A program made the translations under genes and the position numbers. From assembly GCA_005217565.1 (NCBI GenBank), contig SJCO01000009.1:1-64000 (forward strand): 64,000 nucleotides of DNA, written 5' to 3'. This document shows positions 1 through 64,000 of this stretch, one piece after another. The notes beneath the pieces are model-generated. The model made no database searches and was not told the DNA's origin. It saw only the letters and a list, made by a program, of their open reading frames with translations. The stretch comes from Puteibacter caeruleilacunae. Its GTDB lineage: Bacteria; Bacteroidota; Bacteroidia; Bacteroidales; Prolixibacteraceae. Each line of letters begins with the position of its first letter. Positions within the stretch are counted from its first letter, which is position 1.

Positions 1-271
1 TTTTTGTTAAATACGTTTTATGACTCACATCATAGATTTCGTTAGGATCGGGTTTTATTTGAAGGGTAGCAGAAGATTCGGAGAATACTTCTGATACAAC
101 TTCTCCATCACAATACTTTACTTTTAATACTCCTATTACAACTCCTTTTTTATTTCCTTCTTTCAATTTTTGAAAAATCGAATTAAAGCCTTTCCCATCT
201 TTGGAGCGACGATCTTGTGCGAACATCGATAGTGACAGCATAACCAGAACAATTGTAAATAGCTGTTTCAT
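1..271 (-). CDS. Exported protein of unknown function, partial (paralogue of the next gene)
   Basis: The reading frame starts at the ATG at 271 and runs off the window edge, so only about 90 residues are visible. It opens with a Sec signal peptide (MKQLFTIVLVMLSLSMFAQ). The mature part keeps the pattern KxGFNSxFQ and PDxNEIYDVSxKTY, which also occurs in the protein at 279-830, so the two genes are tandem paralogues only 7 bp apart. I do not recognise a family. Because both lie directly behind a secreted L,D-transpeptidase-like protein and are exported to the periplasm or beyond, a role as immunity protein is a reasonable inference, but nothing in the sequence proves it. Confidence 0.75.
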   Translation of the reverse strand, partial: MKQLFTIVLVMLSLSMFAQDRRSKDGKGFNSIFQKLKEGNKKGVVIGVLKVKYCDGEVVSEVFSESSATLQIKPDPNEIYDVSHKTYLTK

Positions 272-278
272 ATTATTG

Positions 279-830
279 TTAATTATTCTCGTCGTTTTGG
301 TTATTTATCCTCCATTCCAAGAGCGAGCCCGCTTTTAAGATTTGGGATACTTCTCCACAAGTTCCTGGCAAGGATAAAGAGATATCATCGGTAATAAATA
401 GTACTAATATTTCAGATTCTTCTTTTTGAATATAATACCACTTTAAGCCTGGAATTACAAGGTCACAACCTCCATCTATCATTGAAATTTGATGATTTAA
501 ATTGTTCTTATTTATTACCAATTCATTTGCTAAACAGTAGGTAGAATACCTAATACCAAAATCATTAGTTTTTACAATGTATGTTTTTTTGCTAACATCG
601 TAAATTTCATTTTTATCAGGTATTATTTCCAAAGATGCAGGTTGGTTCAGGTTGATTGTATCACATTGTGTTCCTTTTTTTAACATAATTCGCCCTTTGA
701 CAGATCCATAGTAATTCGCTCGCTTTATTTGCTGAAATGCAGAATTAAATCCAGTACCATCAATATATCTAGTTTGTGAAAAAACACTTGATGTGAAAAT
801 AGTTAGAATGAGTATTAATACTTGCTTCAT
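279..830 (-). CDS. Small exported protein of unknown function; candidate immunity protein
   Basis: This 183-residue protein has a clear Sec signal peptide (MKQVLILILTIFTSSVFSQ) and no other membrane segment, so it should act in the periplasm or outside. The mature part holds four cysteines, which could pair as disulfides. It has no domain I recognise. The motif PDKNEIYDVSKKTY (about residues 71-84) is shared with the truncated downstream paralogue. The gene begins 18 bp after the stop of the double-glycine-leader L,D-transpeptidase-like gene and is probably cotranscribed with it. A periplasmic partner directly behind a cell-wall-type enzyme fits an effector-immunity pair; this is inferred from position and export signal only. 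Confidence 0.75.
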   Translation of the reverse strand: MKQVLILILTIFTSSVFSQTRYIDGTGFNSAFQQIKRANYYGSVKGRIMLKKGTQCDTINLNQPASLEIIPDKNEIYDVSKKTYIVKTNDFGIRYSTYCLANELVINKNNLNHQISMIDGGCDLVIPGLKWYYIQKEESEILVLFITDDISLSLPGTCGEVSQILKAGSLLEWRINNQNDENN

Positions 831-848
831 AATTTATGATTTTAATTC

Positions 849-1346
849 TTAATCCTGAACAGTGATTGTTGTAAAGGAGCCATATGAACCAATATAACAC
901 GCTATAGCATCCATTGCAGCTTCGGTGGTGCGTATACATCCGTTCGTTGGAGAGCCCCACTCTTCGTTTGCTCTGCCTGCGTGTAACCCCATTCCTTCTC
1001 TCATATCTCCATTAGGATCACAAAAATAGTTAGCCCTATATATACCATGTTCTCCATATGGTCCATTATATGTATCTAGATCAGAACCTGTATGGTAGTG
1101 AGATGAGTTTTGATCATACATAGAATAAGTGCCATTTGGCCATTGTCCCTCCGATGTAGACGTCGTATTATTGTGCGCTATATAGGAATCAACAACTTGT
1201 CCATTGACTTCAATATATATCATCCCGTCACTTCGGTCAAAAGTAACAGTGACTTCGCCTCCTCTAATCTTATTGAGAACTGATTCGGGAATTGGTAACA
1301 TTTGTTCCTGCATTTCGTGTAGGTTTAACTTTCCTAACTTTTTCAT
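849..1346 (-). CDS. Double-glycine-leader protein with an L,D-transpeptidase (YkuD/Tlde1-like) domain
   Basis: The product (165 residues from the ATG at 1346; an ATG at 1355 adds MKI) starts with MKKLGKLNLHEMQEQ and a Gly-Gly at about residues 29-30, as in Bacteroidales double-glycine leaders cut by C39 peptidases. I chose the later start because the other leader in this locus also begins MKKLxKLxLxEM. The remaining 135 residues resemble the L,D-transpeptidase fold: a motif GLHAGR supplies the histidine and SPTNGCIRT, 10 residues on, supplies the catalytic cysteine, followed by AAMDAI. The small size and S-x-GCI motif recall the type VI effector Tlde1 (DUF2778), which attacks peptidoglycan stem peptides. 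It has no Sec signal, so export through the C39-ABC transporter at 3104-5332 is the likely route. An antibacterial role is inference; domain recognition is by motif only. Confidence 0.78.
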   Translation of the reverse strand: MKKLGKLNLHEMQEQMLPIPESVLNKIRGGEVTVTFDRSDGMIYIEVNGQVVDSYIAHNNTTSTSEGQWPNGTYSMYDQNSSHYHTGSDLDTYNGPYGEHGIYRANYFCDPNGDMREGMGLHAGRANEEWGSPTNGCIRTTEAAMDAIACYIGSYGSFTTITVQD

Positions 1347-1368
1347 AATTTTCAATTATTAATTGTGA

Positions 1369-1680
1369 TTAAATATTCTTACCTATAACTAGACAAGAGT
1401 TAATTCTTCTTTTTCCTGCTTTTGTTCTTGCCACACTCCCATTTGTTTTTGGACTAAATCGGTATAATGACCTTTCTTTTCCATTAGCTGTTGATGATTT
1501 AACTCCTGATACAGATTCTGGGTATTTAATAAGAAATCCAAAGTACAGAAGAAGGCTTCCTAGACTTATTACAATTATAGCAATCAAACGAGGAGTTTTT
1601 CGAGGCATTTTGTTAATAATATCCTGTACTTCTTCTGCCTTTGTCTTTATTTTATCGGAGTTTTTAACATCAATTTTCAT
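1369..1680 (-). pseudogene. hlyD-type membrane fusion protein remnant fused by deletion to the end of an ABC exporter gene
   Basis: The first 59 codons encode the start of an HlyD-like periplasmic adaptor: a charged N-terminus, one membrane helix (LIAIIVISLGSLLLYFGFL) and the usual IKYPESVSG entry into the periplasmic part. The rest of HlyD is missing. At about 1500 the DNA switches to the 3' end of a C39-ABC exporter gene, read out of frame. In the correct frame 1389-1500 encodes NHQQLMEKKGHYTDLVQKQ and a further short tail ending at the stop 1389-1391, closely matching the C-terminus of the intact exporter at 3104-5332. The reading frame then ends at 1369. A single deletion therefore joined hlyD to a second, paralogous exporter. 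The product is surely non-functional as an adaptor. Confidence 0.85.
1389..1500 (-). pseudogene. 3' remnant of a second C39-type ABC exporter gene
   Basis: Read on the minus strand this stretch encodes the last ~37 residues of a peptidase-containing ABC transporter. It shares HQQLMEKKGHY and DLVQKQMG with the intact transporter downstream of the LanC-like gene, but the DNA differs at many positions, so it is a diverged paralogue and not a recent copy. Everything upstream of this tail is gone, and the hlyD 5' end now abuts it. Confidence 0.85.
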
Positions 1681-1693
1681 CTAAGAGGTATAT

Positions 1694-1852
1694 TTATTCT
1701 TCAATTTGATAGAAACCTGTCTTCTTTTTGACAGGAGATATCTGAATATGATTTGTATTAATGAGATGAGCCAATCTCTCTTTTAACGAAATAAGCTCAT
1801 CTCTTAGATTTATTCTAAGGGTGTTATAACATTGAGTAAGATCATATACTGA
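1694..1852 (-). other. Open fragment without start codon; function not recognised
   Basis: A 52-codon open stretch on the minus strand encodes LTQCYNTLRINLRDELISLK followed by ERLAHLINTN and ends in GFYQIEE before the stop. It has no start codon, and an in-frame stop lies directly upstream. The protein-like composition suggests the 3' end of a decayed gene, perhaps removed with the lost exporter. The same stretch holds inverted repeats (1716-1721 with 1730-1735; 1763-1771 with 1795-1803), so it may instead be non-coding. Confidence 0.3.
1716..1735 (-). terminator. Possible hairpin terminator behind the 2038-2562 gene
   Basis: CCTGTC and GACAGG form a 6 bp stem with an 8-base loop. On the minus strand it is followed only by TTTCT, so it is a weak candidate for ending the transcript that carries the papain-like gene. 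Confidence 0.3.
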
Positions 1853-2037
1853 TCAAGCCTATACCCCTACAATATGTTTTCTCTAATTTCATGACTTTTA
1901 GTTGAATCATTTGAAGGGAACTAGGCACATCAGCATCCCAATATCCACCTAAGCTTAACCAGATTGATTTGTTGCAATAGGTTTTATCAGTTATTAATGC
2001 TAGCTTGGCTAAACCATCAATTAATATTATAATTGAA

Positions 2038-2562
2038 CTACTTTTCACCATTTGATTTAAGACAAGTTCCTTGGTTAAAATCAAATATCAGGTCTTTTCC
2101 TTCAAAGTAGGGTTTTAACTCCCTCCGTTTCACCTTAAGTCTGTATTTTTCAATAATCTCTTTTTTATATCTTTTATGATTATCTATATGTTTTGGAGAT
2201 GCCTCATCATGGCAACCATCCATCCGTAGTAGTCGGGTATCAAAATCTTTCACTATTTTAATTTCACCGAAGTCAATCTGTTTTAATCCGGAGGGGATGT
2301 TCAAGATCTTGATTACATAGGAACTCATATACCTAATAACAAGATACTTTGCATCAGCATTCATTTTCAATTCAAAAGTCCCCCCATATCCAGAAAATAC
2401 ATCTTGCTTTTCACCCTCTAGTGTAAAACTACTCAACGAAACTCCAGGAAGGATTTCACTGGTTTTGTAATCAATGAATTTCCCTTTTATCAAAATATTT
2501 TGGCCAATGCTTGGGTTTGCCCATAAAATAATGATAGAAATTATTACAATTAAGTATTTCAT
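2038..2562 (-). CDS. Exported protein with a carboxypeptidase-regulatory-like beta domain; candidate immunity protein
   Basis: The 174-residue product has a Sec signal peptide (MKYLIVIISIIILWANPSIG). Residues ~24-100 look like a CarboxypepD_reg-like beta-sandwich: IKGKFIDYKTSEILPGVSLS, then GGTFELKM and KYLVIRYMS. The rest is charged and unrecognised, with two cysteines. The gene starts 12 bp after the stop of the papain-like double-glycine gene, so the two are almost certainly cotranscribed. An exported partner directly behind a secreted cysteine hydrolase suggests a protective or helper role. This is inference; such beta domains occur in many Bacteroidota envelope proteins. Confidence 0.65.
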   Translation of the reverse strand: MKYLIVIISIIILWANPSIGQNILIKGKFIDYKTSEILPGVSLSSFTLEGEKQDVFSGYGGTFELKMNADAKYLVIRYMSSYVIKILNIPSGLKQIDFGEIKIVKDFDTRLLRMDGCHDEASPKHIDNHKRYKKEIIEKYRLKVKRRELKPYFEGKDLIFDFNQGTCLKSNGEK

Positions 2563-2574
2563 ATTATTGAATTT

Positions 2575-3060
2575 TTAGATCATATATCCACTTGTTTGGT
2601 TCAACTCTGCTATCGAAATTTCACCATCTTGACCATTTTGAGGATCATGTACAATCCACTTATCTCCATTTTGATTTAAACCAATAATAATTACTGCATG
2701 AGAGGAACTTCCATTGCCTTGCCAACCAGAAATGGTATTTGGATCAAAAACTAATATTTTATTTCTTAACGGATCATCCCATAACGAACCTAAAACACCT
2801 GCTCCAAGATTATCCATATCACTATAGCTTCCTTCGAATCCATAGTTTGTGCTATCAAATGAACTTCCATAATAGTTGCTAGCTAGATTTTCAGCATCAA
2901 TTGCGCTATAGCTAGTCCCACAACTATCTAAATATGCCAAACACCTCCAGATACAATCACATGGATCATACCCACCCATAACACAAATTATATCCTTACT
3001 TTGTAATACAGGAAAATTGTTCTCCATCTCTTTCAAACTCAATTTATTCAATTTTTTCAT
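2575..3060 (-). CDS. Double-glycine-leader protein with a papain-like cysteine hydrolase domain
   Basis: The 161-residue product starts with a leader (MKKLNKLSLKEMENNFPVLQ) ending in Gly-Gly at residues 29-30, the type cut by C39 peptidases. The rest looks like a small papain-fold enzyme: CDCIWRC at 34-40 carries the candidate nucleophile (Cys36), SSHAVIIIG supplies His121, and WIVHDPQNG supplies Asp139 or Asn142. The spacing resembles C39 and NlpC/P60-like hydrolases. Without the leader about 131 residues remain, far larger than a bacteriocin. The gene lies 43 bp behind the C39-ABC exporter gene, which is probably its secretion route. Possible roles are a peptidoglycan amidase or endopeptidase effector, or a maturation protease; the sequence does not decide between them. 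Confidence 0.75.
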   Translation of the reverse strand: MKKLNKLSLKEMENNFPVLQSKDIICVMGGYDPCDCIWRCLAYLDSCGTSYSAIDAENLASNYYGSSFDSTNYGFEGSYSDMDNLGAGVLGSLWDDPLRNKILVFDPNTISGWQGNGSSSHAVIIIGLNQNGDKWIVHDPQNGQDGEISIAELNQTSGYMI

Positions 3061-3103
3061 TCTTACTATAGTTTTAAGGTTTAAGATTATTGTTAACTCC
3101 CCT

Positions 3104-5332
3104 TTAAGCCGGGGATAGTTGTTTTTCTTCTTTCGGAGAACTTTGCCACAGTCCCATCTGTTTTTGCACTAGATCCGCATAATGACCTTTCTTTTCCATT
3201 AACTGCTGATGGTTACCGATTTCTGTTATGAAACCATCACGCATTACCACAATCTGGTGAGCATGCATAATCGTACTTAAGCGGTGTGCAATTACAACTA
3301 CGGTTCGCTTATCAAAAGCTTGATTCAGTGCTTGTACTATTTTGTGTTCATTGATAGCATCCAAGGCATTGGTTGCTTCATCCAGAAACAAATAAGGAGG
3401 AGACTTATAAAGAGCTCTGGCAATAAGAATACGTTGTTTTTGTCCTCCACTTAAACCTCTTCCAACTTCACCTATCTTTGTCTGGTATCCTTGAGGCATT
3501 TGTTCTATTTCTTCAGCAATATGAGCTATACGTACTGCTTCTCTTAGATTCTGATAATTCACAGTCTCATCATCAAGAACGATGTTATTGAGAATAGTGT
3601 CATTGAAAATCTTTCCCTCCTGCATTACAACTCCACAGTTGTCACGCCATTCCCGTAAACTTAAATTGGAGATATTCATGTTGCCCAATAAGATATCTCC
3701 ATGTGTAGGATGGTAAAGTCTACATAGCAGTTTTAATAATGTTGATTTTCCACTTCCACTACCTCCTACTATGGCTGTAATTTTGCCTTCTGGGATTAAG
3801 AGATTTATCTGCTTCAAAACGAATGGTGCGTTGGGAGTATATTGAAAAACCAGGTTACGCAATTGAAGACTTTTGTTCTCAGGCATTACCATATTATTGG
3901 ATACTTGAACTTCTTCTTCATCCTTCATCTGATGAATTTCATTTATTCTTAGGAAACTTATCTTAGCATATTGAGCAGAAATAATGAATGAAACAAATTG
4001 ACTCAATGGGGCATTTAGCATTCCAATGATAAACTGTGTTGAAATCATTACACCAAAAGTGATTTCTCCCATTATTACTGCCTTGGCACAATAAAAAACG
4101 ATAGCCAGATTTTTTATGCTATTGATAAACTGTGCTCCCAGATTCTGGAAGTTTGTCACATTCAACACCTTCAAATTAACCTTGTAAAGTTTCGCTTGAA
4201 TATTTTCCCACTTCCATCGCTTTTGTTTTTCGTAATTGTTGATTTTAATATCACTGATGGACGAAACTGTTTCCACCCAGTAACTTTGATTCCTGGAGAT
4301 CAGATCGAAATATTCCCAATCAAGTTTCTTTCGTATTTTTAAGAAACCCAATACCCAAGCTACATAGAGTACACTTCCTGCCAAAAAGATTGAGAATATA
4401 ATTGGATTGTAAACCAGTAATATAACACCAAATGTGATAAACGTAAGCGATGAGAATACCAGGTTAAGTGAGTTATTCATGATAAAACTACGTATCCTTT
4501 CATGGTCTTGTGCCCGTTGCAGAATATCTCCAATCATCTTATTCTCAAAGAAGGTGACTGGCAACTGCATTAATTTGATTAGATAATCAGATATAAGTGC
4601 AATGTTTACGCGAGCAGTAATGTGGAGTAACAACCAATCCCTTACTGCACTTGATATGGTTACGCTTAAAATTATCACAACATTTGCAATGAGTACCAGG
4701 TTAATGAAGTCAAGATCCCGTGTCTGTATTCCTACGTCAATTACCGCTTTGGAAATAAATGGTAATACTCCCTGTAATGCAGTAGCAATGAGCATCACTA
4801 CCATAATGGTTCCAAAGTTGCGCTTATAGGGAGCAAAATACCCAATGATATTTTCGAAGGTCTTTTCTCTTTCTGTTTTATCCTCTAAGTCGCGTTGAAG
4901 AAAGTCTGCCATGGGCTCTATCGCCAACAAAGCTCCTGCATTTTCACCATCTTTGTACCAATTCCTCTTAAACTCTTCGTGCGTATATGACATCAACCCC
5001 TTTGCCGGATCAGACACATATACCTTTGTTTTTGAAGTGTCATAAACAACAATGAAGTGACTGTTTTTCCAGTGAATTATGCAAGGCATAGGAACCTTCA
5101 GGTGAAGGTCCTCAATGGTTCCTTTCACTGCAAGTGTATGTAAACCTATTTTTTCAGCTCCATAACTGAGATCCAGAAATGATACACCTTCTCGTGTTAT
5201 TCCACACAAATCTCGCAAATAAGGTAATGAGTAGTATTTTCCAAAATGCTTGGCTATGATCTTTAATGCTGCCGGACCACAATCCATTGCATCTAGTTGG
5301 TGCTCAAATGGGAATTTTTTTAATCTCATCAT
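3104..5332 (-). CDS. Peptidase-containing ABC exporter (C39 peptidase + ABC transporter)
   Basis: This 742-residue protein has the full architecture of exporters that cut double-glycine leaders while transporting the cargo. The N-terminal C39 peptidase keeps Gln12, Cys18 (DAMDCGPAALK), His92 (SHFIVVYD) and Asp108. A six-helix membrane domain spans about residues 165-460. The ATPase carries Walker A GGSGSGKST (523-531), signature LSGGQKQR (from 627), Walker B YLFLDE (to 652) and the H-loop His at about 683. The start overlaps the LanC-like stop by four bases (ATGA), so translation is coupled. Likely substrates are the two leader proteins encoded just downstream. No complete hlyD adaptor gene is present in the window; the one here is truncated. 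Confidence 0.95.
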   Translation of the reverse strand: MMRLKKFPFEHQLDAMDCGPAALKIIAKHFGKYYSLPYLRDLCGITREGVSFLDLSYGAEKIGLHTLAVKGTIEDLHLKVPMPCIIHWKNSHFIVVYDTSKTKVYVSDPAKGLMSYTHEEFKRNWYKDGENAGALLAIEPMADFLQRDLEDKTEREKTFENIIGYFAPYKRNFGTIMVVMLIATALQGVLPFISKAVIDVGIQTRDLDFINLVLIANVVIILSVTISSAVRDWLLLHITARVNIALISDYLIKLMQLPVTFFENKMIGDILQRAQDHERIRSFIMNNSLNLVFSSLTFITFGVILLVYNPIIFSIFLAGSVLYVAWVLGFLKIRKKLDWEYFDLISRNQSYWVETVSSISDIKINNYEKQKRWKWENIQAKLYKVNLKVLNVTNFQNLGAQFINSIKNLAIVFYCAKAVIMGEITFGVMISTQFIIGMLNAPLSQFVSFIISAQYAKISFLRINEIHQMKDEEEVQVSNNMVMPENKSLQLRNLVFQYTPNAPFVLKQINLLIPEGKITAIVGGSGSGKSTLLKLLCRLYHPTHGDILLGNMNISNLSLREWRDNCGVVMQEGKIFNDTILNNIVLDDETVNYQNLREAVRIAHIAEEIEQMPQGYQTKIGEVGRGLSGGQKQRILIARALYKSPPYLFLDEATNALDAINEHKIVQALNQAFDKRTVVVIAHRLSTIMHAHQIVVMRDGFITEIGNHQQLMEKKGHYADLVQKQMGLWQSSPKEEKQLSPA

Positions 5333-6420
5333 ACGGTTAACTTTATTGGAGTATTCGACAATATATAAGCAAGATGAAGTCCAAATTCTCCTAATAATAA
5401 ATCAGTTTTAGATATTCCACCTTTACCTGAATTTAACCATTGTTCAAAGTTGAGTTCTTCTCTAATGGTATATTGAAAATCCTGAATACCAAAACTTAAT
5501 TTCGAACTAACTGCCAACTTTGTAAATAGATGTAAAACAAGAGCTATGCCTCCTTTTCCAGTTCTAAGAGTAACATTCCTTCTTGTAAACTCATTGGATA
5601 AGATTTCTTTCAAATCTATTGTTTGACTAAGCAATTCGGCTGAAGCTTTCCATCGCTTTGAACTAATTTTCACCGCAATTTTCTCTAGCCCTAACAATAG
5701 ATACGCTCTATTGCTATGTTTTTGTGGAAGCAATGTCAATACCTCTGCTTCTATTTCTTTGAGTATTTGAATTATTTTAGAGTTATAGAGGTTAATATTT
5801 AAACACTGCTCTAATACAATCAACAATAATGGCACATCCCATAAAATATCGAATGAATCTGGCTCATTAAAATTGATTTTTTGACTATCAACAGCTTCTG
5901 CTAATTTGTTAATAAGTTCTATTAATAGCTGCTTTTGTAAATATTGAGTTGTTGGATTATTTGTACTCCGTAACCGTGTAAGTACATATGAGATATAACC
6001 TAATAATCCACTCGATAAACCAATATTCCATGCATCATTTGCAACTATCTTATGAAACACCTTATCATCAATACTCTCTAATACTTCATCTGTATTCGCG
6101 TCTACAAATTCATTCTTAACCAGATATTCAATACCCCATCCAATGCCCGTTAGACCATACTCAAAATCGGTAGACAGAGAACAAGTTTGAATTTCCATAA
6201 ATAGATCATCTAAAAGCTCTTCAGCTAGGATTTCCCATTTTTTATCGCTAGTAAATCTAAATAAATGATAATAAAAGATCGTCATTCCAAGTTTACCATG
6301 AAATAGTCCCAAATCTGCGTTGATAATATTGTGAGAAATACTGTCATTATTCACATACTGTACATCGGTAGATATTTTATATGGTCTTTTTTTATTCATT
6401 GCCATGTTGTTTTCATTCAT
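5329..6420 (-). CDS. LanC-like alpha-toroid protein lacking zinc ligands
   Basis: The 363-residue product resembles Bacteroidota LanC-like proteins: LGLFHGKLGMTIFYYH, YGLTGIGWGIEYL, GLSSGLLGYISYVL, TGKGGIALVLHLF and LLLGEFGLHLAY are the repeated Gly-rich turns of the alpha/alpha toroid. True lanthionine cyclases bind zinc with two Cys and a His (WCxG and CHG motifs); these are absent, so lanthionine cyclisation is unlikely. I place the start at the ATG at 6420; the frame stays open to a GTG at 6540, adding 40 Cys-containing residues that do not look LanC-like. The gene is translationally coupled to the exporter. It may bind or chaperone the leader proteins; that is a guess. Confidence 0.7.
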   Translation of the reverse strand: MNENNMAMNKKRPYKISTDVQYVNNDSISHNIINADLGLFHGKLGMTIFYYHLFRFTSDKKWEILAEELLDDLFMEIQTCSLSTDFEYGLTGIGWGIEYLVKNEFVDANTDEVLESIDDKVFHKIVANDAWNIGLSSGLLGYISYVLTRLRSTNNPTTQYLQKQLLIELINKLAEAVDSQKINFNEPDSFDILWDVPLLLIVLEQCLNINLYNSKIIQILKEIEAEVLTLLPQKHSNRAYLLLGLEKIAVKISSKRWKASAELLSQTIDLKEILSNEFTRRNVTLRTGKGGIALVLHLFTKLAVSSKLSFGIQDFQYTIREELNFEQWLNSGKGGISKTDLLLGEFGLHLAYILSNTPIKLTV

Positions 6421-6581
6421 GTATTTACTTATATAAATTTCATTAATTATGCATCCATCTAAAGGTGTAAGCAATCCACCAGCCGACTGGACATAACAAT
6501 TCCATTTAGGTAAAAATCTGCAACAGATTAAACCTATCACAACTAGCTCTTACACCAAGGAGTATAATATTTAGCTATAAG

Positions 6582-6659
6582 TCAAGGAGTATAATCGACA
6601 CTAAATCCGATTTGAATTAAGTGCAGGAAATCGTCTATAAAAGTTGTATGATTACGCAT
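6582..6659 (-). CDS. Possible 25-residue peptide ahead of the LanC-like gene
   Basis: An ATG at 6659 opens a 25-codon frame (MRNHTTFIDDFLHLIQIG, then FSVDYTP) in the leader region of the exporter operon, downstream of a good TAnnTTTG promoter at 6736-6743. The stop falls in the first of two 13 bp direct repeats (6583-6595 and 6556-6568), 27 bp apart. In the second repeat the frame would read YYTPWCKS. It may be a decayed precursor peptide, a leader peptide or chance. Confidence 0.25.
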   Translation of the reverse strand: MRNHTTFIDDFLHLIQIGFSVDYTP

Positions 6660-6735
6660 TAGTTCGTTATTTTTATTGGCTCTTTTTGAAACACTCTCAA
6701 TTCAAATTGGATAAGTGTTTCAACATAACATATTT

Positions 6736-6766
6736 CAAATTTAATAACATATTATTAATCCCACAA
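6736..6766 (-). promoter_or_regulatory. Candidate promoter of the LanC/exporter operon
   Basis: On the minus strand TTGTG (about 6766-6762) and TAAATTTG (6743-6736) match the Bacteroidota -33 TTG and -7 TAnnTTTG elements at the usual spacing. Transcription would start near 6730, leaving a long leader before the LanC-like gene. Confidence 0.45.
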
Positions 6767-6786
6767 TATACTTTTTGCTTAAAGGG

Positions 6787-6801
6787 ATGCACTTTTTGAC
6801 A
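6787..6801 (-). promoter_or_regulatory. Single copy of the TGTCAAAA operator motif
   Basis: The sequence ATGCACTTTTTGACA (plus strand) closely matches AATGCACATTTTGACA at 12.45 kb and AATACACATTTTGACA at 32.8 kb. Unlike those sites it has no clear second copy 21 bp away, so binding here is doubtful. It lies upstream of the LanC/exporter promoter. Confidence 0.3.
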
Positions 6802-6831
6802 AAGGTTTCACAAAAAAAATCACATAAAAAA

Positions 6832-6859
6832 GGGCGAATTCTCTAATGAAAATCCGCCC
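6832..6859 (-). terminator. Intrinsic terminator behind the GH78-like gene
   Basis: GGGCGAATT pairs with AATCCGCCC (one bulged base) around a 9-10 base loop. On the minus strand the stem is followed by six T. It ends the GH20/GH78 operon. Together with the promoter and operator sites it accounts for most of the 6541-6982 intergenic stretch. Confidence 0.8.
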
Positions 6860-6982
6860 ATAACTCTTGATTGAAAGAGTTTGATCAATCATCTGTATTA
6901 ACCTATGAATTATTAAAGTACAATCATCTTATTAGCGTACTGACTTTTTCAAAATAATTGATTACAATGTACTGGTAAATCA

Positions 6983-9247
6983 TTAACTACATGATAACAC
7001 AGGCTTTGTATATTCGATTGTCCAATTTCCCTCTGAAAGCTTAAAATACTTGTATTTCTCATTCTCAGGCCTACAGTTTTCATCATATTTACCCCCTTTG
7101 ATGGACCATCGCTCACTACCAACAGGGATTCTGATAATTGCGGCTGAATTCCCGGGAACATCAAGCCTTAAAGTATGCTCATTTCCTTTTACCCCATACT
7201 CCATTGATATCTTGCCTTTTACTGTCGAGAAGCTGCAACATACATCATCGTAATCCAAAGGATCAGGAAACACTTCAAATTCTTTAAAACCAGCTTCAAC
7301 CGGATTAATTCCTGCCAATTTTTTATACATCATAATTAATGGGGCACCACTCCAACCGTGATTATAGGAGCAATTTCCCAGATCAAAAAACTCCCATAAC
7401 GTAGTGATATTCTTATCATTCACCATAGCACTATAACGATCCTTAATCCTCTCTAAAGCCTGATCGGCTTTCCCCATTTTAAACAGTGCATCCAATTGAT
7501 ATTTATCGATGTAAGGACTCGAATGTCTCACTCTTTTCAATAAGCTGGCTATCGTATTATATTTTCCCTCATCAGCAATATCAGCAACGACCATCAAACC
7601 GTTACCTCTATCATCAATTTCATCCTTATAATTAATAGAGCGATATCCTTCGCTAGTCCAATAATTATCATTCACAAAGGTTTTTATACGCTCTCTTGCT
7701 TCTTTTGCACTCTTTGCCTCCTGCACCTCTCCATTCATTTGTGCCATCTCAGCATAAGCATCTAAAGCGATAGAATACCAGCCATGTTCAAGTAATTCTG
7801 CATCAATCTTATCGCCATGATCATACCATCCCCAAAACTCACGCTTTTTCGATTTCAGGTGCCCTTTGTCATCAACTGTCCACAGATTCATATACTTCTT
7901 TACTGATGGATACATCGACAAATAGGTTTCTTCATCACCTGTATAGAGCAGATAATTTTTTAAAGCCACACCAATTACGGCCAACATCTGATGCGGAAGT
8001 TCTCTGTCCCAATTTCCGGCTGGAATAGGAGCAAAAAATGCACCATTTGATTTCTGCCAGTCTCTTAATTCCCGAATACCTTTGGTACTTAGAGCAATTG
8101 CATTATTGTCCATTAGATAGAAACTTTCTTCCATCAGCAATACCATATCGCCCCACCATTGTGCTCGTTCTCTATCCGGACAATCAAAGTAAGTATCTCT
8201 CATATTGATATATAGAGTATTCCTTGCTTTATCTAAAAAACGCATTAAGAACTGGTCGTTAATTGAAAATGTACCATCCAGTTTAGTATCATAACCTGTC
8301 TCTCTATATCCAGCCTCTAGAATCTCAACACCTTCCTCACACTCAAAGATAACAGCATGACCACTCATCCATGGGAGGTGTTCATACTCTTGTATCCCCT
8401 CTTTTGTAACATATTGTCCACGGATAGGAACATCGTTAAGCCAATCATAGTTATCAGACTTAACCGTTATGGTTTTCCCTTCAGCCGCCTTCACCTTCAT
8501 CCAAAAATTAAACTGCATATTATAAGGCAACGACATGGTTACCTGATTACCTTTACGCGCCAACTTGGTTACTTTTTTTAAGCCAAAATCCTTCCATTGA
8601 GGGATAGGTCGCTTTACAAGCTTGTTCCAGGGGGCACATCCTTCTTCACCAAATTCCTTTGCCGATTCCCAGTGCTGATCATCGTAATTGGCATTATACC
8701 ATCCTAAGGTTTCCTTTTGTGCGTTAAATTGAACATTACCTTCTGATAACCGCCAGTTAGCAGCTTTTCCTCCAACTAAATCGCCATAGGCATCACATTT
8801 TCTTATTCTCCATGAAGAATCACTAACCAACCACTCCTCTCCAATTTTAGCATCGAATAAAAAACCAAACTGCTTAGAATCCTTATGAGAAAAACCTTCC
8901 CTTCCGAAATACCAGGCCAGTACAGCAATTGTATTCTCTCCTTTCTTTAAATATTTTCCTAAATTGATTTCATCATAGTACGTATCCTCTGGATTTGGGC
9001 CCCTTTTCACCATTCCTTCGCGCACAACAAGCTCTTCATTAATCCATAGCCAGTACTTACTATCTACAGCAATCTTTGCAACAGCATCTTTACTTTTCTG
9101 GTTTAGTGTAAATGTCTTCCTTATCTGAAACCATTGGTTGGGTTGATGTTTAAAATTGGGGAAGGTTATCCATTGAGCTTCTGATTCTCCTTTTACAGAG
9201 CAAAGATAGATTAAGCTCATGGCTATTATACAAATTAGTTTTTTCAT
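6983..9247 (-). CDS. GH78-like alpha-L-rhamnosidase family protein
   Basis: The 754-residue protein has a Sec signal peptide (MKKLICIIAMSLIYLCSVKG). Residues ~20-215 are a beta-sandwich with the rhamnosidase N-terminal pattern (WITFPN, FTLNQ, WLWINEELV, GENTIAVLAWYFG). The (alpha/alpha)6 catalytic domain follows, with the family motif DTYFDCPDRERAQWWGD, whose acidic residues include the expected general acid, and WGWYDHGD, WEFFDLGNCSYNHGWSGAP further on. A C-terminal beta domain closes it. The family removes alpha-L-rhamnose from glycans, but Bacteroidota members vary, so the exact sugar is uncertain. The gene lies 12 bp behind the GH20-fusion gene and shares its promoter. Confidence 0.85.
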   Translation of the reverse strand: MKKLICIIAMSLIYLCSVKGESEAQWITFPNFKHQPNQWFQIRKTFTLNQKSKDAVAKIAVDSKYWLWINEELVVREGMVKRGPNPEDTYYDEINLGKYLKKGENTIAVLAWYFGREGFSHKDSKQFGFLFDAKIGEEWLVSDSSWRIRKCDAYGDLVGGKAANWRLSEGNVQFNAQKETLGWYNANYDDQHWESAKEFGEEGCAPWNKLVKRPIPQWKDFGLKKVTKLARKGNQVTMSLPYNMQFNFWMKVKAAEGKTITVKSDNYDWLNDVPIRGQYVTKEGIQEYEHLPWMSGHAVIFECEEGVEILEAGYRETGYDTKLDGTFSINDQFLMRFLDKARNTLYINMRDTYFDCPDRERAQWWGDMVLLMEESFYLMDNNAIALSTKGIRELRDWQKSNGAFFAPIPAGNWDRELPHQMLAVIGVALKNYLLYTGDEETYLSMYPSVKKYMNLWTVDDKGHLKSKKREFWGWYDHGDKIDAELLEHGWYSIALDAYAEMAQMNGEVQEAKSAKEARERIKTFVNDNYWTSEGYRSINYKDEIDDRGNGLMVVADIADEGKYNTIASLLKRVRHSSPYIDKYQLDALFKMGKADQALERIKDRYSAMVNDKNITTLWEFFDLGNCSYNHGWSGAPLIMMYKKLAGINPVEAGFKEFEVFPDPLDYDDVCCSFSTVKGKISMEYGVKGNEHTLRLDVPGNSAAIIRIPVGSERWSIKGGKYDENCRPENEKYKYFKLSEGNWTIEYTKPVLSCS

Positions 9248-9259
9248 TAGATCTAGTAA

Positions 9260-12200
9260 TTATTGGTTATCACTATTAAAAAGCAGCTCATTTACTTTTT
9301 CTACATACATTGATTCAAACAAAAATATCCAATCACTGTTTACCGTACGATTGGCATTGTGTGAATGATGATTCTGCGAAAGCTTATATCCCAAGCCTTT
9401 ATGTAAATGGCGAGTATGCGCGTAAACATCTGCTAAATTAGAACGAAGCAACAGGTACCTCTTAAGCAACTCGCTTAGTTTAGATTTATTAGCTGAATCT
9501 GGTGCTTTATCATATCGTTCCAGTGCCAGCAATAACTGCGAAGTAAAAATCTGATATTCATTAATAGCATAAAAAAATTGAAGTGTATAACGATTACGAA
9601 CAGCTGTCTTCTGCATTCTTTCCAGTTGATCTTTTATGCTGCTATAGCGTTGTATTTCTTGTCTTGCCAATTTTAACTGACTACGGTATTTATTGCTCCA
9701 CTCCCCTGGATTTGCCTCGTCAGGCACATCAATATGTTTAAATCTACCATGATTTTCCCACATATGAATACGCACGCCTTCAGCCAACAATGCCTGTTCC
9801 CAAAACTGCATTCCATCACCCAATTCATCTTGAAATGCATATTTTGAAGCATTACATCCAAACTCACGTAAACGGTATACTTTATTGAACTCTTCTTCAG
9901 TACGTTTATCCACACTCCATCCATATTCTGCCTGTGCAATATATCCTCTCCAATGCGTCTCAATATGCGGTGAAGCATCATCCCAAGCAGTACATACAAT
10001 ACCTTCAAGTTTTTTTTCTTTCGTTAACTTTGAGAACTCAGAAATATAGGCTACTCGTCCGTGATGGCGAGGCATCATATTCTCTGTACACTGTGCAGCT
10101 GTAGCTGCCATCACCTTCAATCCACTTTTTTCATACCAGTCAAGTGCCTTGATATTACCCACTATACCTGGAGATTCATAATTCCATCGCATATAAATGC
10201 AATCTTTTGGAAAGCGCTCAATTTCTTTCGACAATTTTCCTTCTCCTTTATTCCACATAGCAATGGCTTGTTCCTCCGGCAATTTATCATCATAGGTTGC
10301 CCTATATGAACCAACCAGCTTAAACACCATATCATCCCAAAATATTGGAGTACGACCTTGCTTTTTTATGAACTCACATACTTTAGCCAACCATTCCAAC
10401 TGTAACTGCAATGACGTTTTCCCCGATTGCTTACATAGCGCACAATTACCAAGACCCCCAACTTCATCACCTCCTATATGTACATATTTTCCATGTGGAG
10501 TAGCACGAATAGCATCTTCATACAGAGCGAATTGCATCTCATAAGTCTTGTCATTACTCGGACAGCAGGTCCAGTCGGAGTTTTTATCTTCTCTTATATC
10601 ATAGAACTCCTCATGTTTCAAAATGAAATCGGCATGCCCCAGTCCCTGAACTAATGGAGAGATCTCAATATTCCGTTCTTTTGCATAATTACTAATAGCG
10701 ATCCACTCATCAATTGATATCGACTGCATAGCACCAACAGTCGGCATCTGCTCATAGCCAATCTTATCTTCCAACTCTACAATAATCCCATTAATTTTAT
10801 AACGTGCCAATCGATCAATATAATCATAATAGTAGTTGGTATGATCAAGATGATGTTTCAAATCCAGGTGGACAGCCCGAAAGTCAATATCTGGATAATC
10901 GGTTATTTTGCAACATGGAATTAAACGGTCCTGTTCTTTTGCATCTTCCAGTAACTGATTCAATGTTTGTCCTCCATAGAACAATCCTGCAGTACTACGC
11001 GCATAAATAGTAATTGCATTATTCTGAATAGTTAGTTGATAGGCTTCTTTGTGATTGGGTATATCAGCATTTGGATCTAACGAAAAAGAAACAACCACAC
11101 CTTTCCTGGGTGAGTCGAAAGGTAAATCAGCTAGTTGGGTCCCCAAAACAGGCAATTCACAGTCCTTTGTATCAATACGCACAATATTCTCAACTTTAAT
11201 TCCCCTTCCCTCCTTTAGTTGAATTGATTTTGGTGAAGGTAAGATATTGATGTCAATAAACTTTTCTGAACTTTGCTCAGCCTCTTTAACGTATTTCTCC
11301 AGGCATTGCCCATACTCATGAATAGTATTATCAACCTTATTCTCTCCATATTGTTGTCGATAATCAGCATTAATCCAGGCACCAAAACATGTAACAGATT
11401 TGACACCAAAACTAGTATACTGCTCAACATCACGATCGCAGTATTCTTTTTTCCATGGGATTTCAATCAAATTATCTTTCTTCCATCGTGAAAACATAGA
11501 TACATCAAGCCAATACTCCAAAATATGGGCTGTTTCAGCAGGAAAGACCTCCAGGTTTTCTTTTATATTGTTGATATGTCTCTCTTCCAGAGGCTTTGAA
11601 TAATCCCTCCCAATTGGAGCATATTCAAGAAATATCCCCTCCTTAGGTTTTACTTTCTTTGGAGCCTTTAACGACGTAGTTAAATACGCCAAGTGTGCCA
11701 ATGTTGCCTCAGGATCAATCTTCCGTAAAATCTCTAGTAATCGGTTCTCGTACATCAGTGCCAATTCACTTTGAGAATATTTCCTACATTTTTCACAATG
11801 ACAAAAAGCATGCTCTACATCATCGGTCCAAAAGAAATAGCGATGTGTGGTTGGTTTGAGCCATTTACACACTTTCTTTAGATGCTTTTCTATTTCCTTG
11901 TACGCCCCCTCTGAATGAAAACACATATTATACTTCGACTGACGCACTCCTTCTGAATCAATGCGAAAATATTCCGGATGCTTGTCAAAAAGATCCCGCG
12001 GAAGAATATCCTGTAAAACATGAAGTTCAAACTCAATGTCGATATTCTCCTTCTTACACAACTGTTGTAGTAACTGCCCATCTTTACTTTCAAGATAATC
12101 CTTTAATTTCGGCAAAGTTTCAAACCTAGTGTCGGTATGTATACCTAATAAATTAAGCTTTGCCGCTTTTAGTTGCGACACCCAATACCTAGCTCCCAGC

Positions 12201-12346
12201 GACGATAAATCACTTGGGTAAACCACCACTCCTCGATAGGCCTTCTTTTGTACTGATTCTAATTCGGCACATTTCGCTTCGTTTGTTGTAGTGAATACTG
12301 TTAATACAATTAGTAGCAAAACAGCTACTTGTTTCCAATGAATCAT
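9260..12346 (-). CDS. Fusion of a DUF4838-like barrel domain and a GH20-type hexosaminidase-like enzyme
   Basis: This 1028-residue secreted protein (signal peptide to about residue 27) has two enzyme-like halves. Residues ~38-355 form a barrel-type domain with a CHCEKC cluster (182-187) like that of DUF4838 proteins. From 366 a GH20 N-domain begins (ILPSPKSIQLKEG, AYQLTIQNN, GLFYGGQTLNQLL), followed by the GH20 catalytic barrel (DFRAVHLDLK, LGHADFILKHEEF). HIGGDEV at 623-629 holds the Asp627-Glu628 pair expected of substrate-assisted beta-N-acetylhexosaminidases. About 200 helical residues follow. It likely acts on an N-acetylhexosamine-containing glycan; the role of the first half is unknown. 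It is the first gene of the operon with the GH78-like enzyme, behind the 12450-12478 operator. Confidence 0.82.
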   Translation of the reverse strand: MIHWKQVAVLLLIVLTVFTTTNEAKCAELESVQKKAYRGVVVYPSDLSSLGARYWVSQLKAAKLNLLGIHTDTRFETLPKLKDYLESKDGQLLQQLCKKENIDIEFELHVLQDILPRDLFDKHPEYFRIDSEGVRQSKYNMCFHSEGAYKEIEKHLKKVCKWLKPTTHRYFFWTDDVEHAFCHCEKCRKYSQSELALMYENRLLEILRKIDPEATLAHLAYLTTSLKAPKKVKPKEGIFLEYAPIGRDYSKPLEERHINNIKENLEVFPAETAHILEYWLDVSMFSRWKKDNLIEIPWKKEYCDRDVEQYTSFGVKSVTCFGAWINADYRQQYGENKVDNTIHEYGQCLEKYVKEAEQSSEKFIDINILPSPKSIQLKEGRGIKVENIVRIDTKDCELPVLGTQLADLPFDSPRKGVVVSFSLDPNADIPNHKEAYQLTIQNNAITIYARSTAGLFYGGQTLNQLLEDAKEQDRLIPCCKITDYPDIDFRAVHLDLKHHLDHTNYYYDYIDRLARYKINGIIVELEDKIGYEQMPTVGAMQSISIDEWIAISNYAKERNIEISPLVQGLGHADFILKHEEFYDIREDKNSDWTCCPSNDKTYEMQFALYEDAIRATPHGKYVHIGGDEVGGLGNCALCKQSGKTSLQLQLEWLAKVCEFIKKQGRTPIFWDDMVFKLVGSYRATYDDKLPEEQAIAMWNKGEGKLSKEIERFPKDCIYMRWNYESPGIVGNIKALDWYEKSGLKVMAATAAQCTENMMPRHHGRVAYISEFSKLTKEKKLEGIVCTAWDDASPHIETHWRGYIAQAEYGWSVDKRTEEEFNKVYRLREFGCNASKYAFQDELGDGMQFWEQALLAEGVRIHMWENHGRFKHIDVPDEANPGEWSNKYRSQLKLARQEIQRYSSIKDQLERMQKTAVRNRYTLQFFYAINEYQIFTSQLLLALERYDKAPDSANKSKLSELLKRYLLLRSNLADVYAHTRHLHKGLGYKLSQNHHSHNANRTVNSDWIFLFESMYVEKVNELLFNSDNQ

Positions 12347-12412
12347 TTTAGTTAATTTTTGAGATAATGTAAATTCCTTGATTATAGTTTTAGTATCTTA
12401 TTTTTTGTGTTC

Positions 12413-12420
12413 TAAAATTA
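12413..12420 (-). promoter_or_regulatory. -7 element of the GH20/GH78 operon promoter
   Basis: On the minus strand TAATTTTA resembles TAnnTTTG and lies about 20 bp after a TTGTG element that abuts the TGTCAAAA operator. This arrangement fits an activator bound next to the -33 element. Confidence 0.4.
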
Positions 12421-12449
12421 GAATCACTGCTCTCCCTCCACAATGCACA

Positions 12450-12478
12450 TTTTGACAATTAAAATATCCTTTTTGACA
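12450..12478 (-). promoter_or_regulatory. Two-site direct-repeat operator (21 bp period)
   Basis: On the minus strand TGTCAAAA occurs twice, at 12478-12471 and 12457-12450, exactly 21 bp apart; the proximal copy is followed by TGTGCATTGT. The same arrangement occurs at 32808-32836 upstream of the ECF sigma gene. A 21 bp spacing places the sites on one face of the helix, as with AraC-type activators. The cognate regulator is not evident in this window. Confidence 0.65.
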
Positions 12479-12480
12479 GG

Positions 12481-12938
12481 GATTTGCATGATTTAGTTAC
12501 CGTTAAGGCGAACGGTGCCTTCAGCCTGTTTTAGTAGCCTTATTAAGGGCGGATTTTTCTTGAACTATTTTATAAAAGTAAGAGAACAAATCTAACATTA
12601 CAATACTGTTTTTTTGCTAACTTCATCATCAAGGTAATCAGCTATCGTTCATTAGAAATTGCATCTCCGTAAGATGTATTGTTTTATTTAAATGCTACAT
12701 GAATAGCACAAATACCGAAAATGTAAGCTAAATCTCTACCGTCTGATAGTGAGAAAAGTCCCGATATGTGGCGGTTAATATCCCCTTACTTCTTCTTTAT
12801 ATTTATTTCCAAAATAATATCACGCGATTAACAAATTTGAATGAAACTTTACTCAAATTTGTAAGATATCCTCCAGCTAGGAGGTATTTTTGGTCAAAGT
12901 GGCCCGCTAAAAAGTATAAAATAGCATTAAAAACAAAA
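12481..12938. other. Intergenic stretch without a recognisable gene
   Basis: No convincing gene is present. It contains a 6 bp inverted repeat (12499-12504 with 12511-12516), a small hairpin (12870-12884) and GGTCAAAGTGGCCCGC at 12892-12907, which recalls the repeated ends of IS21-type elements but is too short to call. Confidence 0.4.
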
Positions 12939-12962
12939 GGGCACAAGCAATTACCTGTACCC
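12939..12962 (-). terminator. Intrinsic terminator behind the DUF4838 gene
   Basis: GGGCACA (12939-12945) pairs with TGTACCC (12956-12962), allowing one G-T pair, around a 10-base loop. On the minus strand it is followed by TTTTGTTTTT. It separates the DUF4838 gene from the GH20/GH78 operon. Confidence 0.75.
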
Positions 12963-13030
12963 CTTGATCTGTAATTTTTTCAATAAAAGCAATTTATGAG
13001 TTTTTAAACACCAACAAACTTCTTTTTCTT

Positions 13031-15124
13031 CTACTTTTCTTTCTTCATAAAAACTTTCAGCTTTGCGCCTTCAGGTCCCAATACTTTTATGCGTACTTCA
13101 TACTTGCCCATGTCAAAGAAGTTCGATAAGGATATTAGTGCATTATCATATCCAATAACACTTTTTCCAACAACTCGACCATCCTCTAAAAGGTCAGCTG
13201 TAATTAGTTTGCATTTTTGCAAACCTGCATCAATAGTAATCTTCCACTTACCGGAACCTTTAACATATTGACCAACATGAAATTTAAAGATATTTTCACT
13301 ACTTGTCCGAAGATGGAATTCTGCCATCGGTTTATCTTTTTTAGTAGCAATATTCTTGGGCATCCATCCCATTCGCCAGTTCAAATACTGATCCTGTATT
13401 GAAGCTCCATCTTGTTGTTCGGTATGCAATTTTGCAAATGAAATAAGTTCCTTAAAATTTTCGTCAGTACTATTTACCACATAAGTTGATTGAAGTATCA
13501 TATTCTCCAGATAGAACGCAATGTGTTGCACGCGTTTATTGATTATCTCATCTGAGATCCCATTTCTCAACATCTCCACCTCTTTGTAAACCTCTCCACT
13601 TCTCTGCTGAAGTTTCTTGCACCTTTCAATTACACTCTTACGATCCCTGCTGGTAGTATCAAAATAGCCCCCCTCCTGCACATAATATAAGATCTTCTCA
13701 AAGATTGAATAAACCTTATCAGCATAATTGCCATAATAGATATCGCAGTAATTTTTGAGCAAAGATTTGGTATCCACTTTATCATCCCAAAGTGTTCTTC
13801 CAAAGAAATAATAATTAAAAGAACCTCGCCACCAAGTCTGCAAACCCAAGTACAACGAAGCAGCCCCTCTGAATCCATTTACAGCCAGATAATTTGCTTT
13901 TTCAATAGCATCATCCGGGCGCAGCCATACCATTCCACGGGCCCGCCAATGATCTGCCATATAATACTCAAACTTACATACTCCTTCAGCATGTGCTGCT
14001 GCTTTTATCCAGTCTTTCTCCAACTGTGTGCGCACTCCCAAATCTGGGCAATACAAAATATTAACATTGCTACTGAGCGGTTTCTGGGGAACAACAAAAG
14101 TTGCATCTTTATACGACAGATACTCTACTATTTTTTCTGGGTGGACCTTTTTAATATCTTCCGCCAAAGTATTTATTGCATTAACTACCGTCTCGGGATC
14201 CTGACATTCCTTACAGGAACAATAACCTCCACCATCTAATGGCCAAGTACCAACAATATCCACCCAAGGCTTATCTTCCAACCACTCAATAAGTTTTGCT
14301 GAATAATATTTCATTGCAGCCTTGTTGCTATAACAAATCTGTCCTTTTGTTCTCTTTCCATTAATCTCAGCAAACCACTCAGGATGCTCTTTAAACAACT
14401 TATCTTTATCAAGATAACAATGCGTATTGTGTTCTCCCATGTTAATTATAAAGTCGCGTTTAAGCAACTCTGGCAGCAATACTTTTTCGGTCTTCCCCGT
14501 AAAAAACACCTCCTGTGCAAGACCTGCTGCTCCAGCTGGACGATCTTGAGATAACAGCACATAGTTATATCGCTGTTTTGCCATCCAGTCAATCACCCTT
14601 CCGGTAATCTCGATTTGATCATCTCTTACTCCATAAAGTGCAATACCGCGCCACTCAACACGCGGATTAATGAGTTCATTGCAAAGATTAACTTGTTTAA
14701 TCTCGGGTACAATTTCTTGTGCAGGATCAGGATAAAAAAAAGCGCATCCCTGCCGCTCAAGAAAGTCATACACTCCGTAGAGCAAACCTCGTCCCATAGT
14801 TGCAGAAATGGTTATTCCATTTTCATCAACCTTTAGTCGATAACCATCCCACTTTATACCGGCCGATTTTTTAAGCAACTGCAATTGAATAGAATGATTT
14901 CCATTTCGTTTAACTTTTCCTTTCTTAATTTCGAGACTTTGATCAGTCATCTGTTTCCAATAGGAAGCCAGTTCTTCAGCAGCAAAGAGAGCTGTTTGAT
15001 CTTTAGTGTCTACTACAATTGTCTTTATCCTTGAAGTGCTCAAGGATTGATACTTTTCGGCCATTGTTACACTTCCTATCAAAAGAAGTACCAACAAAAC
15101 CAACAGTTTTCTGTTTTCCATCAT
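13031..15124 (-). CDS. DUF4838-family secreted glycan-active protein
   Basis: The 697-residue product has a signal peptide (KLLVLLVLLLIGSVTMA). Residues ~25-150 look like the small alpha/beta domain found ahead of glucuronidase- and hexosaminidase-type barrels (AAEELASYWKQMT, GLLYGVYDFLERQGCAFFYP). The middle barrel is of the DUF4838 type, with GEHNTHCYL and the cysteine cluster CSCKEC, probably a metal or structural site. A C-terminal beta domain follows from about residue 590. The catalytic activity of the family is not established to my knowledge; its members sit in Bacteroidota glycan loci. The gene forms its own unit, bounded downstream by a terminator. The same cysteine-rich barrel theme recurs in the first half of the GH20 fusion protein. 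Confidence 0.75.
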   Translation of the reverse strand: MMENRKLLVLLVLLLIGSVTMAEKYQSLSTSRIKTIVVDTKDQTALFAAEELASYWKQMTDQSLEIKKGKVKRNGNHSIQLQLLKKSAGIKWDGYRLKVDENGITISATMGRGLLYGVYDFLERQGCAFFYPDPAQEIVPEIKQVNLCNELINPRVEWRGIALYGVRDDQIEITGRVIDWMAKQRYNYVLLSQDRPAGAAGLAQEVFFTGKTEKVLLPELLKRDFIINMGEHNTHCYLDKDKLFKEHPEWFAEINGKRTKGQICYSNKAAMKYYSAKLIEWLEDKPWVDIVGTWPLDGGGYCSCKECQDPETVVNAINTLAEDIKKVHPEKIVEYLSYKDATFVVPQKPLSSNVNILYCPDLGVRTQLEKDWIKAAAHAEGVCKFEYYMADHWRARGMVWLRPDDAIEKANYLAVNGFRGAASLYLGLQTWWRGSFNYYFFGRTLWDDKVDTKSLLKNYCDIYYGNYADKVYSIFEKILYYVQEGGYFDTTSRDRKSVIERCKKLQQRSGEVYKEVEMLRNGISDEIINKRVQHIAFYLENMILQSTYVVNSTDENFKELISFAKLHTEQQDGASIQDQYLNWRMGWMPKNIATKKDKPMAEFHLRTSSENIFKFHVGQYVKGSGKWKITIDAGLQKCKLITADLLEDGRVVGKSVIGYDNALISLSNFFDMGKYEVRIKVLGPEGAKLKVFMKKEK

Positions 15125-15348
15125 GTTTAGTTAATAAGTACAATTAATACGGTAAATGAACAGATCAATCAAATACGATGTCTGTTCGGAAATGTCTTTT
15201 ACAAGTCAATAGCAAGCAAAAAACAGAGAGAATAATTTAATACTAATCTGGTTCAACCAAAATAACACTTATTATCTGATATACGCAATAAAAAAATCAT
15301 AAGTGCACAACTAAATCTTGGATAAAGAAGAGTACTCCTCCAGCGTTT

Positions 15349-15420
15349 GCCTGAACCCGAATAACTCACTGAAGAAGTGAGTTTGTTCCCTAAAAATTGC
15401 TGAAATATCAGTATTTACAT
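15349..15420. repeat. Interspersed repeat, copy 1
   Basis: This stretch aligns with 23479-23555: both start with GCCTGAA, contain a small hairpin (here CTCAC/GTGAG at 15365-15381), then GAGTTTGyTCCCTAAA, a stretch matching ATTryTGAAraATCAGyATTT, and end in ATTCTC-like sequence. It lies in the 15125-15432 gap behind the dehalogenase operon. No transposase gene accompanies it. Confidence 0.55.
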
Positions 15421-15432
15421 TACTCTCTATGT

Positions 15433-15528
15433 TTATATGAAATTTTGCGCCACAAAAGCAATAATCACTCCTAACATGACTATATAAAGGGTAAGCATTA
15501 GTAACTCTGATCCTTTGTTCTTATTCAT
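15433..15528 (-). CDS. 31-residue single-helix membrane peptide at the end of the rdh-like operon
   Basis: The ATG at 15528 overlaps the stop of the rdhC-like gene (ATGAATAA), so translation is coupled. The peptide has a charged start (MNKNKGSE) and one hydrophobic helix (LLMLTLYIVMLGVIIAFVAQ). It is similar in size to small subunits of membrane redox complexes. The function is unknown; a helper of the flavin/iron-sulfur membrane protein is a reasonable guess. Confidence 0.5.
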   Translation of the reverse strand: MNKNKGSELLMLTLYIVMLGVIIAFVAQNFI

Positions 15529-16675
15529 TTTTCTTGTCTTTTATGTGGTTTGCTATTTTTTGTCTTGATGAAAGAACAAGGTTGAAACAGGCTCCTACCG
15601 GACAAAAGTAGCGGCAAAAGAAATCGGAACTCAGTAAAGCCCCAATTAACGAAACTGGCAAAATATACCACTGGATGCCAACTCCTTCCAGCGAAAAGAA
15701 CATGGCAAAAGGTTCGTATGATAACAACGATGGATTTTTTGAAACCAGGATAAGTATGAGCGACACCCATAACAATATTTTTGGTGTTTTTATCAGAATT
15801 CGTCCCAATTTGGGCGGAAGCTTAAAGTTTACTCCCGAAAACTTGTTCAATAAAATCTGAGTAGCATGAAAAGGACAAATGGCCCGACAATATATATTCT
15901 TTTTCAAGAATAAAATCACTAACAAATTACCAAATAAAAGCAACCAATATATAAAATGCTGTTTAATATCGGGGATATAACCAAGTATTAATCTCCCGAA
16001 ATGAATAATGGAAACCGACCCGTTGATAATAAAACCTGTTAAGACAAATGATAATCCCAATACCAAATAGCGTAATTTTTTGAGCTTAAATTGAAGCGAC
16101 AAAAATGCTAGAATAAAAATAACGAGCATGGCAACTTCCTTCCAGCTGAAATTCCATTTGGTCTCAATAACAGGAGTTTGCAGATGAAAACAATCGTTTG
16201 CCATATCCCTCGATGCATAGCGGGTGGCTATAGCAATGGCTTTTGAGCTAATGGTTGCCCCTGAAACGGCATTCAAATCATCGCCTATCAGGAATTTATC
16301 GTTTACTTTTTTCTTAAGGAATTGGGTAAAATATTGTTTACTGCGAAGCCGTTCGAGATAGGCTTTGGTTTCCCGGTCGTGTACCACTTCAATGCTTAAC
16401 AAGTTACCCACAGAATCGCATAGAGCCAAGGTTTGCAATGGGCCTCCGTAACCTTGTGCGACTCCTGTTTTGGCGTAGGCAATAAATTTACCTTCCGAAA
16501 AAGTTTTAACAATTCCTCCCGTTACAACAATACTATCGATTTCCAGATTCTCAAATGCTTTGGATGCAGAAAAAATTTCTTTCACACCCCGGTTGGTTTG
16601 CCCAATAAAAAAGGCAATCAACAGGCTTGCCAACACAAACCCGTTAATTGCCATCGATTTAAAGTTCTTAGTCAT
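15521..16675 (-). CDS. rdhC: RdhC/NosR-like membrane protein with FMN-binding domain and Fe-S motifs
   Basis: The 384-residue protein has an N-terminal helix, a periplasmic FMN-binding domain ending in SGATISSKAIAIA (138-150, the threonine that takes covalent FMN), then about five membrane helices. Two CxxxCP motifs sit on the membrane domain: CRAICPFHA (Cys263, Cys267) and CRYFCPVGAC (Cys354, Cys358), as in NosR, PceC and RdhC. Family members are thought to pass electrons from quinol to a periplasmic reductase or to help mature it. Its start overlaps the end of the rdhB-like gene by 8 bp. Because the gene follows a TAT-exported rdhA-like gene and an anchor gene, RdhC is a better fit than NosR. 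Confidence 0.85.
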   Translation of the reverse strand: MTKNFKSMAINGFVLASLLIAFFIGQTNRGVKEIFSASKAFENLEIDSIVVTGGIVKTFSEGKFIAYAKTGVAQGYGGPLQTLALCDSVGNLLSIEVVHDRETKAYLERLRSKQYFTQFLKKKVNDKFLIGDDLNAVSGATISSKAIAIATRYASRDMANDCFHLQTPVIETKWNFSWKEVAMLVIFILAFLSLQFKLKKLRYLVLGLSFVLTGFIINGSVSIIHFGRLILGYIPDIKQHFIYWLLLFGNLLVILFLKKNIYCRAICPFHATQILLNKFSGVNFKLPPKLGRILIKTPKILLWVSLILILVSKNPSLLSYEPFAMFFSLEGVGIQWYILPVSLIGALLSSDFFCRYFCPVGACFNLVLSSRQKIANHIKDKKNE

Positions 16676-16961
16676 TTTTTAACTGATTTTTCAAAACCGT
16701 CCTCCGGCCTGTCAATACCAATAAGATGGCAGGTATGCCAAAAACCATCAACCCCATGCTGGCTGCCCTGGGCACTCCTTCCAATACCGAGCTAACCGAC
16801 CATGCCAGGCAAAAGACTAATAAAAAACTACCAATGCCAAGCAGAGCCCAGCTTAATGCTGAGAATTTATACTTTTTGTTGTAACGAATAAGCGATATGA
16901 TTATTAAGGTTACCATAACACCTAATGTGAAGAACAATATTTCTATTCCTGTAAAAACCAT
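16668..16961 (-). CDS. rdhB: RdhB-like three-helix membrane anchor
   Basis: The 97-residue protein consists of three hydrophobic helices (about residues 5-25, 36-55 and 68-85). The stretch EGVPRAASMGLMVFGIPAIL matches the pattern of reductive dehalogenase anchor proteins, where a Glu-Pro/Ala segment precedes an FGxPA helix. It lies 17 bp behind the rdhA-like gene and overlaps the rdhC-like gene. Its expected role is to hold the catalytic subunit at the outer face of the cytoplasmic membrane. Anchors are short and poorly conserved, so the call rests partly on gene order. Confidence 0.75.
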   Translation of the reverse strand: MVFTGIEILFFTLGVMVTLIIISLIRYNKKYKFSALSWALLGIGSFLLVFCLAWSVSSVLEGVPRAASMGLMVFGIPAILLVLTGRRTVLKNQLKND

Positions 16962-16978
16962 AATTTCATGTTTAATAA

Positions 16979-18400
16979 TTATTGACCGTCATAAGACCTA
17001 TTGCTTGCATCAAAAAACTTATCTACTTTTTCAGGATTATCAACATCTCCGTATCCGAAAGCAATATCCATTTCGCGCATAAAATCGTGCACCGGACCGG
17101 GCATTAGTTTAGTAATTTTATCTACCAATCGATGGTGCCAGAAATCTGGTTTATTATATGGACAGGCAGCCACACATGAGCCACAGTCGCTTCCGAAATC
17201 GCCCCAAACTTTAATACATTTACGGGCATCCATATAGTACTTTTTTATACCCGTAGAATTGTACCAGGCATTATCGTATGGAGGCTCAAAAGTGGGTTCC
17301 GTATCAAAAGAGATCGCTTTTCCAGGACAGGCATCAGCACAGCGTTTGCAATTCTTACAAAAATCCATTACCCCAAATTCAATGGGTTTGTCGTATTCTA
17401 CAAAATCGAGATTGGTATAAACCTTTGCCAGTCTCACACGCGGACCATATTTATAGGTAACAAGTGTCCCCATCCGTGAGCCTTCGCCAAGTCCTGCTGC
17501 AATTGCATAAGGAACACTCATCCCCACATCGTTACTGGCCGGCACAGCCATATACCCAAGTTGTTTCAGCATTACAGAAAGCTGATAAGCAACCTTTGTC
17601 ATGCGTGTATATCCTTCACCAACTGCCGCTCCGCCTAAATGAGTGGGAGCTGCTGCAATACACTCGTAATCCTCTTCAAACGCCAGAACGATAACCGACT
17701 TAGGCTCGAACGGAAATTTCTCCCAGCCGTAGACCGCTTCATCTCTTTTCCCCTGCAACATGAGATTGCCATCAAAAAAATCGGTATAATCCCATCGTTT
17801 ATCACGTTTGGTAATTCCAATTAAATCGGCACCGAACAATCGTGCTGCCCGTTTTATAGCATTCGACGCTTCCTGCTTATCTCTAAATTTATATTTCTCA
17901 TCACTCACCCAGTCTTTGCTACTATGCGAACCTTGCTTACCCTCTGCTTCTGAAAGTTGTTCCCATTTTAGGATACCCTGCCCTGCCTGGCTAAAGCAAG
18001 CATTGGCCGACACCGCATGATGAAGTGCCCATCCGCCGGCATTAATGGCAGCACCTAGTTGATCCCAACCTTTTTTACTGTTATCGTGTTTTTGGTTGTT
18101 TTCAATGAAACGGTGACCGGAATTCAGAATATCAGTATCCTCAGGATGTGTGCCAAACAGAGCTCCTGAGAAGAGCAAATCCATACTACTGTGTCGCTTA
18201 AAAGTACTATTAATTTCGTAAGGAAATTCGTCGTGAACCTTTATTAAATTGGGCCCAACGTTCTTGTTCACTTTTTCAACCAATTTTTCCCTGCCTTTTG
18301 CTGGAATACTAATGGCACCAATTGCAGCCCCGGCAACTCCAACTTTTAAAAAGTTACGCCGGTTTATGGCATTATTGTTCTTAGAATTTAGTTTATTCAT
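16979..18400 (-). CDS. rdhA: Reductive dehalogenase catalytic subunit (RdhA-like), TAT-exported
   Basis: The 473-residue protein starts with a twin-arginine signal (RRNFLKVGVAGAAIGAIS). The core shows RdhA features: PASNDVGMSVPYAIAAGLGE, GTLVTYKYGPRVRLAKV, and two C-terminal [4Fe-4S] motifs, CKNCKRCADACP (Cys348, 351, 354, 358) and a second set Cys395, Cys406, Cys409, Cys413 ending CGSCVAACPYNKPDFW. The spacing of the second set and the phrase GIKKYYMDARKC before it are typical of cobamide-dependent reductive dehalogenases and separate this family from plain ferredoxins and queuosine reductase QueG. With rdhB- and rdhC-like genes behind it, it is a respiratory-type enzyme, probably reducing an organohalide in the periplasm. 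The substrate cannot be told. It is divergent from the AraC-type regulator. Confidence 0.87.
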   Translation of the reverse strand: MNKLNSKNNNAINRRNFLKVGVAGAAIGAISIPAKGREKLVEKVNKNVGPNLIKVHDEFPYEINSTFKRHSSMDLLFSGALFGTHPEDTDILNSGHRFIENNQKHDNSKKGWDQLGAAINAGGWALHHAVSANACFSQAGQGILKWEQLSEAEGKQGSHSSKDWVSDEKYKFRDKQEASNAIKRAARLFGADLIGITKRDKRWDYTDFFDGNLMLQGKRDEAVYGWEKFPFEPKSVIVLAFEEDYECIAAAPTHLGGAAVGEGYTRMTKVAYQLSVMLKQLGYMAVPASNDVGMSVPYAIAAGLGEGSRMGTLVTYKYGPRVRLAKVYTNLDFVEYDKPIEFGVMDFCKNCKRCADACPGKAISFDTEPTFEPPYDNAWYNSTGIKKYYMDARKCIKVWGDFGSDCGSCVAACPYNKPDFWHHRLVDKITKLMPGPVHDFMREMDIAFGYGDVDNPEKVDKFFDASNRSYDGQ

Positions 18401-18469
18401 TGCGCTTAATTTTATTTACAACGAATAAAACAAATAGCGGTGCGGTATTCAACCAAAGAAGAATTCAGC

Positions 18470-18494
18470 ACGTTCGGAATTATTCTCCGAACGT
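18470..18494. promoter_or_regulatory. 25 bp inverted repeat in the rdhA/AraC divergent region; candidate operator
   Basis: ACGTTCGGA (18470-18478) and TCCGAACGT (18486-18494) are perfect inverted 9-mers with a 7 bp spacer. The site lies 70 bp upstream of rdhA and 124 bp upstream of the regulator gene. It is a likely binding site for a dimeric regulator or a hairpin in the rdhA leader. Nothing else in the window matches it. Confidence 0.5.
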
Positions 18495-18575
18495 ATTATT
18501 GCCAAATTTCAAAGCATTGACCTCTATAAATTTCAGAAAAACAAATACTGCATTTTTAATTGATTGCTATGTTTC

Positions 18576-18583
18576 TATATTTG
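18576..18583 (+). promoter_or_regulatory. -7 promoter element of the AraC-type regulator gene
   Basis: TATATTTG matches the Bacteroidota -7 consensus TAnnTTTG exactly. An AATTG sequence about 20 bp upstream can serve as the -33 element. Transcription would begin near 18590, leaving a short leader. Confidence 0.55.
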
Positions 18584-18617
18584 CAAGCAACTAAATTCGT
18601 AATGAAATTAATTTAAC

Positions 18618-19727
18618 ATGTCTGTAAATTCTCTTCTTGTTTATTGTATGCTTCAAACCATTGGAATTATGATTGTGCTGTTTCGAAAAAAGTTCAGGAC
18701 GACACCAAACGTAATTCTTAACTTTTTAATGTTTGAGCTATTTGTAAAGTTTATTTATCAATATATTGAGCTGGAAAAAATTAATGTTCCCTATATAGAA
18801 CCATTTTATTACCTTATTAGGGCATTAGGGCCAGTTGCGATCTATTTTTATGCTCGGGTAATATTAACTGGTAAAATACCGGAATTTAAAAAAGTAATCC
18901 CCTGCCTTGTGGTTCCACTACTTCTATTTGTTCTTCATGCTTTACCCGATGGTTCACGGGCTTTTATTGAGGAAAGTAAGAATGGTATCTCGGCGATATT
19001 ACTGATTTTATCTTTTCTAATTTTTCCGCTGATTATTGTTTATGAGTACGCTAAATTCTATCAGCTAAAATATTTCGAATTCTATAAAACATTTACTTAC
19101 AATTCAGGACAAACATCGTTAATTGCTATTATCATTCCATTATGTATAGGATCAGGTCTAATGATATTGGGAACCAGGATAGTTTATTTATATTATCCCC
19201 ATCTGATAACACAAATTGAAATTGCCGGTGTTTTTTATTCGGTTATACTTAGCTATTTATTTGCTTATATGGTTATTGTTTCCCCAAAGGTTATTCACCA
19301 TAAGAAATCAAAATTTGCCTTACAGGAGTTTAAAAAGTATGACTGCTCGGGGTTAACTGCTGATGAAGCAAAGCAAATATCGAACCGACTTTGTGATTAT
19401 TTTGAAACATCGAAACCATTTCTTAATCCTGAACTCAACCTAAAAATAGTAAGTCAGGAGCTTAATGTTTCTGCAAAAAATATTACTGAAACTTTGAATG
19501 GTCTTATTGGACAAAATTTTAACGATTTTACGAATAATTACCGCATTGAATATTTCAAACAACTGTTAAAGTTAGAGAAGTTTAAAAATTATTCGATTCT
19601 GGCACTGGCTTTTGAAGCAGGCTTTAATTCAAAAACTACTTTTAATACGGCTTTCAAAAAATTTACAGGCCAAACACCATCAGAGTATCGGAAAAAGATT
19701 GAGCTTAAAAGAAGGAAAAACGAATAA
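18618..19727 (+). CDS. Membrane-bound AraC-family transcriptional regulator
   Basis: The 369-residue protein has about seven hydrophobic helices in residues 1-220, then a cytoplasmic AraC-type DNA-binding domain (about 265-365) with two helix-turn-helix units: LKIVSQELNVSAKNITETLN and ILALAFEAGFNSKTTFNTAF, followed by KFTGQTPSEYRK. Proteins with this layout are common in Bacteroidota and probably sense a ligand in or at the membrane. It is transcribed away from the rdhA-like operon, so control of that operon, perhaps by the halogenated substrate, is a fair inference. A strong TAnnTTTG promoter lies 35-42 bp upstream. Confidence 0.88.
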   Translation: MSVNSLLVYCMLQTIGIMIVLFRKKFRTTPNVILNFLMFELFVKFIYQYIELEKINVPYIEPFYYLIRALGPVAIYFYARVILTGKIPEFKKVIPCLVVPLLLFVLHALPDGSRAFIEESKNGISAILLILSFLIFPLIIVYEYAKFYQLKYFEFYKTFTYNSGQTSLIAIIIPLCIGSGLMILGTRIVYLYYPHLITQIEIAGVFYSVILSYLFAYMVIVSPKVIHHKKSKFALQEFKKYDCSGLTADEAKQISNRLCDYFETSKPFLNPELNLKIVSQELNVSAKNITETLNGLIGQNFNDFTNNYRIEYFKQLLKLEKFKNYSILALAFEAGFNSKTTFNTAFKKFTGQTPSEYRKKIELKRRKNE

Positions 19728-19733
19728 TAGAAA

Positions 19734-19770
19734 ACAGTGCCATGGGATTCTCAAATCCCAATGACACTGT
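19734..19770 (-). terminator. Terminator hairpin between the convergent AraC and amidohydrolase genes
   Basis: ACAGTG pairs with CACTGT and GGGATT with AATCCC in one long imperfect hairpin. On the minus strand it is followed by TTTTCT, so it mainly ends the amidohydrolase operon; the plus-strand side lacks a T run. Confidence 0.65.
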
Positions 19771-19813
19771 ACCCATCTCACATTTCCCGGAATCTATTAT
19801 GAGAGTTTAGCAC

Positions 19814-20788
19814 TTATTTAAGTAATTCATTGATATTTTCTGAGTATACCATTTTTTTCTCAATATCAGAAAGCTCCAGAGATTCAATAAAATGGATTGT
19901 TCGCTCATCATAATCAGTGGTTTCAATGAAAAAATCAGAGGCAAAAACCAGATGTTCTATTCCGACAAGGTCTTTTGCACAATTGAATGCTGACTTACTC
20001 CAATTTAAGGACGTGTCTAAATAGAAATTCTTCATGTATTCAGAAGGCAATTTGATTAATCGTTCTGAATAGCCGGGAAGAAAACTTGGGATTTCGAAAG
20101 GCACATCAATTCTTCTTGCCATGTAGGGTAATGCTCCGCCCATATGGCTTAGAATAATTTTAACGTTTTTGAATTTCTCAAAGAAACCAGATAACACAAG
20201 CTTAACTGCTGAGAGAGTCGTATCAAATGGAAACGCCAGGAGCGTTGGTCCCTCATCATCCTTATAAAATGACGAATATAAAGGATGTATAAAAACCATT
20301 AAATCTCTACGGGCAACTTCTTCCCAAAAGGGTATAAATTGGGGATTATCAAGATAGAGTCCATTTACATTTGAAGGAATAACAATTCCCGAAGCTCCAA
20401 GCTCGTCCACGGCTCTGGCTATTTCTTTTATGGTTTCCGGCATATCATTTAATGGAAGTGATACCAGAAACTTAAAACGTTCTGGGAATTCGTTACATGC
20501 TTGTGCTAATGAATTATTTACAGCACGACACAAATCTGGTGTATTTTCATCTAACTTATTATAGATAATCGGATTCTGGATGACCTCTATATCAATTTCG
20601 GCTTTATCCATTTTATCTATTCGCTTCTGACCATTCCAGGCAGGCAGAGGAGTTTTTGCCCAAATTGCATATTTACTTCCATCATCATTAGTATGTAGTT
20701 CTATCAATTCAGGATAGTACTTTTGCATTGCTTCCAAAGCTTCCCAAGGGAAAGCATGAGTATGACAATCAATCTTTTTCATATTCAC
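19814..20788 (-). CDS. Amidohydrolase-2 family metal-dependent hydrolase or decarboxylase (ACMSD-like)
   Basis: The 324-residue protein has no signal peptide and should be cytoplasmic. It shows the amidohydrolase-2 pattern: DCHTHAFPW at the start (HxH metal site), FIHPLYSS and ILSHMGGALPYMARR with the further histidines, and LVFASDFF with the last metal-binding aspartate. The family includes aminocarboxymuconate semialdehyde decarboxylase and several aromatic-acid (de)carboxylases. The gene starts 6 bp behind the lipoprotein amidohydrolase and belongs to the same operon. The substrate is unknown. Because the dehalogenase operon is adjacent, a link to aromatic ring metabolism is tempting but unsupported. 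Confidence 0.82.
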   Translation of the reverse strand: MNMKKIDCHTHAFPWEALEAMQKYYPELIELHTNDDGSKYAIWAKTPLPAWNGQKRIDKMDKAEIDIEVIQNPIIYNKLDENTPDLCRAVNNSLAQACNEFPERFKFLVSLPLNDMPETIKEIARAVDELGASGIVIPSNVNGLYLDNPQFIPFWEEVARRDLMVFIHPLYSSFYKDDEGPTLLAFPFDTTLSAVKLVLSGFFEKFKNVKIILSHMGGALPYMARRIDVPFEIPSFLPGYSERLIKLPSEYMKNFYLDTSLNWSKSAFNCAKDLVGIEHLVFASDFFIETTDYDERTIHFIESLELSDIEKKMVYSENINELLK

Positions 20789-20794
20789 TAATTT

Positions 20795-22516
20795 TTACTT
20801 TTTATAGACTATTTTTCCATCCATCATTGTTAGTAGTACTTGGATATGATGGACTTCGTATTTTTCTGTTTCGAAAGGATTTGCAGAAAGGACTATTAAA
20901 TCGGCCAGTTTGCCTTTTTCCAGACTTCCTACTTTATCTTCGAGACGTAACTGATAAGCTGCATTAATAGTGTATCCTTTTATGATTTCTTCCATACTTA
21001 ACTTCTCTTTAGCCATAGGTATTACCCTGGAATTAGGTTTATTGGGTTCCTGTCTGGTTTGTCCAATTTCCATTGTATATATCGGGGAACTCTCCCAAAG
21101 ACTACTTCCTGATGCAGGGAAATCGCTTCCTAATGATACACAAGCGCCCGACTCGAATAAAGAATGATTTTGAAATTGTTTGTCAGTACGATCCTTCCCA
21201 ATAACTTCTACCCAAAAGTTGTAATAAGTATCGTTTACATCAAATACCCAGTTAGGCGAAACCTGTGCAATTACACCAAGTTCATTGAACCTGGGCAAGT
21301 CCGGACTATCAACAAGTTGCACATGACACATTGTATAACGGCTATCAGATATTGGATACTTATTTTTGGCTGCTTCAAATGCATTTAATCCTTCGTGTAT
21401 TGTTCGGTCGCCAATAGCATGCATGTGTATATCTATATTATTTGCCCGGGCTCCTGAGAAGATCGAAGTTAGCGTAGCCTGGTTGAATAAAACCTCACCT
21501 TTATTACTGGGATCGTTGCTGTAGTGTTTTTTTAATGCAGCAGTTTTAGCCTCTATTGTTCCGTCATTAGGAATTTTTATTGCCAGCATGTCAAACAATT
21601 CCGACTTATACTTTTGGGATAAGTACTGAAAATCTTCTATTGCAGTTTTTGCCGCATGTTTATTGGTTACATAGTGAGTTCCTTTATATCTTAATGGAAG
21701 CCTATCCTCTTTTTCAAGTTGTATTAAAGCTTTAAAAGCATTTTCCTGGACATTTGGCACACCTGCATCCATTAAGGCTGTTACCCCCATCTTCGAGAAT
21801 ACAGGTAACAGTTTGGCATATTCCTTTTCGAAATCGGCTGTTGTTCCAAGCCCTAATCTCGACAGGCATGGCCAAAAGGTATCTCCTTCAACACACCAGC
21901 CCGTTGGATTTCCATATTTATCTCGCTTGTAGTAATGCACATTGGGCTGCGGATCTTTTGTGTTTTTATTGATATTTAATAACTCAAAGGCTTTGGAGTT
22001 CATCCAGGCACTGTGAGCATCTGTTGAAATAAGCATTACAGGCTTGTCATTTACGATTTTATCAAGAATAGACTTGTCGGGCTCTTTTCCCTTAAAGATA
22101 TCGAGAGACCAACCAAAACCGAAAATCGTTTTCTTGTTCGGATTTTCCTTCACATACTGTATCAGTTTACTTTCAAGCTCTTTTAAGGATTTTACACCTA
22201 TCAGTTCTACCCCGGAACTAATCAATGTAGCAACTCCCGGATGTATGTGCGATTCTATAAATCCCGGCATCATAAACTTACCGTTTAGATCTGTAAGAGA
22301 AGTTTTGTCCCCTTTGTATTGCATTGCGGCATGCTTACTTCCCACATAAAGAATTCTATTCTCTTTTATGGCAATGGCTTCTGCGAAAGGCTGTTCTGGA
22401 TCTACCGTATAAATATTGGTATTGAAATAAATTCTATCTGCAATTTCCTTCTTTTGCTTACTGCAGGAAGTCAGGCTAAATAGAAAAACGAATAAATAAA
22501 TCAGACTCTTTCTCAT
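20795..22516 (-). CDS. YtcJ-like amidohydrolase-3 family lipoprotein
   Basis: The 573-residue protein has a lipoprotein signal (YLFVFLFSLTSCSK, lipobox cysteine at about residue 18). The amidohydrolase domain shows GFIESHIHPG (HxH), ISTDAHSAWMNSKAF, DIHMHAIGDRTIHEGLNAF, CHVQLVDSPDL, LGSDFPASGSSLW and a typical C-terminus (GSLEKGKLADLIVLSANPF), all features of YtcJ and N-substituted formamide deformylase relatives. It probably hydrolyses an amide or imide in the periplasm or at the surface; the substrate cannot be inferred. It leads the operon with the ACMSD-like gene. A Crp/Fnr-like palindrome lies just upstream. Confidence 0.88.
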   Translation of the reverse strand: MRKSLIYLFVFLFSLTSCSKQKKEIADRIYFNTNIYTVDPEQPFAEAIAIKENRILYVGSKHAAMQYKGDKTSLTDLNGKFMMPGFIESHIHPGVATLISSGVELIGVKSLKELESKLIQYVKENPNKKTIFGFGWSLDIFKGKEPDKSILDKIVNDKPVMLISTDAHSAWMNSKAFELLNINKNTKDPQPNVHYYKRDKYGNPTGWCVEGDTFWPCLSRLGLGTTADFEKEYAKLLPVFSKMGVTALMDAGVPNVQENAFKALIQLEKEDRLPLRYKGTHYVTNKHAAKTAIEDFQYLSQKYKSELFDMLAIKIPNDGTIEAKTAALKKHYSNDPSNKGEVLFNQATLTSIFSGARANNIDIHMHAIGDRTIHEGLNAFEAAKNKYPISDSRYTMCHVQLVDSPDLPRFNELGVIAQVSPNWVFDVNDTYYNFWVEVIGKDRTDKQFQNHSLFESGACVSLGSDFPASGSSLWESSPIYTMEIGQTRQEPNKPNSRVIPMAKEKLSMEEIIKGYTINAAYQLRLEDKVGSLEKGKLADLIVLSANPFETEKYEVHHIQVLLTMMDGKIVYKK

Positions 22517-22544
22517 ATACTGTTGTTTTAAAATGATAACAGTA

Positions 22545-22552
22545 CAAAACTA
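22545..22552 (-). promoter_or_regulatory. -7 promoter element of the amidohydrolase operon
   Basis: On the minus strand TAGTTTTG matches TAnnTTTG. It lies about 30 bp upstream of the start codon and places the transcription start near 22540. Confidence 0.5.
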
Positions 22553-22573
22553 CGAGAGAGAGTTTTCTTTTTT

Positions 22574-22589
22574 CTTGAACTAGTTCAAG
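22574..22589. promoter_or_regulatory. Crp/Fnr-type palindrome, CTTGAACTAGTTCAAG
   Basis: This perfect 16 bp palindrome contains TTGAA-CTAG-TTCAA, the half-site and spacing layout of Fnr-family boxes (TTGAT-N4-ATCAA). Its centre is about 41 bp upstream of the start predicted from the -7 element, the position of class II activators. A Crp/Fnr-type regulator is encoded next door at 22829-23425. Confidence 0.6.
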
Positions 22590-22593
22590 ACTT

Positions 22594-22832
22594 TTAGAAA
22601 GCTAGCCTGCATTATTCATAAATTTTTGAAGATAAATCATAAACACGCTGTTATCCTGGGAATTATTTAGACCTGTAAGACAATGAACTTTTCTTCAAAA
22701 ATTTCCTAAAGTGAGTTTATTTAAGTACATCTACATCCTTGAAATCCCTTTGAAGTAGGAAACTACATCGGCAGGTCTTTCAAGTCGTATATGCACTCAA
22801 CTAAACGCATGAATAATACAGGCTAGTTCTAA
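22594..22832. repeat. MITE-like element with inverted terminal repeats
   Basis: The ends are inverted copies: CTAGCCTGCATTATTCAT at 22602-22619 and ATGAATAATACAGGCTAG at 22809-22826 match at 17 of 18 bases, and TTAGAA/TTCTAA extends the match outward. No transposase is encoded inside its ~239 bp. The right end carries the stop codon of the Crp/Fnr gene. A third copy of the terminal sequence lies at 23479-23498. The element fills most of the 22517-22828 gap. Confidence 0.5.
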
Positions 22833-23425
22833 GACTTATCTTTCCATTTGGTAAGTCGCTTACTAAAATATTCGGGAGACATCCCCAGTAAAGATGCTAA
22901 GATGTAATTGGGAATTCTGTTAACAAGATGAGCAGAAGTATTCATGAAATCGTCAAATCGTTCAGTGGCAGATTCACTCAACAATGCAACCAAACGGGAT
23001 ACAATCTGACCATGCGATTCAATAATTCTTTTCCTGCCATAAACTGCTAAGTGATTAAACTCTGAAGACAAAGATTCAATATCATCATAAGAGAGAGAAA
23101 GAATGACAGAATCTTCAATAGCCTGAATAAAAAATTTGCTTCCCGTCTTTTCAAAATATCCTGACAAATCACCTGCCCAGTTGTCTTCAACTCCAATATA
23201 TACCGTTTGTTCCTTTCCTTCTTTATCAATGAAAAAAATCCGCAATGCCCCAGAAACAATATAGTAGTCGTTTTTACATCTTTTACTAGCTTCATGAATG
23301 ATTGCTTTCTTTTTTACCCTGCTGAGTTTAGCCTTACTTTCAATGAAATGCTTTTCATCGTTTGTGAGTATAGTATTATTTTGAAAAAAACTCTCAATAT
23401 GCTTAAAAAGTTGTTCAAGTTCCAT
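22829..23425 (-). CDS. Crp/Fnr-family transcriptional regulator
   Basis: The 198-residue protein has the cyclic-nucleotide-binding-like beta barrel (about 25-115: IIHEASKRCKNDYYIVSGAL, VYIGVEDNWAGDLSGYF), a long dimer helix, and a C-terminal winged helix (about 160-195: RIPNYILASLLGMSPEYFSK). No Fnr-type cysteine cluster is seen, so it is not an oxygen sensor of the classical kind. The stop codon lies within the right repeat of the MITE-like element, but the length is normal for the family. A matching palindrome lies in front of the amidohydrolase operon 0.3 kb away, the most likely target. Confidence 0.87.
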   Translation of the reverse strand: MELEQLFKHIESFFQNNTILTNDEKHFIESKAKLSRVKKKAIIHEASKRCKNDYYIVSGALRIFFIDKEGKEQTVYIGVEDNWAGDLSGYFEKTGSKFFIQAIEDSVILSLSYDDIESLSSEFNHLAVYGRKRIIESHGQIVSRLVALLSESATERFDDFMNTSAHLVNRIPNYILASLLGMSPEYFSKRLTKWKDKS

Positions 23426-23478
23426 AAAACAGATTTACTTATTGTGCCGATACAGTTAATGTACTAACCCTTATATTC

Positions 23479-23555
23479 CTAGCCTGAAAATTCATAAAAA
23501 AGGGAGTTTGCTCCCTAAACATTATTGAAGAATCAGCATTTTTAGGGTATTCTCA
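23479..23555. repeat. Interspersed repeat, copy 2
   Basis: It starts with CTAGCCTGAAAATTCATAAA, like the ends of the element at 22594-22832, and continues as in the copy at 15349-15420, with a hairpin GGGAG/CTCCC at 23502-23515. It lies in the 23426-23666 gap, in which I see no gene. Confidence 0.55.
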
Positions 23556-23666
23556 ACAAAACCTCCTTTTGGCAATAATAGAAAAAAAAATAGAGCCGCA
23601 AGACACGGTATTGGACTTATTTCCGATGAATTGGAATAAACTTAATCGGATAACAATGATATTCGA

Positions 23667-24110
23667 TTAGTCAGGCAGTCTTTTCATCGTCAAAATAGGA
23701 AACGGTTTTCCAAGAATTTCATCAACCGGATTTCTTGAAACTATTTTAAAACCAAAACTTTCATATAATGTAATCGCCTTAGTGTTAACTTCATATACTT
23801 CAAGCTTGCTCGCACCTTCCACATTAACCGCATAATTCAATAAACGTGTACCTATTCCTTTGCCAAAACTATCGGGATTGATAAATAGCATTTCAATAGT
23901 CGAATTTAACAACCCGATAAAACCTAATATTTGATTGTTTGAATTACAAATGCCAAAAATATTAATCCGGTCCAATAAATCAACAAGAGTCTTTTTTTCA
24001 AGAATACGAATATCTTCTTCTGCCAGAAAATGGTGCGTACTTCTTATTGCGTTATTCCATATTTCAATAACCGTACTATTATCTTCAGTATGTAACCTCC
24101 TCAATTCCAT
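23667..24110 (-). CDS. GNAT-family N-acetyltransferase
   Basis: From the ATG at 24110 the protein has 147 residues, a usual GNAT length; an in-frame ATG at 24164 would add 18 residues that do not fit the family. The start MELRRLHTEDNSTVIEIWN is typical, and the acetyl-CoA loop is seen in LFINPDSFGKGIGTRLLNYA (Q/RxxGxG-like). VNTKAITLYESFGFKIV completes the fold. The pattern NAIRSTHHFLAEEDI is like that of YjaB-type members. The substrate is unknown. It is a monocistronic gene. Confidence 0.85.
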   Translation of the reverse strand: MELRRLHTEDNSTVIEIWNNAIRSTHHFLAEEDIRILEKKTLVDLLDRINIFGICNSNNQILGFIGLLNSTIEMLFINPDSFGKGIGTRLLNYAVNVEGASKLEVYEVNTKAITLYESFGFKIVSRNPVDEILGKPFPILTMKRLPD

Positions 24111-24181
24111 TTTTATAATTTTTAATCGGTAAAAATAGGAAAATATATGTTGTCGGTTAATCAATATTTAAACAAGATTAA

Positions 24182-24209
24182 AAGGCTGTGGAAAAAATTC
24201 CACAGCCTT
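24182..24209 (-). terminator. Intrinsic terminator of the first SusC/SusD operon
   Basis: AAGGCTGTGGAA and TTCCACAGCCTT form a perfect 12 bp stem with a 4-base loop. On the minus strand it is followed by TTAATCTTG. It lies 29 bp behind the stop of the SusE-like gene. Confidence 0.8.
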
Positions 24210-24238
24210 AGACAAGTATTAATTCTATTACCTACTAA

Positions 24239-25462
24239 TTATTCAGCTGCTGGAGCTCCCCAGAATGTCAATTCTGTCATGTGCCATATGTATGGATGTT
24301 TTGCCCATGTTTCCATAACTCTAACACGAACATAACGCACAGCAGGCTTGTTAGGAGCATCGTCAACATCAATATCTCTTACTTTTGCTCGCTCCTGATG
24401 AAATACAGCCGGATCATTATTTCTAAAGTCAGAATGGCTTAACTTTATCCATCCATGCTCAATCATATTCTCTTCCCAATTCTCATCAGTATTTATTACT
24501 GTGGTATTAGCAGCTTCGATATCATCTGTATCGATTCCCCAAAGTTCAATTAGGTTTGGATTAGCAGCTCCATTTGTTAATGGGTTCATCCTCCAGCGAT
24601 TTAACTGATATCGATCACCAAGATCAATTGTAAAATGGTTTGGCATATGACAATAAGGATCTTTATCAGGAAAATCTGTAGCACTATAGTTATTGTTGCT
24701 TATAATATCGTTCCACATATTTTCAACTGCTTGCCCCCATCGATCAGGTTGGCAATCATAGAGTAGTTTATGGAATTGGAATAAGCCCTTATCTAACTTT
24801 GTTTCAAGCAATGGAGTTAGTTCCTGCGTACTAACCGCAGAGAAATTCTCCCATTTATCTCTTACTCTAACAGAGAATTCATTAGGCACATTCTTTTGTC
24901 CTCTTAATGTAAACTTGTCCACTAGTTTGTTTGAATAGAATGTTTCCATATCCTTCATTTCACCCAAACTATCTACTGCGGAGATTATTATTGCAACCTC
25001 TGCCTCTGTGGGATTCTCCCACTTAACGGTTACTCCTCCAAAATCTGCGAAGAATTCAAGATCTTCCATTATAGTATTCACTGGAGCAGCATCAGGGGTC
25101 ACCTTTATCACCGTTGGCTCAGAAACATTTTCACCTTCATCAACAGCATAAAGCTTCACCTCGTACTCTTTAATTTCGCTAAAGCCAGCAACCACAAGAG
25201 TATCAACATATTTCGAAGACTTTTCTTCCAACGTTCGACCTTCACCTATCGAATATTCTGCCTTCACATAAAGCAAGTCTTTATCAGCTGGCAAATCATA
25301 TTTCAGTTCGACACCTCCAGGCATCGCTTTAAATGTTACATTGGTAACTGGTGCTGGTGCAATTCCATCATTAACCAACGGTCCTAGCTCTGTATCATTG
25401 CAGGCCATGTAGGTCAGTGAAACGATGAAACTTATAAATAATGATAGTTTTATTCTTTTCAT
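24239..25462 (-). CDS. Surface lipoprotein of the SusE type (DUF4959/DUF5126/DUF5000-like)
   Basis: The 407-residue protein has a lipoprotein signal with the lipobox cysteine at 21 (SLTYMACNDTELGPL). Residues ~35-130 and ~130-225 look like two fibronectin-like beta domains (PAPVTNVTFKAMPGGVELKY; DLEFFADFGGVTVKWENPTE), and ~235-405 is a discoidin-like, carbohydrate-binding-type C-terminal domain (HFTIDLGDRYQLNRWRM, VRYVRVRVMETW). Such proteins follow SusD in many Bacteroidota loci and help capture glycans at the cell surface. It is the third and last gene of the operon, 25 bp behind susD and just before a strong terminator. Confidence 0.85.
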   Translation of the reverse strand: MKRIKLSLFISFIVSLTYMACNDTELGPLVNDGIAPAPVTNVTFKAMPGGVELKYDLPADKDLLYVKAEYSIGEGRTLEEKSSKYVDTLVVAGFSEIKEYEVKLYAVDEGENVSEPTVIKVTPDAAPVNTIMEDLEFFADFGGVTVKWENPTEAEVAIIISAVDSLGEMKDMETFYSNKLVDKFTLRGQKNVPNEFSVRVRDKWENFSAVSTQELTPLLETKLDKGLFQFHKLLYDCQPDRWGQAVENMWNDIISNNNYSATDFPDKDPYCHMPNHFTIDLGDRYQLNRWRMNPLTNGAANPNLIELWGIDTDDIEAANTTVINTDENWEENMIEHGWIKLSHSDFRNNDPAVFHQERAKVRDIDVDDAPNKPAVRYVRVRVMETWAKHPYIWHMTELTFWGAPAAE

Positions 25463-25487
25463 ACTTCTTTGATTTTTAGATTATTGT

Positions 25488-27398
25488 TTACCAGCCTGGA
25501 TTTTGCACTAAATTCTCATTTACAAGCGTATTGTACTCTTTTAATGGCCACAAATAGTCTTTGTCTTCAAATTCATAACTATCTTCCGAAGAACCGTTAA
25601 ATAAATCAACTACACGGTAATAAGCAGCCACATCACTTTGATGAACATCCCAGCCTCTAATTGGCTTATTCATATAATCTTTAGCAAGTTTCCATCTACG
25701 AATGTCCCAGAAACGTTGTCCTTCAAAAGCCAACTCAATTAATCGTTCTTGCTGGATAATCTCTCGTAATCCTTCTTTTGACTTAGGTTTATCAGGCAAA
25801 GTTGAATGCTTCGTCCATGATTCTACAACACCATCTAATCCTGCTCTAGATCTGATCATATCAAGATATTTATAGGCATTAGCACCAGGGCCATTTACTT
25901 CATTTTCAGCTTCAGCACACATTAGTAGTAAATCAGCCAATCGAATAATCGGGAATGGATAATTTTCAGTCGCAAAATAGGTAGATGTGGATTCTGTTTC
26001 CGGATGAATCAGTTTTTTGGCATAATATCCTGTTACACTGTAACGACCTTCTTCCAGCTTTCCACTACCTTCTTCATATTTTGCATGAATTCGATACAGA
26101 TCGTTACCGTTAAATAGTCCCTGACCATACCATAATCCTCCGTCGAAACTCATATCAGCATAATAGCGAGGTTCTCGTGACATATTTAACTTTGAAGTGG
26201 TATAGCCTGGCTCCACATAATATGGTGCAGTAGTATCGGCCTCAGCAGTTTCAAAACGTCCAGTATAATCCCAGTCTTTATCCTCGCTAATGGGTACACC
26301 GTTATTCGAATAAAATAACTCAGCCATTCTCATAGTTGGAGCATGTAAAGATTTCACACTCTGATTTCCAATATGAGCGGTAATGAATCGAGGCATACAT
26401 ATCCTCTGTAGCTCATCATTATTGCCATTTGTTCCTCCCCAAATCAACTCCTTATTCCACTTGGAAGTTACAGCTCCCCTAATAGATAATTCTGTTTTTA
26501 TTTCATCAGGTAACTTTATGCTTGATGATATCTCATATAACTCAACACCCGCCTCAGTACATGACAATAACGCATCGTTACAGGCATCAAGTGCCAATTC
26601 CCATTTTGATTGATCATATGCTCCTGCAACTAGATTCTCTCCTTTGTTATCTGTAATCTGAAGATCAGAATTTCCATTTACTAAAGGGCTAGCGGCCCAA
26701 ACTAATGTTTTTGCTTTTATTGTTTTTGCAATTGGTTGAGTAACTCTTCCCAGCTCAGTTGTAAACTTGGTTATTTCAATTGGTAAATCTGGAATAGCTT
26801 CGTTTAAAAGGCTCACAATATATTCAACCACATGATCAACAGACTCTCTATAAATCTGTACCCCTTCAACAGAAGTAGAAATTGGTAAATTTGTCTCAAT
26901 AATTGGTATTGGGCCATACATTCTCATCAGCCAGAAATGATAGTAAGCCTTTAAAAACTTTACTTCAGCAATCCAGCGCTTCATGAGAGCTTCATCAATA
27001 TCTGGAACTTTTACAATATTTTTAAGAAATATATTGCAGTCGCGAATCGCCTGAAACATCGCCTTTCCAGAGCGACCTCCATCCCAATAGTTGCTATACG
27101 GATCATTTCTGTTTTGCAAACCTCTTGCTATTTGCCATGGATCACGTGCTCCTGTATATCTATCATCCAAAGGATAATATACCCAAATTTCATCACCTGC
27201 ATTCATACCCGGATCTGACTTTACATCTCCATGATTTGGCAAATAAGAATAGCATGTATTCAAATACTTCTCAGCAGTCATCTTATCCCGAAACGCGTTG
27301 TCCAATGTTGGAATATTATCGGGAACAACATCAAGATAATCACACGCAGTGAATAACCCGACAGAAACGATTAATAAATATCTTATAATAGTTTTCAT
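25488..27398 (-). CDS. susD: SusD/RagB-family outer-membrane glycan-binding lipoprotein
   Basis: The 636-residue protein has a lipobox (SVGLFTACDYLDVVPD, Cys19) and the SusD helical-repeat start (FRDKMTAEKYLNTCYSYLPN, WIAEVKFLKAYYHFWLMRMY). The end (DYLWPLKEYNTLVNENLVQN, PGW) is the diagnostic SusD C-terminus, and RLIELAFEGQRFWDIRRWK is the usual late motif. It sits as a lid on the SusC partner encoded 14 bp upstream and binds the glycan before import. A specific ligand cannot be read from the sequence. Confidence 0.95.
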   Translation of the reverse strand: MKTIIRYLLIVSVGLFTACDYLDVVPDNIPTLDNAFRDKMTAEKYLNTCYSYLPNHGDVKSDPGMNAGDEIWVYYPLDDRYTGARDPWQIARGLQNRNDPYSNYWDGGRSGKAMFQAIRDCNIFLKNIVKVPDIDEALMKRWIAEVKFLKAYYHFWLMRMYGPIPIIETNLPISTSVEGVQIYRESVDHVVEYIVSLLNEAIPDLPIEITKFTTELGRVTQPIAKTIKAKTLVWAASPLVNGNSDLQITDNKGENLVAGAYDQSKWELALDACNDALLSCTEAGVELYEISSSIKLPDEIKTELSIRGAVTSKWNKELIWGGTNGNNDELQRICMPRFITAHIGNQSVKSLHAPTMRMAELFYSNNGVPISEDKDWDYTGRFETAEADTTAPYYVEPGYTTSKLNMSREPRYYADMSFDGGLWYGQGLFNGNDLYRIHAKYEEGSGKLEEGRYSVTGYYAKKLIHPETESTSTYFATENYPFPIIRLADLLLMCAEAENEVNGPGANAYKYLDMIRSRAGLDGVVESWTKHSTLPDKPKSKEGLREIIQQERLIELAFEGQRFWDIRRWKLAKDYMNKPIRGWDVHQSDVAAYYRVVDLFNGSSEDSYEFEDKDYLWPLKEYNTLVNENLVQNPGW

Positions 27399-27412
27399 AC
27401 TTACATTTCATT

Positions 27413-30400
27413 TTAAAACTGTACCTGCAATCCAATGTTAAATACCTTCTGAATAGGATATCCTAGTCCGTTACCAGCCATTTCAGGATCCCACAATTTG
27501 AACTTACTAAATGTTAATAGGTTAGTTCCATTCAAATACAACCTCAAGCGATCTATTCCAATTTTCTTTATACCTGCTTTATTCAGTGAGTATCCAAATT
27601 CCAAGGACTTTAAGCGGATAAAGTCTCCGTCACGCATGAACCATGTACTTGTTTGTAAATTGTTCTCATTAGCAGTATCTGATAATCGTGGCCAGAATGC
27701 ATAGTTGTCACGATTTGATTCTGACCAATAGTTATCAGCAATAACCTGCAATACTTGGTTATCACCCTCTGTATCTCCACCTACGGTATCAATAAATGGT
27801 GCTATTGCTCTCGCATCAATCCAGAATGAAGAACGTGCTGATCCCTGGAAGAAGAATGATAAATCAAAGTTCTTATATCCCATTGAAGCACCAAAACCAT
27901 AAACTATTTCAGGAGAAGTAGGTTTTCCAAGTGGAGCTTTATCCAGATTAGTAATCACCCCATCACCATTTAAATCCTTGTATTTGATATCACCTGCTCC
28001 ATACTCATCAAATGACTGCTTTGGAGAATTAGCAACATCAGCTTCGTCAATGAATAATCGCTCAGCGATGAAACCCCACTTCTGATTTAGACTTACGCCT
28101 TCATGGGATAACCACGGTAATCCAGCTGATACATAATCAGGTTCTTCATATACCTTAAATTCACCAACAGCATATGTAAAATTGGCACGAGCCGACATCC
28201 AGAAGTCCTGATTGAAGCTTTGCTGATAATCTAATGACATGTCAAGACCTTTACCTAATGCCTCTCCTACGTTAGCACGTGGCGTTGACTGCAATCCCAT
28301 TGTGGCAGGAATAGATGCACGATCCATTAAAATATTCGTACGATTTTCCTTAAACACATCGGCCTGAATATTTAATTTCTCCCATAGTTGCAGTTCAACC
28401 CCCAGGTTCACCTGCTTTGCTTTTTCCCACGTAATTAATGGGTTCGCATAGCGAGATACCGTAATACCACCATTACCAATCTGCGTAGAATAGTTAAAAT
28501 TACGTCCCGTAAAATAACGTTTATTTTCATCTGCCATATTCACATTTGACAAATAGAAGAATCGATCGTTAGCACTACCAATTGCATCACTACCAACGAG
28601 ACCATAAGTTGCCTTTAGCTTCAACTTCGAGATTGTGCTTTTCATGTTGCCCCAGAAATCTTCATTAGCTATATTCCACCCTAATCCAAATGATGGGAAG
28701 AATCCGAATCGCTCGTCATTAGCAAAACGCTCAGAACCATTGTATCCGAAGTTAGCTTCCAACATATAGCGACTATCATAAGCATACGTAAAACGTCCCG
28801 ACAATCCCATGTTACGGTAAGGCAAAGACTTTTGAAGATCTCCTGCATTGGCCATCAATTCATTTCTCATGGTAAACACCAACATACCACTTACACCATG
28901 CTTTTCCGCAAATACCCTGTTATAATTAATAGCAGATTCCATATAGAAAGTTGACTTGATATTCTTAGCACCTTCCTCATAGCCCAAGTATTCAGTTCCT
29001 GACTCTGGATTTAGCTCTGATAAGTAATACTTATTTTCAGCCTTATCGTAATAGTTCATTGCAAAATAGAAAGGATTATAGAAGCGCTTCACATCAAAAC
29101 TTGACGCTCTATGGGTATTCACAAGAAAACGTGCATTCAATCCTTCTGTTATAAAATCAAAATTCTGCTTCAATTCAAACTGCGCCAACATCAGTGATTT
29201 GGTATAATCTTTATACCCCTTTACCATATCGGCATAAGGATTGATATAATTACCATGCTCAAAGTTACCAAACAGGATTTTAGTTGAATTAGCATAATCT
29301 CCCACGTTAGGATAATATTTTGGGAACAATACAGGATTGGTTTTCATCACCTTTCCATACAAATCGGAACCTCCATCGATAGGGCCGGTATAATCATCAA
29401 ATGTTCCATAAAATCGAACAATCGCTTCTGTTGTTTTGGTAATATTAATGTTGATATTTGAGCGTAATAGGTAACGCTTTAGATTGATATTGGAATTGAA
29501 ATTGTTTCTATCGTCAACACGCAGATTACCATTATCTTTATTGAATGTACCTGCCAAATAGTACCTAGCCACTTTACCACCACCGCTTACATTAAAGTTT
29601 AAGCGTTGGTTCATGGTATAGTCCTTAAACATTTCATCATACCAATCAATTGCAGGATATACAATAGGATTTTCACCATTTGTTGTTGCATCAATCTTTG
29701 CATAACTGTAAGGAAGAGAAGCTAAAGGACTTCGTGTTCTTACCGCTTCATTTCCCATTTTCATGTAAGTGATAGGATCAGCAATATCAACCTTGTCAAC
29801 TGGTGTCGATAAAGAGTTCTCTAATCTAACAGACACCTTTGCTTTTCCTTCCGTACCTTGTTTAGTGGTTACCAAAATAACACCATTCGCACCACGAGCA
29901 CCATAAAGGGCTGTTGCTGATGCATCCTTCATAATTGAGAAACTCTCAACATCATCTGGTTGCAAACGAGCTAAATCATCAGTTCCCAACTCAACACCAT
30001 CAATCAAAATCAATGGATCTTTCTTATAACCGAAAGTGGTAACACCACGAATAAAGAACTCTGCATTATCTGCTCCAGGCTCTCCACTACGCTGGTAAGA
30101 GATAACACCAGACATACGACCTGCAATTGCATTGGTCAGGTTACTTGTTGGGATCTTCAGTTCTCCTGGTTTCACAGTGGTAATCGAAGCAACAACACTC
30201 TCCTTCTTCTGCTTTGCAAACGCAACAACTGTTACATCATCCAATGCTTCCGTTTTACTTTTAAGGTCAACATTGATTACCTTTTTTGTTCCAACTTCGA
30301 TGGTTTGACTTTCCATTCCAATAAATGAAAACAACAGTTTATCAGTTGACTCAACTTCTATACTATATGCTCCATCTAAGTCGGTAATCACACCTTTAGA

Positions 30401-30877
30401 ACTTCCTACCACCACTACAGTAGCACCAGGCAATGCAACACCATCAGGATCATTAACCACCCCTGTAACCTTCTTCGTTTTAGATTGATTTGTGGTCTGT
30501 ACCTTTGGTGCTTGTTGCACTTTAGCTTTACTTATAACAACAGTACGATCAGTTACTTCATAAGCATAACCTTTTTCTACCAAACACTCATTAAGTATCT
30601 CTTCTACAGTTTGGTTCTTAACTTTAATGTCTACTTTATTTTCTGATTTAAACAAATCAGAGCGATAAACAAAACTAAACTCACTCTGGTCCTCCAGTTG
30701 CAATAATAGCTCCTGTATTGACACAGATTTTAAATTAACGCTGAGTTTAGTGTTTTGGGAGTATGTGCTTGCAGTGGCCTGCAACAAACTCACCATCAAC
30801 AACAATAGTGTAAATTTCATACGCAATACACATCTAAGTCCCTTCCATCCGGGACCGTCATTAAATTTTTTTTTCAT
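27413..30877 (-). CDS. susC: SusC/RagA TonB-dependent transporter with an STN signalling domain
   Basis: The 1154-residue protein has, after its signal peptide, an STN domain (about 45-120: LSVNLKSVSIQELLLQLEDQ onward), a carboxypeptidase-like beta domain (VTGVVNDPDGVALPGATVVV), a plug with FIRGVTTFGYKKDPLILIDG and SIMKDASATALYGARGANGV, and a beta barrel ending in FNIGLQVQF. The STN domain shows that it signals to the FecR-type anti-sigma factor encoded 80 bp upstream while importing glycan fragments. With the SusD and SusE-like genes it forms one operon. Confidence 0.96.
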   Translation of the reverse strand: MKKKFNDGPGWKGLRCVLRMKFTLLLLMVSLLQATASTYSQNTKLSVNLKSVSIQELLLQLEDQSEFSFVYRSDLFKSENKVDIKVKNQTVEEILNECLVEKGYAYEVTDRTVVISKAKVQQAPKVQTTNQSKTKKVTGVVNDPDGVALPGATVVVVGSSKGVITDLDGAYSIEVESTDKLLFSFIGMESQTIEVGTKKVINVDLKSKTEALDDVTVVAFAKQKKESVVASITTVKPGELKIPTSNLTNAIAGRMSGVISYQRSGEPGADNAEFFIRGVTTFGYKKDPLILIDGVELGTDDLARLQPDDVESFSIMKDASATALYGARGANGVILVTTKQGTEGKAKVSVRLENSLSTPVDKVDIADPITYMKMGNEAVRTRSPLASLPYSYAKIDATTNGENPIVYPAIDWYDEMFKDYTMNQRLNFNVSGGGKVARYYLAGTFNKDNGNLRVDDRNNFNSNINLKRYLLRSNININITKTTEAIVRFYGTFDDYTGPIDGGSDLYGKVMKTNPVLFPKYYPNVGDYANSTKILFGNFEHGNYINPYADMVKGYKDYTKSLMLAQFELKQNFDFITEGLNARFLVNTHRASSFDVKRFYNPFYFAMNYYDKAENKYYLSELNPESGTEYLGYEEGAKNIKSTFYMESAINYNRVFAEKHGVSGMLVFTMRNELMANAGDLQKSLPYRNMGLSGRFTYAYDSRYMLEANFGYNGSERFANDERFGFFPSFGLGWNIANEDFWGNMKSTISKLKLKATYGLVGSDAIGSANDRFFYLSNVNMADENKRYFTGRNFNYSTQIGNGGITVSRYANPLITWEKAKQVNLGVELQLWEKLNIQADVFKENRTNILMDRASIPATMGLQSTPRANVGEALGKGLDMSLDYQQSFNQDFWMSARANFTYAVGEFKVYEEPDYVSAGLPWLSHEGVSLNQKWGFIAERLFIDEADVANSPKQSFDEYGAGDIKYKDLNGDGVITNLDKAPLGKPTSPEIVYGFGASMGYKNFDLSFFFQGSARSSFWIDARAIAPFIDTVGGDTEGDNQVLQVIADNYWSESNRDNYAFWPRLSDTANENNLQTSTWFMRDGDFIRLKSLEFGYSLNKAGIKKIGIDRLRLYLNGTNLLTFSKFKLWDPEMAGNGLGYPIQKVFNIGLQVQF

Positions 30878-30957
30878 AAATTTGTGTAGTTTGAATAATA
30901 CAAAAGTGAATTTAAACGCTCTGTTGGGAGGAGTGTTGCCGCACGTCTCCCAACTTT

Positions 30958-32106
30958 TTATTCCACTAATATCTTTCTCTCATAGGCTGTAAACTTTAAT
31001 TCATTTGTCTTACTTAATAGGTTGAGTATCTTGTCAATGTTTTCGTATCGTTTCATATTTGCAGTCATCTTCATTGACCTAACTGATGGTGTTTGAAATA
31101 CAAATTCAACATCGTACCATCGTTCCAATTCTTTAGCCATCTCCCCCATGGTCACATCTCTAAACACCAATCGACCTTCTTTCCAGGCTATTACATCTTG
31201 AACACGCACCTCTGCTGTTGTAAGTTTTCCTGCATCTTTCTCATAATTGGATTGCTTCCCTGGCGTTAAAACCACTGGAGAGATATTTAGCTTATCTAAG
31301 GTTAGTTGAATTCTTCCTTCAGCTAGTGTTGTTTGTATGTTGGCCTCACGTGAGTAGGCTTTCACATTAAAAGAGGTTCCTAGCACCTTAATTTGCTGAC
31401 CTTCAGTACGAACAATAAATGGTTGCTTTTCATTATGAGCCACTTCAAAGAATGCTTCTCCCTGCAAGTCAACTACGCGCTTCTTTCCAACAAAAGCAAC
31501 AGGATAACGGAGACTTGATTCTGAATTCATCCACACACGCGTTCCATCAGATAAAGTCAGGAAGTATTCACCACCTCTGGGAACTTGAAGTGTGTTGTAT
31601 TCTACTTTTTGTTTTTTAAGTCTAGGTTGTTTTTTTTCAGTATAAGATAAAGCTTGATGATTATTTTCAATCTTCGCCCCCCGCTCTTCTATTACAAGCG
31701 TATCCTTATTCTCTAGATTATGGGCTGTACCATCGTTTAGCACCAATGTGGCTTTTTTAATTCCTGGTTGTATCTCAGCAAGAGGAGTCATAGTCATATC
31801 CTCTTCATCATTATTAAAGACAACAAAAAGTGCCGCTATTAAAGCCACAGAAGCTACAGCAAGGAATTTAAACCGAAAAAGAGAGCGAGACTTATTGCCT
31901 AGTTTCATTTTACCCCATGCAACCTGTGAATCGGCCAAACTCTCATCTTCAAGTTCACCATCTTTAACTGCACGTGATACTTTCTCAAAATATTGTACAT
32001 GGGATTTATCCTCCGACAACCAGTTCTGAAGAACCTGTTCTTCTTCTTCAGAGGATATACCATGTAAGAAACGCCATATTATTTCAAAATCTATAAATCT
32101 CTTCAT
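30958..32106 (-). CDS. fecR: FecR-type anti-sigma factor
   Basis: The 382-residue protein has a cytoplasmic N-terminal domain (about 1-75), one membrane helix (FLAVASVALIAALFVVF, ~80-97) and a periplasmic FecR domain (YNTLQVPRGGEYFLTLSDGT, VWMNSESSLRYP, VVDLQGEAFFEVAHN, FIVRTEGQQIKVLGTSFNVK) with a C-terminal domain that receives the signal from the STN domain of SusC. It would hold the ECF sigma factor encoded directly upstream inactive until SusC is occupied. Confidence 0.93.
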   Translation of the reverse strand: MKRFIDFEIIWRFLHGISSEEEEQVLQNWLSEDKSHVQYFEKVSRAVKDGELEDESLADSQVAWGKMKLGNKSRSLFRFKFLAVASVALIAALFVVFNNDEEDMTMTPLAEIQPGIKKATLVLNDGTAHNLENKDTLVIEERGAKIENNHQALSYTEKKQPRLKKQKVEYNTLQVPRGGEYFLTLSDGTRVWMNSESSLRYPVAFVGKKRVVDLQGEAFFEVAHNEKQPFIVRTEGQQIKVLGTSFNVKAYSREANIQTTLAEGRIQLTLDKLNISPVVLTPGKQSNYEKDAGKLTTAEVRVQDVIAWKEGRLVFRDVTMGEMAKELERWYDVEFVFQTPSVRSMKMTANMKRYENIDKILNLLSKTNELKFTAYERKILVE

Positions 32107-32175
32107 CTTTCATCAATGTCTTCACCCCCTTGACACATCCCAAAATCAAAAAGGTTTACATCGATGAAAAAAATT

Positions 32176-32760
32176 TTAACAAAAAAGAGAATGAGCTGCC
32201 CTGGCAAGTATATTACGCAGTTTTGTTCTTGCCCTAAATAGCTGAACCTTAACAGTGCTCTCCGAGATTTTAAGTAATTCAGCAATTTGATAAATTGAAT
32301 GATCTTCCAGGTATTTTTTCTTAAAGATAGCTAACATTTGAGCAGGAAGTTGCTCTAATGCCTTCCGAACACTTTCTCTCATCTCAACATCTTCATGCCA
32401 AATATCTTTATCCGCCATCAATATGGCATCCAGAAATAATAATTCATTTTTATCTTTTATCTGGATACTTCGTAAATGATTTAGACAACGATTTTTTACC
32501 GTATTTACAAGATACCCTTGCAGTGATTCATTAATCTGAAACTTCTCATGATTTTCCCATAAATCAATAAACATTCCCTGCACAATATCTTCCCCCTCAG
32601 CTTTACTGTAGACAATTCGCTGCGCTACTTTTACAAGGTAACTGTATTGGCTATGGAATACTGATTCATAGACCTTTAGATTTCCTCTGCGGATCTCTTT
32701 GATCAATAATTCATCATTAACACTCATAGGTTTAGTCTGGTTTTTGGTTTTGGTTATCAC
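32176..32760 (-). CDS. ECF-type RNA polymerase sigma factor of the first PUL
   Basis: The 194-residue protein has sigma region 2 (YESVFHSQYSYLVKVAQRIV, GEDIVQGMFIDLWENHEKF) and region 4 (LEQLPAQMLAIFKKKYLEDH, IYQIAELLKISESTVKVQLF). It should activate the SusC/SusD operon behind it when released by FecR. The promoter region carries the two-site TGTCAAAA repeat that also controls the GH20/GH78 operon, so a further regulator probably acts above this sigma factor. Confidence 0.92.
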   Translation of the reverse strand: MITKTKNQTKPMSVNDELLIKEIRRGNLKVYESVFHSQYSYLVKVAQRIVYSKAEGEDIVQGMFIDLWENHEKFQINESLQGYLVNTVKNRCLNHLRSIQIKDKNELLFLDAILMADKDIWHEDVEMRESVRKALEQLPAQMLAIFKKKYLEDHSIYQIAELLKISESTVKVQLFRARTKLRNILARAAHSLFC

Positions 32761-32807
32761 ATACCAATTGCAAAAGTCCAGACAAAGCCTTAATCAAACA
32801 ATACACA

Positions 32808-32836
32808 TTTTGACAATACGAATGTCTATTCTGACA
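32808..32836 (-). promoter_or_regulatory. Two-site direct-repeat operator (21 bp period) ahead of the ECF sigma gene
   Basis: On the minus strand TGTCAGAA (32836-32829) and TGTCAAAA (32815-32808) lie exactly 21 bp apart, and the second is followed by TGTGTATTG and a TTTG -33-like element. Spacing, order and flank match the operator at 12450-12478. Confidence 0.65.
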
Positions 32837-32849
32837 AAATCCTATTCAT

Positions 32850-34148
32850 CTAGCATTCAACTTTAAACACTTCAATCTGTTGATCTATACCTTTTAAATA
32901 GAAAGCTCCCATATCTGTAAGCTCAGTCTTTGCTTGTTCCAGGTGCTCCTTCACTTCCTGGGAAATAAGGAAATGTGTTTCTAATTCTTTATTCAACTGT
33001 TCTAAACGAGCAGCGATTATGATATTGCGTCCTGCAAGCGAGAATTGTCGGCGTATATCATTTCCAATATTACCAATCACTATCTTTCCTCGGTGTAAAC
33101 CAATGCGAATATAGGTTTGTGGGATTTCACCGGAAAGCTCCATCATCTTTATTTTTGCTCTTATTTCTAATCCTGCATTAAAAGCATTATCAACATAACC
33201 AGTATCATCCTTAGGCACTCCAAACGATGCCATAAATCCATCTCCTAAAATCTGGTTTATAATTCCATTGTGATTATTAATGATTTCAATAATCGGACTA
33301 AATACCTTGTTTTGATATTCTATCACTTGCTGTGGTGTTTTTCGGTCGGCCCACTTACTGAAATCTTTGATATCTAAAAACATGATAGCAGCACTTGATT
33401 CCTTGGTTGAAGATGCATCTAAAGTATTGAGTAGCTCATCAGCAATCTCTTTTGAAACCTGCTGACCAAATAGCAGTTCCACCTGTTTTCGCTCTTGTTG
33501 AAATGTAATTGAGTGTCGTAGTTTTTTATCAAACTCACGGGCAACAAGGCCTGTCATAAGTCCGAATACTAGTAGTCCCAAGGCTCTAGCGCCATAAATT
33601 TCATTCAAATGAGCCACCCCATCTTTAATATCTAGGAATTCAATGGCATTAAATGCAACAGCACCATATCCTGCACCTGCTATCAGTCCTCCAAGCAGAC
33701 TCACTTTTAGATCAAGATGTAGCGTTGAAAGGACAATTAGAATAATGAGGAAACCATAGCCATCATACTCAAGCAATAGCAACGAATGATCGTACTTAAC
33801 AGCATAATAAAGTAAAAATATTGATAGACTAAATTCAATACAAGTATTCACATATTTTATATTGATTGGTGGCATTAGGCGATGTTTCAACATGTATCGA
33901 ATTCGAAATAACACCAATACCTCAAATAACGAGAATCCGAGGAAGCCATACAGCAGCGTTCTTAATCCTTCTGGTCGGTTCATCGCATTATCAATTAATT
34001 CAGGAAATAAAAAGTGAATAATTGGAACAACCATAAAACTGAATGCCAACATACAAAGGATGATCACGACCCTTCTTTTCTCACTTCTCATGTATTCCAT
34101 CATGAGTTCTTCCCGAATCTCTTCATTAATATGTCGTAGAAATTTCAT
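32850..34148 (-). CDS. Membrane-bound class III adenylate/guanylate cyclase
   Basis: The 432-residue protein has about six membrane helices (residues ~28-205), then a catalytic domain (about 245-430). The two metal-binding aspartates are in FLDIKDFS and QILGDGFMASFG; FSLAGRNIIIAARLEQLNKE carries the transition-state Asn and Arg. RIGLHRGKIVIGNIGNDIRR is the usual core loop. It probably makes cAMP (or cGMP; the specificity residues cannot be judged safely). A Crp/Fnr-type receptor is encoded 9 kb away, but that protein need not bind cAMP. The gene is monocistronic and divergent from the radical SAM gene. Confidence 0.9.
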   Translation of the reverse strand: MKFLRHINEEIREELMMEYMRSEKRRVVIILCMLAFSFMVVPIIHFLFPELIDNAMNRPEGLRTLLYGFLGFSLFEVLVLFRIRYMLKHRLMPPINIKYVNTCIEFSLSIFLLYYAVKYDHSLLLLEYDGYGFLIILIVLSTLHLDLKVSLLGGLIAGAGYGAVAFNAIEFLDIKDGVAHLNEIYGARALGLLVFGLMTGLVAREFDKKLRHSITFQQERKQVELLFGQQVSKEIADELLNTLDASSTKESSAAIMFLDIKDFSKWADRKTPQQVIEYQNKVFSPIIEIINNHNGIINQILGDGFMASFGVPKDDTGYVDNAFNAGLEIRAKIKMMELSGEIPQTYIRIGLHRGKIVIGNIGNDIRRQFSLAGRNIIIAARLEQLNKELETHFLISQEVKEHLEQAKTELTDMGAFYLKGIDQQIEVFKVEC

Positions 34149-34366
34149 CTTATTAAAAGATATTTAGATTGTTTGATTCTAAGATTTTCTGATTTTACCT
34201 TCTTCTAGCGAAGATTCGATTATTAATCCTTGCTTTCATTCATTTAAGGCGAACATATTTATTCTGAAAAGCTTAGTCTCGTTAAATTCAATCCACACCA
34301 TAAATATTTGTTACGAGTGTAAACTATAATCTCTACTAATTTACGAACTTTTCCTATTTTCGTCAC

Positions 34367-35245
34367 ATGATTACGTATGATGAACCGGTATTTCGACCTC
34401 CAAGTGAGGCTTATTCTCTAATTCTACAGGCAACAATTGGTTGTTCGTGGAATAAGTGTGCATTTTGTGAAATGTACTCTAGTAAACAATTTAAGGTAAG
34501 AAAAGAAGAAGATTTATTTGCCGAAATCGATGGCTTAGCACCATATGCACAGCAAATCAGAAAAGTTTTTCTGGGAGATGGTAACGCCATGGTATTGTCA
34601 ACCAATAAACTGATTAGAATCCTGGATAAACTCCATGGAACCTTTCCTCGATTAAACAGAGTATCGGCATATGCTGCCCCAAAAGATATTGTATCAAAAA
34701 CAGATGAGGAGCTTCAGCTATTGAATCAACACGGACTAAAACTATTGTATGTTGGTGCTGAAACAGGAGATGATCAACTTTTAGAAGTGATTACCAAAGG
34801 AGAATCATTCCAAAGTACTAGTGTTGAGCTTCAAAGAGTCAGGAAGGCTGGTATAAAGATTTCTGTGATGATCCTTAATGGATTAGGAGGAAAGCATTTT
34901 TCTCTACAACATGCACTTAATTCAGCTCGACTAATTAATGAAGTTCAACCAGAATTTCTGTCAACACTTGTTTTAAGTTTTCCTTATGGGGAGGAACACT
35001 TTAGAGCAAAATTTAACGGTGACTTCACTCCTTTGAATACGATCGAATTGATTGCAGAGATGAAGATATTCATTGAAAATCTGGAGCTAACAAATTGCGT
35101 TTTTCGCAGTGATCACGCATCAAACTATCTGGTTTTGAGAGGCAATCTTTCTCGTGACAAACAGGAACTCCTGACTAGGATAAACAAAGTTCTAAATGAT
35201 CCTGGAAATGCTAAGCTACGACCTGAATGGTTAAGAGGATTATAA
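34367..35245 (+). CDS. Radical SAM protein with a CX4CX2C cluster
   Basis: The 292-residue protein begins with TIGCSWNKCAFCEMY, a CX4CX2C variant of the radical SAM [4Fe-4S] motif, followed by VFLGDGNAMVLSTNKLIRIL (a beta-strand and Gly-rich motif) and LYVGAETGDDQLL, VMILNGLGGKHFS of the SAM barrel. It belongs to the Elp3/MiaB/NifB-type family of small radical SAM proteins of unknown substrate; CX4CX2C members are common in Bacteroidota. It has no signal peptide. The next gene on the same strand is a ferredoxin-nitroreductase 116 bp away with its own -7 element, so they may be separate units. Confidence 0.85.
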   Translation: MITYDEPVFRPPSEAYSLILQATIGCSWNKCAFCEMYSSKQFKVRKEEDLFAEIDGLAPYAQQIRKVFLGDGNAMVLSTNKLIRILDKLHGTFPRLNRVSAYAAPKDIVSKTDEELQLLNQHGLKLLYVGAETGDDQLLEVITKGESFQSTSVELQRVRKAGIKISVMILNGLGGKHFSLQHALNSARLINEVQPEFLSTLVLSFPYGEEHFRAKFNGDFTPLNTIELIAEMKIFIENLELTNCVFRSDHASNYLVLRGNLSRDKQELLTRINKVLNDPGNAKLRPEWLRGL

Positions 35246-35294
35246 CAAGCAATGTACGCAATAGCCAAGAAGCCATCAATTGAAGAACAATTAG

Positions 35295-35302
35295 TACATT
35301 TG
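35295..35302 (+). promoter_or_regulatory. -7 promoter element of the nitroreductase gene
   Basis: TACATTTG matches TAnnTTTG. Transcription would begin near 35309, about 53 bp upstream of the start codon. Confidence 0.45.
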
Positions 35303-35361
35303 CGACTTCAAGTAAAAAAAAGAGTAGTGCCATATTAGGCAACATCAAATAACGAATTATC

Positions 35362-36189
35362 ATGATTGATTTTAAAATTGACGAATCAAAATGTATTGAA
35401 TGTGGTTTATGTGCCAAAGAATGTCCGGTTAGGATTATTGCAATGGAACCAAAACCAGTTATTCGCAATGGGAAAGAAAAGAACTGCTTAAGATGTCAGC
35501 ACTGTTTGGCAGTCTGCCCTACTGGAGCCTTGTCTATCCTTGGAAAAAAACCTGAAGATAGTGTAACTGTTGCTGGCGAAATGCCTTCGAACGAAGCGAT
35601 GACACGACTAATCAAGACCAGACGTTCGGTTCGCGTATATAAAGACGAAAGTATTGACCGTAAAGTTATTCATGAATTGCTTGATACTGCAGCGTATGCT
35701 CCAACCGGTCACAACAAGAATGCAGTACACTTTCATGTTATTGATACTCCTGATGCGATGAATAGTTTTCGTCAAAAGGTTTATTTGGCATTAAACGAAG
35801 CTAGTAATGCAGGTAAACTAACAGGATCTCATGAATTTCTAAATGGTATTCAGCACTTGTGGATGACTAAGGGTATTGACATTATCTTCCGAAATGCGCC
35901 GCATTTGGTAATTGCTAGTGCTCCAAATAAAATCACTTCACCAAAAGCTGATTGTTTAATTTCAATGAGCTATTTCGAATTACTAGCCAACACAAATGGA
36001 ATTGGTACACTTTGGAACGGAATGATTCAATTTGCATTAGATGAAATCGCTCCTGAACTAAGAAAAGCAATCGGTATTCCTGTTGATCACGCTATTGGTT
36101 ATGCCCTACTATTCGGTAAACCAGCTGTAAAATACGCTAGAGGTATTCAATCGGAAGGATTACACGTAAACTATGTAAATATCGACTAA
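35362..36189 (+). CDS. Ferredoxin-nitroreductase fusion protein
   Basis: The 275-residue protein starts with a two-cluster ferredoxin domain (CIECGLCAKECPVRIIAMEP and CLRCQHCLAVCPTGALSIL; residues ~11-70) followed by an FMN-dependent nitroreductase domain (about 85-260: LIKTRRSVRVYKDESIDRKV, AAYAPTGHNKNAVHF, ANTNGIGTLWNGMIQFALDE, YALLFGKPAVKYAR). The electron route is from an external donor through the two [4Fe-4S] clusters to FMN. Fusions of this type occur in anaerobes; their physiological substrates are mostly unknown. A 26 bp tandem repeat begins 3 bp after the stop codon. Confidence 0.9.
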   Translation: MIDFKIDESKCIECGLCAKECPVRIIAMEPKPVIRNGKEKNCLRCQHCLAVCPTGALSILGKKPEDSVTVAGEMPSNEAMTRLIKTRRSVRVYKDESIDRKVIHELLDTAAYAPTGHNKNAVHFHVIDTPDAMNSFRQKVYLALNEASNAGKLTGSHEFLNGIQHLWMTKGIDIIFRNAPHLVIASAPNKITSPKADCLISMSYFELLANTNGIGTLWNGMIQFALDEIAPELRKAIGIPVDHAIGYALLFGKPAVKYARGIQSEGLHVNYVNID

Positions 36190-36192
36190 GGT

Positions 36193-36280
36193 TTTGTCCT
36201 GGCGCACGGGATGGTTGCTTTGTCCTACCGGACAAACTGTTTCTTTTGTCCTGCCGGACGGGCCTTCATTTTTGTCTCTT
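36193..36280 (+). repeat. 26 bp tandem repeat (three full units and a partial fourth)
   Basis: TTTGTCCT recurs at 36193, 36219 and 36245, and TTTGTCTC at 36271, each exactly 26 bp apart. Units 2 and 3 carry GTCC-TnCC-GGAC, a small inverted repeat, so each may fold into a hairpin. The array starts directly after the nitroreductase stop and ends at its terminator. Confidence 0.75.
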
Positions 36281-36300
36281 AAGAAACAACACTGTTTCTT
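36281..36300 (+). terminator. Intrinsic terminator behind the nitroreductase gene
   Basis: AAGAAACA and TGTTTCTT form a perfect 8 bp stem with an ACAC loop, followed by TTTG. The T run is short. Confidence 0.55.
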
Positions 36301-36359
36301 TTTGATATAGCATTTGCTAAATGCGATGACTTAACACAAAAACGAAGCAAAAAAGTCAA

Positions 36360-36423
36360 GGCTTCCTGCAAAAAGTGATGAATTTATTGCAGTTGCTAAA
36401 TCTATCACTTTTTCCAGGAAGCC
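36360..36423. repeat. Long imperfect palindrome (20 bp arms)
   Basis: The arms at 36360-36379 and 36404-36423 pair with one C-C mismatch (GGCTTCCTG/CAGGAAGCC and AAAAAGTGAT/ATCACTTTTT) around a 24-base loop. A smaller hairpin, GCATTT/AAATGC, lies at 36310-36324. There is no gene between 36190 and 36707; this structured stretch may be a small RNA, a transposon remnant or an mRNA processing site. Confidence 0.6.
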
Positions 36424-36571
36424 AATTCGTATGCGAGGGGTGGAACGTTTAGATCAGGAACCGTAAGGCGATAGACGAACGTCAAAACCAATTAAAGCAC
36501 CTTTTTTATGAACAACCCTCATTATTCCCTTGTTTTATCTCTGAATAACTATGATTATTGCTACGTTTTAG

Positions 36572-36579
36572 TACTTTTG
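36572..36579 (+). promoter_or_regulatory. -7 promoter element of the GAF-type protein gene
   Basis: TACTTTTG, followed by a CG-rich step, is a typical Bacteroidota -7 element. It implies a leader of about 120 bases before the start codon at 36708. Confidence 0.55.
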
Positions 36580-36707
36580 CGCCGCTAAAACAACTTTGAA
36601 GATAAGATTATCCTTGTTAGCCCTTGCTTTACATTAAAAGGATGTTTAATTTTATCGAGATCATCATATCAGTCTCATCATTTATTGAGACTAAAATTTA
36701 GACGAAT

Positions 36708-39077
36708 ATGACACACAAAGATATGGTAAAGTGTAGTTTCATTAATACTCAACTAAAGTCATCTTTGAGTTTTGAGTATTTAATAGCTGACATTGAAAAA
36801 ATAGCCAAGCAAAAAGACCATCCGATGGTTGAGTTGGCGAGAGCAGTAGTTCGTGAGCTTAAAAATGCCCCAGAACTAAAATCTCCAATAAAAAACAACA
36901 AGATTCTTGATGATAATCAGCCATTAATCAATAAGATGATGGCGTTTGTGTTTAATCCTCTACATCATCATTCAACGTTAGCAGTTGCCTCTGCTCCTTT
37001 TGTGCAACATTTTATTTATAGTTCTCAATTATTTGAGAGAACTTTTATAGGGCAGCATAAGGAATTTGAACTTGCTGAAGATTTTGAAGATGCAAGTATT
37101 GAATTGGCAATGATTTATCAGGCTTATTTGATTATTCTTGATAAATACTTTGATTTTAAACTAAATCAGAGTATACCATTCAACTATAAGCTTACTGACA
37201 CACAAACAAAAGCCATTCATTACTATGAAAAGGTAATGGATACCACATACATTGATGTAAAAGCGAAGAAGAAAGTAAAGAAGCTTTCTCATCAAGAGAT
37301 AATGAGCTTGTTTGATAACACTGAGGATTTGGACCATTGGAATGAAAGAATCCCTTTGGATAACTTTGAATTCATCGGTTTCCTTAAGTTTAATTTTACA
37401 GATATCACACATAGTTTTGTACTATCTCAATTAAAATCTGATTTGCTTAATAAGGATGCCATTATTACCGATGACGGTTATGAGCAAATCAGACAACGTA
37501 TTGCAATCCTTCTTGAGATACCTGATGTAGATCTTGGACTAACAGCTTTCGGTGATTTTGAATCTGAATTCAATGAAAACCTAATTTGGAAAAGTTTACT
37601 TTCAAAGGAAGAACTTGATTGTAAGGAGTTTCAAGGTACTATTTTTGAAAAAGCGTACATCAATAAGAAAATAATTTTATCGGAAGATCTGCAACAAACA
37701 GAACGAGATAAGGCAATTAATCTTCTTTTGTTTAAAGGATACCGTGGACATGTGGTGATTCCTCTAATGCATGACGAAGAGATTGTTGGAATGATGGAGT
37801 TTGGAACAAAAGAACCAAACAAACTTAATTTATTCCAGCTTAAGCGTCTTTACGAATTGTTCCCAATGTTTGCAATCGCATTAAAGCGATCAAAAGAGGA
37901 TCTTGATGACCGTATCCGTGCTATCATGCAAGATGAGTACACGGCAATACACCCAACAGTTGAATGGAGATTCCAACAGTCTGCCCTTCGCATTCTTAAT
38001 GAAAAGCTTAGAAACGAGACTCCACAACTTGAGCCTATCATTTTTAATAATGTAGTACCTATCTATGGTGCTTCTGATATTCGTAGTTCTACAATTGCGA
38101 GAAATGAGGCGATAAAAAGCGATCTTTCAGAACAGCTAAAAATGGCGAATGATATCCTAACAGTTGCTCTTAAAGATAAGGAAATGCCACTTCTTGATCA
38201 CTTATCATTTAAAGTTGATCAGTCGCTAAATACTGTTCAGAACGGATTAAAAGCTGGAGATGAAGTAAGCATCCTTGAATTCCTAAGACGCGATATTGAA
38301 CCTGTATTTGCACAGTTGAAAAAGCGTAGTTCGGCTGCATCAGACTTAATTGATAAGTATTTCGCAGAGTTAGATCCTGAATTGAAGGTAATCTATAAAA
38401 AGCGTAAAGACTTTGAATGTTCACTTACAAGAATCAATGATGTTGTTGGTGAGATTATTGATCAGGAACAGATCAAAGCACAGCAGGTTTATCCTCACTA
38501 CTTCGAAAAATACCGTACTGATGGAATCGAATACAATGCATACATTGGAGATTCATTAGTGCAGAATATCCCGTATAGCGAGATTTACCTTAAAAATATT
38601 CGTTTGTGGCAATTAATGGTGAAGGTAAAAGTTGCACGTAAAATACAGGAGTTGAATCCTGAGTTACCTTGCAAATTAGATATCACGCAATTAATTCTTG
38701 TTCATAGTAATCCTTTAAGTATTACTTTCCGACAAGATGAGAAGAAGTTTGATGTTGCAGGAGCGTACAATATTCGCTACGAGATTACCAAAAAACGCAT
38801 TGATAAAGCCACAATTAAAGGAACTGACGAGCGTATTACCCAGGTTGGTAAAATTGCAATTATCTATTCCCATGCTGAGGAAATTGAGGAATATAAGCGT
38901 TACATCGACTTCCTTGTAGCAGGAAATTACTTGAAGGAAGGTATTGAGTATCTTGATTTGGAAGACCTAAAAGGAGCTTCAGGATTAAGAGCTATTCGTG
39001 TAGCAATTAACTTTAATTCTTCTGCTGATCAGGTAGACATCAATATGGAGAAAATTAATAATGCACAGCTAAGTTAA
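36708..39077 (+). CDS. Large GAF-domain-containing cytoplasmic protein of unknown role
   Basis: The 789-residue protein has no signal peptide or membrane helix. The middle part (about residues 240-400) looks like a GAF domain (LLFKGYRGHVVIPLMHDEEI, VGMMEFGTKEPNKLN, LYELFPMFAIALKRSKEDLD). The flanking regions are mostly helical, and the C-terminal ~150 residues form an alpha/beta domain (VGKIAIIYSHAEEIEEYKRY). I do not know a described function; similar long GAF proteins are conserved in Bacteroidota. It is a single gene with its own promoter and a strong terminator. Confidence 0.75.
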   Translation: MTHKDMVKCSFINTQLKSSLSFEYLIADIEKIAKQKDHPMVELARAVVRELKNAPELKSPIKNNKILDDNQPLINKMMAFVFNPLHHHSTLAVASAPFVQHFIYSSQLFERTFIGQHKEFELAEDFEDASIELAMIYQAYLIILDKYFDFKLNQSIPFNYKLTDTQTKAIHYYEKVMDTTYIDVKAKKKVKKLSHQEIMSLFDNTEDLDHWNERIPLDNFEFIGFLKFNFTDITHSFVLSQLKSDLLNKDAIITDDGYEQIRQRIAILLEIPDVDLGLTAFGDFESEFNENLIWKSLLSKEELDCKEFQGTIFEKAYINKKIILSEDLQQTERDKAINLLLFKGYRGHVVIPLMHDEEIVGMMEFGTKEPNKLNLFQLKRLYELFPMFAIALKRSKEDLDDRIRAIMQDEYTAIHPTVEWRFQQSALRILNEKLRNETPQLEPIIFNNVVPIYGASDIRSSTIARNEAIKSDLSEQLKMANDILTVALKDKEMPLLDHLSFKVDQSLNTVQNGLKAGDEVSILEFLRRDIEPVFAQLKKRSSAASDLIDKYFAELDPELKVIYKKRKDFECSLTRINDVVGEIIDQEQIKAQQVYPHYFEKYRTDGIEYNAYIGDSLVQNIPYSEIYLKNIRLWQLMVKVKVARKIQELNPELPCKLDITQLILVHSNPLSITFRQDEKKFDVAGAYNIRYEITKKRIDKATIKGTDERITQVGKIAIIYSHAEEIEEYKRYIDFLVAGNYLKEGIEYLDLEDLKGASGLRAIRVAINFNSSADQVDINMEKINNAQLS

Positions 39078-39096
39078 GCTTAGTGATAATATAAGA

Positions 39097-39126
39097 AAGC
39101 CCTGCAATCAACCGACTGCAGGGCTT
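39097..39126. terminator. Bidirectional terminator between convergent genes
   Basis: AAGCCCTGCA (39097-39106) pairs perfectly with TGCAGGGCTT (39117-39126), followed by TTTT on the plus strand. It ends the GAF-type gene and may also serve the GH116 gene on the minus strand. Confidence 0.85.
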
Positions 39127-39147
39127 TTTTGTAACCACTTTTTTATA

Positions 39148-41718
39148 TTACTGTACTGAAATACTCAGTTTATCAGTTTTCTTCAAATTTGTCTTAGGTA
39201 ATTTTACAGTCAGTTTTTTCCCTTCAACCTTGAATTTTACATCAACTGCTTGCCCATTTAACATGGCAACAACATTTGATGGTTTACCTACTTTAATCAA
39301 GGTAACATTAACCTGATTAAGGCTTAATTCACCATAGGTAAGTTCAATCTCGAATGATTGTTTGTTACCTTTCAACTCCTGAGTATAAGATCCCCAACCT
39401 TCAGCAGCAATAAATGCCGATTGGAAACTTTTGGGAGTAAATTTAGGATCAAACTCAATAATTCCTTTTGGTCCATGATATACATATCCACCGGCAGCAA
39501 CAAAAGGAGCATAACCACTCATTGCTCTTGTGTAGTGATTTCCATACTCAATCTCATTATATGGATTTCTACGCTCTGCAGAATAACGATCATGAACTGC
39601 TTTCTCTACTTTCATTGCCTCATCAGTTAATCCTTCTGAGATAAGCGTAGCAGCCAATTGATGCTCTTGCCCTGTCCACATTTCGCTAAAATATCCTACA
39701 ACAAGCTTTTCCCAATCATTTTTGATAATACCAGGAGCTTTATCTGTTCCCCCTTTAGGGAATGTACACATGATAATTCCACGCTCATCATCATCGGCAT
39801 ACCAACGCTTGATAGGAATTGATGCAGTATCAAGATAAGCCTGATAGTTATCCACGTAATTGTACTTCATCATCGATTTTAGCGCAGTGATTACTTCATC
39901 TTGAGGTAAGATATGTCCTAATCCCATTTGAGCTGCCCAATACTGTCCTAAAAGCTGATCGGTATGACATCCATCGTTGGTATTTGGTGCTTCTGGGTGC
40001 TCTGGATCCAATTTCTGTATGAAATACTCACCATTAAACAACTCCTCAGAGATATTCTCGAATGCCATTGCAGAGATCTTCTTACACTCCTTTGCAAAAC
40101 GACTATCATTCATATCAAGAGCCATCTGCTCGCTAGCCTTAAGTGCTGCAGCATATAATCCACTAATCCAGGTTATCTTACCATACCACATACGATCAAG
40201 CGTATTGTACTGAATACCTTCCAGGATTCCATCAGCCTTACCGGTCTTTTCTTTATCCTGAGCAATCATGTATTGCATACTCTTCTTAATCTTACTCCAA
40301 TTCCTTTTCAAAAAGGCATTGTCGGCCGACATAGTATGCTCTCTATAAGTTCGAAGAATTGTACCTGCATGCCCATCAACAGCGTATCCACGACCATCAT
40401 GTTGACCAAATCCTGACATTTCACCGCGATAGCCAATAATACCTTCTTCTTTAAATGATAATCCGTAATCAACTTGTTCACGTAATTGGCTAGTCAAATG
40501 AGGGAATACACGTCCCATAGCCTGCTCATAATGAAATACGTGAGTACAAGTACCATGACCAAGATTTACACCCTCCATTGTATAGAAACGACCTTCATTT
40601 TCAGGATTATCAGTAATATCGTTCATTCTAATAGAAACGGTAGTAGCTAATGTACTTACATTCAAGAATGTTCTATCAAGAAACCACTTTGGTAGTGTTG
40701 AATTATACCAGGTTTTATTCCAATCTTTAGTTGCACTTAATAACCATTTATTTTGCAATACATAGTCACCAACTTCAGCAGCGTTTTTGAATTGTGCAGA
40801 ATAGTAATGACGAATGTTTTTTAAGCCTTTCCAGTGGTGAGCCATATCCCAAAGGTGTACATTAGGGAAATACCAGCTTAGAAGATAAGTGAAAGTCTTG
40901 CTCTCTCCTTTCTTAAGCTTTACAGATCCAGAAACAGTTCCTACTAGAGGATCAGCCATTTTAGCCTTTGCTTCTTTGTTTTTAGGATCTCCCATGTAAA
41001 CGTTAATTCCTCGTGGTTTGCCCGCCGTAGCAGCACCTTTTCCTTCACCAATTAGTGTTAGAGACATGTTTCCCCAATCAGCCAATTCTTCTTTGAGGCT
41101 TTCATCAGTTGAGCATACTAAACGTACATAGTCATCACCTTTGACAATACTATTTGTGTTTTGTACATCCTTACCTTTACCTCTAAAGTAACCAGCCATA
41201 TTTTGCAACCAACCAGTAATCTCAACAGTCACCTCTTTTTCCTGATTGTTGGTAACTGTATATTCTAAAACAGTCACTGGTAATCCTGAATTATCAGCAT
41301 CGGTTGGAATAAATGGTGAATAAGCCACTAATGAAGCATCTACAGGAAGGGTTGGATCCTTATAGTATACTTTTCCTACAGGATACTCTCCCTCAAAACT
41401 AATATCAGAGAAGCCACGCTCATTTAAAGCTCTGTGATGAACGCGATCTCCTTCAATGATTTTCAATCCAAAACCATTTGGGAACTTTTTCTCCTGAGTG
41501 AGAGGATTCAAGTAAAAACGATCACCAGGACCGCCTGGATCAACCATTCCAACGTTAAATATATCCCAATACCATAGCTGACCATCTCCTCCAAGATATA
41601 CCTGTCCTGTGCAAACTCCACTTACTGGCATACCAATATACTTGAGATTTTTGGTCTCAATTGCCTTCCCCATCAGAAACGGGAGCAATAAAACGATAGA
41701 TAAAATAACTTTTCTCAT
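39148..41718 (-). CDS. GH116-family glycosidase (DUF608-type), enzyme 1
   Basis: The 856-residue protein has a signal peptide (ILSIVLLLPFLMGKAIET). Residues ~25-290 form the N-terminal beta domain (GMPVSGVCTGQVYLGGDGQL, YWDIFNVG), and ~320-760 the (alpha/alpha)6 catalytic barrel with GTCTHVFHYEQAMGRVFPHL, the nucleophile region ILEGIQYNTLD (Glu500) and the acid/base region DGCHTDQLLGQ (Asp587). GH116 includes beta-glucosidases and beta-xylosidases, and a bacterial exo-beta-D-arabinofuranosidase has been placed in it. This one is a lone unit with a promoter-proximal direct repeat (41799-41834), downstream of the GH172/GH29 operon. Confidence 0.88.
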   Translation of the reverse strand: MRKVILSIVLLLPFLMGKAIETKNLKYIGMPVSGVCTGQVYLGGDGQLWYWDIFNVGMVDPGGPGDRFYLNPLTQEKKFPNGFGLKIIEGDRVHHRALNERGFSDISFEGEYPVGKVYYKDPTLPVDASLVAYSPFIPTDADNSGLPVTVLEYTVTNNQEKEVTVEITGWLQNMAGYFRGKGKDVQNTNSIVKGDDYVRLVCSTDESLKEELADWGNMSLTLIGEGKGAATAGKPRGINVYMGDPKNKEAKAKMADPLVGTVSGSVKLKKGESKTFTYLLSWYFPNVHLWDMAHHWKGLKNIRHYYSAQFKNAAEVGDYVLQNKWLLSATKDWNKTWYNSTLPKWFLDRTFLNVSTLATTVSIRMNDITDNPENEGRFYTMEGVNLGHGTCTHVFHYEQAMGRVFPHLTSQLREQVDYGLSFKEEGIIGYRGEMSGFGQHDGRGYAVDGHAGTILRTYREHTMSADNAFLKRNWSKIKKSMQYMIAQDKEKTGKADGILEGIQYNTLDRMWYGKITWISGLYAAALKASEQMALDMNDSRFAKECKKISAMAFENISEELFNGEYFIQKLDPEHPEAPNTNDGCHTDQLLGQYWAAQMGLGHILPQDEVITALKSMMKYNYVDNYQAYLDTASIPIKRWYADDDERGIIMCTFPKGGTDKAPGIIKNDWEKLVVGYFSEMWTGQEHQLAATLISEGLTDEAMKVEKAVHDRYSAERRNPYNEIEYGNHYTRAMSGYAPFVAAGGYVYHGPKGIIEFDPKFTPKSFQSAFIAAEGWGSYTQELKGNKQSFEIELTYGELSLNQVNVTLIKVGKPSNVVAMLNGQAVDVKFKVEGKKLTVKLPKTNLKKTDKLSISVQ

Positions 41719-41798
41719 GTGTAGTGATTTTCCTTTGTTAATTGATATTGGCGAATTTATTTATTACCCTTATTCTTGACAGCCCACATATCATGAAT

Positions 41799-41834
41799 AA
41801 AGGTGTACTATTCGTTACTTAAAAGTGCACTATT
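41799..41834 (-). promoter_or_regulatory. Direct repeat, 22 bp period, upstream of GH116 enzyme 1
   Basis: On the plus strand AAAGGTGTACTATT (41799-41812) and AAAAGTGCACTATT (41821-41834) match at 12 of 14 bases. The pair lies 81-116 bp upstream of the start codon, a usual place for an activator site. Confidence 0.45.
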
Positions 41835-41862
41835 TATGACTATCATACGTAATTAAACAAAA

Positions 41863-41897
41863 ATGGCTGCAAAAGGTAATACTCCTGATGCAGCCAT
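41863..41897 (-). terminator. Intrinsic terminator behind the GH29 fucosidase gene
   Basis: ATGGCTGCA and TGCAGCCAT form a 9 bp stem around a 17-base loop. On the minus strand it is followed by TTTTTG. It ends the GH172-GH172-GH172-GH29 operon. Confidence 0.7.
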
Positions 41898-41928
41898 AAC
41901 AGACACAAAGTCTTGATATTGAATATAG

Positions 41929-43395
41929 CTATTGCTTAATTTTAAATGTATAAGCAAATTCACATGGTAATTCATCCGGGGTAAGGGCTGGTACCTTTAG
42001 TATTAAGTTTCTACCCTTTTGTTCCCATTCAATATTGATATCTGTACCTAGTAGCGTTATTGTGCTATTAGATTTAATCTTCATATCGCGGATTACCAAT
42101 TTTTCTTTAGGCCATTTAGGAACGATAGCGAAGATATCTTTATCTTTCTTTGTAAAGAAAACTTCACGAACAGCATATCCTGGTTGTTGCTCAATGGTTT
42201 GCTTTATGATGAAATCAGCAGGAAGATAATGGGTACCTTCTGGCTTCCAATCTTTCTTTCCATCTTTCGACCATTGGCATGCCCTATCCCATTTACGAGA
42301 ACTATAAATTGCTTCTCCATTTACTTTTAGCCAATTTCCAAGAGATAATAAACGATCCTGCATAATTGGAGGAATATTTCCATATTTATCAGGACCAATA
42401 TCTAATAGAAGATTTCCACCATTACTCACAACATTCAGCAATAAATACACTAGTGTTCTGCGTGAAGCATAGTCCTGCACATCCTCGTTCACATTATAAC
42501 CAAATGAGAAACCGATACCTCGACATTCTTCCCAAGGATGAGTTCCGTCTAAACCTGACTGATACTCTGTAGAATAGTATCCACCATGGTTAAAGCGACA
42601 ACCTTTTCCCCAGCGGTCATTAATAACAACGTTATCTTTAATCGATGACTCATTAAATAACCATGCCAATAGTTCCTGAGAATGCCACTTCTCAGGTTCA
42701 ACATCCCAGTCTCCATCAGACCAGATCAATTCTGGTTTATAATTCTCAACCAGGTCTTTAAACTGAGGATGCATATGCTCAAGAGCAAATTTCTCAGGAT
42801 CTTTCTGATATAAAGGATTGAACCACTCATACAGTGAGTAATAAGTTCCAAACTTCACATCTGTCTTCTTTACTGCAAGTTCCAATTCTTTAAGTAAATC
42901 GCGATGTGCACCAACATCCTTTGCATTCCAAGGAAATCCCCAGGTCTTGTTGGCAGTCTCACTTGGCCACAAACAAAAACCATCATGGTGCTTTGAGGTA
43001 ATCATCATGTATTTAGCTCCTGCATCTTCAAAAAGCTTAGCCCACTCATCAGCATTAAAATCACGAGCAGTTAACTCTTTCCCAAAGTTATAGTAGCTAT
43101 AATGATCACCATAGGTTTTGCTATGATGGTCATATACCTCTTTTCCAGAAAAATTACCATTTCCGAAAAGGGTTCTATTTTGAAGCCAGTACTGATACCA
43201 CTCAGAATAAGTTCCTTTAGGACTCCATGCAGGTACAGAATACGGTCCCCAGTGAATAAAGATACCTAACTTCGCATCCTGAAACCACTCAGGAATAGGT
43301 CTGCTGTCAATTGATTCCCAGGTAGGCTCATATTTTTTTTGAGCAGAACATGATAGCCAAACACATACAGCCATCAATATTAATAATACTCTCAT
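41929..43395 (-). CDS. GH29 alpha-L-fucosidase, lipoprotein
   Basis: The 488-residue protein has a lipobox (MAVCVWLSCSAQ, Cys16). The GH29 barrel shows LGIFIHWGPYSVPAW, KYMMITSKHHDGFCLW, and ELIWSDGDWD with the expected nucleophile Asp227; GNLLLDIGPDKYGNIPP follows. A C-terminal beta domain starts near residue 400. The family releases alpha-L-fucose (some members related 6-deoxyhexoses). Length and motifs fit GH29 subfamily A-like enzymes with broad tolerance. The gene is 31 bp behind GH172 enzyme 1 and should be cotranscribed. Confidence 0.92.
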   Translation of the reverse strand: MRVLLILMAVCVWLSCSAQKKYEPTWESIDSRPIPEWFQDAKLGIFIHWGPYSVPAWSPKGTYSEWYQYWLQNRTLFGNGNFSGKEVYDHHSKTYGDHYSYYNFGKELTARDFNADEWAKLFEDAGAKYMMITSKHHDGFCLWPSETANKTWGFPWNAKDVGAHRDLLKELELAVKKTDVKFGTYYSLYEWFNPLYQKDPEKFALEHMHPQFKDLVENYKPELIWSDGDWDVEPEKWHSQELLAWLFNESSIKDNVVINDRWGKGCRFNHGGYYSTEYQSGLDGTHPWEECRGIGFSFGYNVNEDVQDYASRRTLVYLLLNVVSNGGNLLLDIGPDKYGNIPPIMQDRLLSLGNWLKVNGEAIYSSRKWDRACQWSKDGKKDWKPEGTHYLPADFIIKQTIEQQPGYAVREVFFTKKDKDIFAIVPKWPKEKLVIRDMKIKSNSTITLLGTDINIEWEQKGRNLILKVPALTPDELPCEFAYTFKIKQ

Positions 43396-43426
43396 AATAT
43401 AATTATTTAAGGGTGATTAAAACTTC

Positions 43427-45433
43427 TTAATTTATCATCAAATAGTCAAATCCAAGTTTATCGGCATCAACTGATTTGTCGTTTGTTCCTTTTACTTTAA
43501 ACATCAACGTATTATTGCCTTTAAGGATAACACCATCTTCATAGAAATATTTCTTCAGACTTAGCTTTTCATTGTACAAATCTAAATCTTCAAATACTTT
43601 CTTTCCATTTAGATAAACATCAACAATCACATAATCGGGCGACTGTGTGAAGACCATTTCCAGCTTCCCTTTTCTCTCTTTTTCAGAGTAAAACTCAGTA
43701 GTTAATCGGTCATTTTTATTAAGACCTTTCCAAAACAGGTGATTACGTGCACTCCAATCGTATGATAAGAACGCCTGAGTAATTACATCTCCACCATTGA
43801 TCTTCTTAATTATTAAATCTTCTCCTTCATAGCGATTAGACAGCTTCACTGGAATTTGAACACTTTCCACGTCAATAGCATGCTCGGCTTTTGACTCTTT
43901 GGTTCCATACCAATAGGTCGTTGGCGCATAATCCATCTTTACCTTATCCCAATGCCATATTTCAATATCGAACTTAAGTGAGCTATCAAAAGGGATGACA
44001 TCCAAAGATCGCCAACGATTGTTTACTGTTATACCAGGTGCACGATTTCCTTCTCCAATAGGCTGTGCAATAAACGGAGAAGTAAAATCAACAACACTAC
44101 ACCATGCATATCCATAATAATCCTCAGTACCGGTTCCAAAATGCGAAGGAAATGTTTCATTATCAACATAGATCTTCTCATCGCCTTCTCCCCACCAGGA
44201 AAAGCTATTATTGAATAATGTTAATGCATCTCCCACATACTTTCCTTTTCCTGATATGGTGATATAATTGACATCTTGCTTATTAGTTGTACTGATATCT
44301 GAATAAAGACGCCAGTTAGAGTGAAAATACAAACTACGATCATCCCATTTCCATGAGTCATGTTGAAGTTCAAGGTTAAGCACTTCAATTGGCTCCTCTC
44401 CATAATTATGGATATTAATGCGAGCACTCTTCTGAAATGGCATTGGGAAGTTTGTAGTCATGGTACCATCCTTATCAATTGAGCTAATCCACCCCTTATA
44501 TGGCGACAATTTATATCCTGTCCCGAAGAAATCACCTATCGGTACCCACACCATTTCCTTATCATCAAATTCAATCTCAATCACTGTAGAGCGCAGCGCT
44601 TGCTCTAATTCATCAGCATCAATCTGTAGTGATAGTTGACGAATTGCTCTGCTTCCTTCAACGATAAGCGACTTCGCTTCGCCAGCCTTTACAATCCCTT
44701 TTAAACGTTGTGTCTTATTAGCCTTTACATCTTTCAAGGGATTATCTAACTTTCGACGTACATCTTCAAGTTGTTTTAAATAGCGACCGTTTTCCCAAGC
44801 ATCTTTTTGATAGGTTTTAACAGAGGTTTTCTTATCATATTTCCGATAATTAATCTGGTAATATAAAACGTCATTTACCTCTTCATCTGCTTTTTGATAG
44901 GTCACTTTACAGTGTTTTCCATACGGTAATGGGAAATACAAATTATGTCCAGAGAACCATCCATCATTCTCAAGGAATACTGAGGCAGTCTGAGATAACG
45001 GTTCTCCAACGTACTTATTTGATGATATTATTTCATCAATTCGACCTTCTATTTGTGGCTCTTTGGCATTATCAAAATAAAAACGTAATGTTCCCATCGA
45101 AAACTGCTGAGCATGCCAGGTACTCCAAAATCGAACAATAGCTCCTGGGCCTTCTTCATCCATCAGAACATATTCCCTACGACCAGCAATAGTGTCAATT
45201 CTAACAAACTGACTAGCATCAGCATTATCGAACCATCCATCCTGCTCCTTAGTCAGTGATTTCCGTGAATAACTACTTGCCTGATGTGTAGTGAATTTAT
45301 GGAGTGGTAGTTTTGCCAAACCATCACGATCAGTCATTTCGTTCAATAAAGATGAAACTGTTACATCTTGAGCACACACTGTGCCACATATTAATAACAA
45401 CGATATAATTCCAAAAACAAGTTTTTTTACCAT
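43427..45433 (-). CDS. GH172 (DUF2961) glycosidase, enzyme 1, two-domain form
   Basis: From the ATG at 45433, which overlaps the preceding stop as TGATG, the protein has 668 residues; a GTG one codon earlier is also possible. A signal peptide ends at about residue 22. The DUF2961 beta domain carries EEGPGAIVRFW, WWGEGDEKIYVDNE (Glu near 417-420) and FGTGTEDYYGYAW (Glu near 438), the two conserved acidic motifs of GH172. Residues ~540-668 are an added beta-sandwich. GH172 enzymes described so far act on alpha-D-fructofuranosides and alpha-D-arabinofuranosides. It resembles enzyme 3 more than enzyme 2. Confidence 0.9.
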   Translation of the reverse strand: MVKKLVFGIISLLLICGTVCAQDVTVSSLLNEMTDRDGLAKLPLHKFTTHQASSYSRKSLTKEQDGWFDNADASQFVRIDTIAGRREYVLMDEEGPGAIVRFWSTWHAQQFSMGTLRFYFDNAKEPQIEGRIDEIISSNKYVGEPLSQTASVFLENDGWFSGHNLYFPLPYGKHCKVTYQKADEEVNDVLYYQINYRKYDKKTSVKTYQKDAWENGRYLKQLEDVRRKLDNPLKDVKANKTQRLKGIVKAGEAKSLIVEGSRAIRQLSLQIDADELEQALRSTVIEIEFDDKEMVWVPIGDFFGTGYKLSPYKGWISSIDKDGTMTTNFPMPFQKSARINIHNYGEEPIEVLNLELQHDSWKWDDRSLYFHSNWRLYSDISTTNKQDVNYITISGKGKYVGDALTLFNNSFSWWGEGDEKIYVDNETFPSHFGTGTEDYYGYAWCSVVDFTSPFIAQPIGEGNRAPGITVNNRWRSLDVIPFDSSLKFDIEIWHWDKVKMDYAPTTYWYGTKESKAEHAIDVESVQIPVKLSNRYEGEDLIIKKINGGDVITQAFLSYDWSARNHLFWKGLNKNDRLTTEFYSEKERKGKLEMVFTQSPDYVIVDVYLNGKKVFEDLDLYNEKLSLKKYFYEDGVILKGNNTLMFKVKGTNDKSVDADKLGFDYLMIN

Positions 45434-46923
45434 CACAGATTAGTATTAAGGTAATAAAATGCGGCACTCTTATAATTTGCTACAATAGTGTTATTCGTAC
45501 CATGCTCAATGGTCACATGAATTGATTCATTAAATGGAACAGGATCAATCAAATGCCAACGATAAGCTGATGCGTAACCTATCTCTTTCATTTCAAACTG
45601 TGGAAATCCATGTAGAGGCATGCTCCCTGAATTATTTAATCGTCCTGGTACCGAGTACCATCCACAATTGAAATAGTCCTCCGTTCCAGTTCCATGAATT
45701 CTCATTTCTCCATCACATACAAATACTTCGTCGCCTTCCAACCAAACAGGGAGCATCTGATCACCATGTGTTTTTGCTTCTGTCATTAAGAATGTTCCAA
45801 TGTATTTCCCATGACCAGTAGTTTTAAGAAACAGGAAGTCTTTTGCCTTGTCTTCAATAGGCTCTTCATGATTATAACTCACGTTTAAATATCCCCATTT
45901 ATCGTCTTCTGTCCTATCTACTACATCATACAATACATTCAACTCTAAATCCTTATTTGGAGCAACAAATTCTATTTTTGCCTGCTCTTTGAAAGGCATT
46001 GGAATCCGCGAATAGAAACCTCCCTCATCATAACCTGTAAAATATGACTTGTACAAGCTTTTAGAGTCTGGCATTGCAAAAAACATATTTGCAGGAACGT
46101 CAACCGATGGTTTAGTTTCATTATCCCAATATATTTTTATTCGGGAATCAAGAAAAGTATTGATATCAGCTTCTCCTACTTTTACCATTAGCTCTCTTAT
46201 TTCTCCTTGCTTCTTATTGATAATAATGCTCTTTGATTCATTGGCAGCAAGGTTTAGCTTATCAGAACCACTATAGTTAGCTTTTGAAACACCCGTGGTA
46301 AGTAATTTGATACCTTCAGCCATCAATGTCTCGTCAATATCGTTGATATTATCTCCACTATAGCTTTGGATCTCCTCTTCTCCAGTATATTGCTGTATAT
46401 TGATTTGATAGAAATGAACATCGTCTCCTTCAACTTCGACTCTACAATAATTGGAAAATGGAATTGGCACGTTACAGTAGTAACCACCTAAGCCTTCGCC
46501 AACCAAGCCTGGAGGAAATCCTTTCACATTCCCCGTAAATATATCTTCCAATGCAACATTAATAGCAGGTTTTGTTTTATCATCAAGATATATTCGAATG
46601 TGTTCACCTTTTAAATCTAACAATCCATCTCTATGGTGTATTGAATGAGTGAACCAAATTCTACTTACATATCCTCCGCCCTCTACTTCAGCCAGTACAC
46701 TATTTCCTTGCTCAAGACGCAGTTTAGAATATGTTCCTTTAAATCCATCATCATTCCCGCCCTTACGATCATAGCTACTAAACATGATCGCTTTCCAGTT
46801 GGATTGTAATTTTGAAATATTTGCAATATCAAACGACTCCTTATATACATTTATAGACGAATCGCATGACGCTAATACTATTGTCAAAAGAATTAATAAT
46901 ATCGAAATCCTATTCTTCTTCAT
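45433..46923 (-). CDS. GH172 (DUF2961) glycosidase, enzyme 2, short lipoprotein form
   Basis: I choose the ATG at 46923 because MKKNRISILLILLTIVLASC is then a good lipoprotein signal (496 residues); the frame extends to 46971. The core shows GGGYVSRIWFTHS, WLEGDEVFVCDGE and HGTGTEDYFNCGWY, matching the acidic motifs of the other two DUF2961 proteins here, but the extra C-terminal beta domain is missing. The stop overlaps the start of enzyme 1 (TGATG). As a lipoprotein it probably acts at the outer membrane, while the other two are soluble or periplasmic. Confidence 0.88.
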   Translation of the reverse strand: MKKNRISILLILLTIVLASCDSSINVYKESFDIANISKLQSNWKAIMFSSYDRKGGNDDGFKGTYSKLRLEQGNSVLAEVEGGGYVSRIWFTHSIHHRDGLLDLKGEHIRIYLDDKTKPAINVALEDIFTGNVKGFPPGLVGEGLGGYYCNVPIPFSNYCRVEVEGDDVHFYQINIQQYTGEEEIQSYSGDNINDIDETLMAEGIKLLTTGVSKANYSGSDKLNLAANESKSIIINKKQGEIRELMVKVGEADINTFLDSRIKIYWDNETKPSVDVPANMFFAMPDSKSLYKSYFTGYDEGGFYSRIPMPFKEQAKIEFVAPNKDLELNVLYDVVDRTEDDKWGYLNVSYNHEEPIEDKAKDFLFLKTTGHGKYIGTFLMTEAKTHGDQMLPVWLEGDEVFVCDGEMRIHGTGTEDYFNCGWYSVPGRLNNSGSMPLHGFPQFEMKEIGYASAYRWHLIDPVPFNESIHVTIEHGTNNTIVANYKSAAFYYLNTNL

Positions 46924-46944
46924 CTGTGTAAAATTTTTTGATTT

Positions 46945-47040
46945 CTGAATGTTCAAAAAATTTGAGAACATTCAGGAACTCACATAAATTTTAATCATCC
47001 GCGTGTGTGAATTTTGCGATGAAGAAAATTCATGTGAGTT
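46945..47040 (-). other. Two consecutive intercistronic hairpins
   Basis: CTGAATGTTC/GAACATTCAG forms a perfect 10 bp stem at 46945-46975. Directly beside it AACTCACATAAATTTT and its inverted copy (15 of 16 bases) form a stem at 46977-47040. They fill the gap between GH172 enzymes 3 and 2. No T run follows on the minus strand, so they are more likely mRNA processing or stabilising structures than terminators. Confidence 0.6.
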
Positions 47041-47053
47041 TCATTTGGAGTTC

Positions 47054-49105
47054 TTATTTTATCATCAAATAATCGACAATAATATCGCTCTCTTTTTTAG
47101 GATCTTTCTTACTAACAAGTTTGAAACAAATTTGGTTAACTCTCTTTAGAGAGATTCCTGTCAACTCAACAGTTTTTTCAGTTGAATTACTATCCCAGGT
47201 TATTGTTTTCTCTCCATTAACAGTAATCTCATAGATACCGTTTTTATTGATTGATTGAAATGCAATTTCCTTTGCTTGAGCATTGTTATCAGCATAGAAC
47301 TCAAATGTTCTGTAATCATTCTCACGTCCTCTATTCCAAATTAACGCTACTCCACCTGAAACCTCGTCTCCATAGTATCCATAAGTATTAGCTTCCTGTC
47401 CTACTGGACGAAGATTTTCACCTTCTAGCAGGCCATTTTCAGGCTCTGGGATCAAAATATCAAATCTTCCAAATGCAAGCTTAGCCTTGGCTCCATCATA
47501 ATCTGGCTCAATATTATCTTCTCCTCCAGGAAGCATATAAAAGAAGGTTGTTGGTGCAAAATTCAACTTGGTTTTTGTCCAGTGCCACATCTCCATATCA
47601 AACTTCAAAGACTTGGAAAAAGGCATTGCATCAAGACCTCTATAACGCATATTTACCGTCATATCGAATTTAAAGTTACCTCCACCAATTGGCTGCGATA
47701 AATAAGGATGATTGAAAGGATTATACTCACACCATGCATATCCGTAATAATCTTCTGTTCCAGTTCCAATAATTGAAGGGAAGGATTCTCCATCAAGATA
47801 TACTTTCTCATCACCTTCACCCCACCAGCTTTTCCAGTGACCTCCTAAAGAAGTATTAAACAGTGTAATAGCATCTCCAACATAAACTCCTTTTCCTGTG
47901 AGTGTAACAAAGTTCATATCAAAACAACCACCATATCCAATGCGAGCTTTATTATCTCCTGTCGATAGTTGTGTAAATTGTTTCCATGTACAGTGAAAGT
48001 ACATCGAATTATCAGTCCACTCATATGGCTTAGTAACCACGTCACCAACAACTCGATAGTCAACATTTCCTATGTTTTCAAAACTGATTTTACAATCCTT
48101 CTGAAATGGCATAATCCATGATGCACTCATAGTTCCATCTTCCTCTACTGTAGTATAATAGGTTTGAGACGAATGTAATTCATAACCAGTTCCAAAGAAA
48201 TCACCAATTGGACACCAAATAGTTTCCTCATTATCAAATGAACACTTCAGAATAATATCTCGGTATGCACGTTTTAAATCAGCACCTTTTATTCTCACAG
48301 AGATTTTACTAACTGCAGCTCCTAGCTCTTCTACTTTGATCGATTTCTCTTCACCAATTCCTACAGGTAAATCGAATACTCTTCCCTTAGCAATTGCTTT
48401 ATCTTCATTATTCAATAATACACTATTTACTCTTTGAATTAGCGCATCGTTTGCTTTGATCATTTCTTTTTCAAACGACTCAACTTTAGTTCCTTTTTTA
48501 TAAGAACGAGCATTAATACAGTAATACAGATATTCATCCTGACCTTTAGCTCTCCATTCATAAGTAACTTTACATCCTTTAGCATAAGGAATTGGAAGGT
48601 ATAGGTTATGACCACGTCTCATGTAACCTGTTTTTGGAGAAATTGAAGAACTTAAAGGAGCTCCAATCTCATTTTTACTTATGAAATCCAGTAACTTCTC
48701 CTCAATTACAGGCTGGTCTTCCCCATCAAGATATATTCTTAACATTCCACTACCATGGTTATTCCCGGTAAGCCAAAAACGAACAATTGAACCTGGCCCA
48801 TCAGTTTCCATTAGCACATATTCTTTTCGGTCGCCCTTCTCCTCCATTCTGATGAAATGATCACTATCACTATTGGCAAACCATGTAGAGTCGTTAATCG
48901 CAGTTGATCTTCGATCATAACTACTAAATTGTATAAATGTGTAATAAGGGTCAGGATATTGAGTAATTGCATCCTTATCAATCATCTCATTGAGTAGAGA
49001 ATTAAATGTTACAACACCCTTTTTGTTTGGAGCTCCTATAGCTCCCGTCGTCATCCAGATATTACCCAAAATTACCAGGGCAATAATTACCATTTTTCGT
49101 TTCAT
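47054..49105 (-). CDS. GH172 (DUF2961) glycosidase, enzyme 3, two-domain form
   Basis: The ATG at 49105 gives a 683-residue protein with a signal peptide (MKRKMVIIALVILGNIWM); a GTG at 49120 would add five residues. The DUF2961 core shows DGPGSIVRFWLTGN, WWGEGDEKVYLDGESFPSII and GTGTEDYYGYAWCEYNPF. A C-terminal beta-sandwich (about 560-683) ends in DIIVDYLMIK, very like the end of enzyme 1. The gene is the first of the GH172/GH29 operon, behind the terminator that closes the SusC/SusD operon, so it may have its own promoter in 49121-49300. Confidence 0.9.
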   Translation of the reverse strand: MKRKMVIIALVILGNIWMTTGAIGAPNKKGVVTFNSLLNEMIDKDAITQYPDPYYTFIQFSSYDRRSTAINDSTWFANSDSDHFIRMEEKGDRKEYVLMETDGPGSIVRFWLTGNNHGSGMLRIYLDGEDQPVIEEKLLDFISKNEIGAPLSSSISPKTGYMRRGHNLYLPIPYAKGCKVTYEWRAKGQDEYLYYCINARSYKKGTKVESFEKEMIKANDALIQRVNSVLLNNEDKAIAKGRVFDLPVGIGEEKSIKVEELGAAVSKISVRIKGADLKRAYRDIILKCSFDNEETIWCPIGDFFGTGYELHSSQTYYTTVEEDGTMSASWIMPFQKDCKISFENIGNVDYRVVGDVVTKPYEWTDNSMYFHCTWKQFTQLSTGDNKARIGYGGCFDMNFVTLTGKGVYVGDAITLFNTSLGGHWKSWWGEGDEKVYLDGESFPSIIGTGTEDYYGYAWCEYNPFNHPYLSQPIGGGNFKFDMTVNMRYRGLDAMPFSKSLKFDMEMWHWTKTKLNFAPTTFFYMLPGGEDNIEPDYDGAKAKLAFGRFDILIPEPENGLLEGENLRPVGQEANTYGYYGDEVSGGVALIWNRGRENDYRTFEFYADNNAQAKEIAFQSINKNGIYEITVNGEKTITWDSNSTEKTVELTGISLKRVNQICFKLVSKKDPKKESDIIVDYLMIK

Positions 49106-49300
49106 GTTAAAATACTCCACATTGTTAGTTAATAATCTTCAAATTAGCAATATGACACTCTTATTAAGAGAAAGTACTGTAGTGCGCCATAATTAGCTTT
49201 AATGTTTTAGCAAAGATAAACAACTTTGATTCTCCTCCCAATTTTTAACGTTACTTAACACTAAATGCAAACTACAAAATCCACTTTCCATATGCAAAAA

Positions 49301-49342
49301 ATTCTATACCTCCTGAATGAGTACAAACAGGAGATATAGAAT
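49301..49342 (-). terminator. Intrinsic terminator or attenuator behind the second SusC/SusD pair
   Basis: ATTCTATACCTCCTG (49301-49315) pairs with CAGGAGATATAGAAT (49328-49342) with one mismatch. On the minus strand it is followed by TTTTTTG. It separates susCD from the GH172 genes, allowing higher expression of the binding proteins. The rest of 49121-49300 holds no gene. Confidence 0.8.
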
Positions 49343-49365
49343 GTTATAGTATTAACAAATTGTTT

Positions 49366-51015
49366 CTACCAACCCGGATTTTGTTCCAAGTTTGGATTAA
49401 TTTGAATCTGTTGTTTAGGTAATGGACGTAAGTAATGTTTCGAAGGATCGAAACTTCTTGCGCTTGCTGGTTCTGCAACAATAAAACCGTCAGCATCAAC
49501 ATTGATATGGGTTCCAATCACAAGATCATCATACAATGTTTCATACTCAGTACCTACATATTTTATTCCGCGAATTGCCTTAGGCATTTCTGTTTCTGCT
49601 GTTTTCCAACGCATCAAGTCCTGGAAACGGAAACCTTCACAAGCCAACTCAACTTTTCGCTCTCTGCGAATCTCTGTACGCATATCCAATCCATTTGTTG
49701 TTACAAAAGCATTAGTCAACGCAGGCATTCCAACACGACTTCTTAATTTATTGATTGAAATATCCAAATCGCTATCAGAAATAGAACCATCCAATTCAAA
49801 CTTAGCCTCAGCATAGATTAACAATACTTCACCTAAACGGAAAGTAATAGGATCATATTCTGCTCTTCCTTCCCATGAATCCAATGTTTCACCCAAGTAT
49901 TTGAAAATAGCATAGCCGGTTCTGGTAACAGGGTTACCTGTCAATGGAGGTTTTACATAAACTGTTGTTGCATCAAAGAATGGATATTCTACTCCAGGCT
50001 TACGAACAGTCTGCTCCAAACGAGGATCACGGTTTTCAAACTCTGAAGTCATGGTTGAATATCCCTGAAATTCAGAAGACTGATCAATTGGCAAACCATC
50101 AGTACACAAGTAAGAATCTACCAAACTTCTTGTTGGCACATAAATATGTTGATCTAACCAACGGGTATGGTTATGCGTACCGTTAATGTCTTTAACATAT
50201 CTTCTAGACAGAATAACTTCGTTACAATTCTCTCCAGCCTCATTAAATAACTTACGGTAACTTGCATCGGTTCCAAAATCCTGGAATAATGAATATTCAT
50301 CACTATCAATTACAGACTTCGCTGCATTAGCTGCAATCTGCAATCTTTCATTAGCCATGCTTCCGCCATGAAATTTAGCTCTTGTTCCTTCAAATAAGGC
50401 AACACGCGCTAAAAGAGTCTGTGCCGCACCTTTAGATATGCGTCCACCCTCATTATCAGCCATCTCACTTTGCTTTGGCAAGTAACCAATAGCTGCCTGT
50501 AAGTCTGAGATAATCAAAGCAGAAACTTCGTCTCTGGTGTTTCTGGGTGCATACAATTCTTCGCTATTAATATCAAGAATAGTGGTCAGAATTGGTACTC
50601 CACCAAATTCTCTCAACAAACCGAAATACTGCCATGCTCTAAAGAAATGTGCTTCCCCCATCCAACGGTGAATCTCTTCCTTATTTTCAAACTCTTCAGC
50701 TTTAATTAGCACATAGTTGATTGCACGAATTGCATCATAAGTTCCATTCCACGTACCTGAATTATCTGGAGCCAGATAAGTACCATTACTTAAAGAACTA
50801 GGTCCTGAACCAAATGTTGTTTCTGCAGCATTATCGGCAGTTTGATGCCCTGGTAATGCACCATAAAATGCATTGACTGCCATTTCAAAATCTCTTGATG
50901 AACGCCAGAAAGAACCATCAGATATCTGATCCTTTGGATATAGATCCAGATCTTTTGTACAAGATCCCAAAATTAAGGCAACACTAAAAATAGTTAATAT
51001 ATATTTTAATCTCAT
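49366..51015 (-). CDS. susD: SusD/RagB-family glycan-binding lipoprotein of the second PUL
   Basis: The 549-residue protein has a lipobox (FSVALILGSCTKDLDLYP, Cys19) and SusD motifs: FWRSSRDFEMAVNAFYGALP, WMGEAHFFRAWQYFGLLREF, GGVPILT, RRERKVELACEGFRFQDLMR and the C-terminal YLRPLPKQQIQINPNLEQNP, GW. It lies 12 bp behind susC. It is expected to bind the target glycan on the cell surface and feed it to the transporter. Confidence 0.95.
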   Translation of the reverse strand: MRLKYILTIFSVALILGSCTKDLDLYPKDQISDGSFWRSSRDFEMAVNAFYGALPGHQTADNAAETTFGSGPSSLSNGTYLAPDNSGTWNGTYDAIRAINYVLIKAEEFENKEEIHRWMGEAHFFRAWQYFGLLREFGGVPILTTILDINSEELYAPRNTRDEVSALIISDLQAAIGYLPKQSEMADNEGGRISKGAAQTLLARVALFEGTRAKFHGGSMANERLQIAANAAKSVIDSDEYSLFQDFGTDASYRKLFNEAGENCNEVILSRRYVKDINGTHNHTRWLDQHIYVPTRSLVDSYLCTDGLPIDQSSEFQGYSTMTSEFENRDPRLEQTVRKPGVEYPFFDATTVYVKPPLTGNPVTRTGYAIFKYLGETLDSWEGRAEYDPITFRLGEVLLIYAEAKFELDGSISDSDLDISINKLRSRVGMPALTNAFVTTNGLDMRTEIRRERKVELACEGFRFQDLMRWKTAETEMPKAIRGIKYVGTEYETLYDDLVIGTHINVDADGFIVAEPASARSFDPSKHYLRPLPKQQIQINPNLEQNPGW

Positions 51016-51027
51016 ATCTCAATTTTT

Positions 51028-54000
51028 TTAGAAAGTTACATCGACTCCAAATGACACTACTTTAGCAAACGGATAGTTTGTTCCATAAGAGTTATCTTCC
51101 GGATCATATCCACCACCCATTTTGTGGTAATCCCACAGGTCGTTTCCACTAAAGTATACTCTCACCTTGCTAAAGTATCTGCTACTCAATACAGACTTTG
51201 GAATGGTATATCCTACCTGAATATTCTTCAAACGAATATATGCTCCATTCTCTTTGTTATTGCTAGAGTGTTGGTAGTTCCACCATCTGATATCACTATG
51301 TGATAATCTTGGATATTTCGCATCTGTTCGATCAGGTGCCCAAGTGTTGTTATAATACAAACGTGGTGGGTGGTACCAAGGCCAGAAGAATGGAATTCTT
51401 GCAATTCCTTCTCTAAATACAGTTCTTTTACCTACTCCCTGGAAGAATGCACTAAAGTCGAATCCTTTCCACTCTGCATTTAGGTTAATACCGAATGAAT
51501 ACTGAGGATCAGTAGTTCCTAAGATATCTAAATCACCTAGATCTCTTTCATCACTATAAGCATCGATACGTCCGTTTCCATCAACGTCCACGTACATCGC
51601 ATCACCGATACCAATATTACCTGGTACTCCTTCCAATTGCTTATATTGAGCTAGTTGCTCTTCAGTTTGAATAATACCATCATATCTAAAGCCATAATAT
51701 AGGTTCGATCTGTAACCTTCTCTAAAGCCATTGTGACCAGCGCCATATGTATCTGCTCCACCTAAGTTGGTAATTTTGTTATAGTTATTACTAAGTACAA
51801 CTTTTACACCATACTTGAAATCACGAATCTTATCTTTCCAGGCAGCACTAAGTTCCCATCCCCAGGAATCCAGCTCTCCATTATTATCCGCTGGAGGATT
51901 TGCTCCAAGAACTTCTGGTAGAGTAATTCCTAACAGCATACCTTCATTGGTTTTGAAATAATAGTCGTAAGATAAATCCAGTTTACCATTCAACACAGTA
52001 GCATCAAGTCCAATGTTTCTTGAAATAATTTTCTCCCATGTTCTTTCACGTGTTACCATTGCAGCAAGGCTAGCCGACTGAGCTTTTTGTACATCTCCAA
52101 ACGGATACTGTCCGCCGATGTTGATGTTCTGCACATAATCATAAGGTCCGATACCTGCTTGGTTACCCAGTTCTCCATAAGAAACACGTAGTTTCAGATT
52201 ATCAAAGAATCCAAGATCTTTAATGAAGTCCTCTTCTGACAATCTCCAGGCAGCAGAAGCACCTTTAAACAAAGTCCAACGCGAATCTCCAATAAATTTT
52301 GAAGAACCATCATACCTGAAGTTTGCTTCAAACAGATATTTATTATTGTACGTATACGCCAAACGAGAGATTAATGATTGCAATGCCCAATGAAGGCCAC
52401 CACCATTATTTCTCATATTCTCAGTATCTCCTAATGCAAGGGCATACAATTCTTGAGAAGCAAAGTTATCCCTACTTGCATTAAACCATTCAGAATCACT
52501 TTCCTCATGAACACCACCAAACATAACACTTACATCATGTACATCATTGAACAAGTGATCGTAATTCAAATATGCAGAGAAGTTACGTTGATTTGTCTTC
52601 GAGAATCCATACAATGCATTGTTAGGATAAGTACCTCCCTGGTAATAAGACAATCTATCATCATAGAAATAATAAGGCAACGTCTTGTTAACTGTTTTCT
52701 CATCGTAGGTCTCAAAAGTTAAACTAGCCTGACCAGTGAACTTAAGATCTTTTACAATTTCCCAATCTATTTTGAATGTAGGAGAAATTCTGTTAGTCCA
52801 GCGTTTTGAAGGCTCTGCTTCTGTCGCAATTGCCACAGGGTTACCATATCCCCACTGTGCAAACCAGTTTCCTTCGGGAGTTTTAACAGGAAAGAAGATA
52901 GGCTGATTAGCAATTGCTCCTACCACACTTCCCACATTACTTAATTGTTGAACCTTTAAGCGATCAAAACCAACATTGGTTGTTAACTTCAGGTTATCCA
53001 AAATATCGTAAGAATAGTTCATTCTCAGGTTAAAACGCTCAGCATAATCTGGAGCATTATCGATCATACCATCATTCTTGTTGTATCCAACAGAGAAGTA
53101 GTAATTAGAATTATCTCCACCTCCATTGATACTCACGTTATAATCCTGTTGCAATCCGGTACCAAATACTTCTTCAAACCAATCTGTTCCCTTATAAAAC
53201 TGGAACTCATTATATTGTTCTATTCGATGTGGCTCAGCACCATCAACAATCTTCTGAATATTCTCGTCATTCCAGAATGGAGCAGATCCATTGGCAATAT
53301 CAGCTTCCTGAGCCATATGTGCATATTCATACAGATTAGGATACTGAATCTTATTCAACGGATTAGAAAATGCCGCATTTGCTGAAAACTTCACTGTTGG
53401 TCTTCCTTTTTTACCTGTCTTGGTAGTAATGATGATTACACCGCCTGCTGCACGTGAACCATAGATTGCTGCCGAAGCATCCTTCAAAACCGACATAGAC
53501 TCAATATCATGTGGATTTAAAGTGTTCAAGTCATCACTTGGATTACCATCAATCAAAATCAAAGGTGAGTTTCCACCATTAGTCGAGGTTATTCCTCGAA
53601 TGTTAATACCAAATCCTTCAGATCCTGGCTGACCACCACCACGAGTAATCGTTACACCAGGTAGTACCCCTTGGATAGCTGACAAAGTGTTTGAAACAGG
53701 CTTTGATTCCAATACTTCAGCAGTAGCTACACCAACAGCACCGGTCAAAGAAGCTTTGGTCTTGGTTCCATAACCAATGGCAACAACTTCTTCTAGTCCA
53801 ATAGCATCTTCAGTCATCTTCACATTGATTGTTGACTGTCCACTAATTTGAACTTCTTGAGTTTTCATCCCTACAAACGAAAAGATTAACGTTGTAGCAC
53901 CTGCTGGAACTTCAAGAGAGTATTTTCCATCAAAATCAGTAGTAATACCTACAGTTGTTCCTTTAACTACAACAGTTACTCCTGGTAAAGCTTCTCCATC

Positions 54001-54417
54001 TACGTCAGTTACAAGCCCCTTAATCACTGAAGCTTGCATTCGTACTGCTGCTTCTGTCTTGGTTAACACAATGTGACGATCTTTAATTAAGAAACGTACA
54101 TTGGCTGCATCAAAAATTTCAGATAACACGTCATTAATAGACTCATTTGTGAATTTGACATTCACTTTTCTATTCAAGTCTATTTTGTCGCTATTATATA
54201 GGAAGTAATAATCCGACTGTTGCTGGATTTTATCCAATACATCTTTAACTGTCACATTTGACATTTTCAACGAAATATTTGATTTCTGTGAGAAACCAGT
54301 CGTTGCGTACCCCTGAATCAAAGCAAACAATACAAAAAAGATTGTTATACGCATAATCATAAAGTTTTTATTCCTCCAAAGTTTGGACAGAGGAATCCCA
54401 TTCACATTTTTTTTCAT
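51028..54417 (-). CDS. susC: SusC/RagA TonB-dependent transporter with STN domain, second PUL
   Basis: The 1129-residue protein has an N-terminal STN domain (about 45-120: ISLKMSNVTVKDVLDKIQQQ), a carboxypeptidase-like beta domain (VIKGLVTDVDGEALPGVTVV), the plug (GINIRGITSTNGGNSPLILI, SMSVLKDASAAIYGSRAAGG) and a barrel ending in VVSFGVDVTF. The STN domain implies signalling to the FecR protein encoded 121 bp upstream. It is not a close copy of the first SusC, so the two loci probably take up different glycans. Confidence 0.96.
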   Translation of the reverse strand: MKKNVNGIPLSKLWRNKNFMIMRITIFFVLFALIQGYATTGFSQKSNISLKMSNVTVKDVLDKIQQQSDYYFLYNSDKIDLNRKVNVKFTNESINDVLSEIFDAANVRFLIKDRHIVLTKTEAAVRMQASVIKGLVTDVDGEALPGVTVVVKGTTVGITTDFDGKYSLEVPAGATTLIFSFVGMKTQEVQISGQSTINVKMTEDAIGLEEVVAIGYGTKTKASLTGAVGVATAEVLESKPVSNTLSAIQGVLPGVTITRGGGQPGSEGFGINIRGITSTNGGNSPLILIDGNPSDDLNTLNPHDIESMSVLKDASAAIYGSRAAGGVIIITTKTGKKGRPTVKFSANAAFSNPLNKIQYPNLYEYAHMAQEADIANGSAPFWNDENIQKIVDGAEPHRIEQYNEFQFYKGTDWFEEVFGTGLQQDYNVSINGGGDNSNYYFSVGYNKNDGMIDNAPDYAERFNLRMNYSYDILDNLKLTTNVGFDRLKVQQLSNVGSVVGAIANQPIFFPVKTPEGNWFAQWGYGNPVAIATEAEPSKRWTNRISPTFKIDWEIVKDLKFTGQASLTFETYDEKTVNKTLPYYFYDDRLSYYQGGTYPNNALYGFSKTNQRNFSAYLNYDHLFNDVHDVSVMFGGVHEESDSEWFNASRDNFASQELYALALGDTENMRNNGGGLHWALQSLISRLAYTYNNKYLFEANFRYDGSSKFIGDSRWTLFKGASAAWRLSEEDFIKDLGFFDNLKLRVSYGELGNQAGIGPYDYVQNINIGGQYPFGDVQKAQSASLAAMVTRERTWEKIISRNIGLDATVLNGKLDLSYDYYFKTNEGMLLGITLPEVLGANPPADNNGELDSWGWELSAAWKDKIRDFKYGVKVVLSNNYNKITNLGGADTYGAGHNGFREGYRSNLYYGFRYDGIIQTEEQLAQYKQLEGVPGNIGIGDAMYVDVDGNGRIDAYSDERDLGDLDILGTTDPQYSFGINLNAEWKGFDFSAFFQGVGKRTVFREGIARIPFFWPWYHPPRLYYNNTWAPDRTDAKYPRLSHSDIRWWNYQHSSNNKENGAYIRLKNIQVGYTIPKSVLSSRYFSKVRVYFSGNDLWDYHKMGGGYDPEDNSYGTNYPFAKVVSFGVDVTF

Positions 54418-54538
54418 AAATTTGTAATGTTTAAATGAATAAGTGATTTACTTATTTCCCCGAAAGGGAACTTGAAAGGAGGTGTTGGCGCACTTCCTTT
54501 CTTTGTTTAAATGAAGTTTTACTGTTACATAGGCATTG

Positions 54539-55486
54539 TTATTTTTTCCGAATTATAACTTTAGGTTTATCTTTTGTGTTATACTTTCCTGGTATATATT
54601 GGGTTTCGATAGGATAACCCAATTCTAAGAGTTCCATAACCTGAGATACAGACTGATCTTCAAACACTGTCGTGATATTCATGTCTTTTACCATCTCATC
54701 TTCGATCATCACATCCACACCAAACCATCGACTCAGCAATACTACCGCGTCTTCCAGTCTTTCATCCTCAATATATAGTCTCCCTTGATGCCATGAAGCA
54801 TACTTTGCTACATCCTCCTCAAGAAATCTCCACTTATTGGTTTTAGTATTTAATACTGCCTTGGTTCCTGGATCTATCTTATATGTCCCTGCTCGTTCGT
54901 AACCTGTATTTTTCAATGACACAGATCCTTCTAGCAAGGCCACTTCTATATTGGCATCCTCCTCATAAGCCCTTACATTAAATTGTGTTCCCAATACTTC
55001 AACCCTTACATCGTCAGCCATCACATGAAATGGTTCACCGTTTTGCTTTTTTACATGCAGGAATATTTCTCCTGTTACATCCACCATGCGATTTCCTTTG
55101 AAAGGAATAGGATATTTCACTGTTGTACCTGCATTAATCCACATATCCGATCCATCAGGTAAAGTCAATTGTGAGCGAATACCATGTGGATTGCTTATTG
55201 TTTGCCATGCAAGTTCCTCTTTACTATCACCATCCATTACCACATAACTGATTGAGGCTATCAGTAGAGGAATGAATAAGATTGCTGCTACACGCTGCAG
55301 GTTTCTCATTATTCTATAAACCGGCTTACGTTCTCTGGTTTTTCTGAGTACACGATCAAAAGCTTGATCCGTATCAATTTGCTTTACACGCTGAATTTGC
55401 TGTGCAGCCATGTCAATTCTGGCTTCATCGCTCAACTCTCGACGCGTTTTGATTAATTGTTCTATTTTATTGTTCAGATGACTCAT
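54539..55486 (-). CDS. fecR: FecR-type anti-sigma factor, second PUL
   Basis: The 315-residue protein has a cytoplasmic helical start (1-75), one membrane helix (LQRVAAILFIPLLIASISYV, ~74-93) and the periplasmic FecR domain (HGIRSQLTLPDGSDMWINAG, VKYPIPFKGNRMVDVTGEIF, VRVEVLGTQFNVRAYEEDAN). The C-terminal part (VVLLSRWFGVDVMIEDEMVK) resembles a secretin/STN-like partner fold. It should control the ECF sigma factor encoded 0.4 kb upstream. Confidence 0.92.
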   Translation of the reverse strand: MSHLNNKIEQLIKTRRELSDEARIDMAAQQIQRVKQIDTDQAFDRVLRKTRERKPVYRIMRNLQRVAAILFIPLLIASISYVVMDGDSKEELAWQTISNPHGIRSQLTLPDGSDMWINAGTTVKYPIPFKGNRMVDVTGEIFLHVKKQNGEPFHVMADDVRVEVLGTQFNVRAYEEDANIEVALLEGSVSLKNTGYERAGTYKIDPGTKAVLNTKTNKWRFLEEDVAKYASWHQGRLYIEDERLEDAVVLLSRWFGVDVMIEDEMVKDMNITTVFEDQSVSQVMELLELGYPIETQYIPGKYNTKDKPKVIIRKK

Positions 55487-55894
55487 GTTTACCGTTCCAA
55501 AAATTACTTCTTGTACTTTCTATACACATGAACTTTCATCAACACGTATGCGAAAAATGATTTTTTTCAAAAAAAAATAGATGATTGAAAGGGAAACAGT
55601 AAAAAGGCTGAAGAGTTAAAGCCACAAAGATGCTTAGAACCACGTATTTATTCAACGTACTACAGGATTTTTGGTCTATTAATTTTTGAAGAAATCATGA
55701 TGATCACATCCCAAGAGCATTATTCTAGTCTCTAACTCAGCAATCTATGACCGCTATTAATAGAATAGCAATAGTTCCAATCAACACACACCGTTTAACC
55801 GTTTTCCATTCAGCCGTTTTCCATACCTACAAACATTACTTTGTAAGAACCCAGTATTAGCTTTTCGGATTTAAATGAAATAAAAAGATGATGC
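55487..55894. other. Intergenic stretch between sigma and anti-sigma genes
   Basis: No gene is seen in these 408 bp. The only repeat is a short tandem, CCGTTTTCCAT twice near 55798-55825. The unusual distance suggests that fecR has its own promoter here, but no clear TAnnTTTG element was identified. Confidence 0.4.
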
Positions 55895-56518
55895 CTACAA
55901 CCAAAGATCTAAAAGTAAAAGTAGTCCGGCATAATCGCGAAGTTCTTCTCTAAGAGTTTTTAAGGCTTTACTGATTTGAGTTTCTACTGTACGTTTAGAA
56001 ATTCCCAATACATCAGCAATTTCATCATTCGAATATCCTTGAAAGCGACTCATCATGAACACTTCCTTACAACGCTCTGGTAATGCGTTTACCGCTTGTT
56101 GTATTTTATGTTGTAACTCTGAATCAACATAAACATCAGGATCAAATATCAAATCTTCCTCTGCTTCCCGCTTAAGTTCTTCCAGATATTCATCCTTTAC
56201 CTTTTGTTTTCGAAGAACATTAAGTGTTCTGTTTTTAATCGACTGAAAAAAGTAGGATTTTAAAGAATCTGATTGATTAATGGAATTATGCTTTTCCCAA
56301 ATACGAATAAAAAATTCCTGAACCACCTCTTCGGCCTGTGGTTGGGTCAAAGCAAAATTGGTCGCATAGATTACCAATCCAGGATAGTAATGCCTGAATA
56401 ACAGCTCAAAAGCTGTCACATCACCTTCCCTTAATCTATCGATTAACTGTGATTCTCTTATACCATTGATTAGCCGCATCAATACAAATGTAAAAAAATT
56501 AGGCATATAACATAACAA
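55895..56518 (-). CDS. ECF-type RNA polymerase sigma factor of the second PUL
   Basis: The 207-residue protein has region 2 (FELLFRHYYPGLVIYATNFA, AEEVVQEFFIRIWEKHNSIN, LKSYFFQSIKNRTLNVLRKQ) and region 4 (AVNALPERCKEVFMMSRFQG, NDEIADVLGISKRTVETQIS). It matches the ECF group typical of Bacteroidota SusC-linked systems. Together with FecR and the STN domain of SusC it forms a trans-envelope switch for the second locus. The true start may be at codon 13 (MRLINGIRESQLID), since the first 12 residues are unusual. Confidence 0.92.
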   Translation of the reverse strand: MLCYMPNFFTFVLMRLINGIRESQLIDRLREGDVTAFELLFRHYYPGLVIYATNFALTQPQAEEVVQEFFIRIWEKHNSINQSDSLKSYFFQSIKNRTLNVLRKQKVKDEYLEELKREAEEDLIFDPDVYVDSELQHKIQQAVNALPERCKEVFMMSRFQGYSNDEIADVLGISKRTVETQISKALKTLREELRDYAGLLLLLDLWL

Positions 56519-56553
56519 TTGTTTGCATATGCATTATAACAACGAACAAAAAA

Positions 56554-56582
56554 AATGCCATCACAGCAATTGTGATGGCATT
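56554..56582 (-). terminator. Intrinsic terminator behind GH116 enzyme 2
   Basis: AATGCCATCACA and TGTGATGGCATT form a perfect 12 bp stem around a 5-base loop, with a long T run on the minus strand. It separates this gene from the ECF sigma gene. Confidence 0.88.
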
Positions 56583-56604
56583 AGAAACTAAACACAGAAG
56601 TATC

Positions 56605-59600
56605 TTATTTGACCTTCTTGCCAGAAACAATAATGTGATCTACTTCAATATCGCCAAATTTAACATCAACGAAAGCCTTTCCATTCTTCAATCCAACATT
56701 ACCAAATCCTGATTCTGTTGAAAGGAATGACGTAAAATCATCACCTACCTTTGAATCGATGAATAGCGTTTTAGTCACAGCATCATAACGAATTCCAGTT
56801 AATCCTTGCAATAAACCATAACTTGCCATTGCTCTTGCATACCAGTGACCACACTCGTACTCATTAAAAGGATTACGCTTCTTACCATCATAACGACGTC
56901 GAACTTCCTGTACTATTTCAAGACCTTTATTCACCTCTCCTTTTAACATCAAGTGACTAGCCACTTGATACTCAATTCCGGTCCACACCTCATTACTATA
57001 TACGAATGGTAATGACAAAGCTCCTCCTTTTGGCCATGTACAAAGTAACAATCCACCTTCTTCTCCTGCTGCATAAGTAGGACGTTGTGGATTCGGGTGT
57101 TTTCTTAAATCTTTCTTCAAGTTATATTTATGAATCGCATTCAGATGACTGGTTACCTGACCATTATCAATCACCTCTGGCAATCCACAAACGCTTGCCA
57201 TCCACATTCCTAAAATACCATCCGATAAACATCCTGTTCCATACTGATATTTTGGACCTTCCTTCTCTAATAATTCTTTGGCTTCACTAGAGTAATTAGC
57301 AGTCCATGAACCTGCTGAGAATTCAACTGGATTCTTGGCTTCTAAGCCTTCCCATTGTATCTTTTGGAAGAAATATTCTCCATCATAAAGCTCCTTCTCC
57401 ATGAATTTCTTCCCTTTTTTCAATAGTTTTTCATACTGATCATATGGCTTATCAAGTTCTTTACTAATCTCAACCATCGCGGTTAACGCTCCCAGGTAAA
57501 AACTAGTACACATACCATCTGGCCCCCAGAATTCAATGTCATAAGTGTTGTGATGAGGCTCTTCAAGAATACCTTTTCCTTTTGGATCCCAAACACCAAT
57601 ACAGTAATCCAGACTTTTCTTAACCATTGGATAAAGATCTCTCATCCATGCATTATCTCCACTAATGCGCCAGTCACGATATACTTTCATGATACCACCC
57701 AACTGACCATCTGCAGCAGCATAAAAACCATGATCGACAGGTTTAATTGGTAATCCTGAGCGGAATGTTTGGTGACCTCTTGCATCCTGACTTGCTTTAA
57801 ACTCAGTTTCGCGCAAAGAACGCTCTAATGCTGGGAATAAATGAGGAATTGCTTGCGCGTAATTCCATACATGTGTACAACTACCTGCACAACATCCTCC
57901 AAGATCGTTACAACCTTCCCATGCCCACAAGCGACCATCATGCTGACGAAGTACTGTTGGCGACTTTAAGATTGTTAAATTCGCTGCTATTGCTTCAATT
58001 ACCTCTGCTGGTAAAGTTGACGCATAGAACGCATCACGGAAAGCCTCACTGTTCTTCTTTAAATCAATATAATGTAAACGTAAATATTTCTCTACGTCAT
58101 CAATACTCTTGAATCGAGATGCGTACCATGGCTTAAAGTAAACTTGTTCTTTGTTACATGAACCATCCTTGCAAGATTTATCTTTACATCCAATCTTTTG
58201 CCAATTGCCATAAGTCGATGCTTCAAAATCATTCAAAACAAATGCATCAGCAGAAACACTTTCAAGATTTTCACTTTTCTTGTTAGTCATCACAAACTGA
58301 TCAGCAAGGATATGTCCCCACCCACCTGTTCGTTGATCTACTATTTCTACTTTTACCATCTTTCCTTTCAATTTTGAAAGATCCCAGGTTATTTCTCTTA
58401 ATGTCTCATCTCCTTTTCCCGTTGCAGAAAACACAACTTCATCTCCTTCCTTTAGATTTACACAAGTTTCGCCTTTGAAATTACCTCCTCCAACTAAAAA
58501 CTTCATGTACTTCTTATCAACCATAAACTCTGGAGACACTAATGTTCCTGTCTGATTATCACCTGAAGGGTAAAATGTATTTACAAATTGGTTACCAATA
58601 AAACCAGTCACGTCACCTTGACTTTCAGCTTTTGATGGTGCAGGCTCATTACCGAATGCAGGTCCTGTAGATGCCGTTGATCTTCCATAACTCATCTTTG
58701 AATTAGGTGCATACCAGCAAAGTTGTAAGCGAATAGTTTTTTCTTCTCCTGGCTTTAATTTAAATGGAACAAATATTGAGGCACCAGGCGCATTCTTCTC
58801 TACCGGCGGGTTATTAGCCAGGATACCTTCTGAGATATTCTTCCAGGTAATGGTATTTGAATCAAACCATCCTCCTCTAAACCAACAATGATCAACAACC
58901 GCATTATTATCATCTACCGAAGCAGTCAACCATACATTATCAGGAGAATCAGGACTGTCCCCTTTCATTACACAAGTAAAACCATTTTTTGCTGAAATGA
59001 TAGAACGCTCTCCTCTTCCTCTAAGGATATGCTTCGAATTCCAAGAAAAAATAGACTCTTGCTCTTTCCCTGAATTATTTTTAAAATGATACTCAAATAT
59101 AGCTGAAGGCAGACTGGAATTATCTTCATCCCCAGGGATAAATGGACTCCATCCTGTTACTTTACACTCCAACGGAATCTCATCATCTTCTAACGAAAGT
59201 GTTGCAAATGGAAAACGCGCCATAAATTCACCTCCTTTGAAACGAGGCAAGCCATAGGTTGTTTCTGTTCCTCCACGTCCAGTATTTGGTCTACCGAAAA
59301 CACGTTCATATGGAACTTGAGTTTGAAGAAGTCTTGCTCCATCTTCTACGCCTTTTACCATAATGGCTGCATAAGCATATGGTTCATTAAATATATCAGG
59401 CGTATTGTTGATCGATACATGAGATATTGATCCTATCCCATCCATACAGATCATTCCTGATCCCAATCCCCCCAATGGGAAAGCAACCTTATTCAAATCA
59501 TCACAACAGTAATAATCATTAAAAGGTCGCACTCGCGTACATTCATGCTTTTGTGCATATACCCCGCAAGTCGAAATAATTAGTAATAGTGCTACAATTA

Positions 59601-59610
59601 ATTTCTTCAT
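56605..59610 (-). CDS. GH116-family glycosidase, enzyme 2, with an inserted beta-sandwich module
   Basis: The 1001-residue protein has a signal peptide (residues 1-20) and the GH116 N-terminal domain (AFPLGGLGSGMICMDGIGSI). The catalytic barrel carries SCTHVWNYAQAIPHLFPALE, ILEEPHHNTYDIEFWGPDG (nucleophile region) and GTGCLSDGILGMW (acid/base region). It is longer than its two paralogues because residues ~333-444 are an extra module (DVTGFIGNQFVNTF, TGTLVSPEFMVDKKYMKFLV, GGWGHILADQFVM) that resembles the beta-sandwich found at the N-terminus of many Bacteroidota GH32 fructanases. A segment that usually starts that module (LNDFEASTYGNW, ~459-470) lies after it. The protein forms its own unit, bounded by terminators on both sides. 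Confidence 0.85.
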   Translation of the reverse strand: MKKLIVALLLIISTCGVYAQKHECTRVRPFNDYYCCDDLNKVAFPLGGLGSGMICMDGIGSISHVSINNTPDIFNEPYAYAAIMVKGVEDGARLLQTQVPYERVFGRPNTGRGGTETTYGLPRFKGGEFMARFPFATLSLEDDEIPLECKVTGWSPFIPGDEDNSSLPSAIFEYHFKNNSGKEQESIFSWNSKHILRGRGERSIISAKNGFTCVMKGDSPDSPDNVWLTASVDDNNAVVDHCWFRGGWFDSNTITWKNISEGILANNPPVEKNAPGASIFVPFKLKPGEEKTIRLQLCWYAPNSKMSYGRSTASTGPAFGNEPAPSKAESQGDVTGFIGNQFVNTFYPSGDNQTGTLVSPEFMVDKKYMKFLVGGGNFKGETCVNLKEGDEVVFSATGKGDETLREITWDLSKLKGKMVKVEIVDQRTGGWGHILADQFVMTNKKSENLESVSADAFVLNDFEASTYGNWQKIGCKDKSCKDGSCNKEQVYFKPWYASRFKSIDDVEKYLRLHYIDLKKNSEAFRDAFYASTLPAEVIEAIAANLTILKSPTVLRQHDGRLWAWEGCNDLGGCCAGSCTHVWNYAQAIPHLFPALERSLRETEFKASQDARGHQTFRSGLPIKPVDHGFYAAADGQLGGIMKVYRDWRISGDNAWMRDLYPMVKKSLDYCIGVWDPKGKGILEEPHHNTYDIEFWGPDGMCTSFYLGALTAMVEISKELDKPYDQYEKLLKKGKKFMEKELYDGEYFFQKIQWEGLEAKNPVEFSAGSWTANYSSEAKELLEKEGPKYQYGTGCLSDGILGMWMASVCGLPEVIDNGQVTSHLNAIHKYNLKKDLRKHPNPQRPTYAAGEEGGLLLCTWPKGGALSLPFVYSNEVWTGIEYQVASHLMLKGEVNKGLEIVQEVRRRYDGKKRNPFNEYECGHWYARAMASYGLLQGLTGIRYDAVTKTLFIDSKVGDDFTSFLSTESGFGNVGLKNGKAFVDVKFGDIEVDHIIVSGKKVK

Positions 59611-59678
59611 CTGTTAAAAGATTTTTAGATTATTTAATTCTTTGATTAGTAGAGTAGTTAAAGATTCCATTCAAAAAA

Positions 59679-59710
59679 TACGGTCATTACCTCAATTGGT
59701 AAAGACCGCA
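59679..59710 (-). terminator. Intrinsic terminator behind GH116 enzyme 3
   Basis: TACGGTC/GACCGCA and TTACC/GGTAA form an imperfect 12-13 bp stem. On the minus strand it is followed by TTTTTTG. It divides GH116 enzymes 3 and 2 into separate units. Confidence 0.75.
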
Positions 59711-59733
59711 TCTAAAAACTTAAATGATTAGGT

Positions 59734-62331
59734 TTATTTGATTTTCACGATAACCTTATCGCTCTGTTTCAAATCAAGATTTAAGCCTGTGATTGTTACC
59801 TGACCTTCACTAAGGTCCCACTTAACCTTTTGATCGACACCATTTACAGCTACCGACACACTACGAGCTTCGCTAGCAGCTAAGGTCAATTGGTTTAGTT
59901 TAAGCTGACCATATTTCAATTCAATGGTATTGGTTTGTACTGCACCTTTTTTCGTTTGGGAGATATTTCCCCATCCTTCAGCAGCAGTAAAGAAACTTGT
60001 AAAATTGTTTTTCTGAATACGTGGATTAAACTTAAGAATACCTTCAGGTCCATTGTAAAAGTAATCCTCCAATGCAATTAAAATTCCCCACGAAGCCAAA
60101 GCTCTTGCATAGTGATCTCCACACTCAATTTCATTCCATGGATTATGCTTCTCAGGGCGATATCTTTCATGAACACCTTTCACGATTGATAATCCTTCTT
60201 CAATCATTCCATCATAGATCATGTTAGTAGCCACCTGATACTCAATCCCAGTCCATACCTCGTTACGATAGCGTACTGCATTCTCATTCAAGTGCTCACT
60301 AATAGGCCATGTACAGTTTAACAAACCAGGCTCACCTTCATGTGCATAATATCGCTCTGGAACAAACTTCTTTATATGTGGACCAACATCCTTTGTCCAG
60401 TTATACTTCCAAATCGACTCTAATGTCTTTTTCACATACTGTTCTGGATAGATATATCCAAGATTTAACTGATGTGCCCAGGTTTGTCCAAACATCTGAT
60501 CACTTAAACAACCTGTAGCATACTGAAACTTAGGATGCATTTTAAGATCAACCTCCTGGACAAAGTAATGCTCATTCCATAGTCGCTTTACAGAGTTGTT
60601 TTTACCATTTTCAAAGATACCTTCACAGTGCTTTGCAAAACCTTTGTCATTCATCACCAATGCCATCTCTTTTGCTGCCCTCAAGGCTCCTAAATATAAA
60701 CCTCCTACGTACGTATTAGGCCCCATAAAACTGATATCATATGTATTTGACTGTCTACCTTCAATCAATCCATTCATATCGCCATCACGCGCAATTACAT
60801 ATTCCATCGATTTCTTGATCTTACCCCAATTACGCGATAAAAAGAATTTGTCTTTCGACATTAAATACTCACGATATGCCTTCATTATTGCACCAATATG
60901 ACCATCAAGCAAAATACCACCCCAACCATTACGAGCAGCAATTGCACCATCATTTTGATACGAAGTTCCATAATCTGTTTTCTCTCTGATATTACGCTCT
61001 AACTCAGGAAACAATCTGGCAATAGCTTGCTCATAATTGTATACATGAGTACAGGTACCCACACAAGATCCAACACCTTCCCATGCCCAAAATTTATCGT
61101 TTGCCCACCACTGACAAGTCTCAGTAGCCAATGTTGACACAGGCATCATAATTCGCTGACGCAACCAATAAGGTAATGTTGAATTATTATACCAGGTATC
61201 GTGGAACGAATAAGTCTTCGATGTAAGTTGCGCGAAGTTAGCTTTTAATTGATTCGCAACGTCTAATGAAGAATCGAACCAGTTAGCATACATGTTTCCA
61301 ATTGAAGGACCTTTAGTAGGAATAGGTTTATTCCAATTACCACCTCCACCATAATGCATTGGTCGGTTCGGGAAAAACCAGGTTAGCAAGTAGGTAATCT
61401 CCTTTTCTTCACCTGCCGCTAGTTTGAATTCGGTAATCACTTCTCCAACTAGTTTTTCTTCTCTTGAAACTTCACTTAATTGGCTGGAATCTCCTTTTCT
61501 TGTATTTACTTTCGCCTCGTTATTAATAACCGACAAAGCAATATTTCCGAAATATGGATGATTTTGAACCTGCGCATCTTCTGGAATAAAATCCATATAA
61601 AGACTGGTTACTCCATTTGATCGCTTAATTTGATTACGTAACTTTCCTTTCACATCTTTTAAATCCATCATCACCGGATTCTGAAGTGCTCCATTTAAGT
61701 TAACGTCAACAGATTTCGACGACGTATTTTTGACCTTAAACTTTAATATTGTTGCTGGATTTGCTGAAGATTTGGCATCTAATGGCACGAATGGAGAAAA
61801 CACTTCCATATTTACAGCAACAGGAAGTTTCTTCTTCGAATCCTTATAGTTGATTTTTGCAATTGGATATTCACCTATAAAGCCAATATTATCGAAGTCC
61901 GATTTATTTAATTTTACGGTTTCTGTACCCTGATCCGACTTAACCGACAATTCAAAATATTGCTCTACATACCCCATCGGTTCAAACGTCTGATAACATA
62001 CCTTCCAAGGTCCATTTGGTGTATCAAAATTCAATAGATGATCAATACCATAACCTGTATTATAAGCATTGTTAGCAATCCACCAACAAGCAAGACTACC
62101 ATCTCCTCTTACATATAGTTGTCCTGCTGCAACTCCTCCACAAGGCATACCTATGGTTTTCAATTCTTCACCCTTATATACCTTCTGCTCACCAGGTGAA
62201 GTAAGACTTTTAATCCAGGTTTTACTTAATCCTTTGTCTTCCTTTATCACATGGCCAAACTCATTTTGAGCATTCAAGCCTGTAACAAAAGCCCAGCACA
62301 GCAATAAAATTCCCAATACTTTTCTCTTCAT
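59734..62331 (-). CDS. GH116-family glycosidase, enzyme 3
   Basis: The 865-residue protein has a signal peptide (MKRKVLGILLLCWAFVTGLN). Motifs follow the order of enzyme 1: TIGMPCGGVAAGQLYVRGDG in the beta domain, FWAWEGVGSCVGTCTHVYNY, then LIEGRQSNTYDISFMGPNT (nucleophile region) and YATGCLSDQMFGQTWAHQLN (acid/base region). A C-terminal Ig-like segment is added. Its closest relative in the window is enzyme 1. It probably lies in the periplasm or outside and removes a terminal sugar from the same glycan as the GH172 enzymes. A 151 bp gap separates it from the GH-A-like gene upstream. Confidence 0.88.
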   Translation of the reverse strand: MKRKVLGILLLCWAFVTGLNAQNEFGHVIKEDKGLSKTWIKSLTSPGEQKVYKGEELKTIGMPCGGVAAGQLYVRGDGSLACWWIANNAYNTGYGIDHLLNFDTPNGPWKVCYQTFEPMGYVEQYFELSVKSDQGTETVKLNKSDFDNIGFIGEYPIAKINYKDSKKKLPVAVNMEVFSPFVPLDAKSSANPATILKFKVKNTSSKSVDVNLNGALQNPVMMDLKDVKGKLRNQIKRSNGVTSLYMDFIPEDAQVQNHPYFGNIALSVINNEAKVNTRKGDSSQLSEVSREEKLVGEVITEFKLAAGEEKEITYLLTWFFPNRPMHYGGGGNWNKPIPTKGPSIGNMYANWFDSSLDVANQLKANFAQLTSKTYSFHDTWYNNSTLPYWLRQRIMMPVSTLATETCQWWANDKFWAWEGVGSCVGTCTHVYNYEQAIARLFPELERNIREKTDYGTSYQNDGAIAARNGWGGILLDGHIGAIMKAYREYLMSKDKFFLSRNWGKIKKSMEYVIARDGDMNGLIEGRQSNTYDISFMGPNTYVGGLYLGALRAAKEMALVMNDKGFAKHCEGIFENGKNNSVKRLWNEHYFVQEVDLKMHPKFQYATGCLSDQMFGQTWAHQLNLGYIYPEQYVKKTLESIWKYNWTKDVGPHIKKFVPERYYAHEGEPGLLNCTWPISEHLNENAVRYRNEVWTGIEYQVATNMIYDGMIEEGLSIVKGVHERYRPEKHNPWNEIECGDHYARALASWGILIALEDYFYNGPEGILKFNPRIQKNNFTSFFTAAEGWGNISQTKKGAVQTNTIELKYGQLKLNQLTLAASEARSVSVAVNGVDQKVKWDLSEGQVTITGLNLDLKQSDKVIVKIK

Positions 62332-62482
62332 ACTTTTTGTTTTTATCGTTTAAGCAATCAAAACAAGATCCATTGTTATTCTAAAAGCTTCACGCTAATT
62401 CAGTCACTTCAAAAGTATACTGCATGCAACTATATTAGAGTGTCAAAATCAGTATAAAAAGTATAGATTTCGGGAATTACGC

Positions 62483-63859
62483 TTATTTATAAAACAAAGC
62501 AATCCAGCTACCAGTATCTGGAGCTTGCAACTTGAGGATATCTCCACCTTCAATAGTAATTCTTTCTTTAATTAATCCAGAGGATATATCAATCCACTCT
62601 ATCTTCATCTTAAATGGAAACTCCTTTAAATCGATATTAGTCTTTTCTCCTTTCGGACTAAACATTACAATCACATCCTTATTATTAGATATTATATAGG
62701 CTACATTAGGTTGCTTATTAATCAACAATTCATCGCAAGGATGTAAATTCCAGAACTTCTCCTTCTTTTCGATATACCTGGCAATTTTAACACATGCAAT
62801 TGAAAGCTCCGATAATCCAAGCCCTGAAGATGGTCTGTGAAATCTGGCTGATGCTACACCACCCAATACATGCCGCCACCATCGTTCTATTCCATCCTGT
62901 GTATTACCATGCCGACCACCATCAGCACCATAAGTCTTCACCGTATTCAAAGGTCTTGGCGCGGAAGAGATATATTGCTTCACCCATTGAAAATTGTCCC
63001 AGTGGGTCTGCCCTTTCTTCTGGTTATTCTGCGAAACGTCACAATAGGCAAATCTCTCTGGATGGTCAAACGTCCTGCGATGCTCATCAGTACGAAGATT
63101 CCAATTATCCCACATCTCTGTTACACACACCACCTTACTCCTCTTCGCTGCGTATGCCCTCACAAAATCGGCCCAATAAAATGCCCATTCAACCTCTGCC
63201 GATGTTTCGTTATCCATACAATACAACACATGATCATATTTCAGAGAAATTGACAACATCTTCTCAACAAATCGTTGCTGAACACTTAAAAGGGTGATAA
63301 TATTTCTCTGCTTAGGAGTTGTAAAGAAAAAAGGCTGTTTATTTCCGGCAGGATGATCGGGATACTTCTCTTTCAATGCACTCTCTTTCTTCGAATAATT
63401 GATATTGTTTTTAGGATTATAAGGATGGTTCTCCCAATAGTGCCTGAAGTAATCGAACCGATCCCATATTTCAATCTGAACAACAATATTACGTTTAGTG
63501 GTTTCTTTTAAAAAGAACTCAAAGCGGTTCCAATACTCAGGATTCCACTTATCCAGATCATATTTCCCATTGGTAAGCTGAAGAAATGGATAAAGCTCAA
63601 ATCCCCTGTCATGCCGATCACTCATAGTATTACGAACATAATTGGCACCCACATTCTTCATGGAATCTAAATGTGCCACCAGCATTTCCCCTGGCCATTG
63701 AAACAGATTATCATCGCTACTGGCTCCAAGCAGCATAATCGGTTTTCCTTTATAAGACCAATACCAGTGATTCTTTTTCCAGGGTTGAATAGGTTTAGCA
63801 GCAAAACATTGAGCACTACTGATAATAGCAATTGTAAAGAGTAGAATAATGCGTTTCAT
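62483..63859 (-). CDS. Secreted clan GH-A-like glycosidase (DUF4038/DUF6298-like)
   Basis: The 458-residue protein has a signal peptide (LLFTIAIISSAQCFA). The barrel shows WYWSYKGKPIMLLGASSDD, GANYVRNTMSDR, VVQIEIWDRFDYF, then YCMDNETSAEVEWAFYW with an Asn-Glu pair typical of clan GH-A acid/base residues, and VCVTEMWDNWNLR with a candidate nucleophile Glu. A small C-terminal beta domain ends in DTGSWIALFYK. The family resembles cellulase-type proteins of Bacteroidota glycan loci whose substrate is mostly unknown. It lies upstream of GH116 enzyme 3 on the same strand. Confidence 0.7.
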   Translation of the reverse strand: MKRIILLFTIAIISSAQCFAAKPIQPWKKNHWYWSYKGKPIMLLGASSDDNLFQWPGEMLVAHLDSMKNVGANYVRNTMSDRHDRGFELYPFLQLTNGKYDLDKWNPEYWNRFEFFLKETTKRNIVVQIEIWDRFDYFRHYWENHPYNPKNNINYSKKESALKEKYPDHPAGNKQPFFFTTPKQRNIITLLSVQQRFVEKMLSISLKYDHVLYCMDNETSAEVEWAFYWADFVRAYAAKRSKVVCVTEMWDNWNLRTDEHRRTFDHPERFAYCDVSQNNQKKGQTHWDNFQWVKQYISSAPRPLNTVKTYGADGGRHGNTQDGIERWWRHVLGGVASARFHRPSSGLGLSELSIACVKIARYIEKKEKFWNLHPCDELLINKQPNVAYIISNNKDVIVMFSPKGEKTNIDLKEFPFKMKIEWIDISSGLIKERITIEGGDILKLQAPDTGSWIALFYK

Positions 63860-63955
63860 AGGTTCTGTAAGGTTTAATTTAAACTTCTACAAAACGCTTT
63901 TTTTAACGATATATTATTTAATACAACGCATTTTTCTACTCTTTGCTTTACCTCG

Positions 63956-64000
63956 TTACTTCCAGGCAGGTAATGCCTTCATTTTTGAATCAAGCATTTT
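63956..64000 (-). CDS. C-terminal end of an upstream gene, partial
   Basis: The minus strand is open from the window edge to a TAA at 63956-63958 and encodes KMLDSKMKALPAWK. An ending in LPAWK after a short helix is common in secreted carbohydrate-active enzymes and sulfatases, but 14 residues cannot identify it. The 96 bp between this stop and the next gene hold no recognised signal. Confidence 0.4.
   Translation of the reverse strand, partial: KMLDSKMKALPAWK

Follow-up and report, generated by a model that had tools for sequence, protein, structure and literature searches.

A complete rdhABC gene set predicted to encode an exported, membrane-anchored reductive dehalogenase in Puteibacter caeruleilacunae (Bacteroidota)

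Introduction

The closest described system to the genes analysed here is the PceA2B2 complex of D. hafniense TCE1 (PDB 8q4h; pceABCT). In its catalytic subunit, DhPceA, residues K489, H495, R499, D515 and Y520 are near the menaquinone, and the glutamates of the EXE motif are proposed to carry protons from menaquinol oxidation (PMC10624902). According to the same study a tyrosine and an arginine (Y246 and R305 in SmPceA) are the essential residues.

Reductive dehalogenases (RDases) have also been described in Bacteroidota. RdhC in Bacteroidetes has been known since 2018 (PMC5928378), and hybrid RDases, which have no Tat signal, are reported in Marinilabiliales (PMC6797604; also remarked on in PMC10624902). 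RDase genes are found in 112 Bacteroidota genomes, and Bacteroidales RDase transcripts in PCE-dechlorinating cultures (PMC12090745). The regulators characterised for rdh genes are of the CRP/FNR, two-component and MarR types (PMC12090745).

Here we analyse an rdhABC locus in the first 64,000 nucleotides of contig SJCO01000009.1 of P. caeruleilacunae (Prolixibacteraceae, assembly GCA_005217565.1), a stretch that we call the window. An earlier note on this DNA named Chloroflexota, Firmicutes and Proteobacteria as the phyla best known for organohalide respiration. The operon is indeed present in this Bacteroidota genome, but it is no longer a surprise, as both rdhA (PMC12090745) and RdhC (PMC5928378) had already been published in the phylum, and the discovery of RDase genes is therefore modest.

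Results

The three genes lie on the reverse strand, all in the same direction from 18400 down to 15521 of the window: rdhA (16979..18400), rdhB (16668..16961) and rdhC (15521..16675). The gap between rdhA and rdhB is 17 bp and rdhB overlaps rdhC by 8 bases, so that transcription as an operon is likely. The earlier note had claimed a TAT-exported RdhA-like protein with both Fe-S motifs, a three-helix RdhB-like anchor and an RdhC-like flavoprotein in one operon, and all four parts agree with the features described below. It had placed the set at 15433-18400, which fits the genes except that the start lies 88 bases beyond the final stop codon. As judged from sequence, this is confirmed as a genuine and complete rdhABC set, predicted to encode an exported, membrane-anchored and B12-dependent dehalogenating enzyme.

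No rdhT or rdhK was recognised among the genes adjoining the operon, and no flanking repeats were found around it. Ahead of rdhA there are only -7-like boxes, with no convincing pair for a Bacteroidota-type promoter. A Crp-type gene 4.4 kb away is not found beside the operon of G411, the genome with the nearest RdhA in the tree below. The two amidohydrolases at 19814-22516 are also absent there and were rejected as members of the system. A link to organohalides of marine algae, drawn in the earlier note from the neighbouring glycan loci, could not be upheld: the hydrolases that flank the operon resemble rhamnosidases, GH20 and GH116 enzymes and fucosidases and are absent beside the G411 operon (on a short contig), leaving natural algal organohalides as the substrate unsupported by both the neighbour types and the comparison.

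Elsewhere in the window, region 849-6540 is probably a lanthipeptide-like cluster: besides small proteins whose leaders are of the GG type (849-1355, 2575-3060) it encodes a C39-peptidase ABC exporter (3104-5332) and a LanC-like protein (5329-6540). Two genomes encode a ferredoxin-nitroreductase protein in the neighbourhood of an rdh operon, possibly by coincidence: it lies 17 kb away in the window (35362-36189) and 4 kb away in G074 (L039:13940-14767).

RdhA (473 aa) obtains 200.5 bits with the curated NCBIfam RDH model TIGR02486 (cut-off 160.35). With an E-value of 5.6e-59, above the curated cut-off, the match is not due to chance. The Tat motif RRNFLK is found at residue 14 (RRxFxK), the first Fe-S motif, CxxCxxCxxxCP, is CKNCKRCADACP at residues 348-359, and the second consists of C395 and CGSCVAACP at residues 406-414 (CxxCxxxCP). 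Among solved structures, PceA of D. hafniense (8q4h, E 1.1e-75) ranks first by PDB sequence and profile matches, followed by PceA of S. multivorans (4uqu), NpRdhA and QueG. Residues Y264, N290 and R323 align with Y246, N272 and R305 of SmPceA, in columns that are invariant across 20 aligned sequences.

The AlphaFold model of RdhA has a pLDDT of 77 and a pTM of 0.81. Its best fold match in the PDB is 8q4h_A (E 4.4e-32, TM-score 0.69), and the next 21 are S. multivorans PceA chains. From family model, PDB match, motifs, fold and tree we predict a Tat-exported catalytic subunit, a reductive dehalogenase with a corrinoid and two [4Fe-4S] clusters; homology and residues agree on the predicted binding of cobamide. 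Pfam PF13486 matches neither RdhA nor anything else in the genome, and this model also matched nothing in any control genome.

RdhB (97 aa) has three hydrophobic segments, and a profile headed by it matches PceB of the solved complex (8q4h_C) with an E-value of 5.7e-9. Together with its topology and its conserved place next to rdhA in relatives, this points to a three-helix membrane anchor. The loop between the second and third helix is SSVLEGVPRAASMG. We treat the two-glutamate EXE motif as typical of RdhB, not as defining it. In the window the motif is degenerate, E61-G-V63, with the first glutamate kept and the second replaced by valine, a loss that is notable because of the proposed role of these glutamates as proton carriers (PMC10624902). 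The RdhB proteins of G411 (EGE), G074, G077 and Mariniphaga carry EXE, and the EGV variant is shared with a fusion protein of G269.

Four of the DhPceA residues near the menaquinone, K489, H495, D515 and Y520, are kept in RdhA as K417, H423, D445 and Y450, while the position of R499 is occupied by an aspartate, D427. All aligned Tat-type proteins keep the lysine, histidine, aspartate and tyrosine, and among four RdhA-like relatives that have no Tat signal, three have lost the histidine. The kept residues and this loss favour a coupling of RdhA-RdhB to menaquinol.

RdhB is longer in JC049 and in a Croceivirga MAG (L034:10236-11618, L047:7362-8786), where about 360 residues are added at the C-terminus; they include more helices and match no Pfam family.

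RdhC (384 aa) is a membrane flavoprotein conserved in relatives, with Pfam matches to FMN_bind (1.2e-8) and Fer4_5 (3e-7). By model search it is NosR/NapH/RnfG-like, and the likeness to RnfG in the PDB spans the FMN domain. The FMN motif SGATIS starts at residue 138, fitting [S/T]G[A/S]TX[S/T], and there are two CX3CP motifs, CRAICP at 263 and CRYFCP at 354. About 25 residues remain after the second of these, and a C-terminal 4Fe-4S motif is absent from the protein. RdhC is usually predicted to have six helices; simple hydropathy gives about five hydrophobic segments here and does not separate six. The protein agrees with the motif definition of PMC5928378.

A phylogeny against QueG and the catabolic families had been proposed in the earlier note as a check. 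In a careful maximum-likelihood tree the RDases split from QueG with a support of 100/100, and NpRdhA/BhbA and the hybrid RDases are found together in another supported group, apart from the window RdhA, which groups with Tat-type RDases. It pairs with G411 (100/99) and then with G269 (98/99), and on sequence these three form a small Bacteroidota RdhA clade. The end branch of the window RdhA is 0.55, versus 0.29 for G411. The tree does not fix the branching order among this clade, D. hafniense PceA and the Tat-type groups of Prolixibacteraceae and Oceanirhabdus. A quick tree that left out G411 and G269 united the window RdhA in one group (98) with PceA of D. hafniense and with the Prolixibacteraceae and Oceanirhabdus RDases of the Tat type.

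Tat-type rdhA genes of this group are found in 5 of 140 Prolixibacteraceae genomes, where a lower-scoring, helix-bearing type of RDase is commoner. In a sample of 393 genomes from the order, five have a match to the window RdhA at 1e-40, the window genome included, and a search of the families of G411 and G269 did not find it to be more widespread there. The plasmid collection contains no close homologues, only distant RDases with at most 33.6% identity. The order A-B-C is also present in G411, G077, G074, Mariniphaga anaerophila and JC049, the last with an enlarged RdhB and two rdhA genes. In G074 the operon and its TetR gene are flanked by 2.1 kb direct repeats (L039:3563-5682 and 11274-13399) that are 96% identical and accompanied by a reverse transcriptase gene, group II intron-like. 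The sporadic occurrence, together with these repeats and the reverse transcriptase gene, suggests that rdhABC operons of this kind are mobile.

One protein of G077 (L036:2893-4140) is RDase-like, has neither Tat signal nor helices and groups with NpRdhA/BhbA (100/99), though it is much shorter. By sequence it is possibly a catabolic-type RDase in Bacteroidota.

In G269 (contig C155, L115:8657-10360, reverse strand) RdhB, Tat signal and RdhA are fused in a single frame of 567 aa, followed by rdhC. Three helices with RdhB similarity (45 bits) are joined by a basic linker to SRRNFLG and its hydrophobic stretch, and RdhA comes last. The fusion is known from one MAG, 82% complete, and was not seen in six family mates of G269. 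It carries a Tat signal and so differs from the published hybrid RDases, which have none. The window genome also contains a second RDase-like gene, of the hybrid type (L040:9084-10451, reverse strand, at about 263.1 kb of the window's contig), with three N-terminal helices, an ERER motif and no adjoining rdhB or rdhC.

Divergent from rdhA, a gene at 18618..19727 (forward strand) encodes an AraC-family protein (HTH_18, 1.5e-16) whose hydrophobic segments form a membrane domain of roughly seven helices. A homologue in G411 (209 bits, HTH_18) immediately precedes rdhABC on the same strand. Given this linkage in two families, the protein is probably the local regulator of rdhABC. In G074, G077 and Mariniphaga a TetR-family gene adjoins rdhA instead (L039:10494-11090 in G074; L037:6989-7582 and L038:7445-8044 in the other two). 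A text search of the open-licence literature found no paper whose title and abstract tie an AraC-type regulator to RDases. Between rdhA and the regulator gene there is a perfect inverted repeat, ACGTTCGGA-N7-TCCGAACGT (18470..18494). It is the sole copy in the window at up to 3 mismatches (0.01 expected), was not seen by eye in the intergenic region of G411, and might conceivably be an operator.

The window genome was probed family by family, including the cobamide genes that the earlier note had suggested searching for. TatC, ApbE and MenD are present. CobC, CobS, CobT, a CobU-like protein, CbiL and an ABC importer are clustered at 100-109 kb of the window's own contig, C212, CobQ, a CobD-like protein and CbiB are on C1, and CbiD and CbiA are on C100. 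Two scores are just below their cut-offs, CobU (160.5 versus 161) and CobD (284.1 versus 290.55). On these genes, full cobamide synthesis by the organism is likely. This one contig of 328 kb (G000:C212) holds the rdhABC operon, the hybrid RDase and the cobamide cluster. No NiFe hydrogenase was found in the genome, which makes H2-driven dehalogenation by the NiFe route unlikely.

Discussion

We consider it highly probable that RdhA and RdhB form a complex of the PceA2B2 kind, a menaquinol:organohalide oxidoreductase, together with the flavoprotein RdhC. This reading draws on the gene set, homology, motifs, clade, fold and cofactor-supply genes, all taken directly from sequence. Counting against it are D427 in place of the quinone-pocket arginine, the lost second glutamate of EXE, the absence of a NiFe hydrogenase, the lack of a recognised rdhT or rdhK next to the operon, and the five rather than six helices that hydropathy gives for RdhC.

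In the scheme that we infer for activity, substrate use, menaquinol coupling and regulation, RdhA would be loaded in the cytoplasm with the corrinoid and two [4Fe-4S] clusters and exported by Tat, and RdhB would hold it at the inner membrane, on the outer face. Where the C-terminus of RdhA meets RdhB, menaquinol would give up its electrons, which would travel via the two clusters to the cobalt. The carbon-halogen bond would then be reduced, the proton coming from the catalytic tyrosine. RdhC would carry FMN that ApbE has attached and may aid electron transfer or maturation, and the membrane AraC-type protein would turn the operon on upon a signal. Such a complex may support growth by organohalide respiration on its presumed substrate.

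The same enzyme could however have a different physiological role, as an electron sink or in detoxification (facilitated fermentation), with no energy conserved by organohalide respiration. We give this role a considerable chance, somewhat short of even. It would suit a large genome (8 Mb) with a single such operon and no NiFe hydrogenase, a window rich in glycan-utilisation genes, and the sporadic spread in the family and order, whereas the kept quinone-pocket residues and the presence of rdhB favour menaquinol coupling.

Reduction of a natural, non-halogenated substrate by an RdhA-like complex is unlikely. The catalytic Tyr, Asn and Arg of PceA are invariant and PceA is the nearest characterised enzyme, although the sequence of an RDase does not reveal its substrate and the clade of the window, G411 and G269 has no characterised member. 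We find it very improbable that the operon is decaying, with intact frames and lost function: the degenerate EXE motif and an end branch longer than that of G411 would fit, but none of the three frames is broken, no catalytic or cluster residue has been lost, and the E-G-V variant, shared by the G269 fusion, is not private to the window. An identity as the epoxyqueuosine reductase QueG or as an RDase of the catabolic, cytoplasmic kind found in NpRdhA/BhbA, with which RdhA has Fe-S motifs and fold in common, is ruled out, to the extent that sequence can decide, by scores, tree and fold, since RdhA reaches 36.8 bits with the QueG model (cut-off 200), QueG chains match its model with at best E 1.9e-6 and a TM-score of 0.25-0.31 by query length, the 100/100 branch separates QueG, the genome has its own QueG-like gene (C5:181982), and RdhA has a Tat signal, an rdhB and 473 aa against more than 1000 aa in NpRdhA/BhbA.

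Within the preferred reading, a menaquinol-oxidising RdhA-RdhB complex with RdhC, the less expected parts are the clade of the window, G411 and G269, the AraC-type regulator, the EXE variant and the G269 fusion. Tentatively, they might mark a Bacteroidota lineage of menaquinol-linked RDases with new control and anchoring. Its sensor would be a membrane AraC-type protein where characterised systems use CRP/FNR, two-component or MarR regulators, its EXE loop may be altered, and in G269 a single polypeptide combines RdhB with a Tat-signal RdhA. This polypeptide would need ordinary insertion of the helices and then Tat export of the enzyme domain, and it could help to trace the origin of single-chain RDases bound to the membrane. 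If the window enzyme is active, a polysaccharide-degrading Bacteroidota lineage joins the halide-releasing organisms, probably with its own corrinoid supply. The operon of the window can be put to the test, and its candidate regulator is conserved in a second family.

Comparison with known systems

As described in the literature, the RDase genes of Bacteroidota in the Aarhus Bay enrichments (PMC12090745) resemble the window in being from Bacteroidales, and some of them are transcribed in PCE-dechlorinating cultures. The hybrid RDases of Marinilabiliales (PMC6797604) occur in Prolixibacteraceae too, with one copy in the window genome, but they lack a Tat signal and adjoining rdhB or rdhC and form a separate supported clade.

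The rdhABC sets of other Prolixibacteraceae (Mariniphaga anaerophila, G074, G077 and JC049) have the A-B-C order, the Tat signal and the same broad RDase group in common with the window. They differ in that the window RdhA is in another clade and, for G074, G077 and Mariniphaga, in a TetR-type neighbour instead of the membrane AraC type.

Compared with PceA2B2 of D. hafniense TCE1, identity is about one third, no pceT is seen, the adjacent regulator is different, and the quinone-pocket arginine and second EXE glutamate are replaced. The two systems nevertheless share their gene order, with a Tat-type RdhA first, then a three-helix RdhB and then RdhC, as well as the catalytic residues, both clusters and most quinone-pocket residues, and PceA2B2 is the best match of the window operon in both sequence and fold.

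Follow-up and report, generated by a model that had tools for sequence, protein, structure and literature searches.

Organization of the locus

The window, which is the whole stretch of DNA analyzed (64,000 bases), corresponds to bases 1-64000 of contig C212 (327,989 bases), part of a Bacteroidota genome of 7.97 Mb. The locus of interest contains the following features, with the sulfatase given in contig positions.

39148..41718, minus strand: GH116A, 856 aa, ExoMA2-type; Pfam N-terminal and catalytic domains, catalytic E 2.4e-36
41929..43395, minus strand: GH29 alpha-L-fucosidase, 488 aa; Pfam E 3.6e-115, best PDB match tissue alpha-L-fucosidase 7PLS (E 3.7e-106)
43427..45436, minus strand: GH172i, 669 aa, 1.5 DUF2961 domains and an extra beta-sandwich; Pfam DUF2961 in two stretches, E 9.6e-72
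45433..46971, minus strand: GH172ii, 512 aa, DgGH172b type with lipoprotein-like signal; Pfam DUF2961 in two stretches, E 1.3e-62
47054..49120, minus strand: GH172iii, 688 aa, 1.5 DUF2961 domains; Pfam DUF2961 in two stretches, E 3.3e-62
49366..51015, minus strand: SusD lipoprotein; Pfam SusD_RagB E 4.9e-49
51028..54417, minus strand: SusC TonB-dependent transporter with STN domain; Pfam Plug and STN
54539..55486, minus strand: FecR anti-sigma factor; Pfam FecR E 8.4e-17
55895..56518, minus strand: ECF sigma factor; Pfam Sigma70_r4_2 and r2
56554..56582, minus strand: intrinsic-terminator-like hairpin (12 pairs and a T-run), pattern match directly after GH116B
56605..59610, minus strand: GH116B, 1001 aa; Pfam N-terminal and catalytic domains, catalytic E 2.5e-56
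59734..62331, minus strand: GH116C, 865 aa, ExoMA2-type; Pfam N-terminal and catalytic domains, catalytic E 2e-52
62483..63859, minus strand: GH-A-clan TIM barrel with C-terminal beta-sandwich, GH140-like fold, 458 aa; weak DUF6298 match
63956..65284, minus strand: sulfatase, 442 aa, last 45 bases in the window; Pfam PF00884 E 3.1e-50 and SGSH_C

In the direction of transcription, the sulfatase gene is followed by those for the GH-A-like enzyme, GH116C and GH116B, and then by the hairpin. The second part of the locus runs from the ECF sigma factor through FecR, SusC, SusD, GH172iii, GH172ii, GH172i and GH29 to GH116A. A UvrD-type helicase gene bounds the locus upstream and a convergent gene (36708-39077) downstream, and the locus extends beyond the window end, with the sulfatase gene reaching from 63956 to contig position 65284. 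The Pfam analysis confirmed the preliminary description of three GH172 and three GH116 enzymes together with SusC/SusD and a GH29, with coordinates and strand as reported. The GH-A-like enzyme that was also described is present as a GH140-like TIM barrel (62483-63859), but lies just outside the end of the interval 39148-62331 given for the locus. The sulfatase had been missed, as the window takes in no more than the final 45 bases of its gene.

The hairpin at 56582-56554 (minus strand) is a probable boundary between two transcription units of the locus, although the overall number of terminator-like sites obtained by pattern matching was not above that in shuffled sequences. Inspection of the translations by eye indicated secretion-signal-like N-termini in the locus proteins, with a Cys-containing lipoprotein-like signal in SusD, GH172ii and GH29. 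Genome-wide, 16 ORFs for GH172 and 10 for GH116 were counted.

The window also contains a second PUL (24239-32106), which encodes a DUF4959/DUF5126/DUF5000 lipoprotein, SusD, SusC and FecR, with a further gene at 32176-32760. Another PUL in the same genome (L104), which contains two GH172 genes and the 698-aa protein described below, encodes a SusC with 63% and a SusD with 48% identity to those of the second PUL, but similar SusC/SusD pairs are also located elsewhere (L175). A peptidase-C39 ABC exporter adjoins a LanC-like protein at 3104-6540, which suggests peptide export or lanthipeptide-like modification. Genes for a GH78-like rhamnosidase, a DUF4838/GH20-domain protein and a second DUF4838 protein are consecutive at 6983-15124.

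The GH116 enzymes

Comparison with solved structures placed all three GH116 proteins with ExoMA2 (8IC6), an exo-beta-D-arabinofuranosidase of GH116 subfamily 4. For GH116A, the E-value was 9.8e-76 against ExoMA2 and 9.1e-21 against the best beta-glucosidases. For GH116C, ExoMA2 was likewise the best match (1.2e-85), with beta-glucosidases at 1.3e-25. GH116B matched ExoMA2 at 5.9e-104, and its sole other GH116-like match was the Tlr0193 protein (9.4e-7).

In ExoMA2, Glu431 and Asp557 are catalytic, and His446 and Arg483 are distinguishing (PMC10509167). In the multiple alignment, E431/H446/R483/D557 were aligned in GH116A, GH116B and GH116C, although the Arg483 equivalent of GH116C is alignment-dependent, with Gln at this position in the pairwise HMMER alignment. 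The three proteins share the His/Arg pair of ExoMA2, as compared to Asp/His in TxGH116. Since all full-length ExoMA2-type sequences in the comparison have these four residues, they assign the three proteins to the group but do not prove specificity for D-arabinofuranose (D-Araf).

In a tree of 33 GH116 sequences, GH116B was nested in a clade of 19 rows (support 100/100). Most of the GH116 proteins in it come from PULs that also encode FucI and GH172, often together with GH183. This clade formed a joint group with ExoMA2 (100/99), and the nearest neighbour of GH116B was a Mariniphaga protein (63% identity). GH116C belonged to a clade (99/99) with proteins of two other PULs, both with FucI (L021 and L076), and two paralogues from its own genome. 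GH116A paired with its own paralogue on contig C35, the pair being the sister of the GH116C clade. The GH116A and GH116C clades have no characterized member in the tree. A beta-glucosidase function of the GH116 enzymes was rejected on the basis of the PDB scores and the tree. Judged from its sequence and placement, GH116B is most likely an exo-beta-D-arabinofuranosidase.

The GH172 enzymes

In all three GH172 proteins, Pfam identified a second, partial DUF2961 stretch, a "1.5-domain" layout that has been described for DgGH172b (PMC10115798). The double jelly-roll fold and the catalytic Glu pair are shared with the Bifidobacterium dentium GH172 enzyme alphaFFase1 (PMC8605356), which differs in its domain layout and in having Gly at position 299. 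The Glu pair (E270/E291) is intact in all three proteins, within WWGE..GTGTED in GH172i and GH172iii (WWGE..GTGTED..WC in the latter) and VWLE..GTGTED in GH172ii. The Trp267 equivalent is lacking in GH172ii. The residue after Trp298 (position 299) is Cys in GH172i and GH172iii, as in DgGH172c and BACUNI_00161, and Tyr in GH172ii, as in DgGH172b; ExoMA1 has Asn. Since Gly299 in alphaFFase1 admits the hydroxymethyl group of fructose (PMC8605356), the Cys or Tyr in each of the three proteins disfavours a function as alpha-D-fructofuranosidases.

Typing against the characterized GH172 exo-alpha-D-arabinofuranosidases (a, b or c type) identified one of the three proteins, GH172ii, as b-type, and placed the other two in a separate clade. 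GH172ii was collinear with the DgGH172b family over its full length (29-34% identity), and the support for their group increased from 95/60 in the first tree to 100/98 after removal of long-branch rows. Activity of DgGH172b on D-arabinan has been published (PMC10115798). GH172i and GH172iii were recovered in a clade (13-14 rows, bootstrap 99-100) that lacks a characterized member. In a FucI-containing Dysgonomonadaceae PUL, two further GH172 genes, one of them from the GH172i clade, are located between FucI and an FGGY kinase (L040:12731-16451), which provides a direct lead on this clade. An origin of GH172i and GH172iii as a recent tandem pair was absent from the best tree but not rejected (p-AU 0.116).

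The AlphaFold model of GH172i (pLDDT 85) showed the double jelly-roll type of fold of GH172, and its first matches were the four solved GH172 proteins; a further ~139 columns matched the module MiXBM. In alphaFFase1, Tyr187' from the neighbouring protomer enters the active site, and the Y187F variant stays active (PMC8605356). The equivalent residue in the C-terminal domain is lost in GH172i (Asn) and GH172iii (Gly). The N-terminal half-domain of GH172i contains the segment PLPYGKHCKVTYQKADEEVNDVLYYQINYRKY, as compared to PMPFNKKAKIEIVNDNELPFILYFNIDYEMY in alphaFFase1, and that of GH172iii the segment LYYCINARSY. Because the Tyr is gone from the C-terminal domain and a matching segment is found in the N-terminal half-domain, the half-domain of GH172i and GH172iii probably replaces the missing protomer face, as far as can be read from the sequences. 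A regular-expression scan did not single out the Tyr-bearing half-domain segment. The corresponding half-domain position is Phe in both GH172ii and DgGH172b, but GH172ii also keeps a Tyr in its C-terminal domain.

Accessory enzymes and the transport system

The sulfatase contains the motif CTPSR (CxPSR) and is located 96 bases upstream of the next gene; its PDB matches were spread over many specificities. For the GH-A-like protein, the sequence gave only the weak match to DUF6298. The best structural matches to its AlphaFold model (pLDDT 79) were GH140 enzymes (Z 28-31 at 10-13% identity). Orthologues with 58-65% identity were found in relatives, in unrelated gene contexts.

The closest foreign SusC (37%) and SusD (43%) were found in L076, a FucI PUL from a MAG labelled Prevotella sp. 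TD116_bin59. The window SusD formed a clade with that of L076 and three from its own genome (L191, L109 and L194), apart from the SusD proteins linked to GH183. Near the own-genome members are genes for GH9-like, GH116C and GH95 proteins (L109), for a GH29/GH43-type protein and a sulfatase, with a GH116 pair further along the contig (L194 and L101), and for a GH172 (L191). Thus, fucosidase, sulfatase, GH116 or GH172 genes recur around this type of transporter in the genome.

GH183, isomerase and kinase genes

No GH183 (DUF4185) was identified in the locus or in the 8-Mb genome, the best match (E 0.01) being below the cut-off. The Dysgonomonas proteins used as positive controls were recovered at 1e-94, so a GH183 hidden elsewhere in the genome was rejected as an explanation. 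Thus, the absence of GH183 that had been described for the window holds for the whole genome.

No gene for FucI or an FGGY kinase was found among the locus genes. A FucI gene is located on another contig (C1:603038), and its product is 67% identical to FucI of the PUL42 type described below. A GH172a orthologue (76%) is also encoded elsewhere in the genome. Far from the locus, genes for a sulfatase, this FucI, DUF6786, an MFS permease and a GntR-type regulator are clustered on contig C1 at approximately 601-609 kb (L196:7129-14714); this cluster is likely to be a unit for D-arabinose and L-fucose catabolism.

Comparison with related loci

The Dysgonomonas gadei PUL42 D-arabinan locus (PMC10115798) was read in a Dysgonomonas genome with a GH172c 98% identical to the DgGH172c query (L131-L133). 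The locus in this genome contains an FGGY kinase, two GH183, GH172c, two SusC/SusD pairs and FucI, together with GH172b, a 698-aa protein, DUF6786, GH116, GH172a and LacI. PUL42 and the window locus share a GH172 trio, GH116 and SusC/SusD. The PUL42-type GH116 is 53% identical to GH116B over 707 residues, and its GH172b is 30% identical to GH172ii. However, GH183, FucI, the kinase, GH172c, DUF6786 and the 698-aa protein are missing from the window locus, which instead has two more GH116, the GH29, the GH-A enzyme and the sulfatase. The D-arabinan cluster of Microbacterium arabinogalactanolyticum (PMC10509167) has the pairing of GH172 (ExoMA1) and GH116 (ExoMA2) in common with the window, but contains an ABC transporter and four GH183, whereas the window has SusC/SusD, no GH183 and no GH172 of the ExoMA1 clade.

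The 698-aa protein (L132:12357-14453) had no match in Pfam, NCBIfam or PDB sequences, and is conserved at ~59-65% in many GH172/FucI PULs (L025, L026, L035, L043, L062, L072, L073, L095 and L097), with a relative in the genome studied here (L104:2-1564). With this distribution, it is a candidate for an as yet undescribed family of D-arabinan-degrading enzymes.

With the DgGH172c core as query, 80 named loci were retrieved. A GH29 was present in one and a sulfatase in three of these. FucI was found in 17 of the 21 loci with GH116, as compared to 17 of the 59 without (p 6e-5), an association that is conditional on the selection of the loci by GH172c and on their relatedness. Three genomes of the same family (G076, G083 and G092) contain loci with 68-79% DNA identity to a Mariniphaga locus (L072), from which a position of the genome near Prolixibacteraceae may be inferred.

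Like the window, L076 contains a GH116C orthologue (57%) alongside the closest foreign SusC/SusD; unlike the window, it has FucI, an FGGY kinase, GH172c and GH172b in the locus, and no GH29 or sulfatase was matched there. The other PUL with a GH116C orthologue, L021, contains GH172a, DUF6786, FucI, GH172c and GH116. L021 and L076 tie the window locus to the GH172/FucI system. Relatives of GH116B, GH116C and GH172ii are located inside FucI-containing PULs of the D-arabinan type.

No strong match to GH116C or GH172i was obtained in 394 other genomes of the class, and relatives of GH172ii, with only 32-35% identity, were found in 5 of 148 relative genomes. Given these few and weak matches and the unrelated contexts of the GH-A orthologues, the cluster as a whole was without a match elsewhere, and conserved synteny was dropped as a clue to the substrate.

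Proposed function

Starting from the gene content, the family and clade placements, the catalytic residues and the absence of GH183, we infer the substrates, the order of steps and the regulation of the locus. With about even confidence, we consider it to be an exo-acting SusC/SusD PUL under ECF-sigma/FecR control, for a glycan that is sulfated and fucosylated and contains D-Araf in both alpha and beta linkage, or a sugar of equal ring stereochemistry, and that would be trimmed from its non-reducing ends. Oligosaccharides would be captured by SusD and imported by SusC. The sulfatase would remove sulfate, and the GH29 alpha-L-fucose or beta-D-arabinopyranose, which is a stereochemical analogue of alpha-L-fucose. 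GH116B, and probably also GH116C and GH116A, would release beta-D-Araf, and GH172i, GH172ii and GH172iii alpha-D-Araf. The GH140-like GH-A enzyme may cut internally or at the core, standing in for the missing GH183. Isomerization of the released D-arabinose and L-fucose would fall to the FucI from contig C1. Among the individual enzymes, action on D-Araf is best supported for GH116B and reasonably well for GH172ii and GH116C, and is only a possibility for GH172i, GH172iii and GH116A.

These results partly support the preliminary interpretation as a D-arabinan or other furanoside locus with deoxysugar branches. As a lead, a glycan related to D-arabinofuranosides and carrying deoxysugar branches is well supported, but not a D-arabinan in the mycobacterial sense, against which count the genome-wide lack of GH183, the SusD lineage, and the GH29 and sulfatase that are foreign to the D. 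gadei-type locus. The GH116 proteins grouped with ExoMA2, and not with beta-glucosidases, the placement that had been named as contrary evidence together with GH172 clades of other specificity; GH172ii was of the DgGH172b type, and GH172i and GH172iii fell in a clade that has no characterized member. Because the usual chain-cutting enzyme is missing and a fucosidase and a sulfatase are added, the target probably differs from mycobacterial arabinan and is a sulfated, fucosylated glycan. Since GH183, the defining feature of D-arabinan PULs, is missing, the locus would not be filed among these, despite a similar mode of working.

Tentatively, the glycan may be an undescribed one, sulfated and fucosylated, with D-Araf or an analogue such as L-fucofuranose, and the clades of GH172i/GH172iii and GH116A/GH116C may represent new specificities that operate without GH183. 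No polymer combining sulfate, fucose and D-Araf was found in the literature library searched.

L-fucofuranose, L-galactofuranose and D-altrofuranose have the same ring stereochemistry as D-Araf. That the enzymes act on such a look-alike in a sulfated, fucose-rich glycan, with D-arabinose not involved, seems rather unlikely to us. The recurrence of fucosidases and sulfatases around this type of SusC/SusD, the use of FucI also for L-fucose and the location of four of the six enzymes in uncharacterized clades are consistent with this idea, but GH116B is placed firmly within the D-arabinan-PUL clade. We know of no activity on L-Fucf, L-Galf or D-Altf in the GH172 or GH116 families, and galactan was not acted on by the GH172 enzymes tested (PMC10115798).

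It is also unlikely that the locus is a PUL for D-arabinan of the mycobacterial type (arabinogalactan/LAM), in which GH183 was lost or never present and which is fed by oligosaccharides from other organisms. GH116B and GH172ii are of the types found in D-arabinan PULs, FucI and a GH172a orthologue are encoded elsewhere in the genome, and L076, with FucI and related SusC/SusD, has no GH183 in the 20.7 kb of sequence covered. However, the SusD belongs to another lineage than those linked to GH183, the locus has no GH172c, the GH172a gene is located outside it, and GH29 and sulfatase are foreign to the PUL42-type locus examined and rare among the 80 loci. Utilization of ordinary alpha-fructosides or beta-glucosides by GH172 alpha-D-fructofuranosidases and GH116 beta-glucosidases, both activities that occur in the wider families, is highly improbable given the replacement of Gly299 in all three GH172, the ExoMA2 His/Arg pair instead of the TxGH116 Asp/His in the GH116, and the lack of an identified fructan enzyme among the scanned locus genes.

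Genes for enzymes acting on D-arabinofuranose were described only in 2021-2023. In the papers cited here, the D-Araf loci are mostly taken to target cell-wall glycans of mycobacteria or related ones. The presence in a single PUL of six relatives of these enzymes, with a fucosidase and a sulfatase and no GH183, suggests a wider occurrence of D-Araf, or of a look-alike, among environmental glycans. The locus also supplies uncharacterized clades of GH172 and GH116, for which pNP substrates suitable for direct assays already exist.
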